The position numbers and the translations under genes were made by a program. Under the pieces are notes generated by a model. The model saw nothing but the letters and a program-made list of their open reading frames with translations. It did no database searches and was not told the DNA's origin. A DNA stretch of 64,000 bases. Source: an uncultured Planctomycetaceae bacterium. Lineage in GTDB: Bacteria; Planctomycetota; Planctomycetia; Pirellulales; Pirellulaceae. Each line of letters opens with the position of its first letter. Position 1 is the first letter of the stretch. Positions 1 through 64,000 of the stretch are shown here, piece by piece. Where the stretch lies: contig CAIPEB010000454.1 in the NCBI GenBank assembly GCA_903863885.1, forward strand, positions 1 through 64,000, given 5' to 3'.

Positions 1-138
1 GACGATTGGCATTCGCGTTGCACTCCGCGGCGGCGTCGATCGAGAGCCAAAGCGGCGACAAGTCGCCGCACTGCTCCGAAAATCTATCCAAAGGTGTTAC
101 TTGGTGTGCGTAGATCGGCATGAATGGCTTTGCAGTCG

Positions 139-213
139 CCTTTCGCTCCCGCGAAAGGACGCTGTTCGAACGTCACGTACAGCGGAGAAAACGTGCTTTC
201 GCGGAGCGAAAGC
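139..213. repeat. Pair of TTTCGC/GCGAAA palindromes in the left spacer
   Basis: Two short perfect hairpins lie in the otherwise featureless first 289 bases. Positions 139-158 have 8-bp arms CCTTTCGC/GCGAAAGG around TCCC. Positions 195-213 have arms GCTTTCGC/GCGAAAGC around GGA. The arms share the core TTTCGC, so they look like two members of one REP-like family. No T-run follows, so I do not call them terminators. I see no gene in 1-289. Confidence 0.6.
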
Positions 214-289
214 CGACTGCTCCGAACTGCGTCCTATTTCCCTCATCTTGGGTGCCGCGAAAGGTTGACAGCGGTTCGGGACATCGGGA

Positions 290-1855
290 ATGGACGCCGC
301 GCACACGGATGTTGCCAATCTGCTTGCAAAAGCCAAGTGGCTGCCTCCGTGTTCCGACTGCGGCGATGCGGGTGGAGCCGCGGACGGCGACTTGCTGGAG
401 TGGATACAACGGCAGTGGTCCGGCTGCGAGACCTCCGGCGCGTCGGGCCGCTCCGGCAATGCGATGCTCCAGTGGCTTCACGCGTGGCGCCGGTGCGGCG
501 CCCGATTGACGCTTGACGTCACAAAGCCCGTGCATGCGGGGCTGTTCGACTGGCTCGGCCGGCGGTTGGTCTGGTGGCCTCGCGGCGTGCCGTCGCTGCG
601 GCGAATTGCCGTCGTCAGTTCTCGAATCGGCCGGCGGTGGGATCGCTGCTCCGGCTGGTTTGCATCGCTGCGCCAGGTGTGCGGGCAACTCGATCCGTCC
701 GCCTCGATGCTCTTGTCGTCCGAGGGCGCGGCGGCGTTCCGGTTCGTCACGCGCGCCGCGCGTGTGTTCGGTCTGCCGCTGTTGCGAATCAAGACTCCCT
801 CCTCGACGGACGATGCCGTTGATTGGCTGCGGAAGATCCGCAGGATCAAAGCGTCGGGCGATGACTTGAAAACGGATTTCGAACTGTGGTTGTCGCCGCC
901 GCTTTGTGAGTGCGCTGCCGATCTCGGGACTTGCCCGGCTGATGTGCCGCTTCGCGACAGGCTGCTGCCGCCGCTCAGCGACGAGATGTTCGTCCTGTCC
1001 GTGCGGAAGGGAGGCAACGTCGAGCATTTGACCCGCGCGGTGCTGCTGCGGCCCGAGGCTCAGCGGCCTCGCGTGACGATCGTTGCGGATGAGCGGTGCG
1101 TGCCGGCTTCGCTTCAGAGCGAGTTCGCGCGGAGCGGCGCAGAACTCATGGCCGTTTTGCCGCAGTCGTCCATTGCGGCTTCTCGCCCGGGACGCGTCGC
1201 GCACGTGGAGCCGCGTGCAGCAATACTGGATGCACTGCCGGGCGATATGGAGGCGTATCTGACGCACTGGACCCGCGAGGCGCGGGGTGCCTGGCCCGGC
1301 CAGACCGAAGACGAGTACCTCGATGCGCTGCTGCGAGGCGACGCGGATTTGGATCGCTCGGCGCTGGCCGCGCTGAGGCACATCGTTGGCGACCAGATGA
1401 TTGTGGGCGGCGCTTCGACCATTCGGGGTGCAACGCCGGTCGTCTGCTTCACGGAAGTTCCGCCCGGCGGTTGGGACGAGCGGCGGGTCTTCCGCCCTCA
1501 CCGCGGCACGTGGGATTACGAGTTCTACGGTATCAGCATTCGCCGCAGCCTTCTGGAACAGTTCGGCGCCCGACCCGTATACTACGGCAGTGATCAGGAC
1601 TGGGAGCAACTGCCCGATGCGGAGCGGCCCTTTTTCCAGTTGCGGTTCACCCGGCGGACTTCCGCGGCGCGCATCGACTGGTCCGACGAGCGCGAATGGC
1701 GGCTGCCGGGCAACTTGGATCTGCGCCGTGTTCCGAGCGGCCACGCGGTGCTGTTCGTCCCGAGTCGGGACGAAGCCTTGATCCTGTCGGAAACAAGCAA
1801 GTGGCCGATCGTCGTCATTTCGCAGCGACACGGAGGAGCGACGGATGTTTCCTGA
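290..1855 (+). CDS. Uncharacterised two-part protein, AbiGi/DUF2971-like C-terminal half
   Basis: A 521-residue cytoplasmic-looking protein with no signal peptide or membrane segment. I do not recognise the N-terminal half. The C-terminal half, from about residue 320, has a pattern I associate with DUF2971/AbiGi-type proteins: LTHWTR, an IRG segment, VVCFTEVP, FRPHRGTWDYEFYGI, ARPVYYG and a final DWSDEREWR block with conserved acidic and aromatic residues. That link is from memory and is tentative. Its TGA lies 11 bp inside the next gene, whose Shine-Dalgarno GGAGG (about 1831) is within this gene, so the pair is probably co-translated. The ATG at 290 has only a weak ribosome-binding site, so the start is uncertain. 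Function unknown. Confidence 0.7.
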   Translation: MDAAHTDVANLLAKAKWLPPCSDCGDAGGAADGDLLEWIQRQWSGCETSGASGRSGNAMLQWLHAWRRCGARLTLDVTKPVHAGLFDWLGRRLVWWPRGVPSLRRIAVVSSRIGRRWDRCSGWFASLRQVCGQLDPSASMLLSSEGAAAFRFVTRAARVFGLPLLRIKTPSSTDDAVDWLRKIRRIKASGDDLKTDFELWLSPPLCECAADLGTCPADVPLRDRLLPPLSDEMFVLSVRKGGNVEHLTRAVLLRPEAQRPRVTIVADERCVPASLQSEFARSGAELMAVLPQSSIAASRPGRVAHVEPRAAILDALPGDMEAYLTHWTREARGAWPGQTEDEYLDALLRGDADLDRSALAALRHIVGDQMIVGGASTIRGATPVVCFTEVPPGGWDERRVFRPHRGTWDYEFYGISIRRSLLEQFGARPVYYGSDQDWEQLPDAERPFFQLRFTRRTSAARIDWSDEREWRLPGNLDLRRVPSGHAVLFVPSRDEALILSETSKWPIVVISQRHGGATDVS

Positions 1856-3251
1856 TTTGACCAGGACAGACCTGCAAGCCAAGCTTCGGGCCGCCGGCCA
1901 GGAGCACCTTATCGCGTTCTGGGACCAGCTCGACGAAGCGGGACGCGAGAGGTTGCGGGACCAGATCGAACGGATCGACCTGTCGCTGATCGCCGGCCTG
2001 GTGCGCGGGACGCAGCACGGCCCGAATTGGAGTGAATTGGCCGACCGCGCGATGCCTCCCCGCGCGATCCGGCGGGGTGATCCGCACAACGAGTTCTCGC
2101 CGGCGGCGGCCAGGTCGCGGGGCGAAGCGGCCCTGCGCGCGGGCAGTGTCGGCATGATCCTCGTGGCCGGCGGGCAGGGCACGCGGTTGGGGTTCCGGCA
2201 CCCTAAAGGCATGCTGCAAGTCGGTCCGCTTTCGTCCCGCAGCCTGTTCGAGATCATGATCGACCGCCTGCGGGCGGTTGCGACGCGATTCGGCGTCTCG
2301 ATTCCGCTGTACATCATGACGAGTCCCGCGACACACGGCGAAACCGACGAGTTCCTCGCAAGAAACGAGCGGTTCGGATTGCCTGCGAGCGATGTGCGTT
2401 TGTTCTGCCAGGGCGTCATGCCCGCGGTCGATGCGGCGACGGGCAGGATCCTGCTGGCCGGCCGCGACCAGGTGTCGCTGAACCCCGACGGCCATGGAGG
2501 CATGCTGACCGCATGGGCGGCGAGCGGTTGTCACGAGCACGCGCTCGGACGCGGCGTGCGGCACCTGTTCTACGGCCAGATCGACAACCCGCTGCTGATG
2601 GTCTGTGATCCGGAGCTGATCGGCTACCACTTGCTGGCCGAATCCGAAATGACGACGCAGGTAGTTGCCAAGCGAGATCCGCTGGATCGCGTCGGCAATG
2701 TGGCCATCATCGACGGCAGCACGCAGATCATCGAATACAGTGATCTGCCGGAGGCTGCGGCCCGTCGCCGAAATCCGGATGGGTCGCTGTATTTCTGGGC
2801 CGGCAGCATCGCCATCCACGTTTTCGAGACGAGCTTCCTCAATCGCATGGTTCAACATCGCGACGGATTGCCGTTTCACCGGGCTCACAAGAAGTCTCCC
2901 TTCATCGACGCCGACGGCAACCGGGTCGAACCGGCGTCGCCGAACTCGATCAAGTTCGAGCGGTTCATCTTCGACCTGCTGCCGTTCGCCCGCAACCCGA
3001 TCGTCGTCGAAGCCGGCGCGGAGGAGGTGTTTGCTCCGGTCAAGAACGCCGCAGATGCCAAGGACGAGACGATTGCGACCGCTCAAGCGGCCATGATTGC
3101 TCGAGATAAGACGATGTTCCAGGCAGCCGGAGTGAAGGTTGCGGAAGGCGTGCCGATTGAGGTGAACCCGAGGTGGGCGCTGGATGCCGAGGAGGTTTCC
3201 CGCAAGCTGCGGCCCGGCTCGACGGTCGAACGGGCAACGTACTTCGTGTGA
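1845..3251 (+). CDS. UDP-sugar pyrophosphorylase, UAP1/UDPGP family
   Basis: A 468-residue cytoplasmic nucleotidyltransferase, probably making UDP-N-acetylglucosamine (or another UDP-sugar) from UTP and a sugar 1-phosphate. The signature loop AGGQGTRLGFxxPKGM is near residues 108-123. Further family blocks follow: YIMTSPATHGET, NPDGHGGMLTAW (sugar and uridine binding), YGQIDNPLL, VVAKRDPLDRVGN and NSIKFERFIFDLLP. This is the eukaryotic-type UDPGP fold rather than the GlmU type. Length is normal for the family. The ATG at 1845 has a strong GGAGGA and overlaps the upstream stop. The ManC gene downstream fits a nucleotide-sugar supply cluster. UAP1-like and UGPase-like members cannot be separated with certainty by eye. 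Confidence 0.88.
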   Translation: MFPDLTRTDLQAKLRAAGQEHLIAFWDQLDEAGRERLRDQIERIDLSLIAGLVRGTQHGPNWSELADRAMPPRAIRRGDPHNEFSPAAARSRGEAALRAGSVGMILVAGGQGTRLGFRHPKGMLQVGPLSSRSLFEIMIDRLRAVATRFGVSIPLYIMTSPATHGETDEFLARNERFGLPASDVRLFCQGVMPAVDAATGRILLAGRDQVSLNPDGHGGMLTAWAASGCHEHALGRGVRHLFYGQIDNPLLMVCDPELIGYHLLAESEMTTQVVAKRDPLDRVGNVAIIDGSTQIIEYSDLPEAAARRRNPDGSLYFWAGSIAIHVFETSFLNRMVQHRDGLPFHRAHKKSPFIDADGNRVEPASPNSIKFERFIFDLLPFARNPIVVEAGAEEVFAPVKNAADAKDETIATAQAAMIARDKTMFQAAGVKVAEGVPIEVNPRWALDAEEVSRKLRPGSTVERATYFV

Positions 3252-3290
3252 TTGAGCGTGTGATTGAGAGCGCACCGAGTATGTGTCTTT

Positions 3291-3422
3291 GAATTCACGC
3301 TCCCGTTGGGGAGAGTCGGCCCGGCAGGGCCGAAGAGGGGGGGCGACGCTCCTCGGAAGCTATCGCGTCCGATCCTCCCGCAATGCGGGAGAGTGAATTG
3401 GGTTTTTGGAACACGTTCTGAG
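3291..3422. repeat. Family A stem-loop element, copy 1
   Basis: About 130 bp between the UDP-sugar pyrophosphorylase and manC. It contains a CTCCCGTTGGGGAG-type hairpin, a CGGCCCGGCAGGGCCG hairpin, a degenerate middle, and a CTCCCGCAATGCGGGAG hairpin, ending in ACACGTTCTGAG. The same order recurs at 24810, 26129, 30044, 55662 and 57185. On the minus strand this copy begins a frame reading NVFQKPNSLSR...GGSDA, the peptide found in frame inside UvrC, but it is frameshifted further on. Confidence 0.85.
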
Positions 3423-3456
3423 CGAGAGGGCTGCTTCGCCAGGGAGTCAACGAACT

Positions 3457-4548
3457 ATGATGCACGCCGTGATCATGGCGGGCGGCGCGGGCACGAGATT
3501 CTGGCCGGCCAGTCGTCGCCTGTTTCCCAAGCAGTTGCTGAATCTTGTCGGCGAGCGGACACTGCTGCAGGACACGGTTGCGAGGCTGACCGGGCTCGTG
3601 GCGACGGACTCGTTGCTGGTCCTCACCAATCGGGACCTCGTACCCGCGGTGCGCGAGCAACTGCCCGGTGTGGACGAATCGTTGGTGCTCGGTGAACCCT
3701 GCAAACGCGACACGGCGGCCTGCATCGGGCTGGCCGCTGCGCTCATTCGTCGCCGCGATGAAACGGGAACGATGGTGGTTCTGCCATCGGACCAGCTGAT
3801 TCAACCGCTCGAAACTTTTCAGAATTGCCTGCGATTCGCCTGCTGGCTTGTGCAGGAGGATCCGCAGCGCATCGTGACCCTGGGAATCCGCCCCACATAC
3901 CCTGCGGAGAGTTTTGGTTACATTGAAAGAGGAGATATACTGGCCTCGCAGGCAGCCGGCGAAATCCGGCAGCGAGCTTATCACGTGCGGATGTTTCGCG
4001 AGAAGCCAAAGGCGGACGTGGCGAGAGGCTACCTCGAGTCCGGGCAATTCTTCTGGAATTCGGGCATTTTTGTCTGGCGGGCCGCGACCGTCCTGGACGC
4101 GTTGCGCGAGTTCGAGCCGGCGATCTGGGGGCATGTCCAGCGGATCGCCGACGCGTGGGGAAGCGACGGGTTCCCTGCCGTGTTCGAGCACGAGTTTGAG
4201 CAGATCCAGGGAAAATCCATCGACTACGCGGTAATGGAGCGTTATCGCAACGTCGCGATGGTGGAGGCCGAGTTTCAGTGGGATGATGTCGGCAGTTGGG
4301 GCGCGCTGGCTCGCGTCGGCCAATCCGACAGCGAAGGAAACGTGACCAGCGGGCGATATCTCGGAGTGAACTCCCGCAATTGCATTATTCACGGCGATCC
4401 GCGGCATCTCGTCGTAACGGTCGGGATGGAGGATTGCATCGTGGTCCACACGCCCGATGCCACGCTGGTCGCGCGGAAGTCCGATGAGGAATCGGTCCGG
4501 CAGGTTGTGAATTTGCTCCAGCAGCGCGGATGGAATGAGTATCTATGA
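3457..4548 (+). CDS. manC: Mannose-1-phosphate guanylyltransferase
   Basis: A 363-residue enzyme making GDP-mannose from GTP and mannose 1-phosphate. The N-terminus has the nucleotidyltransferase signature MAGGAGTRFWPASR followed by the catalytic-site lysine in FPKQLL. Later blocks FREKP, FWNSGIFVW, IDYAVMER and WDDVGSW are typical of GDP-mannose pyrophosphorylases. The C-terminal mannose-6-phosphate isomerase cupin of bifunctional ManC/AlgA proteins is absent, so this is the short monofunctional type. I chose the ATG at 3457 because AGGGAG (3441-3446) precedes it at good spacing; an upstream in-frame start would add residues translated from the repeat element. Its stop overlaps the next gene's start as ATGA. 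Confidence 0.93.
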   Translation: MMHAVIMAGGAGTRFWPASRRLFPKQLLNLVGERTLLQDTVARLTGLVATDSLLVLTNRDLVPAVREQLPGVDESLVLGEPCKRDTAACIGLAAALIRRRDETGTMVVLPSDQLIQPLETFQNCLRFACWLVQEDPQRIVTLGIRPTYPAESFGYIERGDILASQAAGEIRQRAYHVRMFREKPKADVARGYLESGQFFWNSGIFVWRAATVLDALREFEPAIWGHVQRIADAWGSDGFPAVFEHEFEQIQGKSIDYAVMERYRNVAMVEAEFQWDDVGSWGALARVGQSDSEGNVTSGRYLGVNSRNCIIHGDPRHLVVTVGMEDCIVVHTPDATLVARKSDEESVRQVVNLLQQRGWNEYL

Positions 4549-5597
4549 GCAAGTCGGCGGTCCGGATTCGAATGCCCTGGTCATGGCTGCCGGTGTTCTG
4601 GCTGGCCGCCGTGATTCCGTGCGTTTCCGCTGAACCGACACCTCGAGTCAACGAAGCGTCCGAGGCCGATGTGAGCGACAAATCCGGGCCTTTCAATTTC
4701 GCAAGTCCGACGTTGGGAGGGAAACAGTTCTGGACCGACGAACTCGTGTTCAACGACTGGAGGATCCAGCGGAACACGATGGTGCCGCATTACCGCCTGC
4801 TCGACGATCAGAATGTCCGGCAGGCATGGGGTTCGTTCGAGCAGTGTCTCGAGCGGCTCGAGACGCTCCGCGAACAGCGCCGGCTGCCGGCTCACGGCAA
4901 GCAGATCGTTCTGGTGCTGCATGGACTGGGACGCACGCGAAGCGCCATGTCGGGGCTGTGCGACTACATTCGCCGCAACTCGTCGTACACGGTACTGAAT
5001 GTCGGCTATGCGAGCACCCGCGAGTCGTTGACCCAGCATGCGGAATCGCTCGCGAAAATCGTCAAGAACCTCGGCGATGTCGAAGAGATTTCGTTCGTGG
5101 CGCACAGCATGGGGAACATCGTCACTCGACGGTATTTCGCCATGCGCGCCGCCAAGGGGATCAAGTTGCCCCGCGTCCGCCGCATGGTGATGCTTGCGCC
5201 GCCGAACCAGGGCGCCCAGATGGCGAAGCGGTTACGCGACACCGGGCTGTTCGAACTCATCATGGGGGCCAGCGCGATGGAACTCGCCCAATCGGCGGAC
5301 AAGCTTGAAAGCCAGTTGGCCGTCCCGGATTGCGAGTTCGGCATCATTGCGGGCGGCACAAAAGAGGATGCGGGGCGCACTTCGCTTCTCGAAGGCGACG
5401 ATGATATGGTCGTGTCTGTGGAAGAGACGCGTCTCGCCGGCGCACGCGATTTTATCGTTGTGCCGGCACTGCACACGGTGATCATGGACAATCCCCAGGT
5501 GCGCGAGTACGTGGTGAGGTTTCTCCGGCAGGGCAGCTTTGTGTCCGAGGAAAAACGCTGCCCTATTCCTTTGCCGGCTTCCGCGGCGAGTCGCTGA
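4545..5597 (+). CDS. Exported lipase-like alpha/beta hydrolase
   Basis: A 350-residue protein with an N-terminal signal peptide (hydrophobic stretch at about residues 11-28, then ending VSA), so probably periplasmic. The alpha/beta-hydrolase core begins at VLVLHGLGR (about 122-130), which carries the oxyanion-hole HG. The nucleophile elbow is AHSMGN with Ser188. A probable acid lies in EGDDDMVVSVEE (Asp285-287) and the catalytic His is in PALHTVI (His310). The arrangement resembles EstA/PGAP1-like esterases and triacylglycerol lipases. The start overlaps the manC stop (ATGA), indicating coupling, although a secreted lipase has no obvious role in GDP-mannose synthesis. Substrate unknown. Confidence 0.85.
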   Translation: MSKSAVRIRMPWSWLPVFWLAAVIPCVSAEPTPRVNEASEADVSDKSGPFNFASPTLGGKQFWTDELVFNDWRIQRNTMVPHYRLLDDQNVRQAWGSFEQCLERLETLREQRRLPAHGKQIVLVLHGLGRTRSAMSGLCDYIRRNSSYTVLNVGYASTRESLTQHAESLAKIVKNLGDVEEISFVAHSMGNIVTRRYFAMRAAKGIKLPRVRRMVMLAPPNQGAQMAKRLRDTGLFELIMGASAMELAQSADKLESQLAVPDCEFGIIAGGTKEDAGRTSLLEGDDDMVVSVEETRLAGARDFIVVPALHTVIMDNPQVREYVVRFLRQGSFVSEEKRCPIPLPASAASR

Positions 5598-5834
5598 TTC
5601 GTGCGGCAGCGATTGTATCGGTGACGCGGAGCGAGTTCTTCTTCTCGCTCGTTCGAGGACGTCCGAGTCGTGGCTGGGTGCGTCCCGATGTGTTCCGCGT
5701 GACCTATCCTTGGAAGATTTCTCGAAATCCGCACAAAACCGAACGTGGACCGAAATCGTCTTTATCAAAAGAACGGGCGACTGCCTTTTCGGAAAGGCTG
5801 CGCCGTAAGTCCGCTGCTGTACGGGGAAAACGTT

Positions 5835-8800
5835 ATGAAATTCAAGCTCATTTCCGGCACGTTTGCCGCGGCTTTTCTGGCTCTTGCGATGGCCTGGTCG
5901 TTCGCCGCGGAGAGCACGCCACCCGCGGCCCCAACGGCTCCGTCCCCGTCAGCGGAGACCCCGGCTCCCCCACAGCCTGCTCCGCCAGCACCTCCTGCAC
6001 CGGCCCCGACACCCCCGTCGACACCCCCGGCACCTGCTGCGCCGGATGCACCTCCAGCTCCCGCCCCGACGCCCCCGGCAACTCCCCCGGCACCTGCGCC
6101 AGCAGCTCCCGCTGCGGTTCCCGCACCGGCGCCGGCTGCTGTTCCCGCACCCGCTCCCGCACCAACGCCTGCTCCGGCGGCTCCCGCTCCGGCAGCTGCC
6201 AGCGAAAAAGACGAGATCAAACCGCTGCGCGAGCAGACGATCTACGTGCCGTACGGCAAGATCCGGGACGTGTTCGAGAAAGAAGGACGCGGTGTGTTTC
6301 TGCCGTACGAAAAGTTCCAGGAACTGTGGCAGCAGGCACGCGGCAAGTTCGTTCCTCCGGCGGCTGAGCAGGCTCCCGTGGGGATTCTGCTTGTCGAAGC
6401 GGACAACGAAGCGAGAGTCGAGAAGGACGTGGTCATCGTGCACGCGAAGATCCTGCTCGAAGTGCTCGGCAAGGGTTGGCATGAAGCGCCGCTGCGATTG
6501 AAGGATGCGGCGATCCGCTCGGCCACGATCAACGATGCGCCGGCGCGGATCACGTTCACCCCCGAGAACGGTTATCGCCTGATGCTCCATCACGACCGCG
6601 CGGAGGCGACGCGGTTGACGCTGCAGCTGGAATACGCGAAAGCTTTTTCCAAATCACCGGGGCAGAATTCGGTGTCGCTCGAAGCTCCCCAGGTGCCGGT
6701 GAATCGCTGGCAGATTCGGGTTCCGCAGTCGGGTGTGAAGGTCAATGTCCAGCCGATGATCGCAGCCACGGAAGTGCCTGCTACGCCTGCTACACCCCCG
6801 TCGACACCCCCGTCGGCACCCCCGTCGGCACCCCCGTCGGCATCCGCGCCGGGGACGCCAGCGCCTGCCGCTGCTCCGGCACCGGCCGCGCCGAACGAGA
6901 CGGTGATTCAGGCCTTTGTGGGCGCGGCACCGGAAGTGCGCATTGATTGGACGCCCAAGGCGGAAGGTGCCGCGGGCATGGAAGCGCTGACATCGGTTCA
7001 AGCCGAACAGGAAGTGGTCGTCGAGGAAGGCGCGGTGCGGACCCGAGTGCGTCTGGCCTACGAGATCAGCCGAGCGGAAGTTTCGCAACTGGCCATCGAG
7101 GTGCCCGCGGACCAGAAGGTCACCGGCGTGTTTGATCCGAACGTAAGGCAGTGGACGGTGGCGGCCGAGCAGGACAAGCAGGTGATCCGCGTTCAGCTGT
7201 TTGAAGCCGTGCGCGGCACGCAGAACCTGTCGATTGAGCTGGAACGATTTGTGGATGTCGTCAGCCAGGAGTTGCTCGTTCCGGTGGTTCGCGCCGCAGG
7301 AGTCAGTCGCCAGCAGGGCGTGGTCGTGGTGCGATTGGGCGAAGAACTCCAGGGCGAGGCGACGCGAAGAAGCGGCCTGCTGCAGTTGGACAAAGGCGAA
7401 TTGCCGGCCAGCCTGCAGAACACGCAATGGCTGTTCGCCTACCGGTACGCGATGCTCCCGTTTGAACTGGCGCTGAAGATTCAGAAAGTCGAACCGAAGA
7501 TCCGGGCCAAGGAACTGGTCGAGTTGTATATCTCGCCCGAGCTGATCACATGCGATCTGACGGCGGTGCTCGAGGTGGAGCGCGGCGGCGTCTTCCAACT
7601 GGACGTTGCGATTCCGGCGGGATTCCAGGTGCGCCAGGTGCGGGGGCTGGCGGTGGCCGGCGTGGAGGCCGTGCAGGTGGACACGCATCATGTGGACGCG
7701 GCGGATCCCACGCAGTTGAAAGTCAATTTGTCGCGCAAAGCAAACAGCAAACTGGCGCTGTTCGTGGAACTGGAACGAAACGTCAACGACGCCAATCTTA
7801 CCAGTCCCACGGGCAAGACCTCCGAGATCCCGCTGGCCGTTCCCCGCATTGCCAACAAGACGGAGCATGCGACCGGGCACGTGTTGGTCTACGGTCCGGA
7901 GAGCCTGCGCATCAATCCGCTGAAGCAGACGGGCCTGCGATCAGTTCCGTTTGCCGAGGCTCAGCAGGACGTTCCTTCGCAGCGGGAAAAGCGATTCGGC
8001 GAACTGCGCGAGGTGCTTGCGTTTGCATACGCACAACCGCCGGTTGAGTTGAGCCTGGGTGCGGAACGCCGCAAGCCGTTCGTGACGGTGAGTCAGTTGT
8101 TCACGGTGCGGATCGATTCCGGCGTGGCCCGCTACGATGCGACGTTCAACTACGACGTTCAATACAGCCCGGTGAAGACGCTCAGGATCGATGTGCCCGT
8201 CGCGCTGGCCGACAAGATCCGCAATCTCACGCCTTCGGCTCGCGATCTGCCGCTGGATCCGCAGCCCGAGGGACTCGCCAAGGAAGGCTATCAGGCCTGG
8301 GGATTGACCGGCGAGGCCGAGTTCTTCGGCAAGACGGCGATCCGCTTCTCCTGGGAAGATCGGCAGTCGGAGCTGGCGATCGGCAAGAGCGCGGAATACA
8401 CGCTGCCCGTTCTGCGTCCGATGGGAGCAGACCGCTCCTGGGGCCAGATTGTGCTGACGAAGGGCGAGACCCTGGACATTCGGCCCAAGACCGTCTCGGC
8501 CCAGCTTCGTCCGATCGACCCGCAGCACGACCTGATGGACGGTGCCCGGGTTCCCGACGCGGCCCGCGCCTTCGAATTCCACGATCCTAACTGGACGTGC
8601 AGTGTCACCGCGACGCGTTACCAGCTGGAGGAAGTGAAGCGCACCAGCATCGAACGAGCCGTGCTGCGCATGGTAGTCACCCGCAGCGATAAGATCACGG
8701 TTCAGGGCATCTATCGTATGCGCAGCGCCGCTCAGCGAATTGAATTGCAGGTGCCGGACAACGCCGTGTTCGACACGGATCCGTTGCGTATCAACGGGCG

Positions 8801-9644
8801 TGCGGTGCCGATGGAGCGGGGTGACAAGCAGCAGTTCTTCGTGCCGCTGGTGAATCTGGCAGCCGACCAGTCGTTTGTGCTGGAACTTCGTTACACCGTG
8901 CCCGACAATCAGCGACGGCTCGACTTCCCGGTCTTTGCAGGAAACGTGACCGGTGCCGGCAAGCCGGCAGTCCAGAAGGTTTTCCTGTTCGCTTACCTGC
9001 CCGAAGAGATGGCGCTGCTCGGATCTCGCGGACCGTGGACGAGCGAATCGGGATTGGGAGCCGGCCTGCTCGATTGGCTCGAGCCGTCGGCGGATGCGCG
9101 AACGGCCACGGAGAAGATTCAGTGGGTTACGGAAGCAATCGTGCCGCCGAACCAGATTGAGTCCACGTTTGCCACCGATGGCAAGGTCTATGTGTTTTCC
9201 GCGATTCAACCGCAGGAGTCGCCGGCGGGATCATTGTGGCTTGTGGCGGTTTCCAGGCGGGTGCTCAACGCGATCGTGTTCGGATGCATGATCATCATCG
9301 CGTTGATGTTCGTGCGCTCGACGCCTCTGCGGAAACTCTTCGTGCTGGCACTGACGATCGTTGGACTGATCCTCGCCGCGGTTTTCGTGCCGACGTTTGC
9401 TTCGCAGTTGGCGACCGGCTCGTTCTTTGCGGCGCTGTGCGTGGTGCTGCTGGTGTGGCTGGTGGCGATTGCCGTGCCGCGTCGCGAGAAATCGAAGGCC
9501 CGGGCGGATGCGGCGCCGGCGGAAAAGGCGAAGGAAGAAAAGCTCGAGCCGCAACCGATGAATGAAACGCTGCAGGATGCGGATGCGGCCAAATCGGAAT
9601 TCAAGCCAGAACAACCGCTCGACGGAGGTTCCAGCAATGCGTGA
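5835..9644 (+). CDS. Large exported module protein, first of a pair (1269 aa)
   Basis: No named family recognised. The protein starts with a signal peptide (MKFKLISGTFAAAFLALAMA), followed by a long Ala/Pro linker to about residue 128. Next comes a motif shared with the neighbouring gene: IYVPYGK (about 135) and FLPYEKFQELW (about 155). A second linker of TPPS/APPS repeats lies at about 316-355. The rest is a long, probably beta-rich region with IPAGFQVRQV-type segments, two or more membrane helices near 1137-1215, and a charged cytoplasmic tail. The ATG at 5835 has GGGGAAAA upstream; longer in-frame starts lack a signal peptide. Its stop overlaps the next start by 8 bp, so the two are co-translated. 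Probably a membrane-anchored periplasmic or surface protein. Confidence 0.85.
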   Translation: MKFKLISGTFAAAFLALAMAWSFAAESTPPAAPTAPSPSAETPAPPQPAPPAPPAPAPTPPSTPPAPAAPDAPPAPAPTPPATPPAPAPAAPAAVPAPAPAAVPAPAPAPTPAPAAPAPAAASEKDEIKPLREQTIYVPYGKIRDVFEKEGRGVFLPYEKFQELWQQARGKFVPPAAEQAPVGILLVEADNEARVEKDVVIVHAKILLEVLGKGWHEAPLRLKDAAIRSATINDAPARITFTPENGYRLMLHHDRAEATRLTLQLEYAKAFSKSPGQNSVSLEAPQVPVNRWQIRVPQSGVKVNVQPMIAATEVPATPATPPSTPPSAPPSAPPSASAPGTPAPAAAPAPAAPNETVIQAFVGAAPEVRIDWTPKAEGAAGMEALTSVQAEQEVVVEEGAVRTRVRLAYEISRAEVSQLAIEVPADQKVTGVFDPNVRQWTVAAEQDKQVIRVQLFEAVRGTQNLSIELERFVDVVSQELLVPVVRAAGVSRQQGVVVVRLGEELQGEATRRSGLLQLDKGELPASLQNTQWLFAYRYAMLPFELALKIQKVEPKIRAKELVELYISPELITCDLTAVLEVERGGVFQLDVAIPAGFQVRQVRGLAVAGVEAVQVDTHHVDAADPTQLKVNLSRKANSKLALFVELERNVNDANLTSPTGKTSEIPLAVPRIANKTEHATGHVLVYGPESLRINPLKQTGLRSVPFAEAQQDVPSQREKRFGELREVLAFAYAQPPVELSLGAERRKPFVTVSQLFTVRIDSGVARYDATFNYDVQYSPVKTLRIDVPVALADKIRNLTPSARDLPLDPQPEGLAKEGYQAWGLTGEAEFFGKTAIRFSWEDRQSELAIGKSAEYTLPVLRPMGADRSWGQIVLTKGETLDIRPKTVSAQLRPIDPQHDLMDGARVPDAARAFEFHDPNWTCSVTATRYQLEEVKRTSIERAVLRMVVTRSDKITVQGIYRMRSAAQRIELQVPDNAVFDTDPLRINGRAVPMERGDKQQFFVPLVNLAADQSFVLELRYTVPDNQRRLDFPVFAGNVTGAGKPAVQKVFLFAYLPEEMALLGSRGPWTSESGLGAGLLDWLEPSADARTATEKIQWVTEAIVPPNQIESTFATDGKVYVFSAIQPQESPAGSLWLVAVSRRVLNAIVFGCMIIIALMFVRSTPLRKLFVLALTIVGLILAAVFVPTFASQLATGSFFAALCVVLLVWLVAIAVPRREKSKARADAAPAEKAKEEKLEPQPMNETLQDADAAKSEFKPEQPLDGGSSNA
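6792..6839 (+). repeat. Four tandem 12-bp units in the Pro-rich linker
   Basis: Four consecutive 12-bp units, [AG]CACCCCCGTCG, encode TPPS, TPPS, APPS, APPS inside the 1269-residue protein. The units are nearly identical at DNA level, which suggests recent slippage expansion of an interdomain linker. Confidence 0.9.
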
Positions 9645-12600
9645 GCGAACCTGCAATCGTCGGATGATGCACAAAATGAGTTTGGCGCTGTTGCCCACGA
9701 GCCTCCTGCTGCTTGCGGCATACCAGGCCGCCGCGGGTGAAGCGCCGGTCGCTCCCATCCGCGAGATCTTTGTCCCGTTCGAGTCGCTGGACGTGCTTCT
9801 GCAGAGCGGGGCGGAACGGGTCTTCATGACGCGCGAACAATACGAAGATCTGGTGAAGAAAGCGGCTCGTGCGCCGGAAGAGCACGCGCCGCGTGAATCG
9901 CTGCTTGTGTCCGCTAACTACGCCGGCGAGATTCGGGACGGCCGCGCGCAGCTGACAGGGACGCTGAGCGTCGAGCTGTTCGAGCAGGGGCTGCACGCCC
10001 TGCCGCTGGATCTTTCCGGCGTCGGAATCCGCGCAGCAACGCTGGACGGAAAAGCCGCGGCAGTGGGGCTCAGTCCCGAGGGAAAGCCCGTGCTGTTTCT
10101 CGAAGGCAAGGGCGTTCACGAACTGCGGCTCGAGTTGATTGCGCCGCTTACAACTTCGGCCGCCCAGCAGACCTTGCAGGTGGAATTGCCCAATCCGGCC
10201 ACGTCGAAATTCAATGTCACCGTTCCCGGCAATGTCGACGTGCGCGGCGGAGCGTCGGTGATTCAGCGCGTTGTGGACGAGGCTGCGGCGGTCACGAAAC
10301 TGGAACTTCTGGCGCCTCGCGGTCCGATGGCGCTGGTGCTTTCGCTGAATAATCGGCAACTGCTGAAGGAACAATCGGTCCTGGCCCGCAGCGTGCTCGT
10401 GGACGAGATCACGCAGGCCTATGAACGCATTCACGCGACGATATCGTTGGCCGTGCTGCACGGCGCCGTGGATCAATTCAGATTCACGCTGCCTGCGGGT
10501 TTCGAAGTCACGGAGATCAAGTCTCCGGCATTGGCCAAGTGGGAAGTGACTCGCGAAGCCGGCCCGCAGCCGGTCAGCGTTCTCGCTGTTTATCTGCGGG
10601 AGCCGACGATGGGGACGGTGGTCCTGAGTCTCTCCGCGGTGAACAATTCGCGCGCTCCGGATGGCTGGGCGTTCCCGCGCATCGAACCGCGCAATGTGGT
10701 CGGGCAGGTTGCCGTGATCGGGCTGCTCGTTGAGGAACAGTTGAACGCCGAATCGCTCGATGCCAGGCACTTGATTCCCATCGATGCTTCGGTGGTGCGC
10801 AAAGCCCTGCCCGAGTCGGTATTCCGCGCCGAGCCCGGTGCGCCGCGCGTCCGTCCGGTCGCGGCCTGGTACGCGCCGCAGGGCGACTATGCGCTGAATG
10901 CGAGGTTCGCGAAGCCGCCGGCGAAACTCGATGTCACCAGCAACGTCGTCCTGAAACTGGATGCAAAGCAGCAGCAGGTGAGGGCCGGGTTTGCCTTGTT
11001 GCCCGAGTCCGAAAAACTGTTTGCAGCCGAAGTGCGGATTCCCCGCGACTGGAAGGTGACGAGCGTCACGGGCGCGAACAACGCTCCGCTCAGCCACGAT
11101 CGATTCGAGGATGCACCGGAAGGGTTCTCGCGATTGATCGTCCGTTTTCCCGCGGGAGTGGCCGCCGGGACGACGGAGAACCTCTTCGTCGAAGCGACTC
11201 GCACGCCGGCGAAGTGGCTTGAGAACTGGCCGAAACAGACCGTTGATTTCCCCGTTATTTCTGTCGTCGGGGCGACTCGCGACCGAGGAGCGATCGCAGT
11301 GACCGGAATCGATGATCTGCTGCCGCGTCCCGAGAAACTCGATCGTCTCACGCCGCTCGATGAAAAAGAGAAGGCTCAGTTCGGGTTGCAGGACGCGTCC
11401 ACGACGCTTGCCTACCGCTATGACCTGCCCCCTTATTCGGCATCGTTCACGGTTGAAAGGACGGTCGCCCGCATGACGGCGCGAACCTACAACTTCTTCG
11501 GCCTGGCTCCCGACGGGCTGTCGGCCCATTACGAGATTGCCTACGACGTGCAGCAGGCTCGCGTACAGAGCCTTGAATTCCGATTGCCGAAGACGACTCC
11601 GGTCTCGGTGTCGATCCGCGGTCTCGACGAGGTCGCGGTAAAGGAATGGACAAGCGTTGAGGACGACAAGTCCGGTGATCGACTATGGAAAGCGCTGTTG
11701 TCCGAGGCGAGGCAGGGCACGGTGCGGCTCGAAGTGTCCTTCCAGCAATCGCTCGATGAAAGACTGCGTGCCGACATGTCTTTGCCGCTTGTGCACGCGC
11801 AAGGAGTTGAATACCAATCCGCGTTCATCGCTGTCGAAGGAAATCAGGAATTCGATGTCAAGGTCGACGACAAAGAGACGGGGCGCCGCATCGACGTGGG
11901 AGAATTGGCCGACGCGGATTACCAGGTCGGTCCGCATCTTCTAGGTGCGTACCTGCTGCCCGACGGCGTCGGTGAAATCTGGGTGCAGATCAAGCAGCGC
12001 GAGGAATATGGTCTGCCGCCGATCCTGATCGAGCGGGGAAAACTCGAGACACTGATGTCCACCTCGGGCACGAGCGTCACGGGGGCGAGGTTCCTGCTCC
12101 GCAGTAAGGCAGCATATCTCGAGGTCACTCTGCCGCGCGGCGCGACGCTCTGGTCGGCTTCCGTCGATGGAGTTCCTTCGTCGCCTCAGCGTCAAGGAGA
12201 GCGATTGCTGATCGGATTGCCCGCGGCTGTACCGCAGCCTGTGGCGAATGCCGACCCGTTCGGTTCTCGACCGCCGCAGGTGAAGGTCGGCTTGCGCGAC
12301 GTTCAGATTGTTTACGAACTGCCGATGGGCCGCGTACTGGGAATGGGACAGATCGACGCGGTCGCTCCGCAACTCACGCTTCGCTCGCCAAGTGGTGAAG
12401 CCACGCCCGTGCCGCAGGCCAATCTCGAGTGGGAACTTTTCCTGCCGACAGGGCACCGCGTTGTCCGTTCGTCGGGCACCGTGTTCACTCGATTTGACCA
12501 GGACCGGGCTGTCCCTGTGAAGGCATTGCTCGGCACGCTGTACGCGCTGACCGGAGGTATTCGGCCGAGTGCCGTGTTTCTGGCCGCTCCGGCAAGCGCA

Positions 12601-15600
12601 TACAGGCGGACCTTCAGTAAGGCGAATTCAGCGGGGAACATGGATGTAACGACCGAAGGGTTGATGGAAGCGCCGAGGGCCGCCGAACTCGCAGACCAGG
12701 CGCCGGCTGGCATGATGGGCGGGATGGGCGGCGGTGGGATGGGCGGATACCCGGGAGCGGGAGCCGCCCCAATGGCCGGTCAACCCCCAATGCCGGGAGG
12801 GCCCGGCGGTGCAGCGAATGGCACGATGCCCGGGGCCATGCCCGGGATGGGAATGGGCGGTGAAGCGTATGGCACGATGCCCGGGGCCATGCCTGGGATG
12901 GGAATGCCCGGGATGCCGGGCACACCTCCGCCGCAGGCTCAATTCAGGGATAAAGCCGATCCGGCCAAATCAGAGGCCGCACCCGAGGCCAAACCCAGGG
13001 CGGGACGTGCGCCAGCGAGTAAGCCAAGGTCCAACGCGGTGAAGGCCAAGGAGGATGTGACGAAATTCGATGTCGGCGGCGGACGAAGTCAGGCGGGCGC
13101 AAGCAGCGACAGGGAATCCGTCGAACTGGACTTTCAGCAAAGTGCACTGGGGCGAGGCGAAGCGCTGGGTTACCAGGCGCCGAGCCAGACATGGGCGCTT
13201 GAAGGCGTGCGGAGTCTCATGATCGATCTCGATGCGACAGGGGACCGGGTCAGGTTCGACAGCCTCGGTTCGGACCCGCGCCTCCGCGCCACGATTGTGC
13301 GGCAGTCCAGCCTCGATTGTCTTGCCGGCGCTCTGGCCTTGCTTGTTGCCGTGATCGGTATCGTGATTACCGGGCGAACGTGGCGGCGCAAGGCATCGTT
13401 TGTTGTCGGAGTCGCTGTGGCCGCGCTGGTGCTGCCGATCCTGATCGGCTGGACGACCCGCCTCGAACTGGATTCTCTGTTCGTGCCCGCGTTTGCGGCA
13501 GCATGTCTGCTCGTTCCGTATTACCTCCTTTCCGCAGCCGTTTCCGCAATCTTCCGAGTGGGACGGCGCGTTCGCTGGCCCTGGCGCACCGCCGCCGCAA
13601 CTGTCGCTCTGTTGATCACGTGCGTTTCGTATGCTCCGGCTCAGGACAATCCGGCGGACAACTGGAACAAGCTGATGCAGTTGCTCGGAGATGGCGGGGC
13701 CGTGCCGCTGCCCAAGGACGCCGTTGTCATTCCGTATGACGCCAACGATCCGCGCGGTCCTGAAAAAGCAGCCAAGGTGCTCGTGCCTTACGAGAAGTAC
13801 GCCGAGTTGTGGAAGCTCGCTTTCCCGGACCAGCCGTTGGAAGGGAAGCAGCCGCCCGCTCAATTTGCTCTGGCCGGCGTCTCGTACAAGACCACGTTGA
13901 ACGGCGATCAAGACATCCTCGTCACGGGCAATATCCAGATCGATTGCTTCGTGGACGCGGCGGTAACGATACCCATGGCATTGTCGGGAGGAGTTTTGAC
14001 TCAGGCGACCGTGGACGGCCAGCCGGCGCGTCTGTCGGTCGTCCAGAGCCAACCGGCTCCCGCAGCCCAGCCGCAGGCCCAGCAACAGGCCCCAGCGCAG
14101 CAGGTTCAGGCTCCCGCAAACAAGGACGAAACTTCGCTGCTCGTCCTGCAGGTTTCGGGCAAGGGCCGCAAGCAGCTTGCCTTGAGCCTGCGAATGCGGC
14201 TGGATCGCAGCGGAGGATGGCGCATCGCGCGAGGCAGTCTGCCCGCGGCGCCGAGCACGGAAGTGAACATCACCGTGCCGCTTGCGCAGACCGAGGTTCG
14301 CCTTTCGGAGGTGCACGACCGCGAACTGTACGAGACCACGCAGGCCAATGAAGTCCTGCAGACGGCGCTGCGACCCGACGGGCGATTCGTGCTTCAGTGG
14401 CGTCCCAAAGTCGCCGTTGGCCAGGTGGACGAACGACTGACGTCGCAGTCCCTGGCGCTGTTCGACATCCAGGAAGACGGCCTGCGGCTCACATGGCAGA
14501 CGAGCCTGGAATTCCCGGGGAATCAGCGCGACACGTTCAGCCTGACGTTGCCCAAGGACTATCTCCTCGAGAAGGTCACCGGGGATAACATCCGCGGATG
14601 GCGCGTGCAGACTGACGGCGACGCTCAGCGGCTGGACGTCAATCTGTTGAAAGCGGCCACCGACAAGGAGACGTTCACGCTGCACCTGGCCCGCTTCACG
14701 GCAATCGGCCAGGACGCGGCCACGCCGATCGAAACGCCGGCCGTGCTTGTGACCGGCGCCACGCTGCAGCGTGGCCAACTGGTGATCCGGCGCAGCCCGC
14801 TGCTCGACGTACGTACGTCCGCATTGAAAGGCGTGACTCGCGACGCGATCGACGACAAGACGGTAGAGTCGCTGGCCAGCCGCGCTGCGGTGGAGAGTCC
14901 GCTTGGCGTCCGCTCATTCGAGACGTATCGCTTTGTTGCGGTTCCCTATCAGTTGCAGCTTTCCGTCGCTTCGTTCCCGGCAAACATCACGGCGGAAGTC
15001 CGCTCGCTGCTGAAACTGGGCGAGCGCGAGGCCCTGTATGAAGCCGAAGTGCGGCTCAAGGTGCTCGACCGTCCTCTCCATCGGTTGCGAATCGCGCTGC
15101 CGAAGGGATTTCGATTGGACGAAGTGGTGTTCGCAGGGGTGTTCGAATGGTCGCAGGCCGAGGTCGAGGGCGTGTCGCAGGTGACCGTCTATTTTCCGGA
15201 AGGCCAGATCGGTCCGTTGTCGCTGGTCATTCGCGGTTCGATGCCCGACCGGTCGGATGCCGCATCGCTGGCCGTTCCGAAACTCGCGGTGCTCGATGTT
15301 GCGCAACAGGAAGGCTACCTCGTTGTCCAGGCTGATCCCGCATACGACGTGGTTCCGGAGGGTCTGCGGAACTGCGAGTCCGTGCTTCTGCAGCGGGTGT
15401 TCTCGTGGATCAAGGAAGAGCAGCGCCCGCTCTGCCGAGCGGTGCTGAATTATCGCAACCCCGACTACGAAGGTTCGATCCGACTGGCCCTGCGCAAACC
15501 TCGCGTCAGCGTGTTCAGCATCACCAACGTGCGAGTGACGATGCGCGAGATCCAGTACTCGATCTACTTTGAATACACGATACGCGAATCCGGAATTCGC

Positions 15601-17811
15601 GAGGTTTCGTTCGTGCTGCCCGAGGCGTTCAGGAAGGCACGGTTCACGGTGCCGCAACTGCGGCAGAAGACAATCGAAGACGTGCCCGGCACGGGCCTGG
15701 TGCGCGTGCGTCTGGCGTTGCAGGACGAAGTTCTCAAACAGCTGATCGTGCTGGTCGAACATGACGAGGCGCTGAGCAAGGAAGCACAGACCGCGCCGAT
15801 TCCCGAAATAGACAACGCGCAGGTTGAAGCCCGCTATGTCGTGCTCGAAAGCGAAGGACGCGATGAAGTGGTCGCGACGCACCGGAACCTCAGCCCGCTG
15901 AACTCACAGCAGTCGGCGTGGAAGCGGCTTGCCGGCATTCTCAAGGGCAACATCACGCAGGCGTTCGTCGTGATCGAGGAAAAGAAGGAAGACAAGAAAG
16001 AAGGCAAGAAGGAGGATCAGAAATCGCCCGAGTTCCGCTTCGAGACCAAGGAGCGGAAGCAGGTGGAAACCGCCGGAGCACGCATCGGGCTCGCACGGAC
16101 CACGCTGACCATGGATGGCAATGGCGTCTATCGCGCTCAGCAGGAGTATCGTGTCGACAACAAGACCGAACAGTATCTGGATGTTGAACTGCCTCGCGGC
16201 GCGCAACTCTGGACCGTGCGGGTGGACGGCGATGTCGTCAAACCGGCCAAGGCGGCAAAAGCCTCCGATCGGGAGCACGTGCTGATTCCGCTGCTCAAGA
16301 CGGCGGTCGGTGATCTCGATTACGTCGTCGAGTTGAAGTACGGCGGCCGGATCAGCGGTTTGCGGCCGCTCCGCGCCATCGATTTTCCCCTGGCGCGAAC
16401 CGTGAACGTGAACGTCGAACTGAGCCAGGTGACGCTGTATCTTCCCGATACGCATTACTGGTTCGATTTCGGCGGCTCAATGACCAAAATGGCCGAGGAA
16501 AACGACCTGGTGGCGGGAGTGCTGTCCTACCAGACCAAACAGGTCCGTTCGCTGACCGAGACCCTGACCTCGGGGACGAACGAATATGGACGTCTCCGTT
16601 CGGCGAACGCCCTGAAACAACTGGGCTTGTCGCTCAACAACTACCGCAATTCGTTTGCCAGTGAGTCCAATCTGAAGCTGCAGCAGGAACTCACCGCCAA
16701 CGGAAGTGCGGTAAGCCAGGCAGAGCGGGAGTTGGCCACTAATTCTCTGCAATCGCAGGCTGCTTCGGAAACAAGCAATCGCGATCGATTCCTCTCGCGC
16801 TACAATACCCAGCAGAACGAGCTGTCCAAGAATCAGGTCACGCAGCTGGGCGATAATTTCCAGGTGCAGGCGCCGCCGACCAAACAGCCCGAAGTCGAAC
16901 AGCGGTTCAACGAAAAGTGGTTTTACGACGTCAAGCCGGAGAGCGGCGCCGTCGATGCTAAAGGCACCCGAATTGCGGAAGGCAGGTCCTCCGGCGGGGA
17001 ACGCCGCAGGGGGTCGATCGTTCTGGGTAAAGAGCTGGCCGCCAGAGATGCTGACGGCAAGGAAGCCGGCGGCAAAGAAGCCGCTCGTCCCGACGTCTCC
17101 GGCGAAGTGGATTCGCGAAAGCTCGGTCAAGTGACCGCGGGCGCCAAGGAAGCAGAGGCCCCGGTACAGGAAGCTAAGCAGTCAAAAAAAGGACGAGTGG
17201 AGCGATACCAGGAACGGCTTGACCAGCAGGCCGGCCAGTCGAAGCTGCGAGTCGAACTGCCGGAACTCGAACCCAATTCCGGTCCCGCACGAGAGCAAGT
17301 TGCCGAGGGGAGAATGGGTGGCAGCGGAGCCGGAAACAAGCCGGCACAGCCGACGGATGAACTTTCAGTGGCCGCGGGCGAGAATGTCGATGTTTACGCG
17401 GTTGAGACGCCGCTCACGGGCTTGACCAGCCTCGACATTGAACTGCCCCGCCGTGGAACTCCGTACTTCTTTACAACTCCGCGCGGAGATATCACAGTCA
17501 CCGCGCGTTGCGCTGCTGCTCCTCAGGTGGACAGGCTGAAGCAATTCGGCTTGATCGCCGCCGCATGTGCGGTGGGCGCAGTAATCTGCACCGTGCTGAG
17601 CTTCCTGTACCGCCGGACGCCGCGCAACTTGAAACTTCTTCTGTTGCTCGTTGCGGCATTCTTCAGTTTCGTGACCGGCGTGTTCCCGATTCTCGGAATG
17701 GTGTGCTTCGTCGCCGGCATCGTGATGATCATTGTGATGGTGGTCGAGAAGGTTCTCGCAAGCAACAAGCGACAGGCCGAAACAACTTCGGAGTTCCGTC
17801 CGGCATCGTGA
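9637..17811 (+). CDS. Giant exported protein with two fused modules (2724 aa)
   Basis: One open frame of 2724 codons, no known family. Residues 1-40 are a signal peptide (SLALLPTSLLLLAAYQAAAG), then IFVPFESLDVLL at about 44. A Met/Gly/Pro-rich segment occupies about 1025-1100. Membrane helices lie at about 1226-1308. Residues about 1317-1337 (TAAATVALLITCVSYAPAQ) look like a second, internal signal peptide. After it the module pattern restarts: VVIPYDAN and VLVPYEKYAELW at about 1362-1393, matching FLPYEKFQELW of the neighbour. LPxGxxLxxVxVDG-like hairpin motifs recur throughout. The C-terminus has three helices (about 2632-2707) and a short tail. The ATG at 9637 has GGAGG at 9624-9628 and overlaps the upstream stop. 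It reads as a fusion of two paralogues. Confidence 0.85.
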   Translation: MRERTCNRRMMHKMSLALLPTSLLLLAAYQAAAGEAPVAPIREIFVPFESLDVLLQSGAERVFMTREQYEDLVKKAARAPEEHAPRESLLVSANYAGEIRDGRAQLTGTLSVELFEQGLHALPLDLSGVGIRAATLDGKAAAVGLSPEGKPVLFLEGKGVHELRLELIAPLTTSAAQQTLQVELPNPATSKFNVTVPGNVDVRGGASVIQRVVDEAAAVTKLELLAPRGPMALVLSLNNRQLLKEQSVLARSVLVDEITQAYERIHATISLAVLHGAVDQFRFTLPAGFEVTEIKSPALAKWEVTREAGPQPVSVLAVYLREPTMGTVVLSLSAVNNSRAPDGWAFPRIEPRNVVGQVAVIGLLVEEQLNAESLDARHLIPIDASVVRKALPESVFRAEPGAPRVRPVAAWYAPQGDYALNARFAKPPAKLDVTSNVVLKLDAKQQQVRAGFALLPESEKLFAAEVRIPRDWKVTSVTGANNAPLSHDRFEDAPEGFSRLIVRFPAGVAAGTTENLFVEATRTPAKWLENWPKQTVDFPVISVVGATRDRGAIAVTGIDDLLPRPEKLDRLTPLDEKEKAQFGLQDASTTLAYRYDLPPYSASFTVERTVARMTARTYNFFGLAPDGLSAHYEIAYDVQQARVQSLEFRLPKTTPVSVSIRGLDEVAVKEWTSVEDDKSGDRLWKALLSEARQGTVRLEVSFQQSLDERLRADMSLPLVHAQGVEYQSAFIAVEGNQEFDVKVDDKETGRRIDVGELADADYQVGPHLLGAYLLPDGVGEIWVQIKQREEYGLPPILIERGKLETLMSTSGTSVTGARFLLRSKAAYLEVTLPRGATLWSASVDGVPSSPQRQGERLLIGLPAAVPQPVANADPFGSRPPQVKVGLRDVQIVYELPMGRVLGMGQIDAVAPQLTLRSPSGEATPVPQANLEWELFLPTGHRVVRSSGTVFTRFDQDRAVPVKALLGTLYALTGGIRPSAVFLAAPASAYRRTFSKANSAGNMDVTTEGLMEAPRAAELADQAPAGMMGGMGGGGMGGYPGAGAAPMAGQPPMPGGPGGAANGTMPGAMPGMGMGGEAYGTMPGAMPGMGMPGMPGTPPPQAQFRDKADPAKSEAAPEAKPRAGRAPASKPRSNAVKAKEDVTKFDVGGGRSQAGASSDRESVELDFQQSALGRGEALGYQAPSQTWALEGVRSLMIDLDATGDRVRFDSLGSDPRLRATIVRQSSLDCLAGALALLVAVIGIVITGRTWRRKASFVVGVAVAALVLPILIGWTTRLELDSLFVPAFAAACLLVPYYLLSAAVSAIFRVGRRVRWPWRTAAATVALLITCVSYAPAQDNPADNWNKLMQLLGDGGAVPLPKDAVVIPYDANDPRGPEKAAKVLVPYEKYAELWKLAFPDQPLEGKQPPAQFALAGVSYKTTLNGDQDILVTGNIQIDCFVDAAVTIPMALSGGVLTQATVDGQPARLSVVQSQPAPAAQPQAQQQAPAQQVQAPANKDETSLLVLQVSGKGRKQLALSLRMRLDRSGGWRIARGSLPAAPSTEVNITVPLAQTEVRLSEVHDRELYETTQANEVLQTALRPDGRFVLQWRPKVAVGQVDERLTSQSLALFDIQEDGLRLTWQTSLEFPGNQRDTFSLTLPKDYLLEKVTGDNIRGWRVQTDGDAQRLDVNLLKAATDKETFTLHLARFTAIGQDAATPIETPAVLVTGATLQRGQLVIRRSPLLDVRTSALKGVTRDAIDDKTVESLASRAAVESPLGVRSFETYRFVAVPYQLQLSVASFPANITAEVRSLLKLGEREALYEAEVRLKVLDRPLHRLRIALPKGFRLDEVVFAGVFEWSQAEVEGVSQVTVYFPEGQIGPLSLVIRGSMPDRSDAASLAVPKLAVLDVAQQEGYLVVQADPAYDVVPEGLRNCESVLLQRVFSWIKEEQRPLCRAVLNYRNPDYEGSIRLALRKPRVSVFSITNVRVTMREIQYSIYFEYTIRESGIREVSFVLPEAFRKARFTVPQLRQKTIEDVPGTGLVRVRLALQDEVLKQLIVLVEHDEALSKEAQTAPIPEIDNAQVEARYVVLESEGRDEVVATHRNLSPLNSQQSAWKRLAGILKGNITQAFVVIEEKKEDKKEGKKEDQKSPEFRFETKERKQVETAGARIGLARTTLTMDGNGVYRAQQEYRVDNKTEQYLDVELPRGAQLWTVRVDGDVVKPAKAAKASDREHVLIPLLKTAVGDLDYVVELKYGGRISGLRPLRAIDFPLARTVNVNVELSQVTLYLPDTHYWFDFGGSMTKMAEENDLVAGVLSYQTKQVRSLTETLTSGTNEYGRLRSANALKQLGLSLNNYRNSFASESNLKLQQELTANGSAVSQAERELATNSLQSQAASETSNRDRFLSRYNTQQNELSKNQVTQLGDNFQVQAPPTKQPEVEQRFNEKWFYDVKPESGAVDAKGTRIAEGRSSGGERRRGSIVLGKELAARDADGKEAGGKEAARPDVSGEVDSRKLGQVTAGAKEAEAPVQEAKQSKKGRVERYQERLDQQAGQSKLRVELPELEPNSGPAREQVAEGRMGGSGAGNKPAQPTDELSVAAGENVDVYAVETPLTGLTSLDIELPRRGTPYFFTTPRGDITVTARCAAAPQVDRLKQFGLIAAACAVGAVICTVLSFLYRRTPRNLKLLLLLVAAFFSFVTGVFPILGMVCFVAGIVMIIVMVVEKVLASNKRQAETTSEFRPAS
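12820..12906 (+). repeat. Duplicated 36-bp unit in the Met/Gly/Pro-rich segment
   Basis: Two near-identical 36-bp units, 12820-12855 and 12871-12906, encode GTMPGAMPGMGM twice within a low-complexity Met-Gly-Pro stretch of the 2724-residue protein. They are separated by a 15-bp spacer. Confidence 0.85.
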
Positions 17812-17839
17812 GGGTGCGGAGTAGTCGGTAGTCAGCCTG

Positions 17840-17884
17840 CCGTGGGTTGAAACCCACGGCTACCCTCATGCTGTCGCTACGCGA
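17840..17884. repeat. Family B palindrome, copy 1
   Basis: A CCGTGGGTTGAAACCCACGG hairpin followed by a tail reading CTACCCTCATGCTGTCGCTACG. Hairpin and tail recur together at 33797 and the hairpin alone at 35295. It sits between the convergent giant gene and the aldose epimerase, where it could act as a bidirectional transcription barrier. No T-run is present. Confidence 0.8.
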
Positions 17885-17906
17885 CGCGAGATTTTTCGCA
17901 CGAGGT

Positions 17907-17958
17907 CACGGAGAGTGGATGTGCAGCACGCTCTCTCTGTGTTCCCCGTGTCTCCGTG
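17907..17958. terminator. Possible bidirectional terminator hairpin
   Basis: Eight-bp arms CACGGAGA (17907-17914) and TCTCCGTG (17951-17958) enclose a pyrimidine-rich loop in the spacer between two convergent genes. Position and symmetry fit a shared terminator. The loop is long and there is no clear U-tract, so the call is weak; it may simply be another repeat. Confidence 0.35.
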
Positions 17959-17984
17959 AGAGACCTTTTCCGCACGTTCGTTTT

Positions 17985-19112
17985 TCAACGTTCCACTTCG
18001 AACCGGTGGATCGTGACCTCGCGATACGTTTCCTCCGGTCGCAGCACGGTGGAGGGGAAGTCGGGCCGGTTGGGCGAGTCGGGATAGTGCTGCGTTTCGA
18101 GGCAGAAACCAAAGTGGTTTCCATAGGGGCGGCCACCGCCGCCGGAGCGGATGTTCAATCCGTTGGCCGTGTAAAGCTGAACGCCCGGTTGCGTCGTGAG
18201 CACGGTCATCACGCGGCCGCTCTTGGGATCGGTGACCCGCGCCGCGAGCGAAAGCCGTTCGCCGCCGTTCTTGTTGAGCACGTAGCAGTGGTCGTATCCG
18301 CCGCCTTCGACCTGCTCGATCCTCGCTCCGATCGTCTCGGGCTTCCGGAAATCCATCGGAGTGCCGGCGACATCCTTCGGCGGGCCCTGGGGGATCTTCG
18401 CCGCATCGGAGGGCAGGTACTTGTCCGCATTGAGCGTTAGCTTCTGGCCGAGCACGTCTCCCGATCCGGCCCCGGAGAGATTCCAGTAGGCGTGATTGGT
18501 CAAGTTGACGAGAGTCGGCTTGTCGGTCGTCGCTGCGTACTCGATCGCCAATTCGTTGCTGTCATTCAGCCGGTAGATCACCTGAGCCGTCAAGCTGCCG
18601 GGAAAACCGTCTTCGCCGTCCGGACTGACATGCGTCAATTTGACTCCGACCGAGTTGGCGTCCCGCACAGCCTCGCCGACCCACACGGCCTTGTGAAAGC
18701 CCATGTTGCCGCCGTGGATGTGATGCTTGCCCGCGTTCGCCGTGATCGGGTGTTCCTTGCCGTCCAGCGAGAATTTGGCGTTGGCAATGCGGTTGGCATA
18801 TCGGCCCACGATGGAACCGAACAGCGGATGGCCCTTCAGATAATCGTCCAGCGTGTCGAGATACAGCGTGATGTTATCGGTGTGTCCGTCGCGATCCGGA
18901 ACGAAAACACCGGTCAAAGTGGCACCGTACGTCATCGCCTCGACCTTGACCCCATGCGAGTTGGTTAGCGTGAACTTCTCCACTTCAACGCCATCCGCCG
19001 TCTTTCCCCATTTCGTCTGCGTGACTTGGAGTTCCGCCGAAGTTCGATTCCATGCGGCCAGTGCTGCGAACAGGAACGTGGCCGCGACGAGAGTCCTCCG
19101 ATTTCGTGTCAT
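17985..19112 (-). CDS. galM: Exported aldose 1-epimerase (galactose mutarotase)
   Basis: A 375-residue protein that interconverts alpha and beta anomers of hexoses. The N-terminal MTRNRRTLVAATFLFAALAA is a signal peptide, so this is a periplasmic form. Family blocks are clear: TYGATLTGVFVPD near the start of the beta-sandwich, GRYANRIANAKF, the HHIHGG loop, the catalytic-acid histidine block NLTNHAYWNL, GVQLYTAN, and the catalytic-base glutamate in FCLETQHYPDSPN. Length matches Mro/GalM with an added leader. It is transcribed alone, convergent with the giant gene and divergent from the triheme protein. Export fits use with the secreted galactosidase and fucosidase at 50-56 kb. Confidence 0.93.
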   Translation of the reverse strand: MTRNRRTLVAATFLFAALAAWNRTSAELQVTQTKWGKTADGVEVEKFTLTNSHGVKVEAMTYGATLTGVFVPDRDGHTDNITLYLDTLDDYLKGHPLFGSIVGRYANRIANAKFSLDGKEHPITANAGKHHIHGGNMGFHKAVWVGEAVRDANSVGVKLTHVSPDGEDGFPGSLTAQVIYRLNDSNELAIEYAATTDKPTLVNLTNHAYWNLSGAGSGDVLGQKLTLNADKYLPSDAAKIPQGPPKDVAGTPMDFRKPETIGARIEQVEGGGYDHCYVLNKNGGERLSLAARVTDPKSGRVMTVLTTQPGVQLYTANGLNIRSGGGGRPYGNHFGFCLETQHYPDSPNRPDFPSTVLRPEETYREVTIHRFEVER

Positions 19113-19538
19113 CCGCGAGTCTCCTGATGATGCAAACCGCGGTCGGTGCCGCAGTTGCGTGAAAATCTTTCTGGCCCGAAAAAGCAGAATGGATTATAAA
19201 GATAACAAGTTGAAACTGTATTCGCAAAGTTTAGTTTAGGTGGCAAGGGGGATGTGCCGGGTGGCTTGTTCACCCGAATGTCGCCACGACCGTCATCCTG
19301 TTCGGGTGCCACGGGTAGCTTGTCTACCCGTGTTCGAACCTGCCGAGTTTCCAGCCATGCATCCTCCGTATCGCACATGTCTTGAGAGTAATGCCCCAAC
19401 ATGTGAGATCGTGCATTTACTTCAGAAACGATATCTGTTCGCTCACCGTCCGTCAGGAACTCACGGGTGGACAAGCCACCCGTGCCACCCGGCAAGGACG
19501 TTGCCTACCGATTAAGGACTACCGATTACCGACTCACC
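19113..19538. other. Divergent spacer with CACGGGTNG palindromes
   Basis: This 426-bp spacer separates the divergent galM and triheme genes and presumably carries both promoters; I cannot place them. It holds two clear palindromes of one family: 19310-19332 (CACGGGTAG/CTACCCGTG around CTTGT) and, in the opposite orientation, 19462-19484 (CACGGGTGG/CCACCCGTG around ACAAG). A degenerate third lies near 19255-19277. No coding sequence is supported here. Confidence 0.6.
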
Positions 19539-22500
19539 ATGCGACTCCAATCCATGCGCAACACGACATTCGTTGTTTGTTCGGTGTTTCACTTCGCGTT
19601 GATTTCCATTTCGGCGACCGCTGCGGAAGCTGCTCCGGCGCGCAAGTCGCTGCCGGCAAATCTGGCGTGCGGTGCCCGCATTACGGCTTCGTCCGAGTAT
19701 AGCCAGAACTATCTGTGCAAGTTCGTGGCCGATGGCAAGGTTCCGTCCCAGGAAGGGCACGACGACTTGAATCAGGCCTGGTGCGTTCCGGGAGACAAGG
19801 CACGCGGCGGGCAGCTTGATTTTGAATGGGCCCAGCCGGTCGAGATTCAGGAGCTCATCTATTTCGGCCGGACCGGGTGGTTCGTGAGCGAGTGTTTCAA
19901 AGACTACGAGGTCTACGTCAACGATGCAAAGGACCCGAGCGTTCGAGGCTCTTTTGCGATGGTGCACGGCCCGCAGCGCATCGCGTTGCAGGCTTCGGGC
20001 GTGCAGCGGCTTTCGATCAAGTTCCTCAACTCGTACGACGGGCCGAACCCCGGAGCGTCGGAACTGTTGATCTATGCCAAGAGCGTCTCGCCGAAAGAAC
20101 TGGCCGCTGTCGAGCGATCGCTCTCGCCTGCAATGGCGGGCAGCGATTTGCCCTTTGTCGATTGCGTCGATTGCGACAAGCTTCGATCGCTGATCCGCGA
20201 CCTTGCGGCCCAGCACGGATCGCGCTACGCCGAGAGCGGACACCATCTGAATCGGCTCGAAGAGTTGCAGAAAGCTGCAAAGGAGGCCGGCGAGAATTCG
20301 GACAAGGCCGCTGAAGTCGCGGAGCAGTTGGCCGCCCTGCAAAGGTCGGTCCTGCTGTTCGACATGGACCGGGCCATTGCGATCCGTCGCTATGAGATCA
20401 CCGCCTCGCACGTATACACCTATCATTACGAGGGTTTCCGGGCTGGCGGGGGGATCTATAACGTCTCGCTTCGCAATCCCCAGGAGCCGCCCATCGAACT
20501 GGCATCATCGCCGACCGGCCAGATCCTCGACTGCGATCTCTCGTTCGATGGCAGGACGGTGGTATTCAGCTGGCGGCAGAGCGAGAACGAAGGCTACCAT
20601 CTCTGGACCGTGGATGTTGACGGCAAGAACCTCAAGCAGATCACGCGGGGCGAGTGGCACGACTACAACGCGTGCTGGCTTCCGGACGGCGATATCGCGT
20701 TTCTGACCACGGCTTCTCCGCAGTTCGCGTATTGCTGGCATGCGCCGGTCGGTGTGTTGCACCGAATGCACCCGGATGGCAGCGGGATTCGCAAACTGTC
20801 GGCTAATTACCTGAACGACTTCACGCCTCAAGTGCTCGAGGACGGCCGACTCATCTACACGCGATGGGAATACGTGGATCGTCCGGCCATTCCGATTCAG
20901 AGTCTTTGGACGATCAATCCCGACGGCACGGGGCTGGCGAGCTACTTCGGCAACCGCGTGATCTCGCCGGGAACGTTCATGGAGGCTCGGCCGATTCCGG
21001 GCACGGGCAAGATCATCTGCACGATGACGGGCCACAACGGCCCGACTCGCGGCGCGATCGGCATCGTCGACCGTACTCGAGGGGACAATGCACAGGCCTC
21101 CATCGAGAACATCACGCCGGACGTTCCCGTTCCGGCGGTTGACCAGGGCAACGGCAATACGGAAGGCACGAAGCTCTACAGCTGTCCGATGCCGCTCGAT
21201 GCGACGCGGTTTCTCGTGTCGGCTCGCGGGCCGGAACTCGTAAGGACTCTGCGCGGCGATTGTCAGTCGACGGCGCTGGAGGCTCCGGCCCAGGGAATGC
21301 AGTGGTTTTCCGTTACGCCGATTCGAGTTCGTCAGCGCCCGCCTGTTGTGCCCGGCCGCGAGCATGTGGGCGACGAGCCTTTCGCCACGCTCTATCTGCA
21401 AGACGTCTATGACGGGCTCGAGCCGCAGGTGAAACGCGGCGAGATCGTTATGCTGCGCGTGGTCCGGGACATTCAAAAGAGTGTGCGGATCGATCCGTCG
21501 CTGAGGGCGTTTGGCTTCCAGTTCCCGGTCATCTCGTGCGGGGCCACGTACGCGGCCAAGGACGTGATCGGCGAGGTGCCGGTTGAGCCCGACGGTTCGG
21601 CCTATTTCCGCGTGCCCTCGGGCAAGAACGTCAGTTTCATGGCGATTGATTCTCAGGGCCGCGCCGTGCAGCGCATGCGCAGTTTCACTCATCTCATGGA
21701 CGGCGAGGTCCAGGGCTGCATCGGCTGCCACGAGCATCGCGGCAAGACGCCGGACCGGCGGCAGACGATGGCGCTTCGGCAACCGCCGCGCGACGTGCAG
21801 CCTCCCGAATGGGGAGCCGGCGGATTTGACTATTCGCGGGTCGTGCAGCCGGTGCTGGACCGTTATTGCGTGGAGTGCCACAACTCGATCGACGCGCCGA
21901 AGGGACTCGATCTGACCGGCGGCAAGACGGACTTCTTCAATGTCTCCTACGATACGCTGGCTCGCGAGAACCAGGGCCAGCGCGGCAGTCCGTACGTCAA
22001 CTGGATTCCGACGTACAACGGCCAGGAGTGGAACATCCTCGAGATCACGCCGAAGGCCTGGGGGTCGTCGCAGAGCCGCTTGGCCGAAGTGCTGTTTTCG
22101 GGGCATCCCGATCAGGACGGAAAGCGGCGACTTAATATGGATCCGGCCAGCATTCGCCGGGTCATTGCCTGGATCGATCTGAACGTGCCCTATTACGGGA
22201 CGAGCGAGACGGCTTATCCGGAGCGCATCGGTTGTCGGCAGCTTTATCCGGACTCGCTGGACAAGGTGCTGGCCGACGTCGCTTCGCGCCGCTGCAGCCA
22301 GTGTCACGCCGACGGCAAATTCCCCCGGCGCGAATGGACTCGAATCACCGAGCCGGAACTGAATCCGTTCCTGCTCGCGCCGCTGGCCCGCGAATGCGGG
22401 GGCAGCCAGAAGTGCGGCCGCCCCGTGTTCACGAGCAAAGAGGATCCCGACTACCGCGCGATCCTCTCGACCTTCGAGCCGATTGTCGAGATGCTCAAGA

Positions 22501-22565
22501 CCCGCCCCCGCATGGACATGCCCGGCGGAATGCCGGCCCCGGATGTGTGCCGCGCGAGTCGGTGA
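19539..22565 (+). CDS. Exported triheme c-type protein, hydrazine-synthase-alpha-like
   Basis: A 1008-residue exported protein. After the signal peptide comes a discoidin-like region (about 50-200; NLACGARITASSEYSQNY), then a coiled segment and TolB/PD40-type propeller repeats (about 280-500; DGRTVVFSW, DGKNLKQITRG). The later part has the block VEPDGSAYFRVPSGKNVSFMA leading into CIGCH (Cys727-His731). Two more c-heme motifs follow: CVECH (777-781) and CSQCH (919-923). This order resembles the hydrazine synthase alpha-subunit middle-domain proteins common in planctomycetes. It does not by itself imply anammox, since no other hydrazine genes are present. The start could also be the ATG at 19554; both give a signal peptide. 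Probably a periplasmic electron-transfer or substrate-binding protein. Confidence 0.8.
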   Translation: MRLQSMRNTTFVVCSVFHFALISISATAAEAAPARKSLPANLACGARITASSEYSQNYLCKFVADGKVPSQEGHDDLNQAWCVPGDKARGGQLDFEWAQPVEIQELIYFGRTGWFVSECFKDYEVYVNDAKDPSVRGSFAMVHGPQRIALQASGVQRLSIKFLNSYDGPNPGASELLIYAKSVSPKELAAVERSLSPAMAGSDLPFVDCVDCDKLRSLIRDLAAQHGSRYAESGHHLNRLEELQKAAKEAGENSDKAAEVAEQLAALQRSVLLFDMDRAIAIRRYEITASHVYTYHYEGFRAGGGIYNVSLRNPQEPPIELASSPTGQILDCDLSFDGRTVVFSWRQSENEGYHLWTVDVDGKNLKQITRGEWHDYNACWLPDGDIAFLTTASPQFAYCWHAPVGVLHRMHPDGSGIRKLSANYLNDFTPQVLEDGRLIYTRWEYVDRPAIPIQSLWTINPDGTGLASYFGNRVISPGTFMEARPIPGTGKIICTMTGHNGPTRGAIGIVDRTRGDNAQASIENITPDVPVPAVDQGNGNTEGTKLYSCPMPLDATRFLVSARGPELVRTLRGDCQSTALEAPAQGMQWFSVTPIRVRQRPPVVPGREHVGDEPFATLYLQDVYDGLEPQVKRGEIVMLRVVRDIQKSVRIDPSLRAFGFQFPVISCGATYAAKDVIGEVPVEPDGSAYFRVPSGKNVSFMAIDSQGRAVQRMRSFTHLMDGEVQGCIGCHEHRGKTPDRRQTMALRQPPRDVQPPEWGAGGFDYSRVVQPVLDRYCVECHNSIDAPKGLDLTGGKTDFFNVSYDTLARENQGQRGSPYVNWIPTYNGQEWNILEITPKAWGSSQSRLAEVLFSGHPDQDGKRRLNMDPASIRRVIAWIDLNVPYYGTSETAYPERIGCRQLYPDSLDKVLADVASRRCSQCHADGKFPRREWTRITEPELNPFLLAPLARECGGSQKCGRPVFTSKEDPDYRAILSTFEPIVEMLKTRPRMDMPGGMPAPDVCRASR

Positions 22566-22596
22566 ACATCGAGATTCTCGCGTGCGGATCGGCAAC

Positions 22597-22632
22597 AAAA
22601 AAAAGCCGTGTCGGCTGGGATGCCGCACGGCT
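22597..22632 (-). terminator. Intrinsic terminator of the corrinoid/MtrH operon
   Basis: On the minus strand, 30 bp after the mtrH-like stop, a hairpin with 7-bp arms AGCCGTG/CACGGCT and a GC-rich 15-nt loop is followed at once by eight T residues. This is the best intrinsic terminator in the window and sets the end of the three-gene minus-strand operon. Confidence 0.85.
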
Positions 22633-22661
22633 GGTGGATTTCAGATTTTGTCCGCGTCGAA

Positions 22662-23591
22662 TCAGCCGACGCGATACCGCGGGTGAACCTTGTCGGGCCG
22701 CACGCCGCGTTCCATCATGAGCTGGCTCAACGCCGTGTCGGCCATGGCCACCGCGGGGAAGACGTATTTTGCGTCTTCGACGGGGCCGTAGAGCAGGAAG
22801 TCGGCGCCCATGGCCACCGATGCAGCCGCCGCCGCGGCCATGCATGGATGAACCGCCTGCTCGCCCATCTTCTTCTTCAGGCCTTTCCACATCGCGACGG
22901 CGTTGTGCACGCCGCCGCCTGCGGCCAGTCCCATTTCGTTCTTGATGTCGAACAGCGCGCTGCACGCGCTGCCCAGCGTGGCCAGGTCCAGGACGCAGGT
23001 GTCCACCATCAACTGGTCGATGCCCGCTTCGAGCAGTTTAGGCAGGAGTTCGCGAACGCAATGCACGCGTCCGCTGGCCGTGAAGTCCTTGAGATAATAG
23101 GTCAGCAGGATGGCCGTTTTCACGCCGGAATCCTGGACCGCCTTGAGTTCTTCGTCGCTGATCTCGGGCTGGATCGAGTTGTACACGATGCGGTCGGTGA
23201 TGCCTTTTTCCGCAGCGTAGCGGAGGCCGGCGAGCCGGACATCGGTGGTCGTGCCGTCGATGAGCAGCGGCATCTTCGTCACGCTGGCCGCGAACTCGAG
23301 GTGCTTCGCGATCGCTTCGGGAGTGGCGCCGACCACGTCGAGCATGCAGGGGTTTCCCGTGCGCTCGCTGAAGTCTTCCTGGCCCCGAATGGCCTGCTCG
23401 GCCGCGGCTGCGTCGAATTCGCCGCGGTCCTCGTCGGTGGTGACCTTGTGTCCGTGATAGAACATGCTGCCGACCAGGACGGTGGGCCGGACTCCGGGCT
23501 GTCCTCCGACTCGCACGCCGGCGATTTCAAACGTCTTCTGCGGGACGCGGAAATGCAGCAATCCCGTGGTTTCTTGCGGACTGTCGGACAT
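22662..23591 (-). CDS. MtrH-family pterin methyltransferase
   Basis: A 309-residue soluble TIM-barrel methyltransferase of the MtrH family. Known members move a methyl group between a corrinoid protein and tetrahydromethanopterin or tetrahydrofolate. Family blocks: VLVGSMFYHGHKV near the N-terminus, GNPCMLDVVG, LLIDGTT, IVYNSIQPEIS, LLTYYLKDFT, VDTCVLDLATLG, AAGGGVHNAV and GADFLLYGPVEDA. The large multi-subunit archaeal Mtr membrane complex is absent, so this is the free bacterial type, comparable to the MtgA partner in corrinoid demethylation systems. It is the last gene of an operon with the oxidoreductase and corrinoid protein upstream, followed by a strong terminator. Whether the pterin is folate or methanopterin cannot be told from this window. 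Confidence 0.88.
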   Translation of the reverse strand: MSDSPQETTGLLHFRVPQKTFEIAGVRVGGQPGVRPTVLVGSMFYHGHKVTTDEDRGEFDAAAAEQAIRGQEDFSERTGNPCMLDVVGATPEAIAKHLEFAASVTKMPLLIDGTTTDVRLAGLRYAAEKGITDRIVYNSIQPEISDEELKAVQDSGVKTAILLTYYLKDFTASGRVHCVRELLPKLLEAGIDQLMVDTCVLDLATLGSACSALFDIKNEMGLAAGGGVHNAVAMWKGLKKKMGEQAVHPCMAAAAAASVAMGADFLLYGPVEDAKYVFPAVAMADTALSQLMMERGVRPDKVHPRYRVG

Positions 23592-23705
23592 GAGAAACTC
23601 CCAGATCGAACTTAATACGGAATTTGAAATCGCAGACGGAGAGCGTATGCCCAGGGTCTGGATGCACTGCTTCGACGCCCGCTGTTTCGACGCCGAACCG
23701 AAGGC

Positions 23706-24701
23706 TCACGAATACTTGGCGATCTTCGCGGCGACCTCCATCGCTTTGCGGCCGTCTTCCGGCGTGATCGACGGGGCTTTTCCTTCGAGCAGGCATTGCA
23801 CGAAGTGCTCATCCTGCTGCTGGTGTCCCCACATGCGCGGGCCGCCCTGCTTGACCAGCCACTTGGTCTCGTACGGTTCGTCGTCGTACAACGTGACTGC
23901 TTCGTGGGCGGTGGTCTTGGCGACGGCGGTCGAGCTGCCGACGACTTCGAACACGCAGCTCGAGGCCGATTCGGCCACCGTGCCGCTGAACTGGAAGCAG
24001 GCCGAGACGCCATTGGCCAGTTCGGCCGCGGCGCACGCATCGTAGCCCATCGTGCCGCCGTAGCGGGGCAGCGGCGTGTACTTCACCGCCGAATGGACAT
24101 CCTTGACTTCGGTCTTGAGCAGCCATCGCACCAGGTCGATCGACCAGACGGCCAGCGTGTAGAGCGGACCGCCGCTTTCCTTCAGGTTCCACACCCAGGC
24201 TCCCGGCGGCCATTGCTTGGCAAGGTCTTTGGCCGCGATGAACTCGCGATAGATCACGGCGGCGGGATCGCCGAGTTTGCCTTGGTCCATCAGTTCCTTG
24301 ATCTTCACGAACGGCGGCGAGAAGCGGAACGTCAGGCTGGGCATCAGGTGGACGCTCTTCTTTTCGGCGGCCGTGATGATCTTGTCGGCCTGGCCGAGGT
24401 TTTCCGCGAGCGGCATTTCACACAGCACGTGCTTGCCGGCTTCGATCGCCGCCAGTGCGACTTCCGCGTGCAGCGGGGTGGGCACCGACACGACGACCGC
24501 GTGGATTTCGGGATCCTTGACCAGATCGCGATAGTCCTGGTACGTCTTGACCGGGAACTTCTTGCCGACCTTGCCCAACCGGGCCGCGTCCGGGTCTGCG
24601 ACCGCGACCAGCCGCGATCCGGGAATGGAACTGAAAGCCGGAACGTGCGCGCCGTACCCGACGAAGCCGCAACCAACTACGCCAACTCCAACTTTGTCCA
24701 C
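23706..24701 (-). CDS. Gfo/Idh/MocA oxidoreductase with EMP in place of EKP
   Basis: A 331-residue NAD(P)-dependent oxidoreductase. The Rossmann motif GVVGCGFVGYG (about 7-17) and an acidic residue after beta-2 (VADPD, 34-38) suggest NAD(H) preference. The family motif usually reads EKP, with the lysine at the active site; here it reads C-E-M-P (Met96). The C-terminal domain has ESGGPLYTLAVWSIDLVRWLL, where the GG...H/D pattern is altered (TLAVWSID). The gene lies between a corrinoid protein and an MtrH-type methyltransferase on the same strand, so it may process a methylated substrate or product. With the lysine missing, ordinary sugar dehydrogenase chemistry should not be assumed. Confidence 0.88.
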   Translation of the reverse strand: MDKVGVGVVGCGFVGYGAHVPAFSSIPGSRLVAVADPDAARLGKVGKKFPVKTYQDYRDLVKDPEIHAVVVSVPTPLHAEVALAAIEAGKHVLCEMPLAENLGQADKIITAAEKKSVHLMPSLTFRFSPPFVKIKELMDQGKLGDPAAVIYREFIAAKDLAKQWPPGAWVWNLKESGGPLYTLAVWSIDLVRWLLKTEVKDVHSAVKYTPLPRYGGTMGYDACAAAELANGVSACFQFSGTVAESASSCVFEVVGSSTAVAKTTAHEAVTLYDDEPYETKWLVKQGGPRMWGHQQQDEHFVQCLLEGKAPSITPEDGRKAMEVAAKIAKYS

Positions 24702-24809
24702 GTGTAGGTCCTTTCCCAGTCAATGAACAGGGTCAATAAGCAGGCAAACAAAGCGGACGGAGCCGGACTGCCCGCGCCGGCTCAGTCTGAGCATACAGGT
24801 ATGACAGTT

Positions 24810-24957
24810 CTAAGAACGTGTTTGAAAAATCCATTTCACCCTCCCGCAATGCGGGAGGGTCGGACGCGAAAGCGTCCGGGGAGGGTCAGTTCCCCCTCTC
24901 CGGCCCTGCCGGGCCGACTCTCCCCAAGGGGAGAGTGAATTCTAAAACACCTTCTAA
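24810..24957. repeat. Family A stem-loop element, copy 2 (most complete)
   Basis: About 148 bp between the oxidoreductase and the corrinoid protein gene. The ends are imperfect inverted repeats (CTAAGAACGTGTTT at the left, AAAACACCTTCTAAG at the right). Inside are four hairpins in order: CCTCCCGCAATGCGGGAGG, CGGACGCGAAAGCGTCCG, CGGCCCTGCCGGGCCG and CTCTCCCCAAGGGGAGAG. The plus strand is open across the element and reads SPSR...GGSDAKASGEGQ...SGPAGPTLP, as in UvrC. It interrupts an operon, so it could process or attenuate the transcript. Confidence 0.88.
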
Positions 24958-24992
24958 GGGGTGCGTTCGCGATCTGGCAGTCGCAATGACTG

Positions 24993-25631
24993 TCAGGCTG
25001 CGAGCAGTTTGCGGGCCAGCGCCACGGCGCCGCTCGCGTTGCTGCTGTAGCCGTCGGCGCCGATCGAATCCGCGTACTGCTGCGTGACCGGAGCGCCGCC
25101 GACCATGATCTTGCACTTCAGGCTGGCTTGCTTTACGGCGTCGATCACGCCCTTCATGGCAGTCATCGTGGTGGTCAGCAGTGCGGAGACCGCGATGAGA
25201 TCCGCCCGGCATTCCACAGCCTTCTTGACGAACTGATCCGCCGGCACATCGACGCCCAGGTCGACGACCTCGAATCCTCCGCCTTCCAGCATCGATGCCA
25301 CGAGACCTTTGCCGATATCGTGCAGGTCGCCCTTCACCGTGCCGATCACGACACGGCCAGCCGGCTCAATACCCCGAGCGGCCAAGATCGGGCGAAGCAA
25401 TTCCAGGGACGCCTTCATCGCGCGTGCGGCGATCAACAGTTCGGGCACGTAGAACTCGTTGCACTCGAACCGCTTGCCCACTTCGTCCATAGCCGGAATC
25501 ATGCGTTCGACGACCAGCGATTGCGGATCAACGCCGGCGGCAAGCGCCTCCTCGGTGATCTTCTTCGCCCCAACCGCGTCGCCGTTAAGAACCGCTTCGT
25601 ACAGTTTGTTGAGATCAATGGCTTCAGACAT
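24993..25631 (-). CDS. Corrinoid (B12-binding) methyl-carrier protein
   Basis: A 212-residue cytoplasmic corrinoid protein of the MtbC/MttC/MetH-type family. Residues 1-85 form the helical cap domain (YEAVLNGD, ERMIPAMDEVGKRFECNEFYVPELLIAAR). The B12-binding Rossmann domain follows, with D102-L-H104-D-I-G107 (DxHxxG), whose histidine is the lower axial cobalt ligand. The later IMVGGAPVT and the terminal GADGYSSNASGAVALA complete the nucleotide-loop site. It is the first gene of the minus-strand operon that ends with the MtrH-type methyltransferase. It should accept a methyl group from an unidentified substrate-specific methyltransferase, which is not in this window, and pass it to the MtrH protein. 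Confidence 0.93.
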   Translation of the reverse strand: MSEAIDLNKLYEAVLNGDAVGAKKITEEALAAGVDPQSLVVERMIPAMDEVGKRFECNEFYVPELLIAARAMKASLELLRPILAARGIEPAGRVVIGTVKGDLHDIGKGLVASMLEGGGFEVVDLGVDVPADQFVKKAVECRADLIAVSALLTTTMTAMKGVIDAVKQASLKCKIMVGGAPVTQQYADSIGADGYSSNASGAVALARKLLAA

Positions 25632-26128
25632 GGCTTCTCCCGTACTCGATCAATCTCGCTACCGGCAGATGATGGAACGTTCCCAGAATCCGCAGGGCTC
25701 CATTATCGCGAAGTCAGCGGGAACAGGTCAAAGCGTGAAGCGGGAAAATCGGGAAAAGGCCAGGGCCAGTGCTCCTTGCGTCCGTTTTCCTCGCCGCAAC
25801 GCGCTTATTCGCTAAAGCTTCTCGCAACCGCAATGCGGTTCCTATCGATCAATTTCCGTGCCGCACATTCTATCTTGCCGAAACCGGCGCTGTCCACAGT
25901 CGACAGCTGGAGACCGGGGTCTGGAGCCAGAAAAATCCCCATCCGATTACCGGCCACGGTCCACCGGCACCTGCTTCTCGGCAGAAACTGCCCGCCTTTG
26001 TCAGCGAGTTGGCAGTTGGTAAGATTTGTCCCAGGCGGAAAGTCAGCGTGTTTTTTCCCTGACACGGCCTGCCGCTTCGCGCCCGGGTCCGCTCCAAGTC
26101 AACGCTTTCCAGCCGCCGGGAGTATGTC
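25632..26128. other. Divergent spacer, no gene seen
   Basis: Nearly 500 bp between the divergent corrinoid operon and pyrG. Short open frames exist but lack ribosome-binding sites and recognisable products. The operon promoter should lie here. I looked for a cobalamin riboswitch, expected from the adjacent B12 protein, and did not find its conserved B12-box or stem order by eye. Confidence 0.45.
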
Positions 26129-26339
26129 GTGCGGTTTAGAAGTGGTTTCACCGTCGTGATTCATGCTTCACTCTCCCTCTGGGAGAGTCGGGCCGAAGGC
26201 CCGGAGAGGGCTGCCGCGCCGCTAGTCGTAGAATTCGCTACTGGTTCGGAAGACCCTCCCCGACCGCTACGCGGCCGACCCTCCCGCACGCGGGCGGGTG
26301 AAGCCAAGTCGTTACGTCTAAATGGTTCCTAAACCGCAC
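26129..26339. repeat. Family A element, copy 3, long fold-back form next to pyrG
   Basis: The largest copy, about 210 bp. Perfect 11-bp outer arms GTGCGGTTTAG (26129-26139) and CTAAACCGCAC (26329-26339) enclose the usual core: CTCTCCCTCTGGGAGAG, CGGGCCGAAGGCCCG, CGACCGCTACGCGGCCG and CCTCCCGCACGCGGGCGGG. It ends 21 bp before the pyrG start codon, just upstream of its Shine-Dalgarno, so the folded RNA would form most of the proximal 5' leader. Confidence 0.8.
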
Positions 26340-26360
26340 GCCCTCGGAGGGCGGAATTCC

Positions 26361-27998
26361 ATGACAAAGCATATTTTCGTGACGGGCGGCGTGGTCAGTT
26401 CGCTCGGCAAGGGATTGACCAGCGCCTCAGTCGGTATGCTGCTCGAACGCCGCGGCCTCCGAGTCCGGATGCAGAAGCTGGATCCGTACATCAACGTCGA
26501 TCCCGGCACGATGAGCCCCTATCAGCACGGCGAAGTTTACGTGCTGGACGACGGCAGCGAAACCGATCTCGATCTGGGCCACTACGAAAGATTCACCAAC
26601 AGCCCGCTGACCCGCGACGCCAACTACACCACCGGCCAGATCTACATGTCGGTGATCGACAAGGAACGCCGGGGCGAATTCCTGGGAAAGACCGTGCAGG
26701 TCATTCCCCACATCACCAACGAAATCAAGAGCGTAATCCACAAGCTGGCCAGCGAAGATGTGGATGTTGTGATCACCGAAATCGGCGGGACCGTCGGAGA
26801 TATCGAAAGCCTGCCGTTCCTCGAAGCCATCCGCCAGTTCGCTCTCGATATCGGCAAGGAAAACTGCCTCTACATCCATCTCACCCTCGTGCCCTACCTC
26901 AAGGCGGCCGGTGAGTTGAAGACCAAGCCGACCCAGCACTCCGTCGGCCAGCTGCGGCAGATCGGCATCCAGCCCGACTTCCTGATCTGCCGCACCGAGC
27001 GGGCGATCAGCCGCGAGGATCGCGAGAAGATGGCCCTGTTCTGCAATGTTCCTCTCGATGCGGTCATCGAAGAACGCGATAAGGATTTCTCCATTTACGA
27101 GGTGCCGCTGAGCCTCGTGGACAACCGACTCGATGAACTGATCATCAAGCGGCTGCGCTTGCCGTCCAGGTCGCTGCACCTGGACGACTGGCACGAACTG
27201 CTGCACCGCCTGCGCAATCCCGAACACGAAATCGGCATCGCCGTCGTGGGTAAATACGCCGAACATTTCGATGCCTACAAGTCCATCTACGAGTCGCTGG
27301 ACCACGCGGGAGTCAAGCATCGAGTCCAGATTCGAATCGGCCGCATTCACAGCGAAGCGGTGGAGAAGGAAGGCCCGGCCCGCCTGCTCAGCGGCTACGA
27401 CGGCATCCTCGTTCCGGGCGGGTTCGGCGAGCGGGGCATCGAGGGAAAAGTCGATGCGATCCGATTCGCGCGGGAACGACAGATCCCGTTCCTCGGGATC
27501 TGCCTCGGAATGCAGTGCGCCGTGATCGAGTTTGCCCGAAACGTGGCGAATCTGCGCGGTGCGCACTCGACCGAATTCCAGAAAGACACCGAACATCCGG
27601 TCATCTGCCTGCTCGACGAACAAAGGAACATCACCCGCAAAGGCGGCACGATGCGGCTGGGCGCGCAGGCCGCGAAGCTCGATCCCGCCAGCATCTCGGC
27701 AAAATGCTACGGCACGGACTCGATCTCGGAACGCCATCGCCACCGGTACGAGTTCAATAACTTCTACCGCCAGCAGCTTGCGGACCAGGGCATGTTGTTC
27801 GCCGGTCTCAGCCCCGATTCGAGTCTCGTCGAGATCATCGAACTGCCGAACCACCCGTGGTTCGTGGCGGTGCAGTTCCACCCGGAATTCAAATCGAAGA
27901 TCACCCGGCCGCAGGCCCTGTTCGCAGGATTTATCGGGGCGGCCGTAGACCGGCATCTCAAGTTGCGCGAACGTCCCGCGCAGCCGGATGCGTCCTGA
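26361..27998 (+). CDS. pyrG: CTP synthase
   Basis: A 545-residue enzyme converting UTP, ATP and glutamine to CTP. The N-terminal amidoligase domain (about 1-270) opens with [16 protein letters not shown], the P-loop, followed by the near-invariant [19 protein letters not shown], the [12 protein letters not shown] block and KTKPTQHSV. The class I glutamine amidotransferase domain has its triad at Cys381 (GICLGMQ), His507 and Glu509 (HPEF). Length is typical. The ATG at 26361 has CGGAGG at 26345-26350, rather distant but workable, and starts exactly at the conserved N-terminus. A family A element sits immediately upstream. The DUF1844 gene starts 12 bp after the stop, so the two are probably co-transcribed. 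Confidence 0.97.
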
Positions 27999-28010
27999 CG
28001 GAGGCGAAGC

Positions 28011-28430
28011 ATGTCCACGGATCCCAGCCAGAAACCCAAAATCATCGTCGACGACAACTGGAAAGAAAAAGTCCGCGCGGAACGGCAGACTCTTCAAAAG
28101 AAAGAGGAATCCCCGCCGCCCAAGCAGGAACAGCTGGAGATTCCCCCCGCGTCCTTCTCGTTTCTGGTCAGCTCGATGGCCACCCAGGTACTCGCCGAGC
28201 TCGGCCAGATCCCGGATTCCACGGGCAAGTCGATGGTGAGGTTCGATCACGCCAAGCACGTCATCGACACGCTCGGCATGCTTGAGGAAAAGACCCGCGG
28301 CAACCTGACGCACGAAGAATCCACCATGCTCACCCAGATTCTGCACGAACTGCGCATGGTCTTCGTTGCTGTTCGGCAACAGGCCGCCGCGGCCGCCGCG
28401 AAATCGGCGAGCCCCGACGCGGCCAAGTGA
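28011..28430 (+). CDS. DUF1844 domain protein
   Basis: A 139-residue soluble protein. Residues 1-45 are charged and probably disordered (KEKVRAERQTLQKKEE). The conserved DUF1844 region covers about 48-125: FSFLVSSMATQVLAELGQIP, DHAKHVIDTLGMLEEKTRGNLT and EESTMLTQILHELRMVFVAV. The C-terminus is Ala-rich. The domain is widespread in planctomycetes and other bacteria with no assigned function. GGAGG precedes the ATG at good spacing and the gene follows pyrG by 12 bp, so it is likely translated with it. Nothing shows a functional tie to CTP synthesis. Confidence 0.85.
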   Translation: MSTDPSQKPKIIVDDNWKEKVRAERQTLQKKEESPPPKQEQLEIPPASFSFLVSSMATQVLAELGQIPDSTGKSMVRFDHAKHVIDTLGMLEEKTRGNLTHEESTMLTQILHELRMVFVAVRQQAAAAAAKSASPDAAK

Positions 28431-28490
28431 TCGCGGCAGAGGACGATTGGGTCAACGCCAACGAACAAGTTCACTGTAGCTTTCGAGTGG

Positions 28491-28629
28491 CACGGGCTCT
28501 GCCCGTGTTCCTGGATCGTTCATCGGACATCAACTCGGCTCGTCGCATTTCCAGTCGAACAGATCAGGTTCTGAGTGCTGCCCGCCAGCACTGGCACAGC
28601 CAGTGGCACACGAACGAATTGATCAACTT
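28491..28629. repeat. Family C repeat, copy 1, with CACGGGC hairpin
   Basis: In the convergent spacer between the DUF1844 gene and uvrC, a small hairpin CACGGGC/GCCCGTG (28491-28507) is followed by the family C unit at 28589-28629: CACTGGCACAGCCAGTG, then GCACACGAACGAATTGATCAACTT. The same unit recurs at 39455-39493 and 44411-44443, also between convergent genes. Confidence 0.75.
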
Positions 28630-28659
28630 AGTCTCGCTCTCTGTCTTATTCGCAAAGCG

Positions 28660-30222
28660 TCAATCGTCGAGCGTTGATTTCTTGCGCAGCATGTGATGAT
28701 AGTGCTGCGCAAAGCGGTGCGCCTCGTCCCGCACGTACTGCAATAGCCTCAGCGCAAAGGAATGACGGCTGAGCCGCAGCGGCTCGTCCGCCGCAGGCAG
28801 GAAAACTTCTTCCTCGCGTTTGGCCAGTGAAATCAGCACCGGCGGCTCGATCTGCTGGTCGCGGAACGCGGCCATCGCGGCGTGCAGCTGTCCTTTGCCG
28901 CCGTCGATCAACAGAATGTCGGGAAACACCTCGCCCTCGTCGTACATGCGGCGGTAACGGCGCGAGACGACCTCGTGAATGCTGCGGAAATCGTCGATTC
29001 CGGCGACTTCGCGGATCTTGTATCTCCGATAGCCCGGCTTGAACGGCAGGCCGTCGAGGAACTGCACCACGCTCGCCACCGTCTGGTCGCCCCCCAGATG
29101 CGCAATGTCCACTCCCTCGATCGTTCGCGGCGTCTGCTCGAGTTTCAAGACCTTGCGGAGCCCCGACAGCCCTTTGCGGGGATCGATGTGAAATACCTCA
29201 GGTTGCACGTGCGTGTCGAGATCGCCCCGCTGGTCCAGTGTTTCGAGCATGCGGATCTCATCCCTGAGCCGCGCTGCTCTTTCAAACTCCAGCGCCGCAG
29301 ACGCGGCCTGCATCTCGTCCCGCATCTGCTTCAGCAGCGAGGATTTCTGGCCCTCCATGAACATGATCAGCCGGCGGATGTCGCGCCGGTATTCGTCCTT
29401 GCCGATCCTCAGGTTGCACGGCGCCGTGCATTGGTGAATGCTCGCCAGCAGGCACGGGCGGAACCACCTCCATCGTTCGTCGTTTTCGATGATGTCGAGC
29501 GAGCAGGTGCGGAACTGGAAGATCCTCTGCAGGACCTGAACCGCTCCCCGCAGATCGCCCGCGTTGGCGAACGGCCCGAACAGTTTGACTCCCCGATCCC
29601 TGGGTTCGCGCGTCACTTCGACGCGAGGGAAATCCTCGTGCGTCGAGACCATCAGGTACGGAAACGTCTTGTCGTCTTTAAGTTCCTTGTTGTGCCGGGG
29701 CTGCACGTCCTTGATCAGCCGGGCCTCGACCAGCAGCGCGTCGACCTCGCTCTCGCACTCGATGTAGTCCGCGTCGCAGATTTCTTTCACCCACGGCGCG
29801 GTCCGCCACTCCTCTTCGGCGCCCTTGTGGAAATAGCTGCTCGCACGCGAACGCAGGTTCTTCGCCTTGCCGACGTAAATCACGCGGCCGGCGGAGTCCT
29901 TCATCAGATAGACTCCCGGCTTTTGGGGAAACTCGCGGACTCGCGCCGCCGCCCGGCGGTTGCCCAGCGAATCCAGGGCGCCGGCCGGCATCTGCTCATC
30001 AGCCTCTGTCTGCCCGCCGTCCCCAAGCGGCGCTTCCGACCGGGAACTTGTTTCTGAATTCATGCTCCCCGTGGGGAGAGTCGGCCCGGCAGGGCCGGAG
30101 AGGGGGCACTGACCTTCCCCGCACGCCGCAGCGTCCGGCCCTTCCGTGCTGCGGGAGGGTGAATTGGGCTTTTCCAGCACGTTCTGAGATAGTTCTTCGG
30201 CCGGTTGCTCGTCTTCGTCCAT
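28660..30222 (-). CDS. uvrC: Excinuclease subunit UvrC, no C-terminal HhH, in-frame repeat near N-terminus
   Basis: A 520-residue nucleotide-excision-repair nuclease subunit. Residues 12-60 come from the family A element (PNSPSR...GEGQCPL). The GIY-YIG nuclease follows (about 101-180: PGVYLMKDSAGRVIYVGKAKNL). The UVR motif (LEFERAARLRDEIRML) binds UvrB. The RNase-H-like 5' nuclease domain keeps VDIAHLGGDQTVAS, LLIDGGKGQL and RDEAHRFA. The protein stops right after that domain at KKSTLDD, so the helix-hairpin-helix pair of the roughly 600-residue E. coli type is missing. The ATG at 30222 is chosen for GGGAG at 30232-30236; a start at 29991, after the repeat, is possible and would leave the nuclease intact. 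It follows the mutase gene by 77 bp. Confidence 0.9.
   Translation of the reverse strand: MDEDEQPAEELSQNVLEKPNSPSRSTEGPDAAACGEGQCPLSGPAGPTLPTGSMNSETSSRSEAPLGDGGQTEADEQMPAGALDSLGNRRAAARVREFPQKPGVYLMKDSAGRVIYVGKAKNLRSRASSYFHKGAEEEWRTAPWVKEICDADYIECESEVDALLVEARLIKDVQPRHNKELKDDKTFPYLMVSTHEDFPRVEVTREPRDRGVKLFGPFANAGDLRGAVQVLQRIFQFRTCSLDIIENDERWRWFRPCLLASIHQCTAPCNLRIGKDEYRRDIRRLIMFMEGQKSSLLKQMRDEMQAASAALEFERAARLRDEIRMLETLDQRGDLDTHVQPEVFHIDPRKGLSGLRKVLKLEQTPRTIEGVDIAHLGGDQTVASVVQFLDGLPFKPGYRRYKIREVAGIDDFRSIHEVVSRRYRRMYDEGEVFPDILLIDGGKGQLHAAMAAFRDQQIEPPVLISLAKREEEVFLPAADEPLRLSRHSFALRLLQYVRDEAHRFAQHYHHMLRKKSTLDD
30044..30188. repeat. Family A element, copy 4, inside uvrC
   Basis: About 145 bp with the standard hairpin order (CTCCCCGTGGGGAG; CGGCCCGGCAGGGCCG; a degenerate CGCCGCAGCGTCCGG segment; CTGCGGGAGGGT) and the ending CCAGCACGTTCTGAG. 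It lies in the 5' part of uvrC and is read through in frame on the minus strand, adding about 48 residues ahead of the GIY-YIG domain. The frame used is the same one used by the copy inside the oxidoreductase gene at 57185. Confidence 0.88.
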
Positions 30223-30299
30223 GTCGCATCGCTCCCGCTCTCGATAAGCCTGCGCAATTGTAGGCGCGAGCTCAAAGAGGGGCCAACGTCGCGGATCGG

Positions 30300-32129
30300 T
30301 CACTCGATGCTGTTGGCGAACGCGTTCAGGTCGGCTTCGATTCGCGCCAATCGTTGCGCCATGTCCTGCTTGGTCTGCTCGAGGTCGGCCAGTTGCTCCG
30401 CCGGCACGAAGGTGAACAGGTAGAACTTCACCTTGGGTTCCGTGCCCGATGGCCGGATGCCGATGTAGTTGCCCGGTTCGGAAAGGTCGAGCATCACGAG
30501 TTCGCCCCGGTGCGCGTCGAGCGGCGTGACTTTGCCCTGGGCATCGCGGCGAGTCAGATTGCCGTAGTCGCGGACGCCGACGACTTCGAGGCCTCCGAGG
30601 GAACGCGGGGGCTCCTGCCTCAGACGCGCCATCATGGCCCGCATCCGGGTCATGCCTTCCGAGCCGAGCATGGCCAGGTTGACCGTGTGTTCGGCGTGGT
30701 AACCGTGCTGCCAGTACAGCGAATCGAGCTTGTTGTGGAGCGTCTTGAATTCCGAACGGACCTGCGCGGCCAGTTCGGCCATCAGCATGCAGGCAACCGC
30801 GCCGTCCTTGTCGCGTGCGTAGGTTCCAACGAGATAGCCGTGCGATTCCTCGAGTCCCAGCACGAATCGCTCAGGGCCCGATTCGTCGACCTGACCGCCG
30901 ATGTACTTGAAGCCGACGTGCAGGTCCCCGTGCGTTTTGATGCCGTACGAATCGGCGATGCGGCGGATCATCTCGGTCGTGACGAGCGTTTTGACCACGT
31001 AGTGCTCGGGGGAAATCGTCTTGGCCCGACTGCGCCGATCGAGAACGAAGTCGGTCAGCAGGGCGCCGAGTTGATTTCCCGAAAAGGTCTTCCATTGGCC
31101 GGACTTGTCGGAAGTCACCGGCGCGGCGCATCCCATTCGGTCGCAGTCGGGGTCCGTGGCGAGAATCAGATCGACGCCCGTGGCCTTGGCCTGTTCGATG
31201 ATGCTGTCGAAAACCTTCGGGTTTTCCGGGTTGGAGACGTGTCCCGGCACATTGGGAAAGTCGCCGTCCGGTTTGGCATGCGGGGCGAACACCTCGGCGT
31301 TGGCGAACCCGTCGGCGGCCAGCGCGGGGCACACCGCCGAGGCGCCGACGCCGTGCAGCGGCGAGTACAGGATCTTCACGTCGCGCGGTCCCGGGAACTG
31401 CTGCGTCCGCACTTTGTCGATGAAGGCGGCGTCGACTTCCGCCGTGCAGATTTCGACCCGGCCGTCGCTCACGGCCTTGTCAAACGGCGCCTGATGGATC
31501 TCCTGCACCCGCATCACCTCGTCGATGATGGCCTGATCGTGCGGCGGAAGCACCTGACCGCCGGTCGACCAGTAGACCTTGACCGCGTTGTCGCTCGGAG
31601 GGTTGTGGCTGGCCGTCACCATGATGCCGCAGTCGCACTGCTTGTATCTCACGAGGAACGACAGTTCGGGCGTGCTTCGATAGTCGTCGAGGAAATAGAC
31701 CTTAAATCCCGATGCGACCATGATGCCGGCGCACAGTTCGGCGAAATGTCGGGAATTGTGCCGTGTATCGTAGGCCAGCGCGCACGAGAGCGAGCCCTTC
31801 GCGCCCAGATACGATTTGACGTAGTTCGCCAGGCCCTGTGCGCTCTCGCCGATCGTGCGGTCGTTGATGGCGTTGCAGCCGATCGGGTACATGCGGCCGC
31901 GGCGGCCGCCCGTGCCGAAGGGGATCACCGTCCAGAAGGCGTCGTCGAGTTCCTTCCACTTGCCCTGGTCCACATGCTCGACGATCCGGGCGACGTACTC
32001 GGAGTAGCGAGGTTCGGTCAGCCAGCCCCGGATGTTCGTTTCGGCGCCGGGGGATAGCTTTCCGGAAGCCGCCGCTTCGGAGACTTGACGTAGCGTTGCC
32101 TGCACATCGAGGGCTTGGTTCCGCGACAT
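30300..32129 (-). CDS. Phosphoglucomutase/phosphomannomutase, PGM2-like
   Basis: A 609-residue alpha-D-phosphohexomutase interconverting hexose 1- and 6-phosphates. The active-site phosphoserine is Ser174 in TASHNPPSDN; the metal loop is DPDCDRMG; the sugar-binding loop is GLEESHGY; the phosphate-binding loop is RPSGTEPK. The long form with FGTGGRRGRMYPIG near residues 71-84 is typical of the PGM2/PgcA group, larger than the 450-residue GlmM type. The ATG at 32129 begins the conserved region; upstream in-frame sequence looks like spacer. It is transcribed with uvrC and away from the GlmM-like gene. It likely feeds glucose or mannose 1-phosphate to the nucleotidyltransferases at 2-4.5 kb. Confidence 0.92.
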   Translation of the reverse strand: MSRNQALDVQATLRQVSEAAASGKLSPGAETNIRGWLTEPRYSEYVARIVEHVDQGKWKELDDAFWTVIPFGTGGRRGRMYPIGCNAINDRTIGESAQGLANYVKSYLGAKGSLSCALAYDTRHNSRHFAELCAGIMVASGFKVYFLDDYRSTPELSFLVRYKQCDCGIMVTASHNPPSDNAVKVYWSTGGQVLPPHDQAIIDEVMRVQEIHQAPFDKAVSDGRVEICTAEVDAAFIDKVRTQQFPGPRDVKILYSPLHGVGASAVCPALAADGFANAEVFAPHAKPDGDFPNVPGHVSNPENPKVFDSIIEQAKATGVDLILATDPDCDRMGCAAPVTSDKSGQWKTFSGNQLGALLTDFVLDRRSRAKTISPEHYVVKTLVTTEMIRRIADSYGIKTHGDLHVGFKYIGGQVDESGPERFVLGLEESHGYLVGTYARDKDGAVACMLMAELAAQVRSEFKTLHNKLDSLYWQHGYHAEHTVNLAMLGSEGMTRMRAMMARLRQEPPRSLGGLEVVGVRDYGNLTRRDAQGKVTPLDAHRGELVMLDLSEPGNYIGIRPSGTEPKVKFYLFTFVPAEQLADLEQTKQDMAQRLARIEADLNAFANSIE

Positions 32130-32389
32130 GGCGAGAATGCTCCTTGCGACCGGGCTGGATCGGTTGTCATCTGGAACGTCAGTGACGCAGCCGCGACCGG
32201 CGGAAAACGTCGAGCGGATTCGCCCGTTTGCACCGCGGATTCCGCGGGTATTGGTTCCGGCCGGCCTTGGCTTCGGGAATCCGATTGTAGGGTCATTATC
32301 CGCTGACCGGAAGGCGGTGAAACTGTATAACGATGCTCGTGCAGAGCCGTTCCCTTTGTGGCACAAACCGTCAATCAAGGAACATCGCG
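32130..32389. promoter_or_regulatory. Divergent spacer between two phosphohexomutase genes
   Basis: These 260 bp must carry the promoters for the minus-strand mutase/uvrC pair and the plus-strand GlmM-like gene, because both start codons face outward. I could not pick reliable -35/-10 pairs. AAGGAA at 32377-32382 serves the glmM-like ATG at 32390. Confidence 0.4.
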
Positions 32390-33736
32390 ATGAAAGAGCC
32401 GATCATCAGCGTATCGGGTTTGCGCGGCGTAATTGGAGAAAGCCTGACGCCCGATCTGGCCATGCGGTTTGCGGTCGCATTCGCCAGCGACCTTCAGGCC
32501 GGTCCCATCGTGCTGACTCGCGACGGTCGGGGGAGCGGGTGGATGCTGGGCGAGGCGATCCGCGCGGGGCTGTGCGCGATCGGTCGCGAAGTCCTCGACG
32601 GCGGCGTCGCCGCGACGCCGACCACGGGCGTGCTGGTGCGGGAACGCTCGGCCGCCGGCGGCATTCAGATCTCGGCCAGCCACAATCCCGCACCGTACAA
32701 CGGTATCAAGCTGTTTCACGCCAAGGGCCAGGTTCTAGACGCGGTCTCCGGCGAAGCCGTGCTGCGTCGATTCCGTGCGGGCGAATACGCATGGGTGGAC
32801 CAGGCGCGGCTGGGTAAAGTGACCGTGGCCGAGGATACGCTTTCGCATCACCTTCGGCTGGTGCTTTCCACGGTGAACGTCGAGCGGATCCGCGCCCAGC
32901 GCTACCGCGTGCTGCTCGATTCCAACGGAGGCGCCGGAAGCCTGCTCGGCCATCGCTTGCTTGAAGCTCTGGGATGCCGGATTACGCAACTCGGCGGCGA
33001 GCCCAACGGGCACTTTGCGCATCCGCCCGAACCGACGCTCGAGAACCTGACGGAAGTTCAGAAAGCCGTGGTTCATGCACCGGCGAATATCGGTTTCTGT
33101 CAGGACCCCGACGCCGATCGCCTTGCGTTGATCGACGAAACGGGCCATTACATCGGCGAGGAATATACGCTCGTGCTTTGCCTCGACCATGTGCTGCGCA
33201 CGCACCGCGGCCCGATCGTCACCAACTGCTCGACCAGCCGCATGTCGCAGGATATTGCCCAGCGCTACGACGTTCCCTTCCATCGCAGCGCGGTGGGCGA
33301 AGCCAACGTCGTCGGGTTGATGCAGCGCGAAGGGGCCGTTTTCGGCGGCGAAGGAAACGGGGGGCCCATCGATCCCCGCGTCGTCTACGTGCGGGACAGC
33401 TTCGTGGGCATGGCGCGCGTGCTTGACGCGATGGCCGAACGCCAGATTCCCTTGAGCCAGTGGGTTCGCGAATTGCCGCGCTACGCCATCCACAAAACCA
33501 AGGTCACGCTCGAACCGCAACAGGTCGGCGCCGCGCTGGACGCATTGCAGCGCGGCTTCGCCGATGCAACGCCCGATCGTCTCGACGGACTGCGGCTGGA
33601 TTGGCCCGATCGATGGCTGCTCGTTCGGGCCAGCAACACGGAGCCTATCGTGCGCATCGTCGCCGAAGCCCCGCAACTCGGACAGGCCGAGGATCTCTGC
33701 CGAAGGGCCCGCTCGATCCTCGCGGAACTGGCGTGA
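32390..33736 (+). CDS. glmM: Phosphoglucosamine mutase-like phosphohexomutase
   Basis: A 448-residue mutase, the length of GlmM, which converts glucosamine 6-phosphate to glucosamine 1-phosphate for UDP-GlcNAc. The N-terminus ISVSGLRGVIGESLTP matches the GlmM/ManB start. The phosphoserine is Ser97 in ISASHNPAPYNGIKLF; the metal loop is DPDADRLALID; the sugar loop is GEGNGG, the form seen in GlmM rather than GEMSGH of ManB; the phosphate loop is RASNTEPIVRI. The gene stands alone on the plus strand, divergent from the larger mutase. Together with the UAP-like gene it would complete a route to UDP-GlcNAc. A broader phosphomannomutase role is possible. Confidence 0.88.
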   Translation: MKEPIISVSGLRGVIGESLTPDLAMRFAVAFASDLQAGPIVLTRDGRGSGWMLGEAIRAGLCAIGREVLDGGVAATPTTGVLVRERSAAGGIQISASHNPAPYNGIKLFHAKGQVLDAVSGEAVLRRFRAGEYAWVDQARLGKVTVAEDTLSHHLRLVLSTVNVERIRAQRYRVLLDSNGGAGSLLGHRLLEALGCRITQLGGEPNGHFAHPPEPTLENLTEVQKAVVHAPANIGFCQDPDADRLALIDETGHYIGEEYTLVLCLDHVLRTHRGPIVTNCSTSRMSQDIAQRYDVPFHRSAVGEANVVGLMQREGAVFGGEGNGGPIDPRVVYVRDSFVGMARVLDAMAERQIPLSQWVRELPRYAIHKTKVTLEPQQVGAALDALQRGFADATPDRLDGLRLDWPDRWLLVRASNTEPIVRIVAEAPQLGQAEDLCRRARSILAELA

Positions 33737-33796
33737 TGAGATTCGTGGAATGCGAATGCCAGTAGACGGTATGGGCGGTAGACGCGGACACCCAAT

Positions 33797-33864
33797 CGTG
33801 GGTTGAAACCCACGGCCACCTTCATGCCGTCGCTACGAGGCTCCGGACTCCGGACTCCAGACTC
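33797..33864. repeat. Family B palindrome, copy 2, joined to a GGACTC tandem
   Basis: CGTGGGTTGAAACCCACG hairpin with the same tail as copy 1 (ACCTTCATGCCGTCGCTACG), followed directly by a short CTCCGGACTC tandem (33841-33864) that ends at the stop of the next gene. It lies between convergent genes. The tandem resembles the one inside the oxidoreductase gene at 57067. Confidence 0.8.
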
Positions 33865-34998
33865 TTATTCAGCCTGCGGCGACGGCGGTTTGGCGAATGT
33901 TCGCGAACCGAAGGTCCGCTCCCGGTAAAGGACGAGTGCGTGAGTCGCGTGATAGACCGCGCCGCACTCCAGCGGCAGGTCCCGCGTCGTGTGCAGGATA
34001 TCGCACAGCGCGACGGCCGCCCGCTTGATCCACGGAGCTTTCGCTTCTTCATCCGAGGAGGCCAGCATGACGAATTCGAGGATGTGCCCCGTAGCTGTGA
34101 GGTTTTGGGCCAGATCCGCCGAGGTGCCGGGACGCGAGTCGAAGAACCGCGTCGAGAACGTACCGTCGGGATTCTGCAAGCGCTGAGTCAACGCAATCGA
34201 TGATCGAATGCGCTCATCGGCCTTCGCCCAAACGCCCTCCAGTCGCCCGCCCTGGCTCAGGTGCCGGTTCAGGCTCACGGCCATTCCCATCAAGCGATGC
34301 GTGCCTCCGCACGCGCTGGTCGTTATCTCCTGGTCCAGTTCAATCTCCATCAGCCGCTCGATGCTCCATTCCTGGCCGTCCATCGCCTTCCACTTGGCCG
34401 ATGTGGGCAGGTAGGTGGTCAGGCCGACCAGCGTCCAGCTGTATTCCCGCATCACGTTGCGGGGCAGGTCCCACTGCACCTGCGAAACATACTCGGACAT
34501 CGTGTAGGTCCGGCCGCCGACCACCAGCTTTTCGTCCGGCTTCAATCCGCACTGAGCCAGCAGCGCGAGCCACTGATCCTGATGACCCTGTCCCGTCTTG
34601 GTGCCGGCTTCAACGACGGCTCGCAGACCGTGATCGCCGGGCTCCATCGTCCAGCCTTTCATCTTGCCGCCCTGCAGCAGATAGTCCACCGCAAAGACCT
34701 GCTTGCCGCCTTCCGCTTCGATCCGGAACTCGCGGCCAAACGCAAGCACGCCGTGGAGAATCTGCCACGCTGCGTGGTCCTGAAGATTCAATCGCCGCGT
34801 GTAGGACTCGTCGAGCGTTTCGTCGAGCAGCTGGCGCAGGGCATCTCCCTCAGGCAGTTGCTGTGCGGCTTCCTTTCCGGACGGTTCCTTGTCAGAGGGG
34901 CGTGTCGCGGTGCGCTGATCGCAACTCGCCAGCCCCCATGTGCATGCGGTCAGCATCGCCGGGGCGATCAGGCGATTAAGCCACTTTGAGTATTGCAT
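33865..34998 (-). CDS. Probable lipoprotein with alpha-toroid-like domain
   Basis: A 377-residue protein of unknown function. The N-terminus (MQYSKWLNRLIAPAMLTACTWGLASC) is a lipoprotein-type signal with candidate lipobox cysteines in LTAC or LASC. After a charged spacer, the body is helical, with repeated motifs such as LNLQDHAAWQILHGVLAFGRE, GGTHRLMGMAVSLNRHL and ALTQRLQNPDGTFSTRFF. These recall the helical repeats of the terpenoid-cyclase/prenyltransferase alpha-toroid fold. No DxDD or QW catalytic motif is obvious, so enzymatic activity is not supported. The ATG at 34998 begins the signal; upstream frame is spacer. It is probably monocistronic and convergent with the GlmM-like gene. Confidence 0.75.
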   Translation of the reverse strand: MQYSKWLNRLIAPAMLTACTWGLASCDQRTATRPSDKEPSGKEAAQQLPEGDALRQLLDETLDESYTRRLNLQDHAAWQILHGVLAFGREFRIEAEGGKQVFAVDYLLQGGKMKGWTMEPGDHGLRAVVEAGTKTGQGHQDQWLALLAQCGLKPDEKLVVGGRTYTMSEYVSQVQWDLPRNVMREYSWTLVGLTTYLPTSAKWKAMDGQEWSIERLMEIELDQEITTSACGGTHRLMGMAVSLNRHLSQGGRLEGVWAKADERIRSSIALTQRLQNPDGTFSTRFFDSRPGTSADLAQNLTATGHILEFVMLASSDEEAKAPWIKRAAVALCDILHTTRDLPLECGAVYHATHALVLYRERTFGSRTFAKPPSPQAE

Positions 34999-35463
34999 GG
35001 CGGTTTCTACCTCAATTGCTGCTGCGACTTTCGATGCCGCCGCGTGTACGGACACAACCCGGGCAGTGATCGCGGGACGCAAAGATCGATGGCGAAATAC
35101 TTTGGGTTGCTGAAATCGACTCTCAATTGCGAAATCGAAATGCCCACGAGGAAAGAATAACACGGGAAGAGCGCCGGGCAACGCGTGCCGAGGGGGAAAG
35201 TGGCCCCCGTGCGCGCGGCCGGTTGTTTCCGCGGGTTGAAATCCACGTCAACGCAGGATGAAGAAGCGATGCCGGAAAAAAGCTAGGCACCCCGCCGTGG
35301 GTTGAAACCCACGGCCGAATGTTCGCATTCTCCTCCACCACTACCGTCCACCGTCCTCCGGCCGGTCACGTGCACTTGCCAACGCGGCAGCGGGGCGAAC
35401 AATATCTAAAGAACGAGTTGCGTGATACGAAGACAGATAAAGGCCCGACTCGAGGACCATGAA
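34999..35463. other. Divergent spacer with family B palindromes
   Basis: This 465-bp spacer lies between the lipoprotein and the protease genes. It contains a clean family B hairpin (35295-35326, CCGTGGGTTGAAACCCACGG, without the usual tail) and a decayed one at 35230-35249 (CGCGGGTTGAAATCCACG). A short CTACCGTCCACCGTC low-complexity run follows near 35341. No gene is supported. Confidence 0.65.
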
Positions 35464-36153
35464 ATGCCGATGCCGCTTTTCAACTTTCAGCTGCTGCTGT
35501 TCCTGGCGCCTGCAATCCTGCTGGGGATCATTGCCCAGATCATGGTGCGTTCGGCCTACGCCCAGACACAGCGTCTTGCGGCCAGCATGACCGGGTTCGC
35601 GGCGGCGCGTCGCATGCTCGATGCGGCCGGTTTGAATTCGGTAGATATCGAGCAGATACCCGGCACGCTCAGTGATCATTATGACCCATCCCACAAGGTC
35701 CTGCGGCTGAGCACCGACGTGTTCCACGGTCGCTCGATCGCATCGGTCGGCATTGCCGCGCACGAAGCCGGCCATGCGTTGCAGGACGCTCAGCGTTACG
35801 CTCCGTTGGTGATCCGCAACGCGGCCGTGCCGCTGGCCAGTTTCGGAAGCAGCGCGGGAATGATCCTGATCATGCTCGGTGCCGCCATGGCGGCATCTTT
35901 TGTGCTTTGGGCCGGCATTATCCTCTTCGCGGGCGTCGTGTTTTTCCAGTTGGTGAACCTGCCGGTTGAGTTCAACGCGAGTTCCCGCGCGAAAGAGCAG
36001 TTGGTGCAGCTGGGGATCATCGACCAGAACGAGTTGCCCTACGTGCGCAAGGTGCTTAACGCGGCGGCTCTCACCTACGTGGCCGCGACGCTCCAGTCGC
36101 TCCTGACGCTGATCTACTACGTGCTGGCTTTCACGGGAAGGCGCGACGAATAG
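35464..36153 (+). CDS. YugP-type membrane zinc metalloprotease
   Basis: A 229-residue integral membrane protein of the YugP/neutral zinc metallopeptidase family. A first helix spans about residues 5-27. The zinc motif HEAGH is at 100-104, after the family-typical SDHYDPSHKVLRLS and ASVGIAAHEAGHALQDA. Two or three more helices follow (about 120-165 and 205-225), with the conserved NLPVEFNASSRA between them. Length matches YugP (about 225). The ATG at 35464 has GAGGA upstream; an earlier in-frame start would add 14 charged residues and is less likely. It is monocistronic as far as seen. Its substrate is unknown. Confidence 0.92.
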   Translation: MPMPLFNFQLLLFLAPAILLGIIAQIMVRSAYAQTQRLAASMTGFAAARRMLDAAGLNSVDIEQIPGTLSDHYDPSHKVLRLSTDVFHGRSIASVGIAAHEAGHALQDAQRYAPLVIRNAAVPLASFGSSAGMILIMLGAAMAASFVLWAGIILFAGVVFFQLVNLPVEFNASSRAKEQLVQLGIIDQNELPYVRKVLNAAALTYVAATLQSLLTLIYYVLAFTGRRDE

Positions 36154-36345
36154 CCGCAGTTTTGCACAGGCGGGAATCGCGGTTTTTCGCGCGGTTTTTC
36201 CGCTGATTGACGGCTTGCTTGGCCGCCGTTACGATACATGCCCGCATTATTTCGATGGCGGATTTCGCGCTGCGCGAACAGCCGCGGGCGAGGCCTCTTC
36301 GGTGCCTCCGGCCGCGTTTCGGCAAATATCAAAAGGAGCGACTCC

Positions 36346-37524
36346 ATGTCACAACGGCCTCTGAATGTCGGTCTGGTGGGCGGTGGCGGCGGCGCGTTCA
36401 TCGTGCAGCCTCACCAGAAAGCGATTCACATGGACGGCACGCGGCGCATCACCGCGGCCGCTCTGCATCCCGATCCCAAGGTCGCGATGTCTGAAGCCGC
36501 CAATTGGCCGTACCCGATCCAGGGCTACACCAGCTACGACGAGATGATCGCCGTCGAGAGCAAAAAGCCGGTGGGCGAGCGGGTGGACTACGTGCTGATC
36601 GTTACGCCGAATCACGTCCACTTCGACCCGGCGATGAAGTGCATCCAGGCGGGGATTCCCGTATTCTGCGAGAAACCGCTCACCGTGACGGTCGAGGAAT
36701 CCGACAAGCTGGTCAAAGCCGTCCAGGAAAAGAAGATTCCGTTCGGCGTCGCCCACACGTACCTCGGACACTGGACCAGCCGCTTCTCGCGCCACATCGT
36801 GACCAGCGGTCTGATCGGCGAAGTGCGCTGGGCCGATTCGTACTACATCCAGGGCTGGCTGGCCGGACGGACCGAAGACACCGGTTCGATCCAGGCGGAA
36901 TGGCGGGTTGATCCGAAGCGGGCCGGCGCCAGCTGCTGCGGCGGCGACATCGGCACCCACGCGTTGATGCAGCTGCGCTACGTCACCGGTCTGAACGTCA
37001 CCCGGGTCCAGGGCCATCTGGAGACGTTCGTTGCCGGCCGCGCGCTGGACGACCACTTCACGACCTACTGCCAGCTGTCCAATGGCGGCAAGGCGCTCGT
37101 CCGCGCGACGCAGATCGCGATCGGTCACAAGAACGACCTGGGTATCGAGGTGAACGGGACGAAGGGCACGCTGCAGTGGCGGCAGGAATTCCCGGAAGAA
37201 GTCGTCATCAAGTTGCCGAACCAGCCGGACCGGACTTACTTCCGGGGCGCCGTGTCGGCCAACGACGGTTTCTTGAAGGACCTGCCCGCGGACCTCATGG
37301 CGGAACCGACCATTCCGCCGGGACATCCCGAGGCATTCCACGACGCCTTTGCCCGCCTGCACCGGTGTTTCGAGCAGGATGTGCGGGCGTATCAGGACGG
37401 CAAGCCGTTCACGTGCGATGGTGCCAAGTATGCCAGCGTCGCGGACGGGCGTATGGGGCTCGCCTTCGTCGAGGCGGCGGTCCGCAGTGCCCAGAAAGAA
37501 GGAGCGTGGGTAGACGTGACCTGA
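36346..37524 (+). CDS. Gfo/Idh/MocA family oxidoreductase
   Basis: A 392-residue NAD(P)-dependent dehydrogenase. The N-terminal Rossmann fold opens with NVGLVGGGGGAFIVQPHQKAI. The catalytic motif CEKP is intact in VFCEKPLTV, and the active-site region in the C-terminal domain reads CCGGDIGTHALMQLRY, with the usual GGGxxxDxGxH pattern. TPNHVHFDPA is also typical. Longer than minimal members, in the size range of planctomycete sugar or inositol dehydrogenases. AAAAGGAG (36331-36338) fixes the ATG at 36346. A strong hairpin at 37560 follows the stop, suggesting a single-gene transcript. Substrate unknown, probably a sugar or cyclitol. Confidence 0.9.
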   Translation: MSQRPLNVGLVGGGGGAFIVQPHQKAIHMDGTRRITAAALHPDPKVAMSEAANWPYPIQGYTSYDEMIAVESKKPVGERVDYVLIVTPNHVHFDPAMKCIQAGIPVFCEKPLTVTVEESDKLVKAVQEKKIPFGVAHTYLGHWTSRFSRHIVTSGLIGEVRWADSYYIQGWLAGRTEDTGSIQAEWRVDPKRAGASCCGGDIGTHALMQLRYVTGLNVTRVQGHLETFVAGRALDDHFTTYCQLSNGGKALVRATQIAIGHKNDLGIEVNGTKGTLQWRQEFPEEVVIKLPNQPDRTYFRGAVSANDGFLKDLPADLMAEPTIPPGHPEAFHDAFARLHRCFEQDVRAYQDGKPFTCDGAKYASVADGRMGLAFVEAAVRSAQKEGAWVDVT

Positions 37525-37559
37525 TGCGGTTCGCCGCAGGGGCAGTCTTTGATCGATAC

Positions 37560-37583
37560 ACTGGCGGTCGCAAGACCGCCAGT
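37560..37583 (+). terminator. Hairpin with GCAA tetraloop after the oxidoreductase
   Basis: Perfect 10-bp arms ACTGGCGGTC and GACCGCCAGT close a GCAA (GNRA) tetraloop 35 bp after the stop codon; TGCGTTT follows. Stability and position favour transcription termination or 3'-end protection. The U-tract is short, so it could also be an intergenic repeat. Confidence 0.5.
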
Positions 37584-37719
37584 TGCGTTTCCCAGGGCTT
37601 CGGTTACGCGCCCCGTTTGCCGGCACGGGCGCAGTTGCCAGCGGCGAGGGTCCCTCTTACATTACACGTGGCGGCGGTATGGCTCGAACTCGCTGTGCGA
37701 TTTCAAAGGAACGAGGCCA

Positions 37720-38280
37720 ATGTACAGGCGATGGATGCGACGTCCGTGGTTCGTTTTGTTTCTGGGGGTCTCGCTGGGTGTGACCATCTGCGCGGCGGCG
37801 CTCGTCGGATTCCTTGCGGGACGACAGACCGGCGGCCGAATTCAGCTGCCCGAAACTCTGCTGCACGCGAGCGCGACCGAGAGCGGCGATACGATGGCCA
37901 TCGCCACGGGGCTGATCGATGAAGGGGTCGAGGGCCTGTTCATCCTCGATTTTATCACCGGGAATCTCCAGGTCGCCGTCATCAATCCGCGTACCGGCCA
38001 ACTGGGCGGGCTGTATTTCCACAACGTGGCCGCCGACCTCGGCACTCAGCAGGGCAAAGCGCCGAAGTATCTCATCGTGACCGGCGAGTACATGTACCGC
38101 TCGTTCACGGGCAACGTGCGTCCCGCTCAGAGCATCGTTTATGTCGCCGATGCTACTTCGGGCAATTATGCGGCCTACATGCTCCCGTGGGACCGTCAGG
38201 CGTCGTCCTACAATTTTGCCCAAGTCAATCCGATGATCGTGCTTGGCAGGGGCAAGGCCAGAAACGTGCCTGTGGAATAA
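37720..38280 (+). CDS. Small membrane-anchored protein of unknown function
   Basis: A 186-residue protein with an N-terminal membrane anchor or signal (RPWFVLFLGVSLGVTICAAALVGFLAG). The exported part is small and probably beta-rich: TMAIATGLIDEGVEGLFILDFITGNLQVAVIN, a KYLIVTG segment and QSIVYVADATSGNYAAYMLPW. I recall similar planctomycete hypothetical proteins but know no function. The ATG at 37720 has AAAGGAACGAGG just upstream. It lies 13 bp before thiS, so it may share a transcript with thiS-thiG, but nothing in the sequence links it to thiamine. Confidence 0.78.
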   Translation: MYRRWMRRPWFVLFLGVSLGVTICAAALVGFLAGRQTGGRIQLPETLLHASATESGDTMAIATGLIDEGVEGLFILDFITGNLQVAVINPRTGQLGGLYFHNVAADLGTQQGKAPKYLIVTGEYMYRSFTGNVRPAQSIVYVADATSGNYAAYMLPWDRQASSYNFAQVNPMIVLGRGKARNVPVE

Positions 38281-38293
38281 GTGAATCGGGCCA

Positions 38294-38494
38294 ATGAGAA
38301 TCGTCTTGAACGGCGAGCCTCGCGACGCGGCGGACAACCTCCTGTTGTCGGAGTTGCTCGTCTCGCTGCAGTTGGATTCCAGTCGCGTTGCCGTCGAAGT
38401 GAATGAGAAGATCGTGCCTCGCGCCCGGCACGCGACGCACAGTCTAAAGGAAGGCGACAGGCTGGAAGTGGTCACGTTCGTAGGGGGAGGATGA
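38294..38494 (+). CDS. thiS: Sulfur carrier protein ThiS
   Basis: A 66-residue ubiquitin-like protein. It begins [12 protein letters not shown] and ends in [13 protein letters not shown]; the terminal Gly-Gly is adenylated and thiocarboxylated to deliver sulfur for the thiazole ring of thiamine. Length and the [14 protein letters not shown] segment match ThiS. One extra glycine follows the usual GG pair. It is directly upstream of thiG, its partner in thiazole synthesis. The adenylating enzyme ThiF and the glycine or tyrosine oxidase/lyase (ThiO or ThiH) are not in this window. I saw no TPP riboswitch in the leader. Confidence 0.92.
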
Positions 38495-38501
38495 GTCGAT
38501 C

Positions 38502-39362
38502 ATGGGCAATTGCGGATCGGGCGACGGCTGTGCAACCAGGAACTTCGATCAACCGCTTCGGCTGGGCAGCCATGTATTCCAGAGCCGCCTGATCGTCGGG
38601 ACTGGAAAGTACTCGACGTATGAAGCGATGCGCGAGTGCCTCGACGTGTCGGGCACCGAGTGCGTGACGGTCGCGGTGCGGAGGGAACGGCTGGTCGATC
38701 AGCAGGGCCGCAACATCCTCGACTTCCTCGACCTGAAGCGATACACGCTGCTGCCCAACACGGCCGGCTGCTTCTCGGCCGAGGACGCCATCCGCACGGC
38801 TCGCCTCGGACGCGAGCTGCTGCTCAACCTCGAGAACCCCGGCGCGGATTGGGTGAAGCTCGAGGTGCTCGGCGACAAGAAGACGCTGCTGCCCGACCCG
38901 GTCGCCACGCTGCAAGCCACTGAGCAACTCGTGGCCGAGGGATTTCGCGTGCTCTGCTACACGACAGACGATCCAGTTACGGCCAAGCGGCTCAAGGAGG
39001 CCGGCGCGACTTCGGTCATGCCCGCCGGAAGCCCGATCGGCTCGGGGCAGGGAGTGCTCAATCCCAACAACATCCGGATCTGCCTCGAGTACCTCAAAGA
39101 CGGCGACCCCGACTACCCGGTGATCGTCGATGCGGGAGTCGGCACGGCGAGCGACGTGACGATTGCGATGGAGTTGGGAGTGGACGGCGTCCTCCTGAAC
39201 ACCGGCATTGCGCACGCCCGCGACCCGCTCGGGATGGCCCGCGCCATGCGGGCGGGCTGGGAAGCGGGACGTCTGGCCTATCTCTCAGGCCGCATAGCAA
39301 AGCGTTTGTACGCGACCGCAAGCAGCCCCGAAGAGGGAGTCATCGGCGCGACTCGGCGGTAG
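38502..39362 (+). CDS. thiG: Thiazole synthase ThiG
   Basis: A 286-residue TIM-barrel enzyme forming the thiazole phosphate of thiamine from deoxyxylulose 5-phosphate, ThiS thiocarboxylate and an imino acid. Family blocks: [36 protein letters not shown], the Schiff-base lysine in [10 protein letters not shown] (Lys119), [27 protein letters not shown] and [29 protein letters not shown]. About 20-25 residues at the N-terminus precede the conserved core. A strong GGGGGAGG upstream supports the ATG at 38502, 8 bp after the thiS stop, so the two are translated together. Confidence 0.96.
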
Positions 39363-39402
39363 GGCAGAGCTGACGACTGCGTGTGATGGTTGGTCCGTCT
39401 TG

Positions 39403-39493
39403 CACTGGCACAGCCAGTGGCACTCGGAAAGGGGCAGGGATAGCAGACGATTACGTCGAGCAATTCGCTCGTGTGCCACTAGCTCTGCCAGTG
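39403..39493. repeat. Family C repeats, inverted pair
   Basis: In the convergent spacer after thiG, CACTGGCACAGCCAGTG with GCAC (39403-39423) faces an inverted full unit (39455-39493, complement reads CACTGGCAGAGCTAGTGGCACACGAGCGAATTGCTCGAC). A partial third piece, ACACTGGCAGAGTCGG, is near 39571. The pair could form a large cruciform. Confidence 0.75.
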
Positions 39494-39606
39494 TCGTAGT
39501 ACGGGACTCACGACCGAATCCGTTGAATCAGACGTGTAATGCGTCGAGTTAAGTCTGGTCAACGGCCTGGAACACTGGCAGAGTCGGTCGCATTCATTCC
39601 CCCTTT

Positions 39607-40707
39607 TCACATCGGCCCGTTTTGCGCCGGGCGGAACTGCTGAACGCCTTTCAGGGTCGATGGCATGTACGTGGGCTGGCCTGTGGCCAACAGGTAGAAC
39701 ACGGCCATGAACAACCCCGCGAAAGGCACAACCAGGATCGCGCCCACTGCGCACGTGCACAAAGTCACGATGCCGCCGAGCACGCTCATCAGCAGTCCTC
39801 CGAGAAAGGCCGTCATCTTGTTGCCGGCCATGTAGGTCGCCGACCCGCGAAACGCCTCTCCCACACTGGCGTCCTGGTCCACGATGAACACGATCAGGAA
39901 ATAGAACCGCAGGGCGACAAGGACGACCACGACCAGAGCCAGAATGCCGCCGATCACCAGCGCCGGCACGAAGATCCTCGGGTCCTGGGTAATGATCGCC
40001 AGCAGGCCGGGGGCGAGGAACACCAGAGCGATCGACATCAGCAGCAACTGGAAGAGCAGTGACGCGGCCAGGCCCCTGAGATAAAACGGGCCGCCGCTGA
40101 AGAGATCGTTCAAACGCGCTTCGCCGGTCCGCGCCAGCCTCAGTGCGAATATTGTCAGGCCCATCTGGAAAAAGGTGTTTACCAGGAAGGCGATCAGTTG
40201 CTGGCCGAGTATCGCTACTCCGGTTATGACCGGATCGTTCATGGCCTGCAACGCTCCGCCGGCAATGTTGTTCGCCATGCCGACGCCGAACGAGATCGCC
40301 ATGAATACCAGTCCGAACAAAGCGCACTGGCCGACCTGCGTCTGGAATATCGCCCACGTCCGGTTGAACACCTCGTCCACCGCCACGCGTTGCTGCGACA
40401 TCTGCCCCGCCGTGGCCTTGGCCGGCTGGAATGCGGCAAACGCGCTGGGTGAGGCGTACGGGTTCGTCGGGTCGAATGCACTCGGCGCCGGTGCGGTTCC
40501 GCCTTCGTCAAACCTCTGGAATCCCTGGAAAGACGCCTCGCTCGGCCGGAATTCCGGCGGCGCCGGCGCTGATTCCTGTGCAGGTGCTGATGCGCCCGGC
40601 ACATCGACAATCGTCCCGCACTGCGGGCATTTGGCCTTCTTCCCTGCGCTTTCGTCAGGCGTTCGCAGTTTTCTGGAACAACCGGGGCAAATGAATTCAA
40701 CGGGCAT
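39607..40707 (-). CDS. Zinc-ribbon multi-pass membrane protein A
   Basis: A 366-residue protein. Residues 1-35 form one zinc ribbon (CPGC near 8-11, CPQCG near 28-32, with LRTPDESAGKKAKCP between). A Pro/Ala linker to about 115 follows, then about six hydrophobic segments (ALFGLVFMAISFGVGMANNIAGG, AILGQQLIAFLVNTFFQMGL, LLFQLLLMSIALVFLAPGLLAI, ALVIGGILALVVVVLVALRFYFLIVFIV and others). The membrane part resembles DUF975/glycerophosphodiesterase-associated membrane domains, but I cannot name the family firmly. Its start is 6 bp after the stop of the upstream zinc-ribbon gene, so the two form an operon. Probably an inner-membrane protein; the ribbon faces the cytoplasm. Confidence 0.8.
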   Translation of the reverse strand: MPVEFICPGCSRKLRTPDESAGKKAKCPQCGTIVDVPGASAPAQESAPAPPEFRPSEASFQGFQRFDEGGTAPAPSAFDPTNPYASPSAFAAFQPAKATAGQMSQQRVAVDEVFNRTWAIFQTQVGQCALFGLVFMAISFGVGMANNIAGGALQAMNDPVITGVAILGQQLIAFLVNTFFQMGLTIFALRLARTGEARLNDLFSGGPFYLRGLAASLLFQLLLMSIALVFLAPGLLAIITQDPRIFVPALVIGGILALVVVVLVALRFYFLIVFIVDQDASVGEAFRGSATYMAGNKMTAFLGGLLMSVLGGIVTLCTCAVGAILVVPFAGLFMAVFYLLATGQPTYMPSTLKGVQQFRPAQNGPM

Positions 40708-40713
40708 ATCGGG

Positions 40714-42126
40714 TCAAGCTCCCGGGGGAGGTGCGGGCACGCCGCCCATGAGATTAAACGCGGACAACAACATGAAGGCAATCAGGCCGCAGACTACCGC
40801 ACACACGATGCCGGGCAGCAGGACGGCGAGTGCCGCCTTTCCGCCCGATGTTTCGTGGGCTGCATACAGCCCGATGATCATCGTCACCGTGAATGACACG
40901 GCGCTGACCAGACCGCCGCAGGCCGGAATGAGCTGGTACATGGCCGTGGCGCCGAGCGAATAGCAGGCCACGCGGAACGTCGTCTCGAACGTATGATTCG
41001 CCCCGCCGATGGCCGCCAGGCAGAGGTGGAACAGTCCGCCATAGAGAAAAGCGCCAATGACCGCTCCGATGGCGGAAGCGATCAATCCGCCCACCAGTCC
41101 GCCCCCGATCGAGATGCCGACACGCAGGGCGATCTGGCCCAACGGCACTTCTCCCTGGGCCCGGCTAATGAGGATCAGCAGCATTGTGATCTGGAATGCG
41201 AAGTTGTATGCCAGCGTTATGACGGTCCCCAGCATGGCACCCGAGATGCAGAACTGCAGCGGCTTTCCCAGGCCGCCGGTGCGGTGCATCTTGTAGAAAG
41301 CCTGCGTCGGGGAGAACAGGACCATCTTTACCGTGGAGCCGAATGCGGACTCGTCCGCTCGGTCCCAGGGCAGTCCGGATCGTTTGGGCTTTTTTTCATG
41401 TCCCGCCGAGCGCGATCGCGACGGTGCGTAGGACGATTCGTACGGGTTGCCCGGCGAGAAACTCGCCGGCGCTCCGCCGCCCATCAGTGGATCCATGCCC
41501 ATTCCGGCGAACGGATCGTTCGCCGCACCGCCCGCTCCCGGAAGCTCGGCAAACAAATCATTCAGCCCGCCGCCCGGAAGAGGTGTTAACCCTCCGCTCG
41601 GCAGAGGCGTCAAACCGGATGAGCCGATCGGCGTCAGGCCGCTCGAGGATCCCGGCAAGGTCACGATCGCTCCGCAATGCGGGCACTTTCCGCGGCCGCC
41701 CGCCGACGACGCGGGAATGCGTATGGCCTTCTTGCAGGACGGGCAGGTGAACTGATTCGGTGCGGCCGGAGCACTCGCGGCTGCAGGCTTCGGCGATGCC
41801 GCGGTGGATGCCGCCGGGACCTGCATTACGCTGTTGCAGCCCGGACATCGCGCTTGCTTGCCCACACTCGACGAAGGAACACTCAACGTGCGGTTGCACG
41901 CTCCGCAGTTAAACCGAATCTGAGTGCCCGCGCCTGGCGAGGCGGCGCTGGGGGCCGCCGGTGCCGCAGACGCCGCCGCCGGGGAAGCCGACTCTGCGTT
42001 CGCAACGGAACTGATCGGGATCTGCACCTTGGTTCCGCATTGCGGACATTGCCCTTTTCGCCCCGCAGTGGCATCAGGCGTGCGCATCAGTTTGCCGCAA
42101 CCGGGACAATAGAATTCGATTGGCAT
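40714..42126 (-). CDS. Zinc-ribbon Yip1-like membrane protein B
   Basis: A 470-residue protein with three zinc ribbons in a row at the N-terminus: CPGC...CPQCG (about 7-31), CGAC...CPGC (about 65-90) and CPSC...CPHCG (about 110-135). The ribbons are separated by Ala/Pro/Ser linkers. A Gly/Leu-rich repeat follows (SGLTPxxSGGLTPLPGGGL). The C-terminal half, from about 285, has Yip1-type features with five hydrophobic segments (FCISGAMLGTVITLAYNFAF, GGLVGGLIASAIGAVIGAFLYGGLFHLCL, ALAVLLPGIVCAVVCGLIAFMLL). The ATG at 42126 is preceded by GGAG and begins MPIEFYCPGCG, as in the downstream paralogue MPVEFICPGCS. Function unknown. Confidence 0.8.
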   Translation of the reverse strand: MPIEFYCPGCGKLMRTPDATAGRKGQCPQCGTKVQIPISSVANAESASPAAASAAPAAPSAASPGAGTQIRFNCGACNRTLSVPSSSVGKQARCPGCNSVMQVPAASTAASPKPAAASAPAAPNQFTCPSCKKAIRIPASSAGGRGKCPHCGAIVTLPGSSSGLTPIGSSGLTPLPSGGLTPLPGGGLNDLFAELPGAGGAANDPFAGMGMDPLMGGGAPASFSPGNPYESSYAPSRSRSAGHEKKPKRSGLPWDRADESAFGSTVKMVLFSPTQAFYKMHRTGGLGKPLQFCISGAMLGTVITLAYNFAFQITMLLILISRAQGEVPLGQIALRVGISIGGGLVGGLIASAIGAVIGAFLYGGLFHLCLAAIGGANHTFETTFRVACYSLGATAMYQLIPACGGLVSAVSFTVTMIIGLYAAHETSGGKAALAVLLPGIVCAVVCGLIAFMLLSAFNLMGGVPAPPPGA

Positions 42127-42380
42127 GCGACGCTCCGTAACAGCGACAAGCTCCCGCCGCGAATGAACAGGCGGCCGAAATGCCCATGATAACAGAAAAA
42201 ATTCCGATTTCCGGGGGTGAAGTCCTGAATGCGAAAATTGCGGGCCCACCAGTCCGCCCAAGAATTGCGGCCTAAGTAGGGCGGTTTGCTCAAGCTGTGC
42301 TGCGAAAGAGAAGGGTAGTCAGTGAACGGGGCAAATCGGCCGTTTTCAAAACAATCCGCTGCTGGTATCGTGGCTGCAGC

Positions 42381-44402
42381 ATGCTCACCCCTCATGATGT
42401 GCTTGGTCCGAGCGGTCGCATCGCCGCCCGCCTGCCGAACTACGAGCATCGGCCTCAACAACTCGAAATGGCCGACGCCGTTCTTGCTGCGCTCGATCGA
42501 GGCAAACATCTGCTGGTTGAAGCGGGAACCGGAGTCGGCAAGAGCTTCGGTTACCTGGTCCCTGCCATCCTCCGGACCGCAGCAGCGGAGGAACCGCCGC
42601 CCGATTCTCCGCGCAAGAAAAAACGCGTCATCATCTCGACCCACACGATCAGCCTTCAGGAACAGTTAATCCACAAGGATATACCGTTTCTGCGCAGCGT
42701 GTTGCCGATCGAGTTCACCGCGGTGCTCGTCAAGGGACGCCGGAATTACCTCAGCCGGCGAAGGCTCGATGCCGCACTGGGCCGGTCCAAGAGCCTGTTC
42801 CAGGAAATGCAGGAATTCGACCACCTTCAACAGATCCGGGACTGGTCGAAGAGCTCCGCCGACGGATCGTTGAGCGATCTGCCGTTCCGGCCCTCAAACG
42901 TCGTATGGGACGAAGTCGCAAGCGACAGCGGCAACTGCATGGGCCGCAAGTGCCCGACCTACGGCGACTGCTTCTATCATGCGGCGCGGCGCCGAGTTCA
43001 GCATGCCCAGATTCTGGTGGTTAACCACGCACTCTATTTCAGCGACCTGGCCCTCCGCCGCGTCGGGGCGAGCATCCTCCCGGATCATGACATGGTCGTG
43101 TTCGACGAAGCTCACACGATGGAGGCCGTGGCCGGAGACCATCTCGGGCTCGGCGTGAGTTCCAGCCAGATCGAATACACGCTGGGCAAGCTGTACAACG
43201 ATCGCACGAACAAGGGCCTGCTCGTTCACCACAAACTGGCCGCTTCGCAACGTCAGGTTCAGCACTGTTACGAGGCCTGCGGGATTTTCTTCGACCGGCT
43301 GCTGGAGTGGCACGAGCAGCGCAAGGCGGGCAATGGACGAGTGCGCAGTCCCGGCGTCGTGCCGGATTCTCTCACGGGTGATCTGATCACGCTTGCCGAG
43401 ATGGTCAAACATGACGGCGAGCGATTGGAGAACGAGTCGGATCGTCAGGATCTCACCTCCGCCAGCGACCGGCTCGAATCCATGGCGGGGGAAATCCAGC
43501 AGTGGCTGGGCCAGCGCATCGACGACACGGTCTACTGGCTGGATGTCAGCCACAGTCGCCGGAGGCAGCCCCGGATCACCATGTCCGCCGCACCGATCGA
43601 CGTCGGACCCGCGCTGCGCGAACACCTCTTCAACCGGCTGCGCAGCGTCGTTCTGACCAGCGCCACGCTTTCCGTGGGGCGAGAGCCTTCGTTCGAGTTT
43701 CTGAAGCAGCGGATCGGACTCACCCAGTGCAATTCGGCTCGCCTGGGCAGTCCATTCGACTACCGGCGCCAGGCCAAGCTGATCACGCTCCATGGAATGC
43801 CCGACCCGAACTCCGAGAAGAACGCGTACGAGCGGCTCTGCGCGGCCATGATTCGGCGCTACGTTGCCCGAACCGACGGGCATGCGTTCGTGCTGTTCAC
43901 CAGCTACGACATGATTCGGCGAGTCGCAGAGATGCTGACTCCATGGCTGGCGAGTCGCGACCTGGCGCTCTACAGCCAGGCCGAGGGAGTCCCGCGGGGA
44001 AAGATGCTGGAGCGTTTCAAGGAGAATCCCCGCGCCGTGCTGCTGGGCACGGACAGCTTCTGGCAGGGCGTCGATGTGCCGGGCGATGCGCTGCAGAACG
44101 TCATCATCACGAAGCTCCCGTTCAGCGTGCCCGACCAGCCGCTGCTCGAGGCCCGCCTCGCCGCGATTCGCGCCGCCGGCGGCAATCCGTTCTTCGACTA
44201 CCAGTTGCCCGAGGCCGTGATCAAGCTGCGCCAAGGCTTCGGGCGACTCATCCGAACCCGAGACGATCACGGCATCGTCGTGCTGCTCGATCCCCGTATC
44301 CGCACCAAGCCCTACGGTCGCTGGTTCATCGAATCATTGCCCGAATGCGACTGGGTGGAGGAGTCGGTCTACGGCGAGGACGATCAGGATTTCGTGAGCT
44401 GA
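42381..44402 (+). CDS. dinG: DinG/YoaA-type superfamily 2 DNA helicase
   Basis: A 673-residue XPD-like 5'-3' helicase. Walker A is GTGVGKS (49-55) and the DEAH box is at 242-245 (VVFDEAHTME). The iron-sulfur region keeps three cysteines, Cys186-x4-Cys191-x5-Cys197, the spacing of E. coli DinG; the expected first ligand in KGRRNYL(C) is Ser125. C-terminal motifs include VVLTSATLS, FVLFTSYDMIRR, LLGTDSFWQGVDVPGDAL and RQGFGRLIRTRDDHG. There is no exonuclease domain, unlike some Gram-positive DinG. The ATG at 42381 precedes the conserved domain by 20 residues. It is divergent from the zinc-ribbon operon across a 254-bp spacer and likely acts in DNA repair. Confidence 0.92.
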   Translation: MLTPHDVLGPSGRIAARLPNYEHRPQQLEMADAVLAALDRGKHLLVEAGTGVGKSFGYLVPAILRTAAAEEPPPDSPRKKKRVIISTHTISLQEQLIHKDIPFLRSVLPIEFTAVLVKGRRNYLSRRRLDAALGRSKSLFQEMQEFDHLQQIRDWSKSSADGSLSDLPFRPSNVVWDEVASDSGNCMGRKCPTYGDCFYHAARRRVQHAQILVVNHALYFSDLALRRVGASILPDHDMVVFDEAHTMEAVAGDHLGLGVSSSQIEYTLGKLYNDRTNKGLLVHHKLAASQRQVQHCYEACGIFFDRLLEWHEQRKAGNGRVRSPGVVPDSLTGDLITLAEMVKHDGERLENESDRQDLTSASDRLESMAGEIQQWLGQRIDDTVYWLDVSHSRRRQPRITMSAAPIDVGPALREHLFNRLRSVVLTSATLSVGREPSFEFLKQRIGLTQCNSARLGSPFDYRRQAKLITLHGMPDPNSEKNAYERLCAAMIRRYVARTDGHAFVLFTSYDMIRRVAEMLTPWLASRDLALYSQAEGVPRGKMLERFKENPRAVLLGTDSFWQGVDVPGDALQNVIITKLPFSVPDQPLLEARLAAIRAAGGNPFFDYQLPEAVIKLRQGFGRLIRTRDDHGIVVLLDPRIRTKPYGRWFIESLPECDWVEESVYGEDDQDFVS

Positions 44403-44410
44403 AGCCGCGA

Positions 44411-44443
44411 GAGCCAGTGCCACACGAACGAGTTGCTCAACTT
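44411..44443. repeat. Family C repeat, copy 3, overlapping the rdgB stop codon
   Basis: GAGCCAGTGCCACACGAACG then AGTTGCTCAACTT fills the 34-bp gap between the convergent dinG and rdgB genes and runs 7 bp into rdgB. The minus-strand TGA of rdgB (44437-44439) lies within the repeat's conserved AAGTTGAGCAACT segment. Confidence 0.75.
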
Positions 44444-45063
44444 GTTCTTTCACTCTGCCAAAGCAACTTCAGCAATCGGCCCCGCAGTCCTTCAACGGCG
44501 CGTGCCCGATGCGTCAGGCAGGATGCGGCCGCTTCGCCGATTTCCGCGAGAGTGCGGTGATACTCCGGGATTTCGAACAGGCTGTCATAACCGAAGCCGC
44601 CCGTGCCGGCCGGTTCGAACAGGATTCGGCCTCGACACGATCCCGACGACTCTGCCGCGATCGTTCCCGCGGGGTCCGACAGCGCCAAATGGCAGACGAA
44701 TCGCGCGCTGCGAGCGGCCAGCTTCACATGCGCGAGGTTCTTCAGCAGCAGCTCCCGGTTGCCGCCGGCCTTGGCATTCGGGCCGGCGTAACGGGCCGAC
44801 CGGATTCCCGGATCGCCGCCGAGTGCGTCTACTTCCAATCCCGTGTCGTCGGCCAGAACCCACTGGTTCAATATCAATGCGGTGGCTGCGGCCTTATGCC
44901 TCGCGTTTTCGGCGAAAGTCGTTCCGTCTTCGTCCGGCGCTGGAGTGTTTGGATAGTCCCCGAGGTCCCGCAGTGCGAACGGCTCGCCGGCAAGCAGTTG
45001 CCGGAATTCGCGGGATTTTCCGGCATTAGTCGTGGCCAGAACAAGCGTTACCGATGCTGCCAT
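44437..45063 (-). CDS. rdgB: Non-canonical purine NTP pyrophosphatase, RdgB/HAM1
   Basis: A 208-residue house-cleaning enzyme hydrolysing dITP, ITP and XTP to monophosphates. The N-terminus VLATTNAGKSREFRQLL is the family signature; TTFAENARHKAAA and VLADDTGLEVDALGGDPGIRSARYAG carry the metal and substrate-binding residues (the DD pair is catalytic). FEPAGTGGFGYDSLF is the purine-recognition loop; the usual HRARA segment follows near the end. Length is typical. The last two codons and the stop come from a family C repeat, so the extreme C-terminus is repeat-derived. The start ATG is at 45063. Confidence 0.95.
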   Translation of the reverse strand: MAASVTLVLATTNAGKSREFRQLLAGEPFALRDLGDYPNTPAPDEDGTTFAENARHKAAATALILNQWVLADDTGLEVDALGGDPGIRSARYAGPNAKAGGNRELLLKNLAHVKLAARSARFVCHLALSDPAGTIAAESSGSCRGRILFEPAGTGGFGYDSLFEIPEYHRTLAEIGEAAASCLTHRARAVEGLRGRLLKLLWQSERTS

Positions 45064-45716
45064 GGGGTTTCTCTATCTTCGTCGAGCCATCCGGCTCCAC
45101 ATGTGACTGTCAGCTTCCGCAGGACGGTTTGACTGGACCTTCCTGTATCCTCGAGGCGCGGCGGTGAATGCACGGTCGGATTGTAACCGATCACGTGGTG
45201 GACCGGTTCTAGAAGATAGCGAGCGGTCGAAGCCAATCGAGTGGTGAAAACTCAGTCGCGAAGTGACGGCCCTATCAAAGCCGACTGGGCAAGACGACGC
45301 GAGCATTGCGAGCGTGGTCGCAGCCCAGGGTACACTTACGATATGAAAGGTAGCCACAACGTGGCGGCCGTAACCCCTTCGCGTCATCATTAGCGCCGTC
45401 CTTTCAGGACTCGGAGCTTGAATGGGGTGGGCGTAACCCGGGGCTGCGTCAAATCTCGCTGCGCTCGGCTTGCCTGCGCCCCGGGCTTTGATAGAGCTGT
45501 CCCTTCGGGACGGAAGATCGTCGATTACCTTTGACTTTGGACGGCCTGCGTGACCTCCCCGTGAATTGTTACGGTCGGATTTGGAAATCCGTTCTACGGG
45601 GATATCCATTCCGCCTGAATGACCGGTGCTGTTGCCGACCCCTGTCGCGCAGCGGCCGGCAATCACTAGAATGACTTCATTGATTTTCTGCAACGACTTT
45701 TCCGCGGACTCATCCC
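45064..45716. other. Repeat-rich divergent spacer between rdgB and the U32 gene
   Basis: This 653-bp spacer has no supported gene. The clearest structure is 45393-45514: CGTCCTTTCAGGACTCGG, then an inverted pair AACCCGGGGCTGCG/CTGCGCCCCGGGCT around a purine-pyrimidine core, then TGTCCCTTCGGGACGG. I know this arrangement (CCTTTCAGG...CCGGG...CCTTCGGGACGG) as a type of intergenic repeat in planctomycetes. Further fragments precede it: CGCGAAGTGACGG near 45256 and GCAGCCCAGGGTACAC near 45319. The arrangement looks like layered insertion of several repeat units. Confidence 0.6.
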
Positions 45717-47840
45717 ATGTCGGACTCGGCAACAGACGCCCACGAAGGCGAAGTAAACAGGCAGGACGATCGGCAGCTCGAGCTCCTCGCACCCGCGGGC
45801 GACGAGGCGGCTCTGAAAGCGGCTCTGAATGCCGGTGCCGATGCGGTCTATTTCGGCTTGACCGTGCTCAACGCGCGGCGCCGCGCCCGGAACTTCACCT
45901 ACGATCAGCTGTCGGCAACGGTTGCCGCGATCCATGCGGGCGGTGCGAGAGCGTATCTGACTTTGAACGTGGATATTGCGGAAAAAGAACTTGAAATTGC
46001 GGCTCGAGTCCTCGAGGCGGCCCGGGCTGCCGGTTGCGATGCGATTCTCGTTCGCGATCCCGCGCTGCTTGCGCTGCGTGCCGCGTTCCCCGAACTGGAG
46101 TACCATTTCAGCACCCAGAACTGCGTGACCAACAGCGCGGATGTCGCTGCCTCCGCGGTGCTCGGCGCGACGCGAACGGTGCTTGCCCGCGAAATGGATC
46201 TGACGGAGATCGCCGCAGCCAGCGCGGTGCCCGGCGTCGAGACCGAAGTCTTCGTTCAGGGTGCGCTCTGCTTCTCGGTGTCGGGACGCTGCCTCCTTTC
46301 GAGTTGGGTCGGCGGGCGCAGCGGCAATCGGGGTCAATGTGCCAGTCCTTGCCGCGTTCCGTGGTCTATCGACGACCAGTCCGCGGGCACGCCGCTCTCG
46401 ATGCGGGATCTCTCGGCGATCGACCGGCTCGAAGATCTGCGCAAGGCGGGCGTCCGCTCGCTGAAGATCGAAGGCCGAATGAAAAACGCCGCCTGGGTGA
46501 GCCGGGCCGTCTCGCTGTATCGGCGAGCGCTGGCGGGACAGGATCCGCAGGAGCTTGCGGCCGAGGCGGAACGCCTGGGGGCCTACACCGGCCGCGCGCT
46601 GACTTCGGCCTACCTCGACGGCGAACGGGCCGGACTGACGGGCGCCTCGGGCCGGTCTTCGTCCGCGGAATCGCCGCCGGACGTGAACGAGGAGGAGTTC
46701 ATTTCGACCGCTGAATCCCGGTCGCGTGAACGTTCGGTCTACAACCTGGAAATCATGGTCGAGCCCAAGGGCATCGAAATCCGCTGCAATTGCGCCGGCA
46801 TCGAGGACGCCTGGACTATCCCGAAGACGGTGATCCATCGTCCTCACAAGGCAGTCTCGGTCGAGACCGTCTTTCAGCGGCTCGCGGACGAACCGCTGCA
46901 TGGCTGCTCCATCTCGGGTATGAGCACGAACGATCCCGAGTTCCTGCTTGTGCCCCGAGCCGTGAATGCCGTCATCTCGCGGATCTCGAAGACGGTGCAG
47001 CGCGGCCAGAAGAATCGAAGCGAACTGACCACCGTCAAGCTCCCGCCGGCAGTTCAGGAAGTGATCAGGAAACCGATGCGTTATCCCGGCAGCCAGACAC
47101 CGCTGGGCGCCCCACCCGATCGCGTCCGCATTGATTTCCAGTCGCTCGACGATTTCCTGGGCAGCATCCGTCCCGCTGGCGGCGCCGTTGTCGACGGGAT
47201 CAAGGCCGGCCAATTGAGATCAGCCCGCTCGATCTGCCGCCGCGTTCCGCTGGTTGTCTCGCTGCCGTCCGTCTTCTTCGAGAAAGATATCGACGACATT
47301 CGGGCATTGCTGGCCGAGTGCGCGCGGGTCAACCAGACCGTTGAGGTCAACAGTTGGGGCGGCTGGCATCTCGCGAAAGAAGCCGGCGTGCGCATGGAAG
47401 GCGGGCCCGGTCTCGCGGTGCTGAATTCGCTTGCTGCCTACGCGCTGGCGAAATCCGGCATTGAATCCGTGACCGTTTCGCTCGAAGGCGATCGCAAGCA
47501 ACTCGAGGAACTCACGGCACGCTGCCCGCTCCCGACGTCGCTGTATGTCTTCGCCCGGCCGCCGCTGATGATCTCGCGGGCGCAACCGCCCGAAGAAATG
47601 GTCAACCAGATGCTCGCCGATCGGCGCGACACGCTGCTGTCGTCCCGGTGCGAACACGGACTGTGGGTGCTGCGACCCGACGAACCCTTGGATTTGCGGA
47701 ACGTGGAAAACGAGCGGATTCGGGTCAAGCATCTCGTCGTCGATCTGACCGGTTCGCCCGATCCGGTCTACGAGTGGGAACGCAGTCCCGGGCGGGGCAA
47801 GCCGGCCTTCCACTTCAACTACGACCGGGGACTCGATTGA
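45717..47840 (+). CDS. U32 peptidase-family protein, RlhA-like
   Basis: A 707-residue protein. The N-terminal TIM-barrel-like domain starts LLAPAGDEAALKAALNAGADAVYFGL. The U32 signature is complete near residues 175-210: EVFVQGALCFSVSGRCLLSSW, then GRSGNRGQCASPCRVPW, with four cysteines that in this family probably bind an iron-sulfur cluster. LKIEGRMKNAAWVSRAVSLYR follows. A long C-terminal region (about 330-707) fits DUF3656. E. coli relatives RlhA and TrhP are needed for hydroxylation of 23S rRNA or tRNA bases rather than proteolysis; the length favours the RlhA side. The gene is monocistronic, with its start at 45717 just inside a repeat-rich spacer. Confidence 0.88.
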   Translation: MSDSATDAHEGEVNRQDDRQLELLAPAGDEAALKAALNAGADAVYFGLTVLNARRRARNFTYDQLSATVAAIHAGGARAYLTLNVDIAEKELEIAARVLEAARAAGCDAILVRDPALLALRAAFPELEYHFSTQNCVTNSADVAASAVLGATRTVLAREMDLTEIAAASAVPGVETEVFVQGALCFSVSGRCLLSSWVGGRSGNRGQCASPCRVPWSIDDQSAGTPLSMRDLSAIDRLEDLRKAGVRSLKIEGRMKNAAWVSRAVSLYRRALAGQDPQELAAEAERLGAYTGRALTSAYLDGERAGLTGASGRSSSAESPPDVNEEEFISTAESRSRERSVYNLEIMVEPKGIEIRCNCAGIEDAWTIPKTVIHRPHKAVSVETVFQRLADEPLHGCSISGMSTNDPEFLLVPRAVNAVISRISKTVQRGQKNRSELTTVKLPPAVQEVIRKPMRYPGSQTPLGAPPDRVRIDFQSLDDFLGSIRPAGGAVVDGIKAGQLRSARSICRRVPLVVSLPSVFFEKDIDDIRALLAECARVNQTVEVNSWGGWHLAKEAGVRMEGGPGLAVLNSLAAYALAKSGIESVTVSLEGDRKQLEELTARCPLPTSLYVFARPPLMISRAQPPEEMVNQMLADRRDTLLSSRCEHGLWVLRPDEPLDLRNVENERIRVKHLVVDLTGSPDPVYEWERSPGRGKPAFHFNYDRGLD

Positions 47841-48031
47841 TCCGTGTCCGCCCCGGGCAGTGTTGATTCACGCAACGTCGAAGTGCGGTGCGTCCATCTT
47901 GTCTACCGCATCGCCATGACGTTCATTCTGCTCGAGTGCTTTGGGTGGCTTGTCGACGGCATCGCACGTGCGGAGAGCGATGCGGATCTTTGTAAGGCAT
48001 GCCCGACTCGCGCCCGCACGCTCTGCCTGCC

Positions 48032-49093
48032 TTATTCGCTGTTCGCACTGCGGCGACCGGCTAGCATCGATCCGATGACCCCGGCCGCGATGATTCCCAG
48101 CACCACGGTCAACAGGTACAGATTGAAGTGCCTGCCAAGTGCCGCCTTCAGCGGCGCTGCCAGGATCATCTTGATGCCCACGACCAGCAGGACGATCGCC
48201 AGCGCGATCTTGAGGTACTTGAATTTCTGAACCATGTCGGCCAACACGAAGTACAGCGACCTCAGGCCCAGGATGGCGAAGACGTTGCTGGTGAACACCA
48301 GAAACGGGTCCGCCGTGATCGCGAAAATGGCCGGAATCGAATCGACCGCGAAGATCACATCGGTTGTTTCGACCATGATCAAAGCCAGACTCAGCGGCGT
48401 CAGCAGCAGCACTCCGGGCTTCGCCCGTTCCAGTGCTTCATCGCGCTCAGCAGCAGCGCCGGGCAGGTCTCCCTCGCGCGCGGCGGCCGAACCGGCGCGG
48501 ACCACGAAATGCTCGCCGTGGAACCGCGAGGTTACGGGGAACAGCCGCCGCGTGATTCGCACGACGATGTTCTTATTAGGGTCAGTCTGTTCGTCGCGGA
48601 AGAACAGCATCTTGATCGCAGTCAGAATCAGAAACGCGGCGAAGACGTACAGGACCCAGTGAAACTCTGCGATCAGTTTTGCCCCGAGTCCGATCATGAT
48701 GCCTCGCATGATCAGCGCGCCCAGGATGCCCCAGAACAGCACCCGGTGCTGATACAGCGGGGGCACCGCGAAGAAGCTGAACACCATCGCAATCACAAAG
48801 ATGTTGTCGACACTGAGCGATTTCTCGACAACGTATCCGGTCAGGTACTTTTCGGCAGCCGACGCGCCGTCGTTCAGCTGCCCGTCCACCGGATCCACCG
48901 CGAGTCCGAGCCCAAGCCAGTGATGTTCGTATCCGAAATAGACCAGCACGCTGAACGCCAGGCCAAGCGCCAGCCAGACCGCGGACCAGCCGAGTGCTTC
49001 CCTGGTGCTGACGATGTGGGCGTGGCGGTGGAACACACCAAGGTCCAGGGCCAGCATCAGCAAGACAAACGCAATGAATGCAACCCAGATCAT
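48032..49093 (-). CDS. TerC/Alx family integral membrane protein
   Basis: A 353-residue protein with about eight to nine membrane helices. TerC-family motifs: LALDLGVFHR near the N-terminus, EKSLSVDNIFVIAMVFSFFAVP with the conserved DN, FWGILGALIMRG, and VETTDVIFAVDSIPAIFAIT with conserved acidic residues. A hydrophilic loop lies between helices (about 170-215; RFHGEHFVVRAG). Known relatives such as Alx/TerC are linked to manganese export and tellurite or pH response. The gene follows the small exported coiled-coil gene by 38 bp on the same strand and probably shares its transcript. Confidence 0.93.
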   Translation of the reverse strand: MIWVAFIAFVLLMLALDLGVFHRHAHIVSTREALGWSAVWLALGLAFSVLVYFGYEHHWLGLGLAVDPVDGQLNDGASAAEKYLTGYVVEKSLSVDNIFVIAMVFSFFAVPPLYQHRVLFWGILGALIMRGIMIGLGAKLIAEFHWVLYVFAAFLILTAIKMLFFRDEQTDPNKNIVVRITRRLFPVTSRFHGEHFVVRAGSAAAREGDLPGAAAERDEALERAKPGVLLLTPLSLALIMVETTDVIFAVDSIPAIFAITADPFLVFTSNVFAILGLRSLYFVLADMVQKFKYLKIALAIVLLVVGIKMILAAPLKAALGRHFNLYLLTVVLGIIAAGVIGSMLAGRRSANSE

Positions 49094-49131
49094 GCGGCGG
49101 TCGCTCCTGGCGGCCGATTCAGGCCGATGTG

Positions 49132-49956
49132 CTACTTGGACGCCGGTTTGCTGACCGGCGTGAACTGCTTGGGCTTGAACTCGTAATCTTTGCCGAGCAG
49201 GTCCTTGAGCTGGTTTCGCTGCACGGGCGTCAGGACCGAGAGCATTTCCTGCTGCGCTTCGGCCCGCAATTGTTCGATCTTCTTTCGCAGATCTTCCTCG
49301 ACCTCCTCACGCTTGTTGCGGAGTTCCTCGCGCTGCTGGTCGGTGATCTTCAGCAAGTCGGCAATCTGCTTGTTCTCGAGAGCCCGGACGCCGCCGTTGC
49401 GCATCTGGGTCTGCATCCTTAACTGCTCGAACCGCTTCATCTGATGCGGAAGCAGAATGTCCTTGATTTTTCCGTCGATGTTCGCGTTCAGGAGGTCCGA
49501 GAATTCGCGGATGAAGTCGGTCCGTTTGTCCGCGGGGAGATCGCGAACGGTCTTGCCGAATTCCTGACGGCGAGTCTGCACTTCGTCGCGCAGCTGGCGG
49601 AGCTTCTCGCGTTGTTCTTCGACAACCTCCAGCTCCTTGAGCACGTCTTCGTCGTCCAGCCAATTGACGGAGTTTTGCTGAATGCCGCCGCCCGTGCTCA
49701 TGCCCATGCTGAACGTCATGGCTTTTCCCATCATCATGGGCGACAGGTTGATGCTGGGCATCGGGCCTCCGCCGCTGAGATCGATGGCCTGGATTTCCAT
49801 CGGCCCGCCGTCCGACGACGCCGACATGATCACGGCGGATGCCTTGAGCGTCGGTTCCGGCGCCGGTTCGTTCGTCGGTTTTTCCTGCGCCGCCGCGGTC
49901 GTGAATCCACAGGCCGTCATCAGCAACGCAAACGACACACATCGCAATGGAGTCAT
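49132..49956 (-). CDS. Small exported coiled-coil protein, unknown function
   Basis: A 274-residue protein with a signal peptide (MTPLRCVSFALLMTACGFTTAAAQ). Residues 25-100 are a Met/Gly/Ser-rich, probably disordered region (SMGMSTGGG). Residues 105-260 are almost wholly helical and charged (LKELEVVEEQREKLRQLRDEV, LLKITDQQREELRNKREEVEEDLRKKIEQL), and end with LTPVQRNQLKDLLGKDYEF. The helical pattern with LTPVQ resembles CpxP/Spy-like periplasmic chaperone or metal-sensor helices, an inference only. The ATG at 49956 has GGAGAG upstream and starts the signal. It lies 38 bp before the terC-like gene on the same strand. Confidence 0.8.
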   Translation of the reverse strand: MTPLRCVSFALLMTACGFTTAAAQEKPTNEPAPEPTLKASAVIMSASSDGGPMEIQAIDLSGGGPMPSINLSPMMMGKAMTFSMGMSTGGGIQQNSVNWLDDEDVLKELEVVEEQREKLRQLRDEVQTRRQEFGKTVRDLPADKRTDFIREFSDLLNANIDGKIKDILLPHQMKRFEQLRMQTQMRNGGVRALENKQIADLLKITDQQREELRNKREEVEEDLRKKIEQLRAEAQQEMLSVLTPVQRNQLKDLLGKDYEFKPKQFTPVSKPASK

Positions 49957-50241
49957 CGAAGTTCTCTCCGCCCAATCCGGGAACAGCAGTCCTGCCGCAG
50001 CCGATAAAGCCGCGAACGTCCTCTGAACAGGAAGGATAATACAACCCGGCGAAACATGACACCCTGCGGACTCACCGTCAGGTTGTTTGTCGCTCGCGCA
50101 ACGTCCGGCGACCAACGGCGGGATATTCACCCGATGCGGCGGCATCGCTTGGGGCGGCGGTCCATCCACCCTGCGCTGCCTCAGACGCAGAGATTGGCAA
50201 CAATGTGGTTCACGGTTGCGAAACACGACAGCCAACGAATC

Positions 50242-50247
50242 AGAGGG
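50242..50247 (+). promoter_or_regulatory. Ribosome-binding site deciding the GH36 start
   Basis: AGAGGG stands 7 bases before the ATG at 50255. The later ATG at 50378 would give a cleaner signal peptide but has no purine-rich site, so the upstream start is preferred. The 298 bases before 50255 hold no other gene. Confidence 0.5.
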
Positions 50248-50254
50248 TCGCACG

Positions 50255-53200
50255 ATGGACAAGCATCCACCGCGTTCGTCCAAAGTCAGAGCAAATCCGT
50301 CGACGTTCGGTGCCGCGAATCGGTGTGGCGATGCGCACAGGTGCGGCACGACCCACTTGTTGGCCGCGTTCGCATTCATGCGATCTGCCATTTCCTCTCT
50401 TACGACTATTCTCGCCGTATTGACTCTTGCGGCGCATCTTCCTGCCGAAGAGGCTCGGACCTGGGACCTGCGGACCAGCGATACCGAAATTCGCATCGGC
50501 ATATTCGGCGACAAGCCGACTGTGCAGAGACTGGCCGCAGTCGGCTCATCCCACAACTGGATCGCCCGTCCTGTCGCCGTGCCGCTGATGGATAAGGTGT
50601 GGATCGGCGATCGCGAGATAACGCTGCAGTGGCGGCCTCAAAACGTGTCTCTCGATTCGGCCTCAGGTTGTCTCACGTTGGCATTCGCGAATGCCGACCC
50701 GCAACTGACGCTTCGCTCGGTGTGGCGTGCGCGATCGGGACGCGGCCCGGTCGAACACTGGCTGGAGATCGAAAACCGCTCGGGATCGCGGTTGACGGTC
50801 GCCCATCAGGACAGCCTCTCGCTCCACTCGCTCGATCTCGGCGGTCCCGCGACGCTGTGGTGGATCAAGCGCGGAGGCAGCAACGCATCGACCCAGGGCG
50901 GCACGTTGAGTCAGTCCGCAGTGCCCGGGTTGGATATCTCGCTGGTCAGCAATTGCGAGGACGGAGCCAGCCCCGTGCCGTGGCTTGCCGTTCAGGCGGA
51001 ACGAAACGGCGCAGGGATTGAATCGAGCGAAGGCCTGTATGTCGGTTGGGAGTTCTCCGGGTTGGGACGCATCGCAGCGCGTGCACAGTCCGGTTTGCCT
51101 CTGCTGCTGGATCTCGATGTCGGCAATCAACCGGAGTTCAAGACCGACGTGATGGCCGGCGAAACGCATCGGGTTCCTGCGGCATTTGTCGGCTGTTATC
51201 GAGGCGATCTCGATGAGGGCAGTTACAGTCTGCATCGGTTCGTGGTCGAGAAACTAAGGCCTCCGGTGCCGTCCGGATATCCCGATCCCGTGCTTGCCTA
51301 CAATCTGTATCTCGATGCGGGAGGCAATCGTGCGACCGAGGCCGATGTGCTTCGCAGCGCCGGATTCTGCGACTCGATCGGATTCGAGGCCTTCATGCCG
51401 GACGCCATGTGGTTTCCCGAGACGGGCGACTGGCGTTGGGATCCGGCCCGTTTTCCCCGCGGAGTCGGGCCGATCGAGGAGTTCGTACATCGAGCGGGAG
51501 GCAAGCTCGCACTGTGGTGCGCCTGGACGAACGGCGGGATTTCGTCGCATCCCGATGCGTTGAGCGTCCGGGGACCGCAAGGACATCCTGATTGGTTCAA
51601 TGCCGACTTTGCCGCGGACTGGCAGCCTGGCCCGTTTTACGGAGGGCAACTCTGCCTTGGCTGCGACGAGGCCCGCGACTGGGCGGAAAAGAAAACGAAA
51701 TGGCTGGTTGGCAATCACAAGCTCGACTACCTGAAGCACGACATCGGTCCGATCGTGACGCGATGCAATCGCACCAATCACCGCCATCGCAATACGGCGG
51801 ATGCCAGTTACTGGGCAGCGCTCGGCTATTACCAGATCCAGACGCGGTTGCGGCAGGCTTATCCGGACTTGATCCTCGAGAACTGCTCCGGCGGCGGCCA
51901 CATCAAGGATTTCGGCGTGGCGGCCGTTACGCATTACACGGTGGCCACCGACACGCTGTCCAATCTGCCCAATCGGCAGGCCATGTACGATTCCACATTC
52001 GCGATGCCGCCGCTCGTGCTGCAGTGCTACACGTACGACAACTACTATCCGGTGCGCGGCGACAATCCGGGCAATTTTCTCTGGCGAAGTGCGATGATGG
52101 GTGCCTGGCAGATCGACCCGACGGACACGGCGAAGTGGACCGAGGAGGAGAAAGACTCCACGCGGCGGTCTGTGGAAATCTATCGCGAATGGATTCGGCC
52201 CATGCTGGCCGACGTCAAAGTGCATCACGTGCTGCCGCGCCCCGACGGCGTGCGCTGGGACGGGATGTTCTATTGGAACGAACGTCTTCGTCGCGGCACG
52301 CTTTACGTTTGGCGTCCCGAATCGCCTGAATCCCGGCAGACCGTCAAGCTCAAGGGATTGGACGCAACAAAGAGTTACTGGCTGTGGTGCGAGGATGGAT
52401 CCATCGCGCCGGGCGTGCGTCGCGGCGAAGAACTGATGCGAACGGGATTGGAACTGTGTCTGCCGCAGACCTACGCGAGCGACCTGGTCTTCGTGCAGGA
52501 TGAATCGCTCGGGAAGCCCGCGGGCCTGGAACTGCCCGGCGATTTTCGTCTGACCGGCGCAAAGACCGAAGCAGGAATCTTCTCGGCATCTGCGCGTTTC
52601 CAATGGGGAGCGGCCTCGAACGCAAGAAGCTACAGATTGACCGTGGCAAAGGACTCCGAGTTTCGCGAAGTGATCTCGGGTGCGACAACTGGCAGGCCCG
52701 CAGCGGCTCTGGATGGGCTGCCGCCCGGCCAGCCGGTTTTCTGGCGGGTGGAGGCGATTTCGTGGGGCGGTCGCCGCCAGAGCTCGGGGCCGGTCGGAAC
52801 CTGCATTGTGCCACAGCTCAAGCGGCCTGCCGGGCTGACATTCCTTTCCGATATCCCGTGGCAGAAGGCGACGGCCGGCGCTGACAACCCGGTTCGGCGC
52901 GACGTGAACTACTACGGCAAGCCGATAGCGATCAACGGCAGGAACTATCCCAAGGGACTTTGGACCCATGCGTTTCCCGATGCGACGCCGGCCGACATTG
53001 TCTACGACCTTCCCTCCGGACAATTCAGGCAATTCAAGTCCGACGTCGGACTCGACGACGCGGCCGCCGGCGGCAGTGTGCAGTTTCAAGTTCTGGTCGA
53101 CGGCGCGGTGAAAGCCGACAGCGGCGTTCTCCAGTCCCGAAAGATCCACTCGATCCAAGTGGACCTCAGTGATGCGCACCAGCTGACCTTGCGCGTGCTC

Positions 53201-53296
53201 AACGGCGGCGACGGCCACTCCTGCGACCATGCCGCCTGGGGCGCCGCACGCCTCCTGGCCCCCAACAGCGAAGATCCGCTGGACGAGCAGAAGTAA
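50255..53296 (+). CDS. Exported GH36-type alpha-galactosidase with NPCBM domain
   Basis: A 1013-residue secreted glycosidase. A 41-residue polar extension precedes the signal core (SLTTILAVLTLAAHLPA); the alternative start at 50378 would remove it. An N-terminal beta-sandwich (about 70-320) is followed by the clan D TIM barrel. The likely nucleophile is Asp496 in DYLKHDIGP and the acid/base is Asp552 in ENCSGGGHIKDFG, both in GH36-like context. A fibronectin-type region (about 730-830; RFQWGAASNARSYRLTV) and a C-terminal NPCBM galactose-binding domain (about 855-1000; VNYYGKPIAINGRNYPKGLWTHA) complete it. It should release terminal alpha-galactose. It is convergent with the GH95-type gene. 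Confidence 0.88.
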   Translation: MDKHPPRSSKVRANPSTFGAANRCGDAHRCGTTHLLAAFAFMRSAISSLTTILAVLTLAAHLPAEEARTWDLRTSDTEIRIGIFGDKPTVQRLAAVGSSHNWIARPVAVPLMDKVWIGDREITLQWRPQNVSLDSASGCLTLAFANADPQLTLRSVWRARSGRGPVEHWLEIENRSGSRLTVAHQDSLSLHSLDLGGPATLWWIKRGGSNASTQGGTLSQSAVPGLDISLVSNCEDGASPVPWLAVQAERNGAGIESSEGLYVGWEFSGLGRIAARAQSGLPLLLDLDVGNQPEFKTDVMAGETHRVPAAFVGCYRGDLDEGSYSLHRFVVEKLRPPVPSGYPDPVLAYNLYLDAGGNRATEADVLRSAGFCDSIGFEAFMPDAMWFPETGDWRWDPARFPRGVGPIEEFVHRAGGKLALWCAWTNGGISSHPDALSVRGPQGHPDWFNADFAADWQPGPFYGGQLCLGCDEARDWAEKKTKWLVGNHKLDYLKHDIGPIVTRCNRTNHRHRNTADASYWAALGYYQIQTRLRQAYPDLILENCSGGGHIKDFGVAAVTHYTVATDTLSNLPNRQAMYDSTFAMPPLVLQCYTYDNYYPVRGDNPGNFLWRSAMMGAWQIDPTDTAKWTEEEKDSTRRSVEIYREWIRPMLADVKVHHVLPRPDGVRWDGMFYWNERLRRGTLYVWRPESPESRQTVKLKGLDATKSYWLWCEDGSIAPGVRRGEELMRTGLELCLPQTYASDLVFVQDESLGKPAGLELPGDFRLTGAKTEAGIFSASARFQWGAASNARSYRLTVAKDSEFREVISGATTGRPAAALDGLPPGQPVFWRVEAISWGGRRQSSGPVGTCIVPQLKRPAGLTFLSDIPWQKATAGADNPVRRDVNYYGKPIAINGRNYPKGLWTHAFPDATPADIVYDLPSGQFRQFKSDVGLDDAAAGGSVQFQVLVDGAVKADSGVLQSRKIHSIQVDLSDAHQLTLRVLNGGDGHSCDHAAWGAARLLAPNSEDPLDEQK

Positions 53297-53340
53297 TCGC
53301 GTGCTGTAACTCTTTGTTTTTTCCGCCGCGTTATCGTCTT

Positions 53341-53371
53341 ATCCGTGTTTCATCCGTGCCCATCCGTGGCC
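53341..53371. repeat. ATCCGTG tandem between convergent glycosidase genes
   Basis: Three imperfect 10-11 bp units beginning ATCCGTG (53341, 53352, 53362) fill most of the 87-bp spacer between the GH36 and GH95 genes. The spacer also holds a CTTTGTTTTTT tract at 53311-53321, which might act as a U-tract for the plus-strand gene, but I see no stable hairpin before it. Confidence 0.65.
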
Positions 53372-53383
53372 TCTCCGCCTTTT

Positions 53384-55621
53384 TCACCGCAGCGTGCCCT
53401 CAATCGATTCGCCCGCCGCGAGCGTGATCTCGTAATCCGCGCCGACCTTTTTCACGTCGGGCCGGCTCCATTTCACATCGCGGCCCTGGAAGTTATCCCG
53501 CAATCGCACGACGCCGTGCGGTCCAGCGACAATCTGAAACCAGACTGTCTGGCCGTTTTCGCGTCGGGCGGACACGCGGTGGCCTCCCTCGGCGCGGAGA
53601 TTGTCGAACGATGCTTCATGCCATTGTTCCGGCGTTGCCGGGAACAGGCGGATGACTCCCTTCCAGCTTTGCAGCAGCATCTCGTGGACGGCCTGCGAGG
53701 CAAGGAAGTTCCCCTCCAGCGTGAAGGGGCGGTAGCGGAAGTTCGAATAACCGCTGGCCGTTTGATCTCCGTTCGCATGGAATCCGTTCCGCAGGATGAA
53801 CGCCTTGACGTAGATTTCGAGGTTTCGCAGCGCGGCATCCGCATCGCCTGCGCGCGCGCGAAGGCAGGACATCCACGAGAAACTGTCGCCGCACCACGCG
53901 GACGTGCCGAGCTGGTCCCATTGTTTCAGGGACGCGGCAATCATCCGCCGGTCGTTGTCGCCGCCGTCGACAGTGATCAGGTCGAACGGATGGATGCCGA
54001 TGATGTTCGACAAGTGCCGGTGGCTGAATGTCAGGTCCTCGTTTTCGGAAAGCTTCAGCGTTCCGTCGCCCGTCGAGTAGAAAGGCCCCAGCGATTTCGC
54101 GGCTTGAGCCCACTGCTGCGAGGCGGCGGTGTCGCCCGAGGCGGCTGCCATTTCGGCGAGCGAGTCGAATAGCATGCGGATGCAGGCGATGTCGTAATTG
54201 CTGTTCGGCTTCAGCCACGCCCGCAAGGTGTTGTCGAACACTTCGGGCGACGAAGAGAGCGGCAGTCGCTGCAGGCCGTCAGCGTCCGGTTTCAGCAATT
54301 CACGCAGGCACGTTCCAATTTCCGAGCACCAGGGATATGCCCGCGCCCGCAGGAACTGGTCGTCTCCCGTGTAGCGCCAGTGCAGGTAATACAGATGGCC
54401 GATCCATGCGCCCATTGTCGGCGAGAGGCTGTACTGCGGCCATCCACCCAGCGGCTGACCGGCCAGTGTCATCACGCCGGGCACCGCCGCGCCGCCCGTG
54501 CCGTAGAAGTCCTTGGCGAACTTGCGAAATGCGGGCAGCAATTCCCAATTGAAATCGAGGAACGACGCGCCTTCGTCAAATCGTCCGGCTGCCTGATAGG
54601 CGATGTACGTCATCTGGGTGTTAAGGTCGTTGTGGTAGTCTCCCTTCCACGGCGGAAGCGAATCTCCATCGGCCGTCCACACGCCCTGCAGCGGCATGGG
54701 CGGTGCGCCGCGACGCGATGCGGCACCATAGAAGTACTGCACGAGGTAGTACTGCCGCAGAATACCGGCATCCGGAACGGATACTCGCGACTTTGCCCAG
54801 AAATCGGCCCACCACTCGGAGTGCGGCTTGAGCAACTGTTCATATCCGGCCGCCAATGCGGTGCTGACTCGCTCTCGCGCAATGGCCACGGGGTCGGCTC
54901 CATCCCGCGTCGAGGTAACCGTGAAGGCCAGCAGTGTTGCGTCTCCATCGCGATCTGAAGCGGCTCGTTTTGATGTGACGCACACGCAGTACTTGAGGCC
55001 TTGCGCTGCATCCTGAACGAACCATTGCGTGTCTGCGTCGCTTCCTGTTGCGGGTTCGGGGTAATTCAGTTGTTTCACGGACACGGGCGGCTTCAACTGC
55101 AGTAGTTTCGGCGCAGCGCCCGGGATGCGCAATACGGCGACCGGTTGTTGCGCGCTGTAAAAAGCGTCGATTTTCGCGCCGCTGGTCAGCCAAGCCCTTC
55201 CTTCCGCGGTGGCGAGGTTCAGCTCGAAAGACTGCAGTGTCTGCGACGGATCCAGCGTGATTTCCAGGCGGCCCGCCGGGATCTTTGTCGGATGTGCTCC
55301 GCCGTAGTTCATGTCGAAGATCGCGTTGATCTCGTTCTGTTTTCCTTCTTTGACCAGTCGCTGCATGTTGGCGTAGTTGAACTCGGGCCATCGCATTCCG
55401 TCGGCCGGGCGTTCGTCCCAGAGATCACCACGGTCGAGCGACAGGCGAATCGTGTGCCCCTCGCCCCAGAGCAGTCCGCCGAGCAGTCCGTTACCTAAAG
55501 GCACTGCTTCGTCCCAGGTGGTAATCGGCGCGTCGAGCTTCAGGTTCAGCGACGCTGGCGGAAGCGAGTCCGCCGATGTGCAGAGCAATCCCAGCATCAG
55601 GCCCGCGAGCATGCAGTTCAT
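53384..55621 (-). CDS. Exported GH95-like alpha-L-fucosidase
   Basis: A 745-residue secreted protein matching GH95 glycosidases. A short signal (MNCMLAGLMLGLLCTSADS) leads into the N-terminal beta domain (WDEAVPLGNGLLGGLLWGEG, LDRGDLWDERP). The (alpha/alpha)6 barrel has PLQGVWTADG, PPWKGDYHNDLNTQMTY (the paired Asn of the active site) and FSHRHLSNIIGIHPFDLI. The block usually reading QIDGNFG, which bears the catalytic base in characterised enzymes, reads TLEGNFLAS here with Glu636. It may be a divergent or differently tuned enzyme. AAGGAG (55631-55636) fixes the ATG at 55621. A family A element lies upstream, between this gene and the oxidoreductase. Confidence 0.88.
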   Translation of the reverse strand: MNCMLAGLMLGLLCTSADSLPPASLNLKLDAPITTWDEAVPLGNGLLGGLLWGEGHTIRLSLDRGDLWDERPADGMRWPEFNYANMQRLVKEGKQNEINAIFDMNYGGAHPTKIPAGRLEITLDPSQTLQSFELNLATAEGRAWLTSGAKIDAFYSAQQPVAVLRIPGAAPKLLQLKPPVSVKQLNYPEPATGSDADTQWFVQDAAQGLKYCVCVTSKRAASDRDGDATLLAFTVTSTRDGADPVAIARERVSTALAAGYEQLLKPHSEWWADFWAKSRVSVPDAGILRQYYLVQYFYGAASRRGAPPMPLQGVWTADGDSLPPWKGDYHNDLNTQMTYIAYQAAGRFDEGASFLDFNWELLPAFRKFAKDFYGTGGAAVPGVMTLAGQPLGGWPQYSLSPTMGAWIGHLYYLHWRYTGDDQFLRARAYPWCSEIGTCLRELLKPDADGLQRLPLSSSPEVFDNTLRAWLKPNSNYDIACIRMLFDSLAEMAAASGDTAASQQWAQAAKSLGPFYSTGDGTLKLSENEDLTFSHRHLSNIIGIHPFDLITVDGGDNDRRMIAASLKQWDQLGTSAWCGDSFSWMSCLRARAGDADAALRNLEIYVKAFILRNGFHANGDQTASGYSNFRYRPFTLEGNFLASQAVHEMLLQSWKGVIRLFPATPEQWHEASFDNLRAEGGHRVSARRENGQTVWFQIVAGPHGVVRLRDNFQGRDVKWSRPDVKKVGADYEITLAAGESIEGTLR

Positions 55622-55661
55622 CGTGTCGTTCTCCTTGTCGGGCGTCGGTCCGGTGGGTGTG

Positions 55662-55799
55662 TCAAAACGTGTTGAAAAATCTAATTCACGCTCGCGCAAT
55701 GCGGGAGGGTCGGACGCCAAAGCGTCCGGGGAGGCGCAGATCCCCATCTCCGGCACGACTCTTCCCGAGGCGAGAGTGAATTCAAAAGCAGCTTCTCAG
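55662..55799. repeat. Family A element, copy 5
   Basis: About 138 bp between the GH95-like gene and the oxidoreductase, both on the minus strand. Hairpins CTCGCGCAATGCGGGAG and CGGACGCCAAAGCGTCCG are clear; the right half is decayed (CCCCATCTCCGGCACGACTC). Ends TCAAAACGTGTTGAAAAAT and AAAAGCAGCTTCTCAG match copy 2. The plus strand is open and reads SRSR...GGSDAKASGE...TLP. Confidence 0.85.
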
Positions 55800-55854
55800 T
55801 GCGGATCGTGCAACGCGAGGCACAGTATCTTCGGCGCGTATCGTCGGGGCGGTA

Positions 55855-57723
55855 TCATCGGGGCAGTGGCAGGGTGACCCACGCACGCTCGGCCGCGGAA
55901 CGATACGCGGCGGCCAGGATTTCGGTAGCGGCCGCTGCGAGCTCGATCGGAAACAGGCAGTCTCGTCCCTGCTCGATACAATCGAGAAACGGTGTGATAT
56001 CCGAAGTCCATGAAGGTGTCCAATCGGGCAGCCAGTTCGTCTTGGGGCGGGGACGATAGGGACTGTCGGGCGCGGGTATCCACATTCCCATCGGGTCGTC
56101 CGGGTCGCGCGGCGGAGCGGCCCAGGGTTGAGTATCGCACCAGCATTCCCAACGCGGGCGATGAGCGTCCAGCATGGCGGTCTTTCGCGTTCCGACCAGC
56201 GCAATTCGATCCAATCCGCCGGCGGGATGCGATCGCCATCCGGTTCGGCCGGCAGTGATCGTTGCCGTTGTGTTTCCGCCGAATTCCAGCAGGATCTGCC
56301 CGAAATCCTCCATGTTCCGCTGTTGATGTTCGGCGAAGTAGAAGTTCCCGGTGGCCGCCGCGACACGGCGCACGCGTTTGCCAACCAAGCGAAGGAGCAT
56401 CGCCACGCAATACACGCCGATGTTGGTAAGCTCGCGCTTGGAGTCGTCCAGTTCGAAGCGGTCCGGGTTCGCCGATTCTGTTCGCGGTTTGGACAGGTCG
56501 GCAGTTCCCGGCGTTCCTTTGGCAAAACAGAGTTCACTGTGGACGGCCTGAATGTCACCTAGTTGCCCGGACTCGACAATTTCCGCGGCTCTTCGGGCCG
56601 GCTCCCAATGCAGCATCGTCATCATCTGCGCGACGATGCCGGTCTGGCGGATCTCGCGCGCGATCGCATCAGCTTCGTTGACCGAAGCACACAGCGGCTT
56701 GTCGAGATACAGGTGCTTTCGAGCGCTGGCCGCGTTGATGATGATGCGAGCCCTTCGTTCGGGCTCGGCACAGATGCTCACGATGTGCACATCCGGGCGG
56801 CGAATCGCGTCGTGCAGGTCAGGCAGCAGCGGAATTCCAAGTCGGCTGGCGAGAGCCGCATTACGTTCCCTGCGCCCGGCGGAAACGTCCTGCTCGTCGG
56901 TCACGCCGATCAATCGGCACCGCGGGTCAGCGGCGAATGCGCTTGCATATCCGGGCTGGTGAGTGAATTCGCCGGCGACGAGCAACACGCCGTAGGGCGG
57001 AAGTTGTGCTGGGCGCGACAGGCGTTCGATTCGAAGCTTTTCGCTTCCGCCTCTGCTTGTGACCCCAGACTCCGGACTCGAGACTCCGGACTCGAGACTC
57101 CGTTCTCCTGACTCTGTTCCTTCCATACCAGCGAACTGCCGGCTGGCCAGTGCATTGCGAAGTGCAGCGAGCAGCTTCTCCTGGGAACGAGTTTCAAGAT
57201 TCACTCTCGCCTTGGAGAAAGTCGGCTCGGCAGTGCCGCAGAGGGGGCATTGACCCTCCCCGGGTGCTTTCGCGTCCGACTCTCTCGCGTCGCGGGAGGG
57301 CGAATTGGGTTCATCATGCACTTGGTGGTGCTTGACGGGGCTCGAACGGGTGTCGTCGCCGGTTTGCTTCCTCGGCAGGGTGCCTGATTCCCAGGCCAGA
57401 ACTCCTCGGTTGCCGAATAGTTCGCAATGTGACGGCGCGACAGGATCGTCGCTTGCGGCTACGGAGGCAATGAGGCATGAGCCGTTGCGGCAGACGAGCA
57501 GGGCGGCAAGCGGTCCTGATTGCGAATCGCCGTGGGCCGCGATGGATTCGGGTTCACTGCGCAGCCACTCGAGTCCGGCGGACAGCAGTCGCGTCAATTC
57601 GATATCGGCTTGCGATGATTGCCGCGGAAAGCTCGAAATCATTCGGGCCGCGACGGGACGGCCCGCATCGTCGCGTTGGACAACGGATTGCAGTGCCTGG
57701 ATCAAAGGGTCATTGCTGTCCAT
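55855..57723 (-). CDS. Gfo/Idh/MocA oxidoreductase with N-terminal domain and in-frame repeats
   Basis: A 622-residue protein, nearly twice normal length. Residues 1-115 are an unrecognised N-terminal domain (LLSAGLEWLRSEPE, LAALLVCRNGSCLIASVA). Residues about 135-180 are encoded by a family A element (PNSPSR...GEGQCPL) and residues about 207-219 by a 14-bp DNA tandem (SGERSLESGVSSPESG). The Rossmann domain starts near 244 (YGVLLVAGEFTHQPGYA), with the catalytic motif reading LDKP instead of EKP, and the C-terminal domain includes KRELTNIGVYCVAMLLRLVGKRVRRV. The ATG at 57723 follows the kinase stop by 72 bp, so kinase and oxidoreductase are probably co-transcribed. Inserts fall in the linker, so activity may be retained. 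Substrate unknown. Confidence 0.88.
   Translation of the reverse strand: MDSNDPLIQALQSVVQRDDAGRPVAARMISSFPRQSSQADIELTRLLSAGLEWLRSEPESIAAHGDSQSGPLAALLVCRNGSCLIASVAASDDPVAPSHCELFGNRGVLAWESGTLPRKQTGDDTRSSPVKHHQVHDEPNSPSRDARESDAKAPGEGQCPLCGTAEPTFSKARVNLETRSQEKLLAALRNALASRQFAGMEGTESGERSLESGVSSPESGVTSRGGSEKLRIERLSRPAQLPPYGVLLVAGEFTHQPGYASAFAADPRCRLIGVTDEQDVSAGRRERNAALASRLGIPLLPDLHDAIRRPDVHIVSICAEPERRARIIINAASARKHLYLDKPLCASVNEADAIAREIRQTGIVAQMMTMLHWEPARRAAEIVESGQLGDIQAVHSELCFAKGTPGTADLSKPRTESANPDRFELDDSKRELTNIGVYCVAMLLRLVGKRVRRVAAATGNFYFAEHQQRNMEDFGQILLEFGGNTTATITAGRTGWRSHPAGGLDRIALVGTRKTAMLDAHRPRWECWCDTQPWAAPPRDPDDPMGMWIPAPDSPYRPRPKTNWLPDWTPSWTSDITPFLDCIEQGRDCLFPIELAAAATEILAAAYRSAAERAWVTLPLPR
57067..57102. 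repeat. AGACTCCGGACTCG tandem inside the oxidoreductase gene
   Basis: Two perfect 14-bp copies (57067-57080, 57081-57094) and a partial third lie in the coding region and are translated as a Ser/Glu/Gly-rich stretch. A related CTCCGGACTC tandem occurs in the spacer at 33841-33864. Fourteen is not a multiple of three, so each copy is read in a different phase. Confidence 0.85.
57185..57320. repeat. Family A element, copy 6, inside the oxidoreductase gene
   Basis: About 136 bp with the family order, partly decayed: CTCGCCTTGGAGAAAGTCGG, CTCGGCAGTGCCGCAGAG, CCCCGGGTGCTTTCGCGTCCG and TCTCGCGTCGCGGGAGGG. It is read in frame on the minus strand and gives PNSPSRDARESDAK...GEGQCPL, which lines up residue for residue with the copy in uvrC. 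Confidence 0.85.
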
Positions 57724-57795
57724 GCGGCAGCTCCGCTTGCTGTCTTGCCGGGACTTGCGAGAGGTGCGAACGGGGGCGAGTGCAACAAGGCTGAC

Positions 57796-59343
57796 TTAGG
57801 GCGACGGCGAGATTTCCTGGGGGCCAGCGTCCAGTACGACGCGAGTGTCGAAGATCAGATCGTGAATGCTCCGGCGGTTGTTTTCGATCAAGGCGATTCC
57901 CGCGTCCAGCAGCGTTACGAACATGGCGGCTGCCTGCAGGGCAATTCCGAAGAAGCCGAAACTGGTTCCGAGTTGACCCGTGATATGCGTGACCACCAGG
58001 CTCCACAACAGGAGCATCTGGACGACGGATCGGCCGGCGAGGACGGCGGTCGTGGGGCGAAGGCCATGGCGGTCCACGATGCGGATCTGGAACAGGCTCT
58101 TGCCGGGTGTTGTGCCCCAGTGTGCCTGGATTCCAGCGAACATCCAGGGGACGGCGGCCGAGACCGCGCCGGCAACAAGAGCGACGAGTGTTTTTCCGAA
58201 GATGTTGTTCGGGCTGTCGATGAACCTCACGGGCGAAACGACGACACCCATTGCCAGGCCTGCCCATGTGTAATCCACCAGCCACGCGAGGCCTCGTTGC
58301 AGTCGGCCCGCGTTGGGCAGCGAGACAGGGCGCAGACTTTGCAGATCCTTGATCAGTTCCTGGTAATTGGCGAATCGGTGCTGGGGTTGTTTGGCCATCA
58401 GCTTCGCCAGGACTTTTTGCCATGCCTGCGGCACCTCGGCGGGCCACGGTTGCGGAAACTCGACCATCGCTTCCTGGTGTGCTCGCAGGCGTTCCTGTAT
58501 GTGCGAACCCGAAAATGAAAACGGCAGGCGGCCGAACGTCATTTCGAACAGCGTGACGCCAAGCGAGTACATATCGCTGTGCATGGTCGGGCGGTTGCCG
58601 GCAACCAGTTCAGGCGCGAGATAGTTGGGAGTGCCGGCGACTCCTTTGGTTCCGTGCATCGCCAGCGAGAGGCGGGTTGAGAGGCCGAAGTCCGAGAGTT
58701 TTGCGATGCCGTTTTCGGTCAGCAGGACGTTGCTCGGTTTGATATCCCCGTGCACGATGTCGAACTGCAGGCAGGTGCGCAGGGCATCAGCCAGTCGAAC
58801 TGCGATTTCCACGATGTTGGCGAAGTGCATGGGACCGTGTTCGAGGCGTTGCGCCAGTGTCGATCCGCCCACGAGTTCCATGGCGAGAAAGGGTGCATCT
58901 CCGTCTCGGCCGACGTAATAGATGTGCACGACGTTGGGGTGATTCACGCGGGCCTGGGCGATCGCTTCCTGAAACAGCCGCTGCCATTGTGATGAATCGG
59001 ACACCGACTGGCGCGCCGCGCGAATCACTTTCAGCGCGACATAACGTTGCAGCGATGTATCGAGTGCCTGGTAGACATTGCCCATGCCTCCCTGTCCGAG
59101 TCGCCGCAGAATTCGGAAATGTCCCAGGGTGCGGCCGAGGTAGAGATCCGGTTCATGCGGATCGTACACGTCGATGGTTGGCGTGATGCCCGGCGCAAGG
59201 TCGGGGAGGCTCGCTGTTTCAGCCGCTGCGACTTGCAGTGCCTCGGGCGCGTAGTTTCGCCCGCAATGATCGCATTGCCCGCCGGCGGTTGCTTCCAGGG
59301 AGATTGTCTCTCCACAAACGCAACGATAATCGATGATCGGCAC
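57796..59343 (-). CDS. Ser/Thr protein kinase with zinc ribbon and RDD membrane domain
   Basis: A 515-residue Hanks-type kinase. A zinc ribbon opens the protein (Cys8, Cys10, Cys24, Cys27). The kinase domain (about 74-335) has the glycine loop LGQGGMGNVY (82-91), Lys105 in VALKV, the catalytic loop HGDIKPSN (198-205; Gly replaces Arg of HRD, so a non-RD type), DFG 218-220 and NYLAPELVAG. No extracellular sensor follows; instead the C-terminus is an RDD domain (about 345-510) with three helices and the typical TTPGKSLFQIRIVD and RSIHDLIFDTRVV. The GTG at 59343 is preferred because GGAG (59351-59354) precedes it and the ribbon begins there. It is followed by the oxidoreductase and then the fucosidase on the same strand. 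Confidence 0.88.
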   Translation of the reverse strand: MPIIDYRCVCGETISLEATAGGQCDHCGRNYAPEALQVAAAETASLPDLAPGITPTIDVYDPHEPDLYLGRTLGHFRILRRLGQGGMGNVYQALDTSLQRYVALKVIRAARQSVSDSSQWQRLFQEAIAQARVNHPNVVHIYYVGRDGDAPFLAMELVGGSTLAQRLEHGPMHFANIVEIAVRLADALRTCLQFDIVHGDIKPSNVLLTENGIAKLSDFGLSTRLSLAMHGTKGVAGTPNYLAPELVAGNRPTMHSDMYSLGVTLFEMTFGRLPFSFSGSHIQERLRAHQEAMVEFPQPWPAEVPQAWQKVLAKLMAKQPQHRFANYQELIKDLQSLRPVSLPNAGRLQRGLAWLVDYTWAGLAMGVVVSPVRFIDSPNNIFGKTLVALVAGAVSAAVPWMFAGIQAHWGTTPGKSLFQIRIVDRHGLRPTTAVLAGRSVVQMLLLWSLVVTHITGQLGTSFGFFGIALQAAAMFVTLLDAGIALIENNRRSIHDLIFDTRVVLDAGPQEISPSP

Positions 59344-59645
59344 GAACGATCTCCGGACTGATTCACGGCACCAGGGCCTTCTCGTCGCGCGGCCGGCGAG
59401 GTGCGTAACTCCGTCCTGCCTGACGCGACGGGCCGGCAACGAATCGCACCGGCCGCCGAGGTTGAGACCAGTATAGCGTCCGTGGCGAGTTCGAGGGGCG
59501 GCGCGGCTCGTATGTTCGGTCTGCGGCAGTGATGCGCCGCGTTGCCGGAGTCTTCATCCCTTGAGTGTTGCGGCTGCAGTTGCCAGACTATTTCACGTAG
59601 TGCGGTGGTTTCGGACGTTTGCGGACAGAGACCGGGCGTGCGATT
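59344..59645. other. Divergent spacer, no gene seen
   Basis: About 300 bp between the divergent kinase and acetyltransferase genes. Apart from the kinase ribosome-binding site at 59351-59354 I see no repeat, hairpin or credible small gene. Both promoters should be here. Confidence 0.4.
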
Positions 59646-60116
59646 GTGACTGGGCCCTTTCAGATCCGGATGGCGAGCAACGCAGACTCGGGCGCAATTC
59701 GCGCCGTTGTGCATGCGGGCCGGGCGGAGTACTCGCTTGTCGAACCGGGGAGGCTGGACGCGGATCTCGACGACATCGAGCAGCATTATCTGATGCAGGG
59801 CGGTTCCTTCGAGGTTGTCGTGGCTGGAGACGGGCGGATCATCGGGTGTGCGGGTCTGCGACCGATGGGGGATTGCCGTGCGGAACTGTGCAAGATGTAC
59901 CTGGCGAAAGAGGCCCGAGGGCGAGGGCTGGGGAGGCAACTGCTCGAGAACGCCCTGGCAGCGGCGCGAAGCGCCGGTTTCAGGGAGGTCTGGGCCGAGA
60001 CGAATTCGGTACTGACATCCGCCATCAGACTGTACAAGCGATATGGCTTTGAGCTGCTGAGCGGCCAGCAGCTTTCGATGCAGTGCGATGAAGCCTATGT
60101 GCTGCGGCTATTCTGA
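59646..60116 (+). CDS. GNAT family N-acetyltransferase
   Basis: A protein of about 156 residues transferring an acyl group from acyl-CoA to an unknown amine. The GNAT fold is complete: beta-1 FQIRMASNADSGAIRAVV, the central FEVVVAGDGRIIGCAGLRP, motif A with the CoA-binding LCKMYLAKEARGRGLGRQLLENAL (the Q/RxxGxG/A pattern as RGRGLG), and motif B AIRLYKRYGFELLSG. The end QQLSMQCDEAYVLRLF is typical. No ATG lies before beta-1; GTG at 59646 is my choice, and a TTG at 59619 is possible. The gene converges with the DUF2625 gene and the two overlap by 9 bp at their 3' ends. Confidence 0.88.
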   Translation: MTGPFQIRMASNADSGAIRAVVHAGRAEYSLVEPGRLDADLDDIEQHYLMQGGSFEVVVAGDGRIIGCAGLRPMGDCRAELCKMYLAKEARGRGLGRQLLENALAAARSAGFREVWAETNSVLTSAIRLYKRYGFELLSGQQLSMQCDEAYVLRLF

Positions 60117-60743
60117 ACTGCTTCGCAGCTTCGCTTCGAAGACTTCCGCTACGGGGGCGATTCGGCGCGAGCTCGTCCGGATGGAACCGTCTTTCGCCCA
60201 GAGAAACGGCTCGAATGCGAAGCACTGATCCCCGCCCAGTTTTCCCATGTCCTTCTTCCACGTCTTCCATCGCAGGTTCTGGTAGAAATCGGCAAGGCAC
60301 GGGGTGAGGGCCCATTCGAGAAAGTCTGCGAATGCGAACCCCACGGGCTCCCAGGCAAGGCTGTCGGGCGACCAGTAGTGCAGGGCGGACGGATCGTCGC
60401 CCCACTCGCCTCGATTGACGGCGAAGAAACCCCCGACGGCATCGTCCGCCACCAGGCAGAATGCGCGGCAACGGTCCCGATTCCAATCCGCAAGATTTCG
60501 TGGAAGCCGGGCGTGCCCTGAACCGAGGAATCGCAGCCATCCGTGATCGATCAGAATCCCTCCGGTTTCGTAGGCGATCGCGCCGAGCGGATCGTCGATC
60601 GCGACCTGAACGGTGACCAGCGACTCGTCCCGGCGATCCGAGGGCGGCAGGATTTCAACGTTGTTTTCTGCGGCAGAGACCCATCGCTTCAGCTTGCCGA
60701 TGGCCGAGTTCTGCGGGGTGGTCAATTCCTGCAACGATCGCAT
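60108..60743 (-). CDS. DUF2625 family protein
   Basis: A 211-residue soluble protein. The sequence matches the DUF2625 pattern: MRSLQELTTPQNSAIGKLKRWV at the start, ENNVEILPPSD, LGAIAYETGGILIDHGWLRFLGSGH, FCLVADDAVGGFFAVNRGEWG and LHYWSPDSLAWEPVGFAFADFLEWAL. The family is widespread and uncharacterised, in the broad style of SMI1/SUKH-like proteins in that it has several exposed aromatic and acidic motifs; I do not claim homology. The ATG at 60743 begins the conserved region. It overlaps the GNAT gene tail-to-tail by 9 bp. Confidence 0.85.
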   Translation of the reverse strand: MRSLQELTTPQNSAIGKLKRWVSAAENNVEILPPSDRRDESLVTVQVAIDDPLGAIAYETGGILIDHGWLRFLGSGHARLPRNLADWNRDRCRAFCLVADDAVGGFFAVNRGEWGDDPSALHYWSPDSLAWEPVGFAFADFLEWALTPCLADFYQNLRWKTWKKDMGKLGGDQCFAFEPFLWAKDGSIRTSSRRIAPVAEVFEAKLRSSSE

Positions 60744-61239
60744 GGCGATGCCTCGTAAACGGGAGCGTCGGCGAGTGAGAGGGATTTTGGTTCCAGAAGG
60801 CCCGGCACCCGAATCGCCTCGCAGTGAAATCCGCAGATCGCTGCAAGAGCTCACCGGGAGTCGAAATATCAGAGTGCTCCAGCTGCGGCTGATTACTTGC
60901 CGGTCTGGATTTTGGGTCAGGGAACAGCCGGGTATTGTACACCGTTTTGCGGCTTGTTCCGCAAGCCGGGGTCGGCCGTGAAGCGAACTTCCGGAGCGAG
61001 ATATCCGCGGGCGTGTGTCCAGTTCGCCGTAGCTCGACTTTTGTTTCGCCGGACATTTTCGGCGAGCGCAGCCGAACCAGCAGGAACGAGTCGCGCGAAC
61101 GTGTTTAGTCCGTGCCCTTCCGGGGCCTCTTTCCACTGGGGCGTCAGGCTGTTTCGTGCGACGAGTGCGCATCGTACCGCAGTGCAGGTGACGGCAATTG
61201 TCCCCGTGCATGTTCACCGCGGTGCGTCCGCCTCGATTC
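60744..61239. other. Spacer upstream of the DUF2625 gene, no gene seen
   Basis: Almost 500 bp between the DUF2625 gene and the end of the DUF6259-like gene, both on the minus strand. Several frames are open by GC bias, but none has a ribosome-binding site or recognisable product. I see no family A, B or C repeat. The promoter of the DUF2625 gene is expected near 60750-60900. Confidence 0.4.
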
Positions 61240-64000
61240 CTATCTTTGCTTCGACGTCGCGGGTTCGAGCGAAGGTTGGCCCCACGCGGCCCAGTCGAAT
61301 TGAAACGTGCCGGCTGAATCGGTAATCAGGCCCAGGACGATCGGCTGTCCGGCTTGGCCGGAGAGGTCGGCATCCAATTCGTGCCACGATCCGGGCTGGA
61401 CGCGGAGGGTGGCACGAGGTTCGCCGTTGACCTCAACGGAAAACACGACGCCGTCAGACTTGGAGCCGTCCCGCAATCCGACCCAAGCGTGGAACCGTGC
61501 GGGATCCGGCGGCAATTGCATGGGGAATAGTGCGGCGGTTTGGCCCTGATCTGGCGGGTGCGCAAAGAACCCCGCTCGCGGCGTCTTTCCAACGGTATTG
61601 GTACCGGGTTCAAACCGGGCATAGAGGCGGGCGGCGGTCGAACTGCCGGAGTCGTCTGTGTAGAGTGCTCGCGGGCGCAGGTCGGCGAGTTGCAAGGGAC
61701 AACGGATTGGCTGCGGTGGTTCGCGGAGCAGGAAAACCTTGCCGGGCAGTTCCGTGCGGAACGTCGCCTGCTGGCTGTCAGTCGTGAGGGGTGAGGGGCC
61801 GCTGGGGCCAATTGCCATCGTGCTCCGCGGTGCGTGGATGAGCGTGAGTTGGCCTTGCTGGCGCAGTTGTCGTTCGACGCGAGGATTGCGCCAGCGGGCC
61901 CAGTCGTAGCTGGGGGCGTTCTTAGGGCCTGGGCCGACGGCGAGTTCGAGTGTGATTTCACGTCCTCTGAATTCCACGAGATCCAGTTCAAGGGGCTGCG
62001 GAGTGGCCGACGCGTTGTGTGTTTTGGCGGCTTGCTGTCGCTGGCCATCGCGAGCGACGACGGAGAAAGTCACTCCATCGCTCTTGTCGGGCCCGACGGA
62101 TGCCGCGTCGATTGCGACCTCGCTGAGGAATCTCGCGACGCCTTGGGACGGTATGCGGATTTTGAATCGGGCGAAGACTTCGCCGCTGCCCGGGACCTTC
62201 CAGGGCGGATGCGCGGAGAACATAGTGTCGAATGCGGTGAAGTTGCTGCCGTCGGGCGACTGCCACGGGCCTGGAGCCTCTTGCGGAGTTCCTTGCGCGG
62301 GGCGTGAACCGCAGGTGGCGTGAGTGAGCAGCGTTGGCAGATCCGCGATCAAAGGCGCTGCGTCAAGGGTCTGGATAACCGTAATGTCGTCGGCGATTGC
62401 GAAGGATCCGATACTGAGCGAATCGGGCAGACTTGCAATGTGCGGTTGATTCTGGTCGCGGGGTTCGGGGAAGTACGGATACCAGTTCTTCGGCCGCAAT
62501 CCGAACAGACGCCGATCATCGAACACTCGCCAATCGGGGATTGTGCCGGTGCCTTGGATTTCGGTTGCGTCGGTCACTGTGCGGCTGATATCTTTTGCGC
62601 CGCAGGTCAGGCGGCGATCCGCGGTATAGGTTGCTTCGGCCCCGTCGCTGGTGCGCAGCGACACGTCGGTTCCGGTCGTCGAGGAGCGATCCCAGTCGAG
62701 TTCGACGCGGCGGCTCTGCCAGAACTTCAGTTCATCAAAGAACTGTCTGGCGAATCCCGTGGGGGATTCGATTGTGGCGACGGAGGGCTTAAGTGTCGGG
62801 ATCACGCCCCAGCGGCGATAGGCTTCGTTCCAGGCCGCGTAGAGTTGGCCGCTATCCGGCGGAGCGCATCCCAGGTATCCGTACATGACCGTGTAAGGTC
62901 GAAGAATGTAGGAGCTGATGGGATGGGCAGCGGCCAGCCGTGCTCGGTCGTAGGTGCCCTTCGAGTGGTCGAGGCCCCACACATGTCGCTGTGCGAAGGC
63001 CTCGTAGCGGCATGTGATTTCGTTGAGGCCTTCGCCGCTGAGTGCGACCTGGGGCAGTGCTTCGCGAAGCTGGCGGTGCAGCGCCAGGTTGCCTTCGAGC
63101 ATCGACATGCCGTCGATTCGGCCGTTGTGGTCGTTGTAGATGCAGAGCGTTTGATCGAGGTGCAGGGCATCGGCCCCGGTGCGGCGGCAGAGTTGCGTCA
63201 TCGCGTCGGTGAACAGATCTCGCCAGCCCTTGAAAGCCGGGTTGATGTATGCAAAACGAATATCCGGCGATTCCGGCGGCCAGACCCACCATTGCCGCTC
63301 ATGCGAGCCGAAGGCGTCGCGAACCTGGTATCGTTCGAAGTCCTTGTAGCGGGGGTGCAGCGGATCGAGGCCGAAATAATTCACGTGCAGCATTACTCGG
63401 AAGCCCAGTTCATGTGCTCGCTTCACGAACGGATCGAGTTGCGGTCGCTGCTGATCGTAGTCCGGGTAGTTGCGGTCGTAGCCGGCCTGACGCCAGTCGT
63501 AGAGGTAGAGGAGAGTCTGGCGGGCATCGAACTGCCGCGGCAGCAGCTCGAGCACGGCGCGATCGAGCCCCATGACAACGCAGCCCCGAATCTGCGAGAC
63601 CCAGGATGGCTGCTGATCGGCAATCGATGTGGGGTGCAGATTGGCCTGCATCCAATCGCGGTAGCGGCGCGCGGCGACTCGCCAGTCTCCGTCATAGGTG
63701 TTCAGTCGCCAGGTGACGCTTTGGCAATTCGTCAGGGAGTCGAACGGTGCGTCGTTGATTGTTATGAATCCAAGTCGCCAGCCTTCGGCGTTTCGTTCCA
63801 CGATCAGCCGCTTGTAACGGCCGGCGATATCCTGGGCCCACACGTAGAAGCCCCCGGACTTTCCGGCGATCACCACGAATTGCGCTTCCCAGGAGATCGG
63901 GTATTCGAACTGATGCTCTGAGTCCGGCGTGTCGGCGGTCAGGCACATGCCCGAGTTGCCTGGGACGAGAACCGAATAGTCGAGAGGAACGTTCGCGATC
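61240..64000 (-). CDS. Large glycosidase-like protein, DUF6259-like, 5' end off window
   Basis: At least 919 residues; the frame is open to the right edge (IANVPLDYSVLVPGNSGMCL), so the N-terminus is missing. The visible part begins in a beta-sandwich (EYPISWEAQFVVIAGKSGGFYVWAQD). A TIM barrel follows, with LLYLYDWRQAGYDRNYPDY, MLHVNYFGLDPLHPRY, ADALHLDQTLCIYNDHNG and ALSGEGLNE, which offer acidic catalytic candidates. Two further beta domains are present, and the C-terminus (DGVVFSVEVNGEPRATLRVQPG, FDWAAWGQP) resembles NPCBM modules. The overall order fits DUF6259-type proteins, probable exported glycosidases. The family call is from pattern memory. It ends 61240, well separated from the next gene. 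Confidence 0.78.
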   Translation of the reverse strand, partial: IANVPLDYSVLVPGNSGMCLTADTPDSEHQFEYPISWEAQFVVIAGKSGGFYVWAQDIAGRYKRLIVERNAEGWRLGFITINDAPFDSLTNCQSVTWRLNTYDGDWRVAARRYRDWMQANLHPTSIADQQPSWVSQIRGCVVMGLDRAVLELLPRQFDARQTLLYLYDWRQAGYDRNYPDYDQQRPQLDPFVKRAHELGFRVMLHVNYFGLDPLHPRYKDFERYQVRDAFGSHERQWWVWPPESPDIRFAYINPAFKGWRDLFTDAMTQLCRRTGADALHLDQTLCIYNDHNGRIDGMSMLEGNLALHRQLREALPQVALSGEGLNEITCRYEAFAQRHVWGLDHSKGTYDRARLAAAHPISSYILRPYTVMYGYLGCAPPDSGQLYAAWNEAYRRWGVIPTLKPSVATIESPTGFARQFFDELKFWQSRRVELDWDRSSTTGTDVSLRTSDGAEATYTADRRLTCGAKDISRTVTDATEIQGTGTIPDWRVFDDRRLFGLRPKNWYPYFPEPRDQNQPHIASLPDSLSIGSFAIADDITVIQTLDAAPLIADLPTLLTHATCGSRPAQGTPQEAPGPWQSPDGSNFTAFDTMFSAHPPWKVPGSGEVFARFKIRIPSQGVARFLSEVAIDAASVGPDKSDGVTFSVVARDGQRQQAAKTHNASATPQPLELDLVEFRGREITLELAVGPGPKNAPSYDWARWRNPRVERQLRQQGQLTLIHAPRSTMAIGPSGPSPLTTDSQQATFRTELPGKVFLLREPPQPIRCPLQLADLRPRALYTDDSGSSTAARLYARFEPGTNTVGKTPRAGFFAHPPDQGQTAALFPMQLPPDPARFHAWVGLRDGSKSDGVVFSVEVNGEPRATLRVQPGSWHELDADLSGQAGQPIVLGLITDSAGTFQFDWAAWGQPSLEPATSKQR

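Follow-up and report, generated by a model that had tools for sequence, protein, structure and literature searches.

The window analysed here, a 64,000-nt stretch of DNA from an uncultured Planctomycetaceae bacterium, bears a dispersed hairpin-rich element at all six places where it had been noted earlier, with boundaries now corrected to those given in Table 1. The original prediction was that the six copies share hairpin order and termini. This holds for five of them, which constitute family A (about 150 bp, covariance-model scores of 116-178 bits), while the copy previously placed at 26129 has GAGGTCGTGCGGTTTAG-type ends and belongs to a second family, B (62 bits). Inverted-repeat pairs between window copies extend over 142-146 nt with 80-83% identity. 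The 3275 copy is flanked by a called gene end 23 nt to the left and a called gene start 34 nt to the right, the 24808 copy has CTTAG at each end (a TTA duplication), and the 55659 copy contains the called start of a neighbouring gene (53384-55699, - strand). Four copies had been taken as intergenic and two as genic; of the latter, the 57181 copy does lie in a gene by homology, in the linker between the N-terminal and Rossmann domains of a Gfo/Idh/MocA oxidoreductase (Pfam), whereas the called start of the UvrC gene is downstream of the 30040 copy.

Table 1. Copies of the element in the window and the genes that hold or adjoin them (CM, covariance model).
Feature	Position	Strand	Evidence
Family A copy, intergenic	3275..3424	+	CM 149.1 bits
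Family A copy, best preserved, intergenic	24808..24958	-	CM 177.8 bits; 8 substitutions from consensus
Family B copy, 222 bp, other terminal repeats, related hairpin core	26123..26344	+	CM 62 bits
Family A copy, directly upstream of UvrC or in its N-terminal tail	30040..30190	+	CM 152.4 bits
Family A copy with internal deletions (9-nt, 1-nt)	55659..55799	-	CM 116.4 bits
Family A copy, in frame within Gfo/Idh/MocA oxidoreductase gene (- strand)	57181..57331	+	CM 140.9 bits
Oxidoreductase open frame holding the 57181 copy	55858..57795	-	Pfam, orthologues
UvrC gene adjoining the 30040 copy, start as called	28660..29991	-	Gene call, Pfam, orthologues

A covariance model built from the copies gave at least 136 matches within this genome, where a single place was in some cases matched on both strands; the search scored 150 out of 2366 first-look candidates, and roughly a dozen weak places were left out afterwards. 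From 100 loci picked by place, 99 were scored (L129 was left out), yielding 180 matches, which were reduced to 112 rows by removing opposite-strand duplicates and three weak adjacent matches (<=30 bits); in a few cases, a single nested site is represented by two rows. The element is dispersed, with 77 of the 112 scored places closer to A and 35 closer to B. Nine A-like rows were set aside because they were weak, short or truncated at the end of a contig, and the other 68 copies form the set used below. Their consensus, at 149 bp, is too short for a transposase. As expected from the many substitutions noticed among the window copies, the family is divergent, with a mean identity to the consensus of 84% (n=68; indels not counted).

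Inverted repeats bound family A at its termini, and its target duplication is of the TNA type. The centre base of CTNAG is equal at both ends in 37 of the 68 copies (18.0 expected) and in 26 of the 36 with both ends well preserved (10.4 expected; 0/20000 permutations). The evidence for the duplication rests mainly on this base, because the joint deviation of both ends at the T and the A of the triplet barely exceeds expectation (8 vs 4.7 and 8 vs 7.2, respectively). An intact-looking insertion sequence (IS) in the own genome (C719:3760-4653) has GAAGGTGTTTTGAAA at either end, is flanked by TTA on both sides, and encodes an IS5-family transposase (NF033580, 213 bits with a cut-off of 110; DUF4096 and DDE_Tnp_1). 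Compared over 20 positions, its ends agree with those of A at 18 for the left end of one subfamily and at 15 for both the left consensus and the right end, the right end of A thus resembling the IS less than the best left end does. The exact 15-mer of the IS was found in four A copies, at both ends of the IS itself and nowhere else. Because this is the single IS copy found with both ends, its role as the source rests on resemblance. The other ten DDE_Tnp_1 loci in the own genome all lack A and B ends in the flanks examined, no source IS for family B was identified among these loci, and the exact A right-end pattern gave 0 matches across the genome contigs searched, a set that possibly lacks the own genome.

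Matching ends and a TTA duplication occur on an IS resident in this genome, and A is therefore best interpreted as the non-autonomous MITE of that IS5-family element; very likely, it consists of two IS5-family ends around a foreign palindromic core. A REP/REPIN-type repeat mobilised by a RAYT transposase would also be palindromic, intergenic and present in high copy, and REP families have been reported from planctomycetes (PMC3733652). However, A is far longer than a REP of 20-40 bp, is bounded by inverted repeats, duplicates a three-base target and has a counterpart with similar ends in an IS5-type IS, which makes this origin hardly credible. REPs carry a GTAG or CGTC tag at one end; the 149-bp consensus of A ends in CTNAGAACG and has CGTC only within a stem.

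Family A lands mostly between genes and now and then inside a protein. Gene context was assigned by a home-made caller with a fourth-order periodic model, simple codon scores being too weak for this purpose. According to the caller, 63 of the 68 copies are intergenic, whereas genes contain 423 of the 528 other CTNAG sites; genic copies (2/68 by a strict and 5/68 by a loose count) are therefore depleted relative to the candidate sites. The caller scored one of the three in-protein copies described below (L040) as intergenic. Of 66 copies located outside genes, 13 have a duplicated TNA that coincides with the stop codon of a gene; among the remaining CTNAG sites outside genes, this holds for the triplet in 7 of 105 (one-sided Fisher test, P 0.01). 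The gene ends facing the copies are three-prime in 72 cases and five-prime in 62.

Orthologue comparison bears out the original proposal that proteins may contain the element in frame. Candidates comprise five of the 68 copies according to the caller and, on visual inspection, L040; three are backed by orthologues, all in the SPSR...GEGQ frame, in line with the expectation that the in-gene frame is always the same. Five Gfo orthologues are without the block that the oxidoreductase contains. Three arabinofuranosidase orthologues likewise do not have it, and four MerR orthologues are shorter by about the block length, although their linker aligns poorly. These comparisons speak against the notion that the genic copies are ancestral protein sequence retained across the phylum, which the spacer copies resemble by coincidence; no point in favour of it was found, and it merits almost no credence. 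For UvrC, 24 of the 28 main orthologue matches start at query residue 61 or later, beyond the element, and the remaining four start at residues 9-57, three of them only by crossing stops. UvrC (30040) and the L047 glycosyltransferase are possible in-protein insertions.

A separate question is whether the peptide frame is kept. It had been ascribed to at least five window copies; from the 5′ end, it is uninterrupted in three (24808, 30040, and 57181), while in 3275 and 55659 an open frame runs through on the same strand, but indels shift it off the peptide. Across the family, 36 of 68 copies have the SPSR...GEGQ frame open when the test is restricted to the element proper, whereas simulated neutral drift gives 31.0 +/- 3.7 (P 0.11). 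The figures become 31 of 63 vs 28.2 (P 0.27) once the five copies that are genic or doubtful are removed, and 18 of 22 vs 15.1 (P 0.14) for copies without indels. With the target bases included, the frame is open in 31 of 68 copies vs 26.1 +/- 3.4 (P 0.10), and frames '+2' (31 vs 11.8) and '-1' (7 vs 2.7) also seemed open too often, for which the variable target base in the consensus is suspected; over the element proper, all six frames agree with drift (P 0.11 to 0.78). The claim that the element keeps a frame tolerating insertion is consequently not sustained. A unit akin to the Rickettsia palindromic elements, with a coding frame selected for residence in proteins, would account for the use of the same frame in three proteins, for an insert length that is 144 nt (48 codons) in 27 and divisible by 3 in 38 of the 68 copies, for a peptide recognisable across copies by translated search, and for a frame open slightly more often than simulated. 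Nevertheless, this excess is not significant, genic target sites are avoided, and random 149-mers from the window have an open frame in 98% of cases and 2.96 open frames on average, which leaves such selection improbable. The placement of all three in-protein copies in one frame is also what a frame-keeping model predicts.

The A consensus contains five stem-loops plus pairing ends, and not four hairpins as first described. Exceptional folding is confined to some copies: z scores against shuffled sequences are -8.8 for 24808, -4.0 for 3275, and -2.0 for 55659, whereas 30040 and 57181 (-0.2 each) show no stability beyond that of shuffles. A functional structured RNA or terminator, spread by transposition and with hairpins kept at gene 3′ ends, might be suggested by the strongly folding copies and by the excess of TNA triplets serving as stop codons. 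However, covariation at the hairpin pairs equals that in shuffles (0.096 in both; 50 of 68 copies), with no compensatory change above them, the window has no Rfam match at gathering scores, and the facing gene ends are of both kinds, so that a retained RNA function appears unlikely.

The ends of family B are unrelated to those of A, but its core is related to the A core (score 91, the best of 200 shuffles reaching 39). In the own genome, the core is thus bounded by two unrelated sets of ends, and in two relatives it occurs without either. Moreover, among the 18 B copies with both ends recognisable, seven sit in the first hairpin loop of A. One might tentatively suppose that the hairpin core is an old planctomycete palindromic module, self-spreading in some genomes and captured here at least twice by transposon ends that are unrelated to each other (of IS5 type in A, duplicating 5 bp in B). 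If so, two transposition systems carry the same palindrome, whose loops are in turn preferred landing pads for other elements.

Judging from the sequence, an IS5-type transposase would have moved A in trans by binding its GAA(C/G)GTGTTT ends. An intact insertion at a CTNAG site would add 144 nt, and because this equals 48 codons, a rare insertion into a linker could survive if read through in a stop-free frame. Surviving copies would mostly be those in spacers, the duplicated TNA sometimes serving as the stop codon of the neighbouring gene, and after insertion they would presumably drift, with neither peptide nor RNA structure visibly maintained. The core would be the older component, which also fills family B and occurs without A ends in relatives, and its loops may act as landing sites for other elements. 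The large repeat load of a planctomycete-like genome may thus be explained by one IS and its derivatives, and the in-protein copies provide cases of linkers gained from a transposon. A palindromic core common to two MITE families with unrelated ends raises the question of whether hairpins aid movement or merely attract insertions.

A literature search, which left most subscription journals outside its scope, found no such planctomycete element apart from the REP families of PMC3733652. REP repeats, as described there, are, like A, palindromic, dispersed and possible insertion targets of other elements, but they differ in length, terminal repeats, target duplication and the DDE-type source of A. 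Rickettsia palindromic elements, as reviewed in PMC10969869, resemble A in being about 150 bp long, palindromic, and sometimes in frame inside proteins. However, nearly half of those first reported lie in ORFs, whereas A has three orthologue-backed cases and five to six candidates among 68 copies, with no sign of a kept frame. The proposed parallel therefore extends to in-frame carriage in proteins, while the candidate source IS, the ends, and the target duplication point to an IS-derived MITE rather than an element of the Rickettsia type. Enterobacterial RU/ERIC elements and Coxiella QMITEs (PMC2759123, PMC5896051) are MITE-like and occasionally fused with reading frames, as A is, and QMITE2 is a hot spot at which another IS inserts, comparable to A with respect to B. 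The sequences of RU/ERIC and QMITEs are presumably unrelated to A. Finally, A shares with IS5-family IS and their MITEs the terminal repeats, the TNA duplication (IS5-family IS with TNA targets carry the label IS1031-type), and the many short derivatives, and the C719 IS has the format of an IS5-family source, about 0.9 kb with one DDE transposase frame. What distinguishes A from these MITEs is its interior: instead of IS sequence, it contains a palindromic core that also occurs elsewhere unaccompanied by these ends.

The dispersed hairpin element recognised in the window falls into two families. Five copies, about 150 bp each, form a single family (A) with terminal inverted repeats, while the sixth, at 26129, has its hairpins in the same order and retains some of the core (the hairpin-bearing interior) but has other ends and belongs to a second family (B); the six copies with common hairpin order and termini originally described are thus confirmed as one family for five of them. 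The claim of a dispersed hairpin element was largely right. When a covariance model was built from the five A copies and run on the own genome (11.0 Mb in 789 contigs; 150 scored among 2366 first-look candidates), it gave 136 matches, some places being counted on both strands. A total of 112 places were taken further (77 closer to A, 35 closer to B), and in several cases contig ends fall within element copies. With the same model, matches were found in seven of 39 other genomes, with a top score of 55 bits versus up to 178 in the own genome (77 candidates scored per genome). The literature searched gave no planctomycete description of such an element beyond REP families, which is weak evidence of novelty. 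The window also bears a separate short palindromic repeat, CGTGGGTTGAAACCCACGGC, at 17841-17881, 33797-33837, and 35296-35336, and, on the + strand at 9562-17811, an open frame that is very large at 2749 codons.

Element copies in the window and the candidate source IS in the same genome
Feature	Position	Remarks
Family A copy	3275-3424	window
Family A copy	24808-24958	window
Family A copy	30040-30190	window, at UvrC
Family A copy	55659-55799	window
Family A copy	57181-57331	window, in Gfo/Idh/MocA protein gene
Family B copy, 222 bp	26123-26344	window
Candidate source IS, 894 bp	C719:3760-4653	ends GAAGGTGTTTTGAAATTG ... TTTTCAAAACACCTTC

Among 11 DDE_Tnp_1 loci of the own genome, one, on contig C719, is bounded left and right by ends of the A type. 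TTA lies outside both ends of this IS, and its 284-codon open frame scores 213 bits with the NCBIfam model NF033580 (IS5 family transposase; cut-off 110) and also matches Pfam DUF4096 and DDE_Tnp_1. The IS left end agrees at 18 of 20 positions with that of one A subfamily and at 15 of 20 with the A left consensus; the right ends likewise agree at 15 of 20. Six own-genome places carry GAAGGTGTTTTGAAA as an exact 15-mer (four A copies and both ends of the C719 IS), and ten further places carry it with one mismatch, compared with one for a reversed-pattern control. The A interior is not IS sequence.

The ends of the 68 near-full-length A copies read CTNAG, and the centre base is identical at both ends in 37 of them (18.0 expected); where neither end has lost more than one of the four fixed letters, it is equal in 26 of 36 (10.4 expected; reached in 0 of 20000 permutations). 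The letters of the element itself, namely the G that follows the left TNA and the C that precedes the right one, deviate in 8 of 68 copies each, less often than the outer C and outer G (18 and 21 copies); this fits CTNAG being a preferred target at which TNA is duplicated. Joint deviation of both ends, seen for T in 8 copies (4.7 expected) and for A in 8 (7.2 expected), counts against such a duplication. Within the IS5 family, TNA targets go with the IS1031-type label. In 27 of the 68 copies the insertion adds 144 nt. Family A has moved by transposition and is very probably a family of IS5-derived MITEs that lies mostly between genes and has entered a few proteins in frame; the parallel with Rickettsia palindromic elements drawn in the original prediction is mostly not supported.

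By a home-made gene caller, 63 of the 68 A copies are intergenic and five lie within or across a gene, the 63 including one misplaced copy (L040) that is within a protein according to its orthologues. A stricter count puts 2 of 68 copies inside genes versus 423 of 528 other CTNAG sites of the same loci, so that insertions into genes have been either avoided or removed. Among the 66 copies lying outside genes, 13 have the flanking gene's stop codon as their duplicated TNA, in 10 of the 13 at the right end of A; among non-genic CTNAG sites, 7 of 105 are stop codons (Fisher one-sided P 0.01). Gene ends facing A copies comprise 72 three-prime and 62 five-prime ends.

Three protein-internal A copies are backed by orthologue comparison. 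The block at 57181 is absent from five close orthologues of the Gfo/Idh/MocA oxidoreductase, three of which match both its flanks by BLAST. In an arabinofuranosidase-like protein (L040), the block lies between what by eye appears to be a signal peptide and the mature part, and is absent from the three orthologues compared; matches to this protein were found in 14 other genomes. The third, a MerR-type protein (L075), has 299 codons, four orthologues having 223-245, with a poorly aligned linker. UvrC and a glycosyltransferase (L047) may carry A in their N-terminal tails. Of the two window copies thought to lie inside genes, the one at 57181 is upheld; for UvrC 24 of 28 main matches start past the element, the other four starting at query residues 9-57, three of them across stops. 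Beside the 57181 copy, the oxidoreductase has a short repeat peptide, SLESGVSSPESGV (about 57050-57100, - strand), and a longer tandem run of this type, SLESGVWSLESGV / TPDSRLQTPDSRLQ, is found at L112; these peptides are another small repeat family.

All three orthologue-backed proteins use the SPSR...SDA...GEGQ frame; the sample is too small to separate insertion selection from chance. The proposal that the element preserves this frame was not supported. Over the element proper the frame was open in 36 of 68 copies versus 31.0 +/- 3.7 in simulations that mutated the consensus with each copy's own substitution and indel numbers (P 0.11), in 31 of 63 versus 28.2 with five genic or doubtful copies removed (P 0.27), and in 18 of 22 versus 15.1 for indel-free copies (P 0.14). 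The remaining five frames over the element proper showed no departure from drift in the 68 copies. With target bases included, the counts were 31 of 68 versus 26.1 (P 0.10), excesses in two other frames being misleading. The A consensus has two open frames, compared with a mean of 1.17 in composition shuffles and 2.96 in random 149-mers of the window. An open frame in A is thus not special; there may be a small excess of the SPSR...GEGQ frame.

The hairpins are inherited from the founder and are now decaying. The best A copy folds much more stably than its shuffles (z -8.8), and two others fold no better than theirs. In 50 of the 68 copies no compensatory signal was detected: covariation was 0.096 in both real and shuffled data, paired cells were 85.5% in both, and double-change pairs numbered 11 versus 10.6. 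With partners slid by 1-3 columns, pairing falls to 35-51%, an advantage of the true partners that arises because the structure was derived from one copy.

The less ordinary aspect of A and B is their common palindromic core and its role as a landing site. The B core scores 91 against the A core (top of 200 shuffles, 39), four cores from two relatives (G010 and G015) score 64-73 (shuffle maxima 33-38), and two named loci, from an uncultured Planctomycetaceae bacterium and Roseimaritima sediminicola (Pirellulaceae), reach 105 and 81 (35 and 38). At 20 of 24 other-genome loci no A, IS, or B ends were found with up to three mismatches; single weak matches occur at L325, L138, and L218, and an end pair at L329 alone. 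The latter (G035:C199:18942-19349), in another family of the order, combines A-type ends, bordered by CTAAG left and right, with a different interior, and is probably a sister MITE. The two named core copies, L217 and L218, may have IS-like ends of some other type: by eye, a GAACGTGTTC stretch adjoins the core of L217, and L218 has its own inverted ends GCACGTCG. As with the A copies at stop codons, the genes neighbouring L217 and L218 stop, by eye, at the border. A tandem array in a further genome (G012:C23, L131 1439-2107; period 149, 4.5 copies) consists of a hairpin unit that looks B-like by eye.

Of the 18 B copies in which both ends are present, seven sit within A, all at A positions 29-35, that is, in the first hairpin loop, and eight carry a perfect 5-bp duplication; the B copy of the window lies outside any A copy. 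A different IS end, CTCGTTGTACTACACAAG / CTCGTTGTACTACACAAGTTAATTGCG, occurs at five places (L249-L253, on G000 contigs C167, C248, C462, C602, and C699), four of these insertions being, by eye, in A or B hairpins. Several A copies (L051, L065, L073, L082, L084) contain about 16 extra nucleotides that resemble this IS end. As insertion targets of other elements, A and B are comparable to QMITE2 of Coxiella, which PMC5896051 describes as a hot spot for IS1111.
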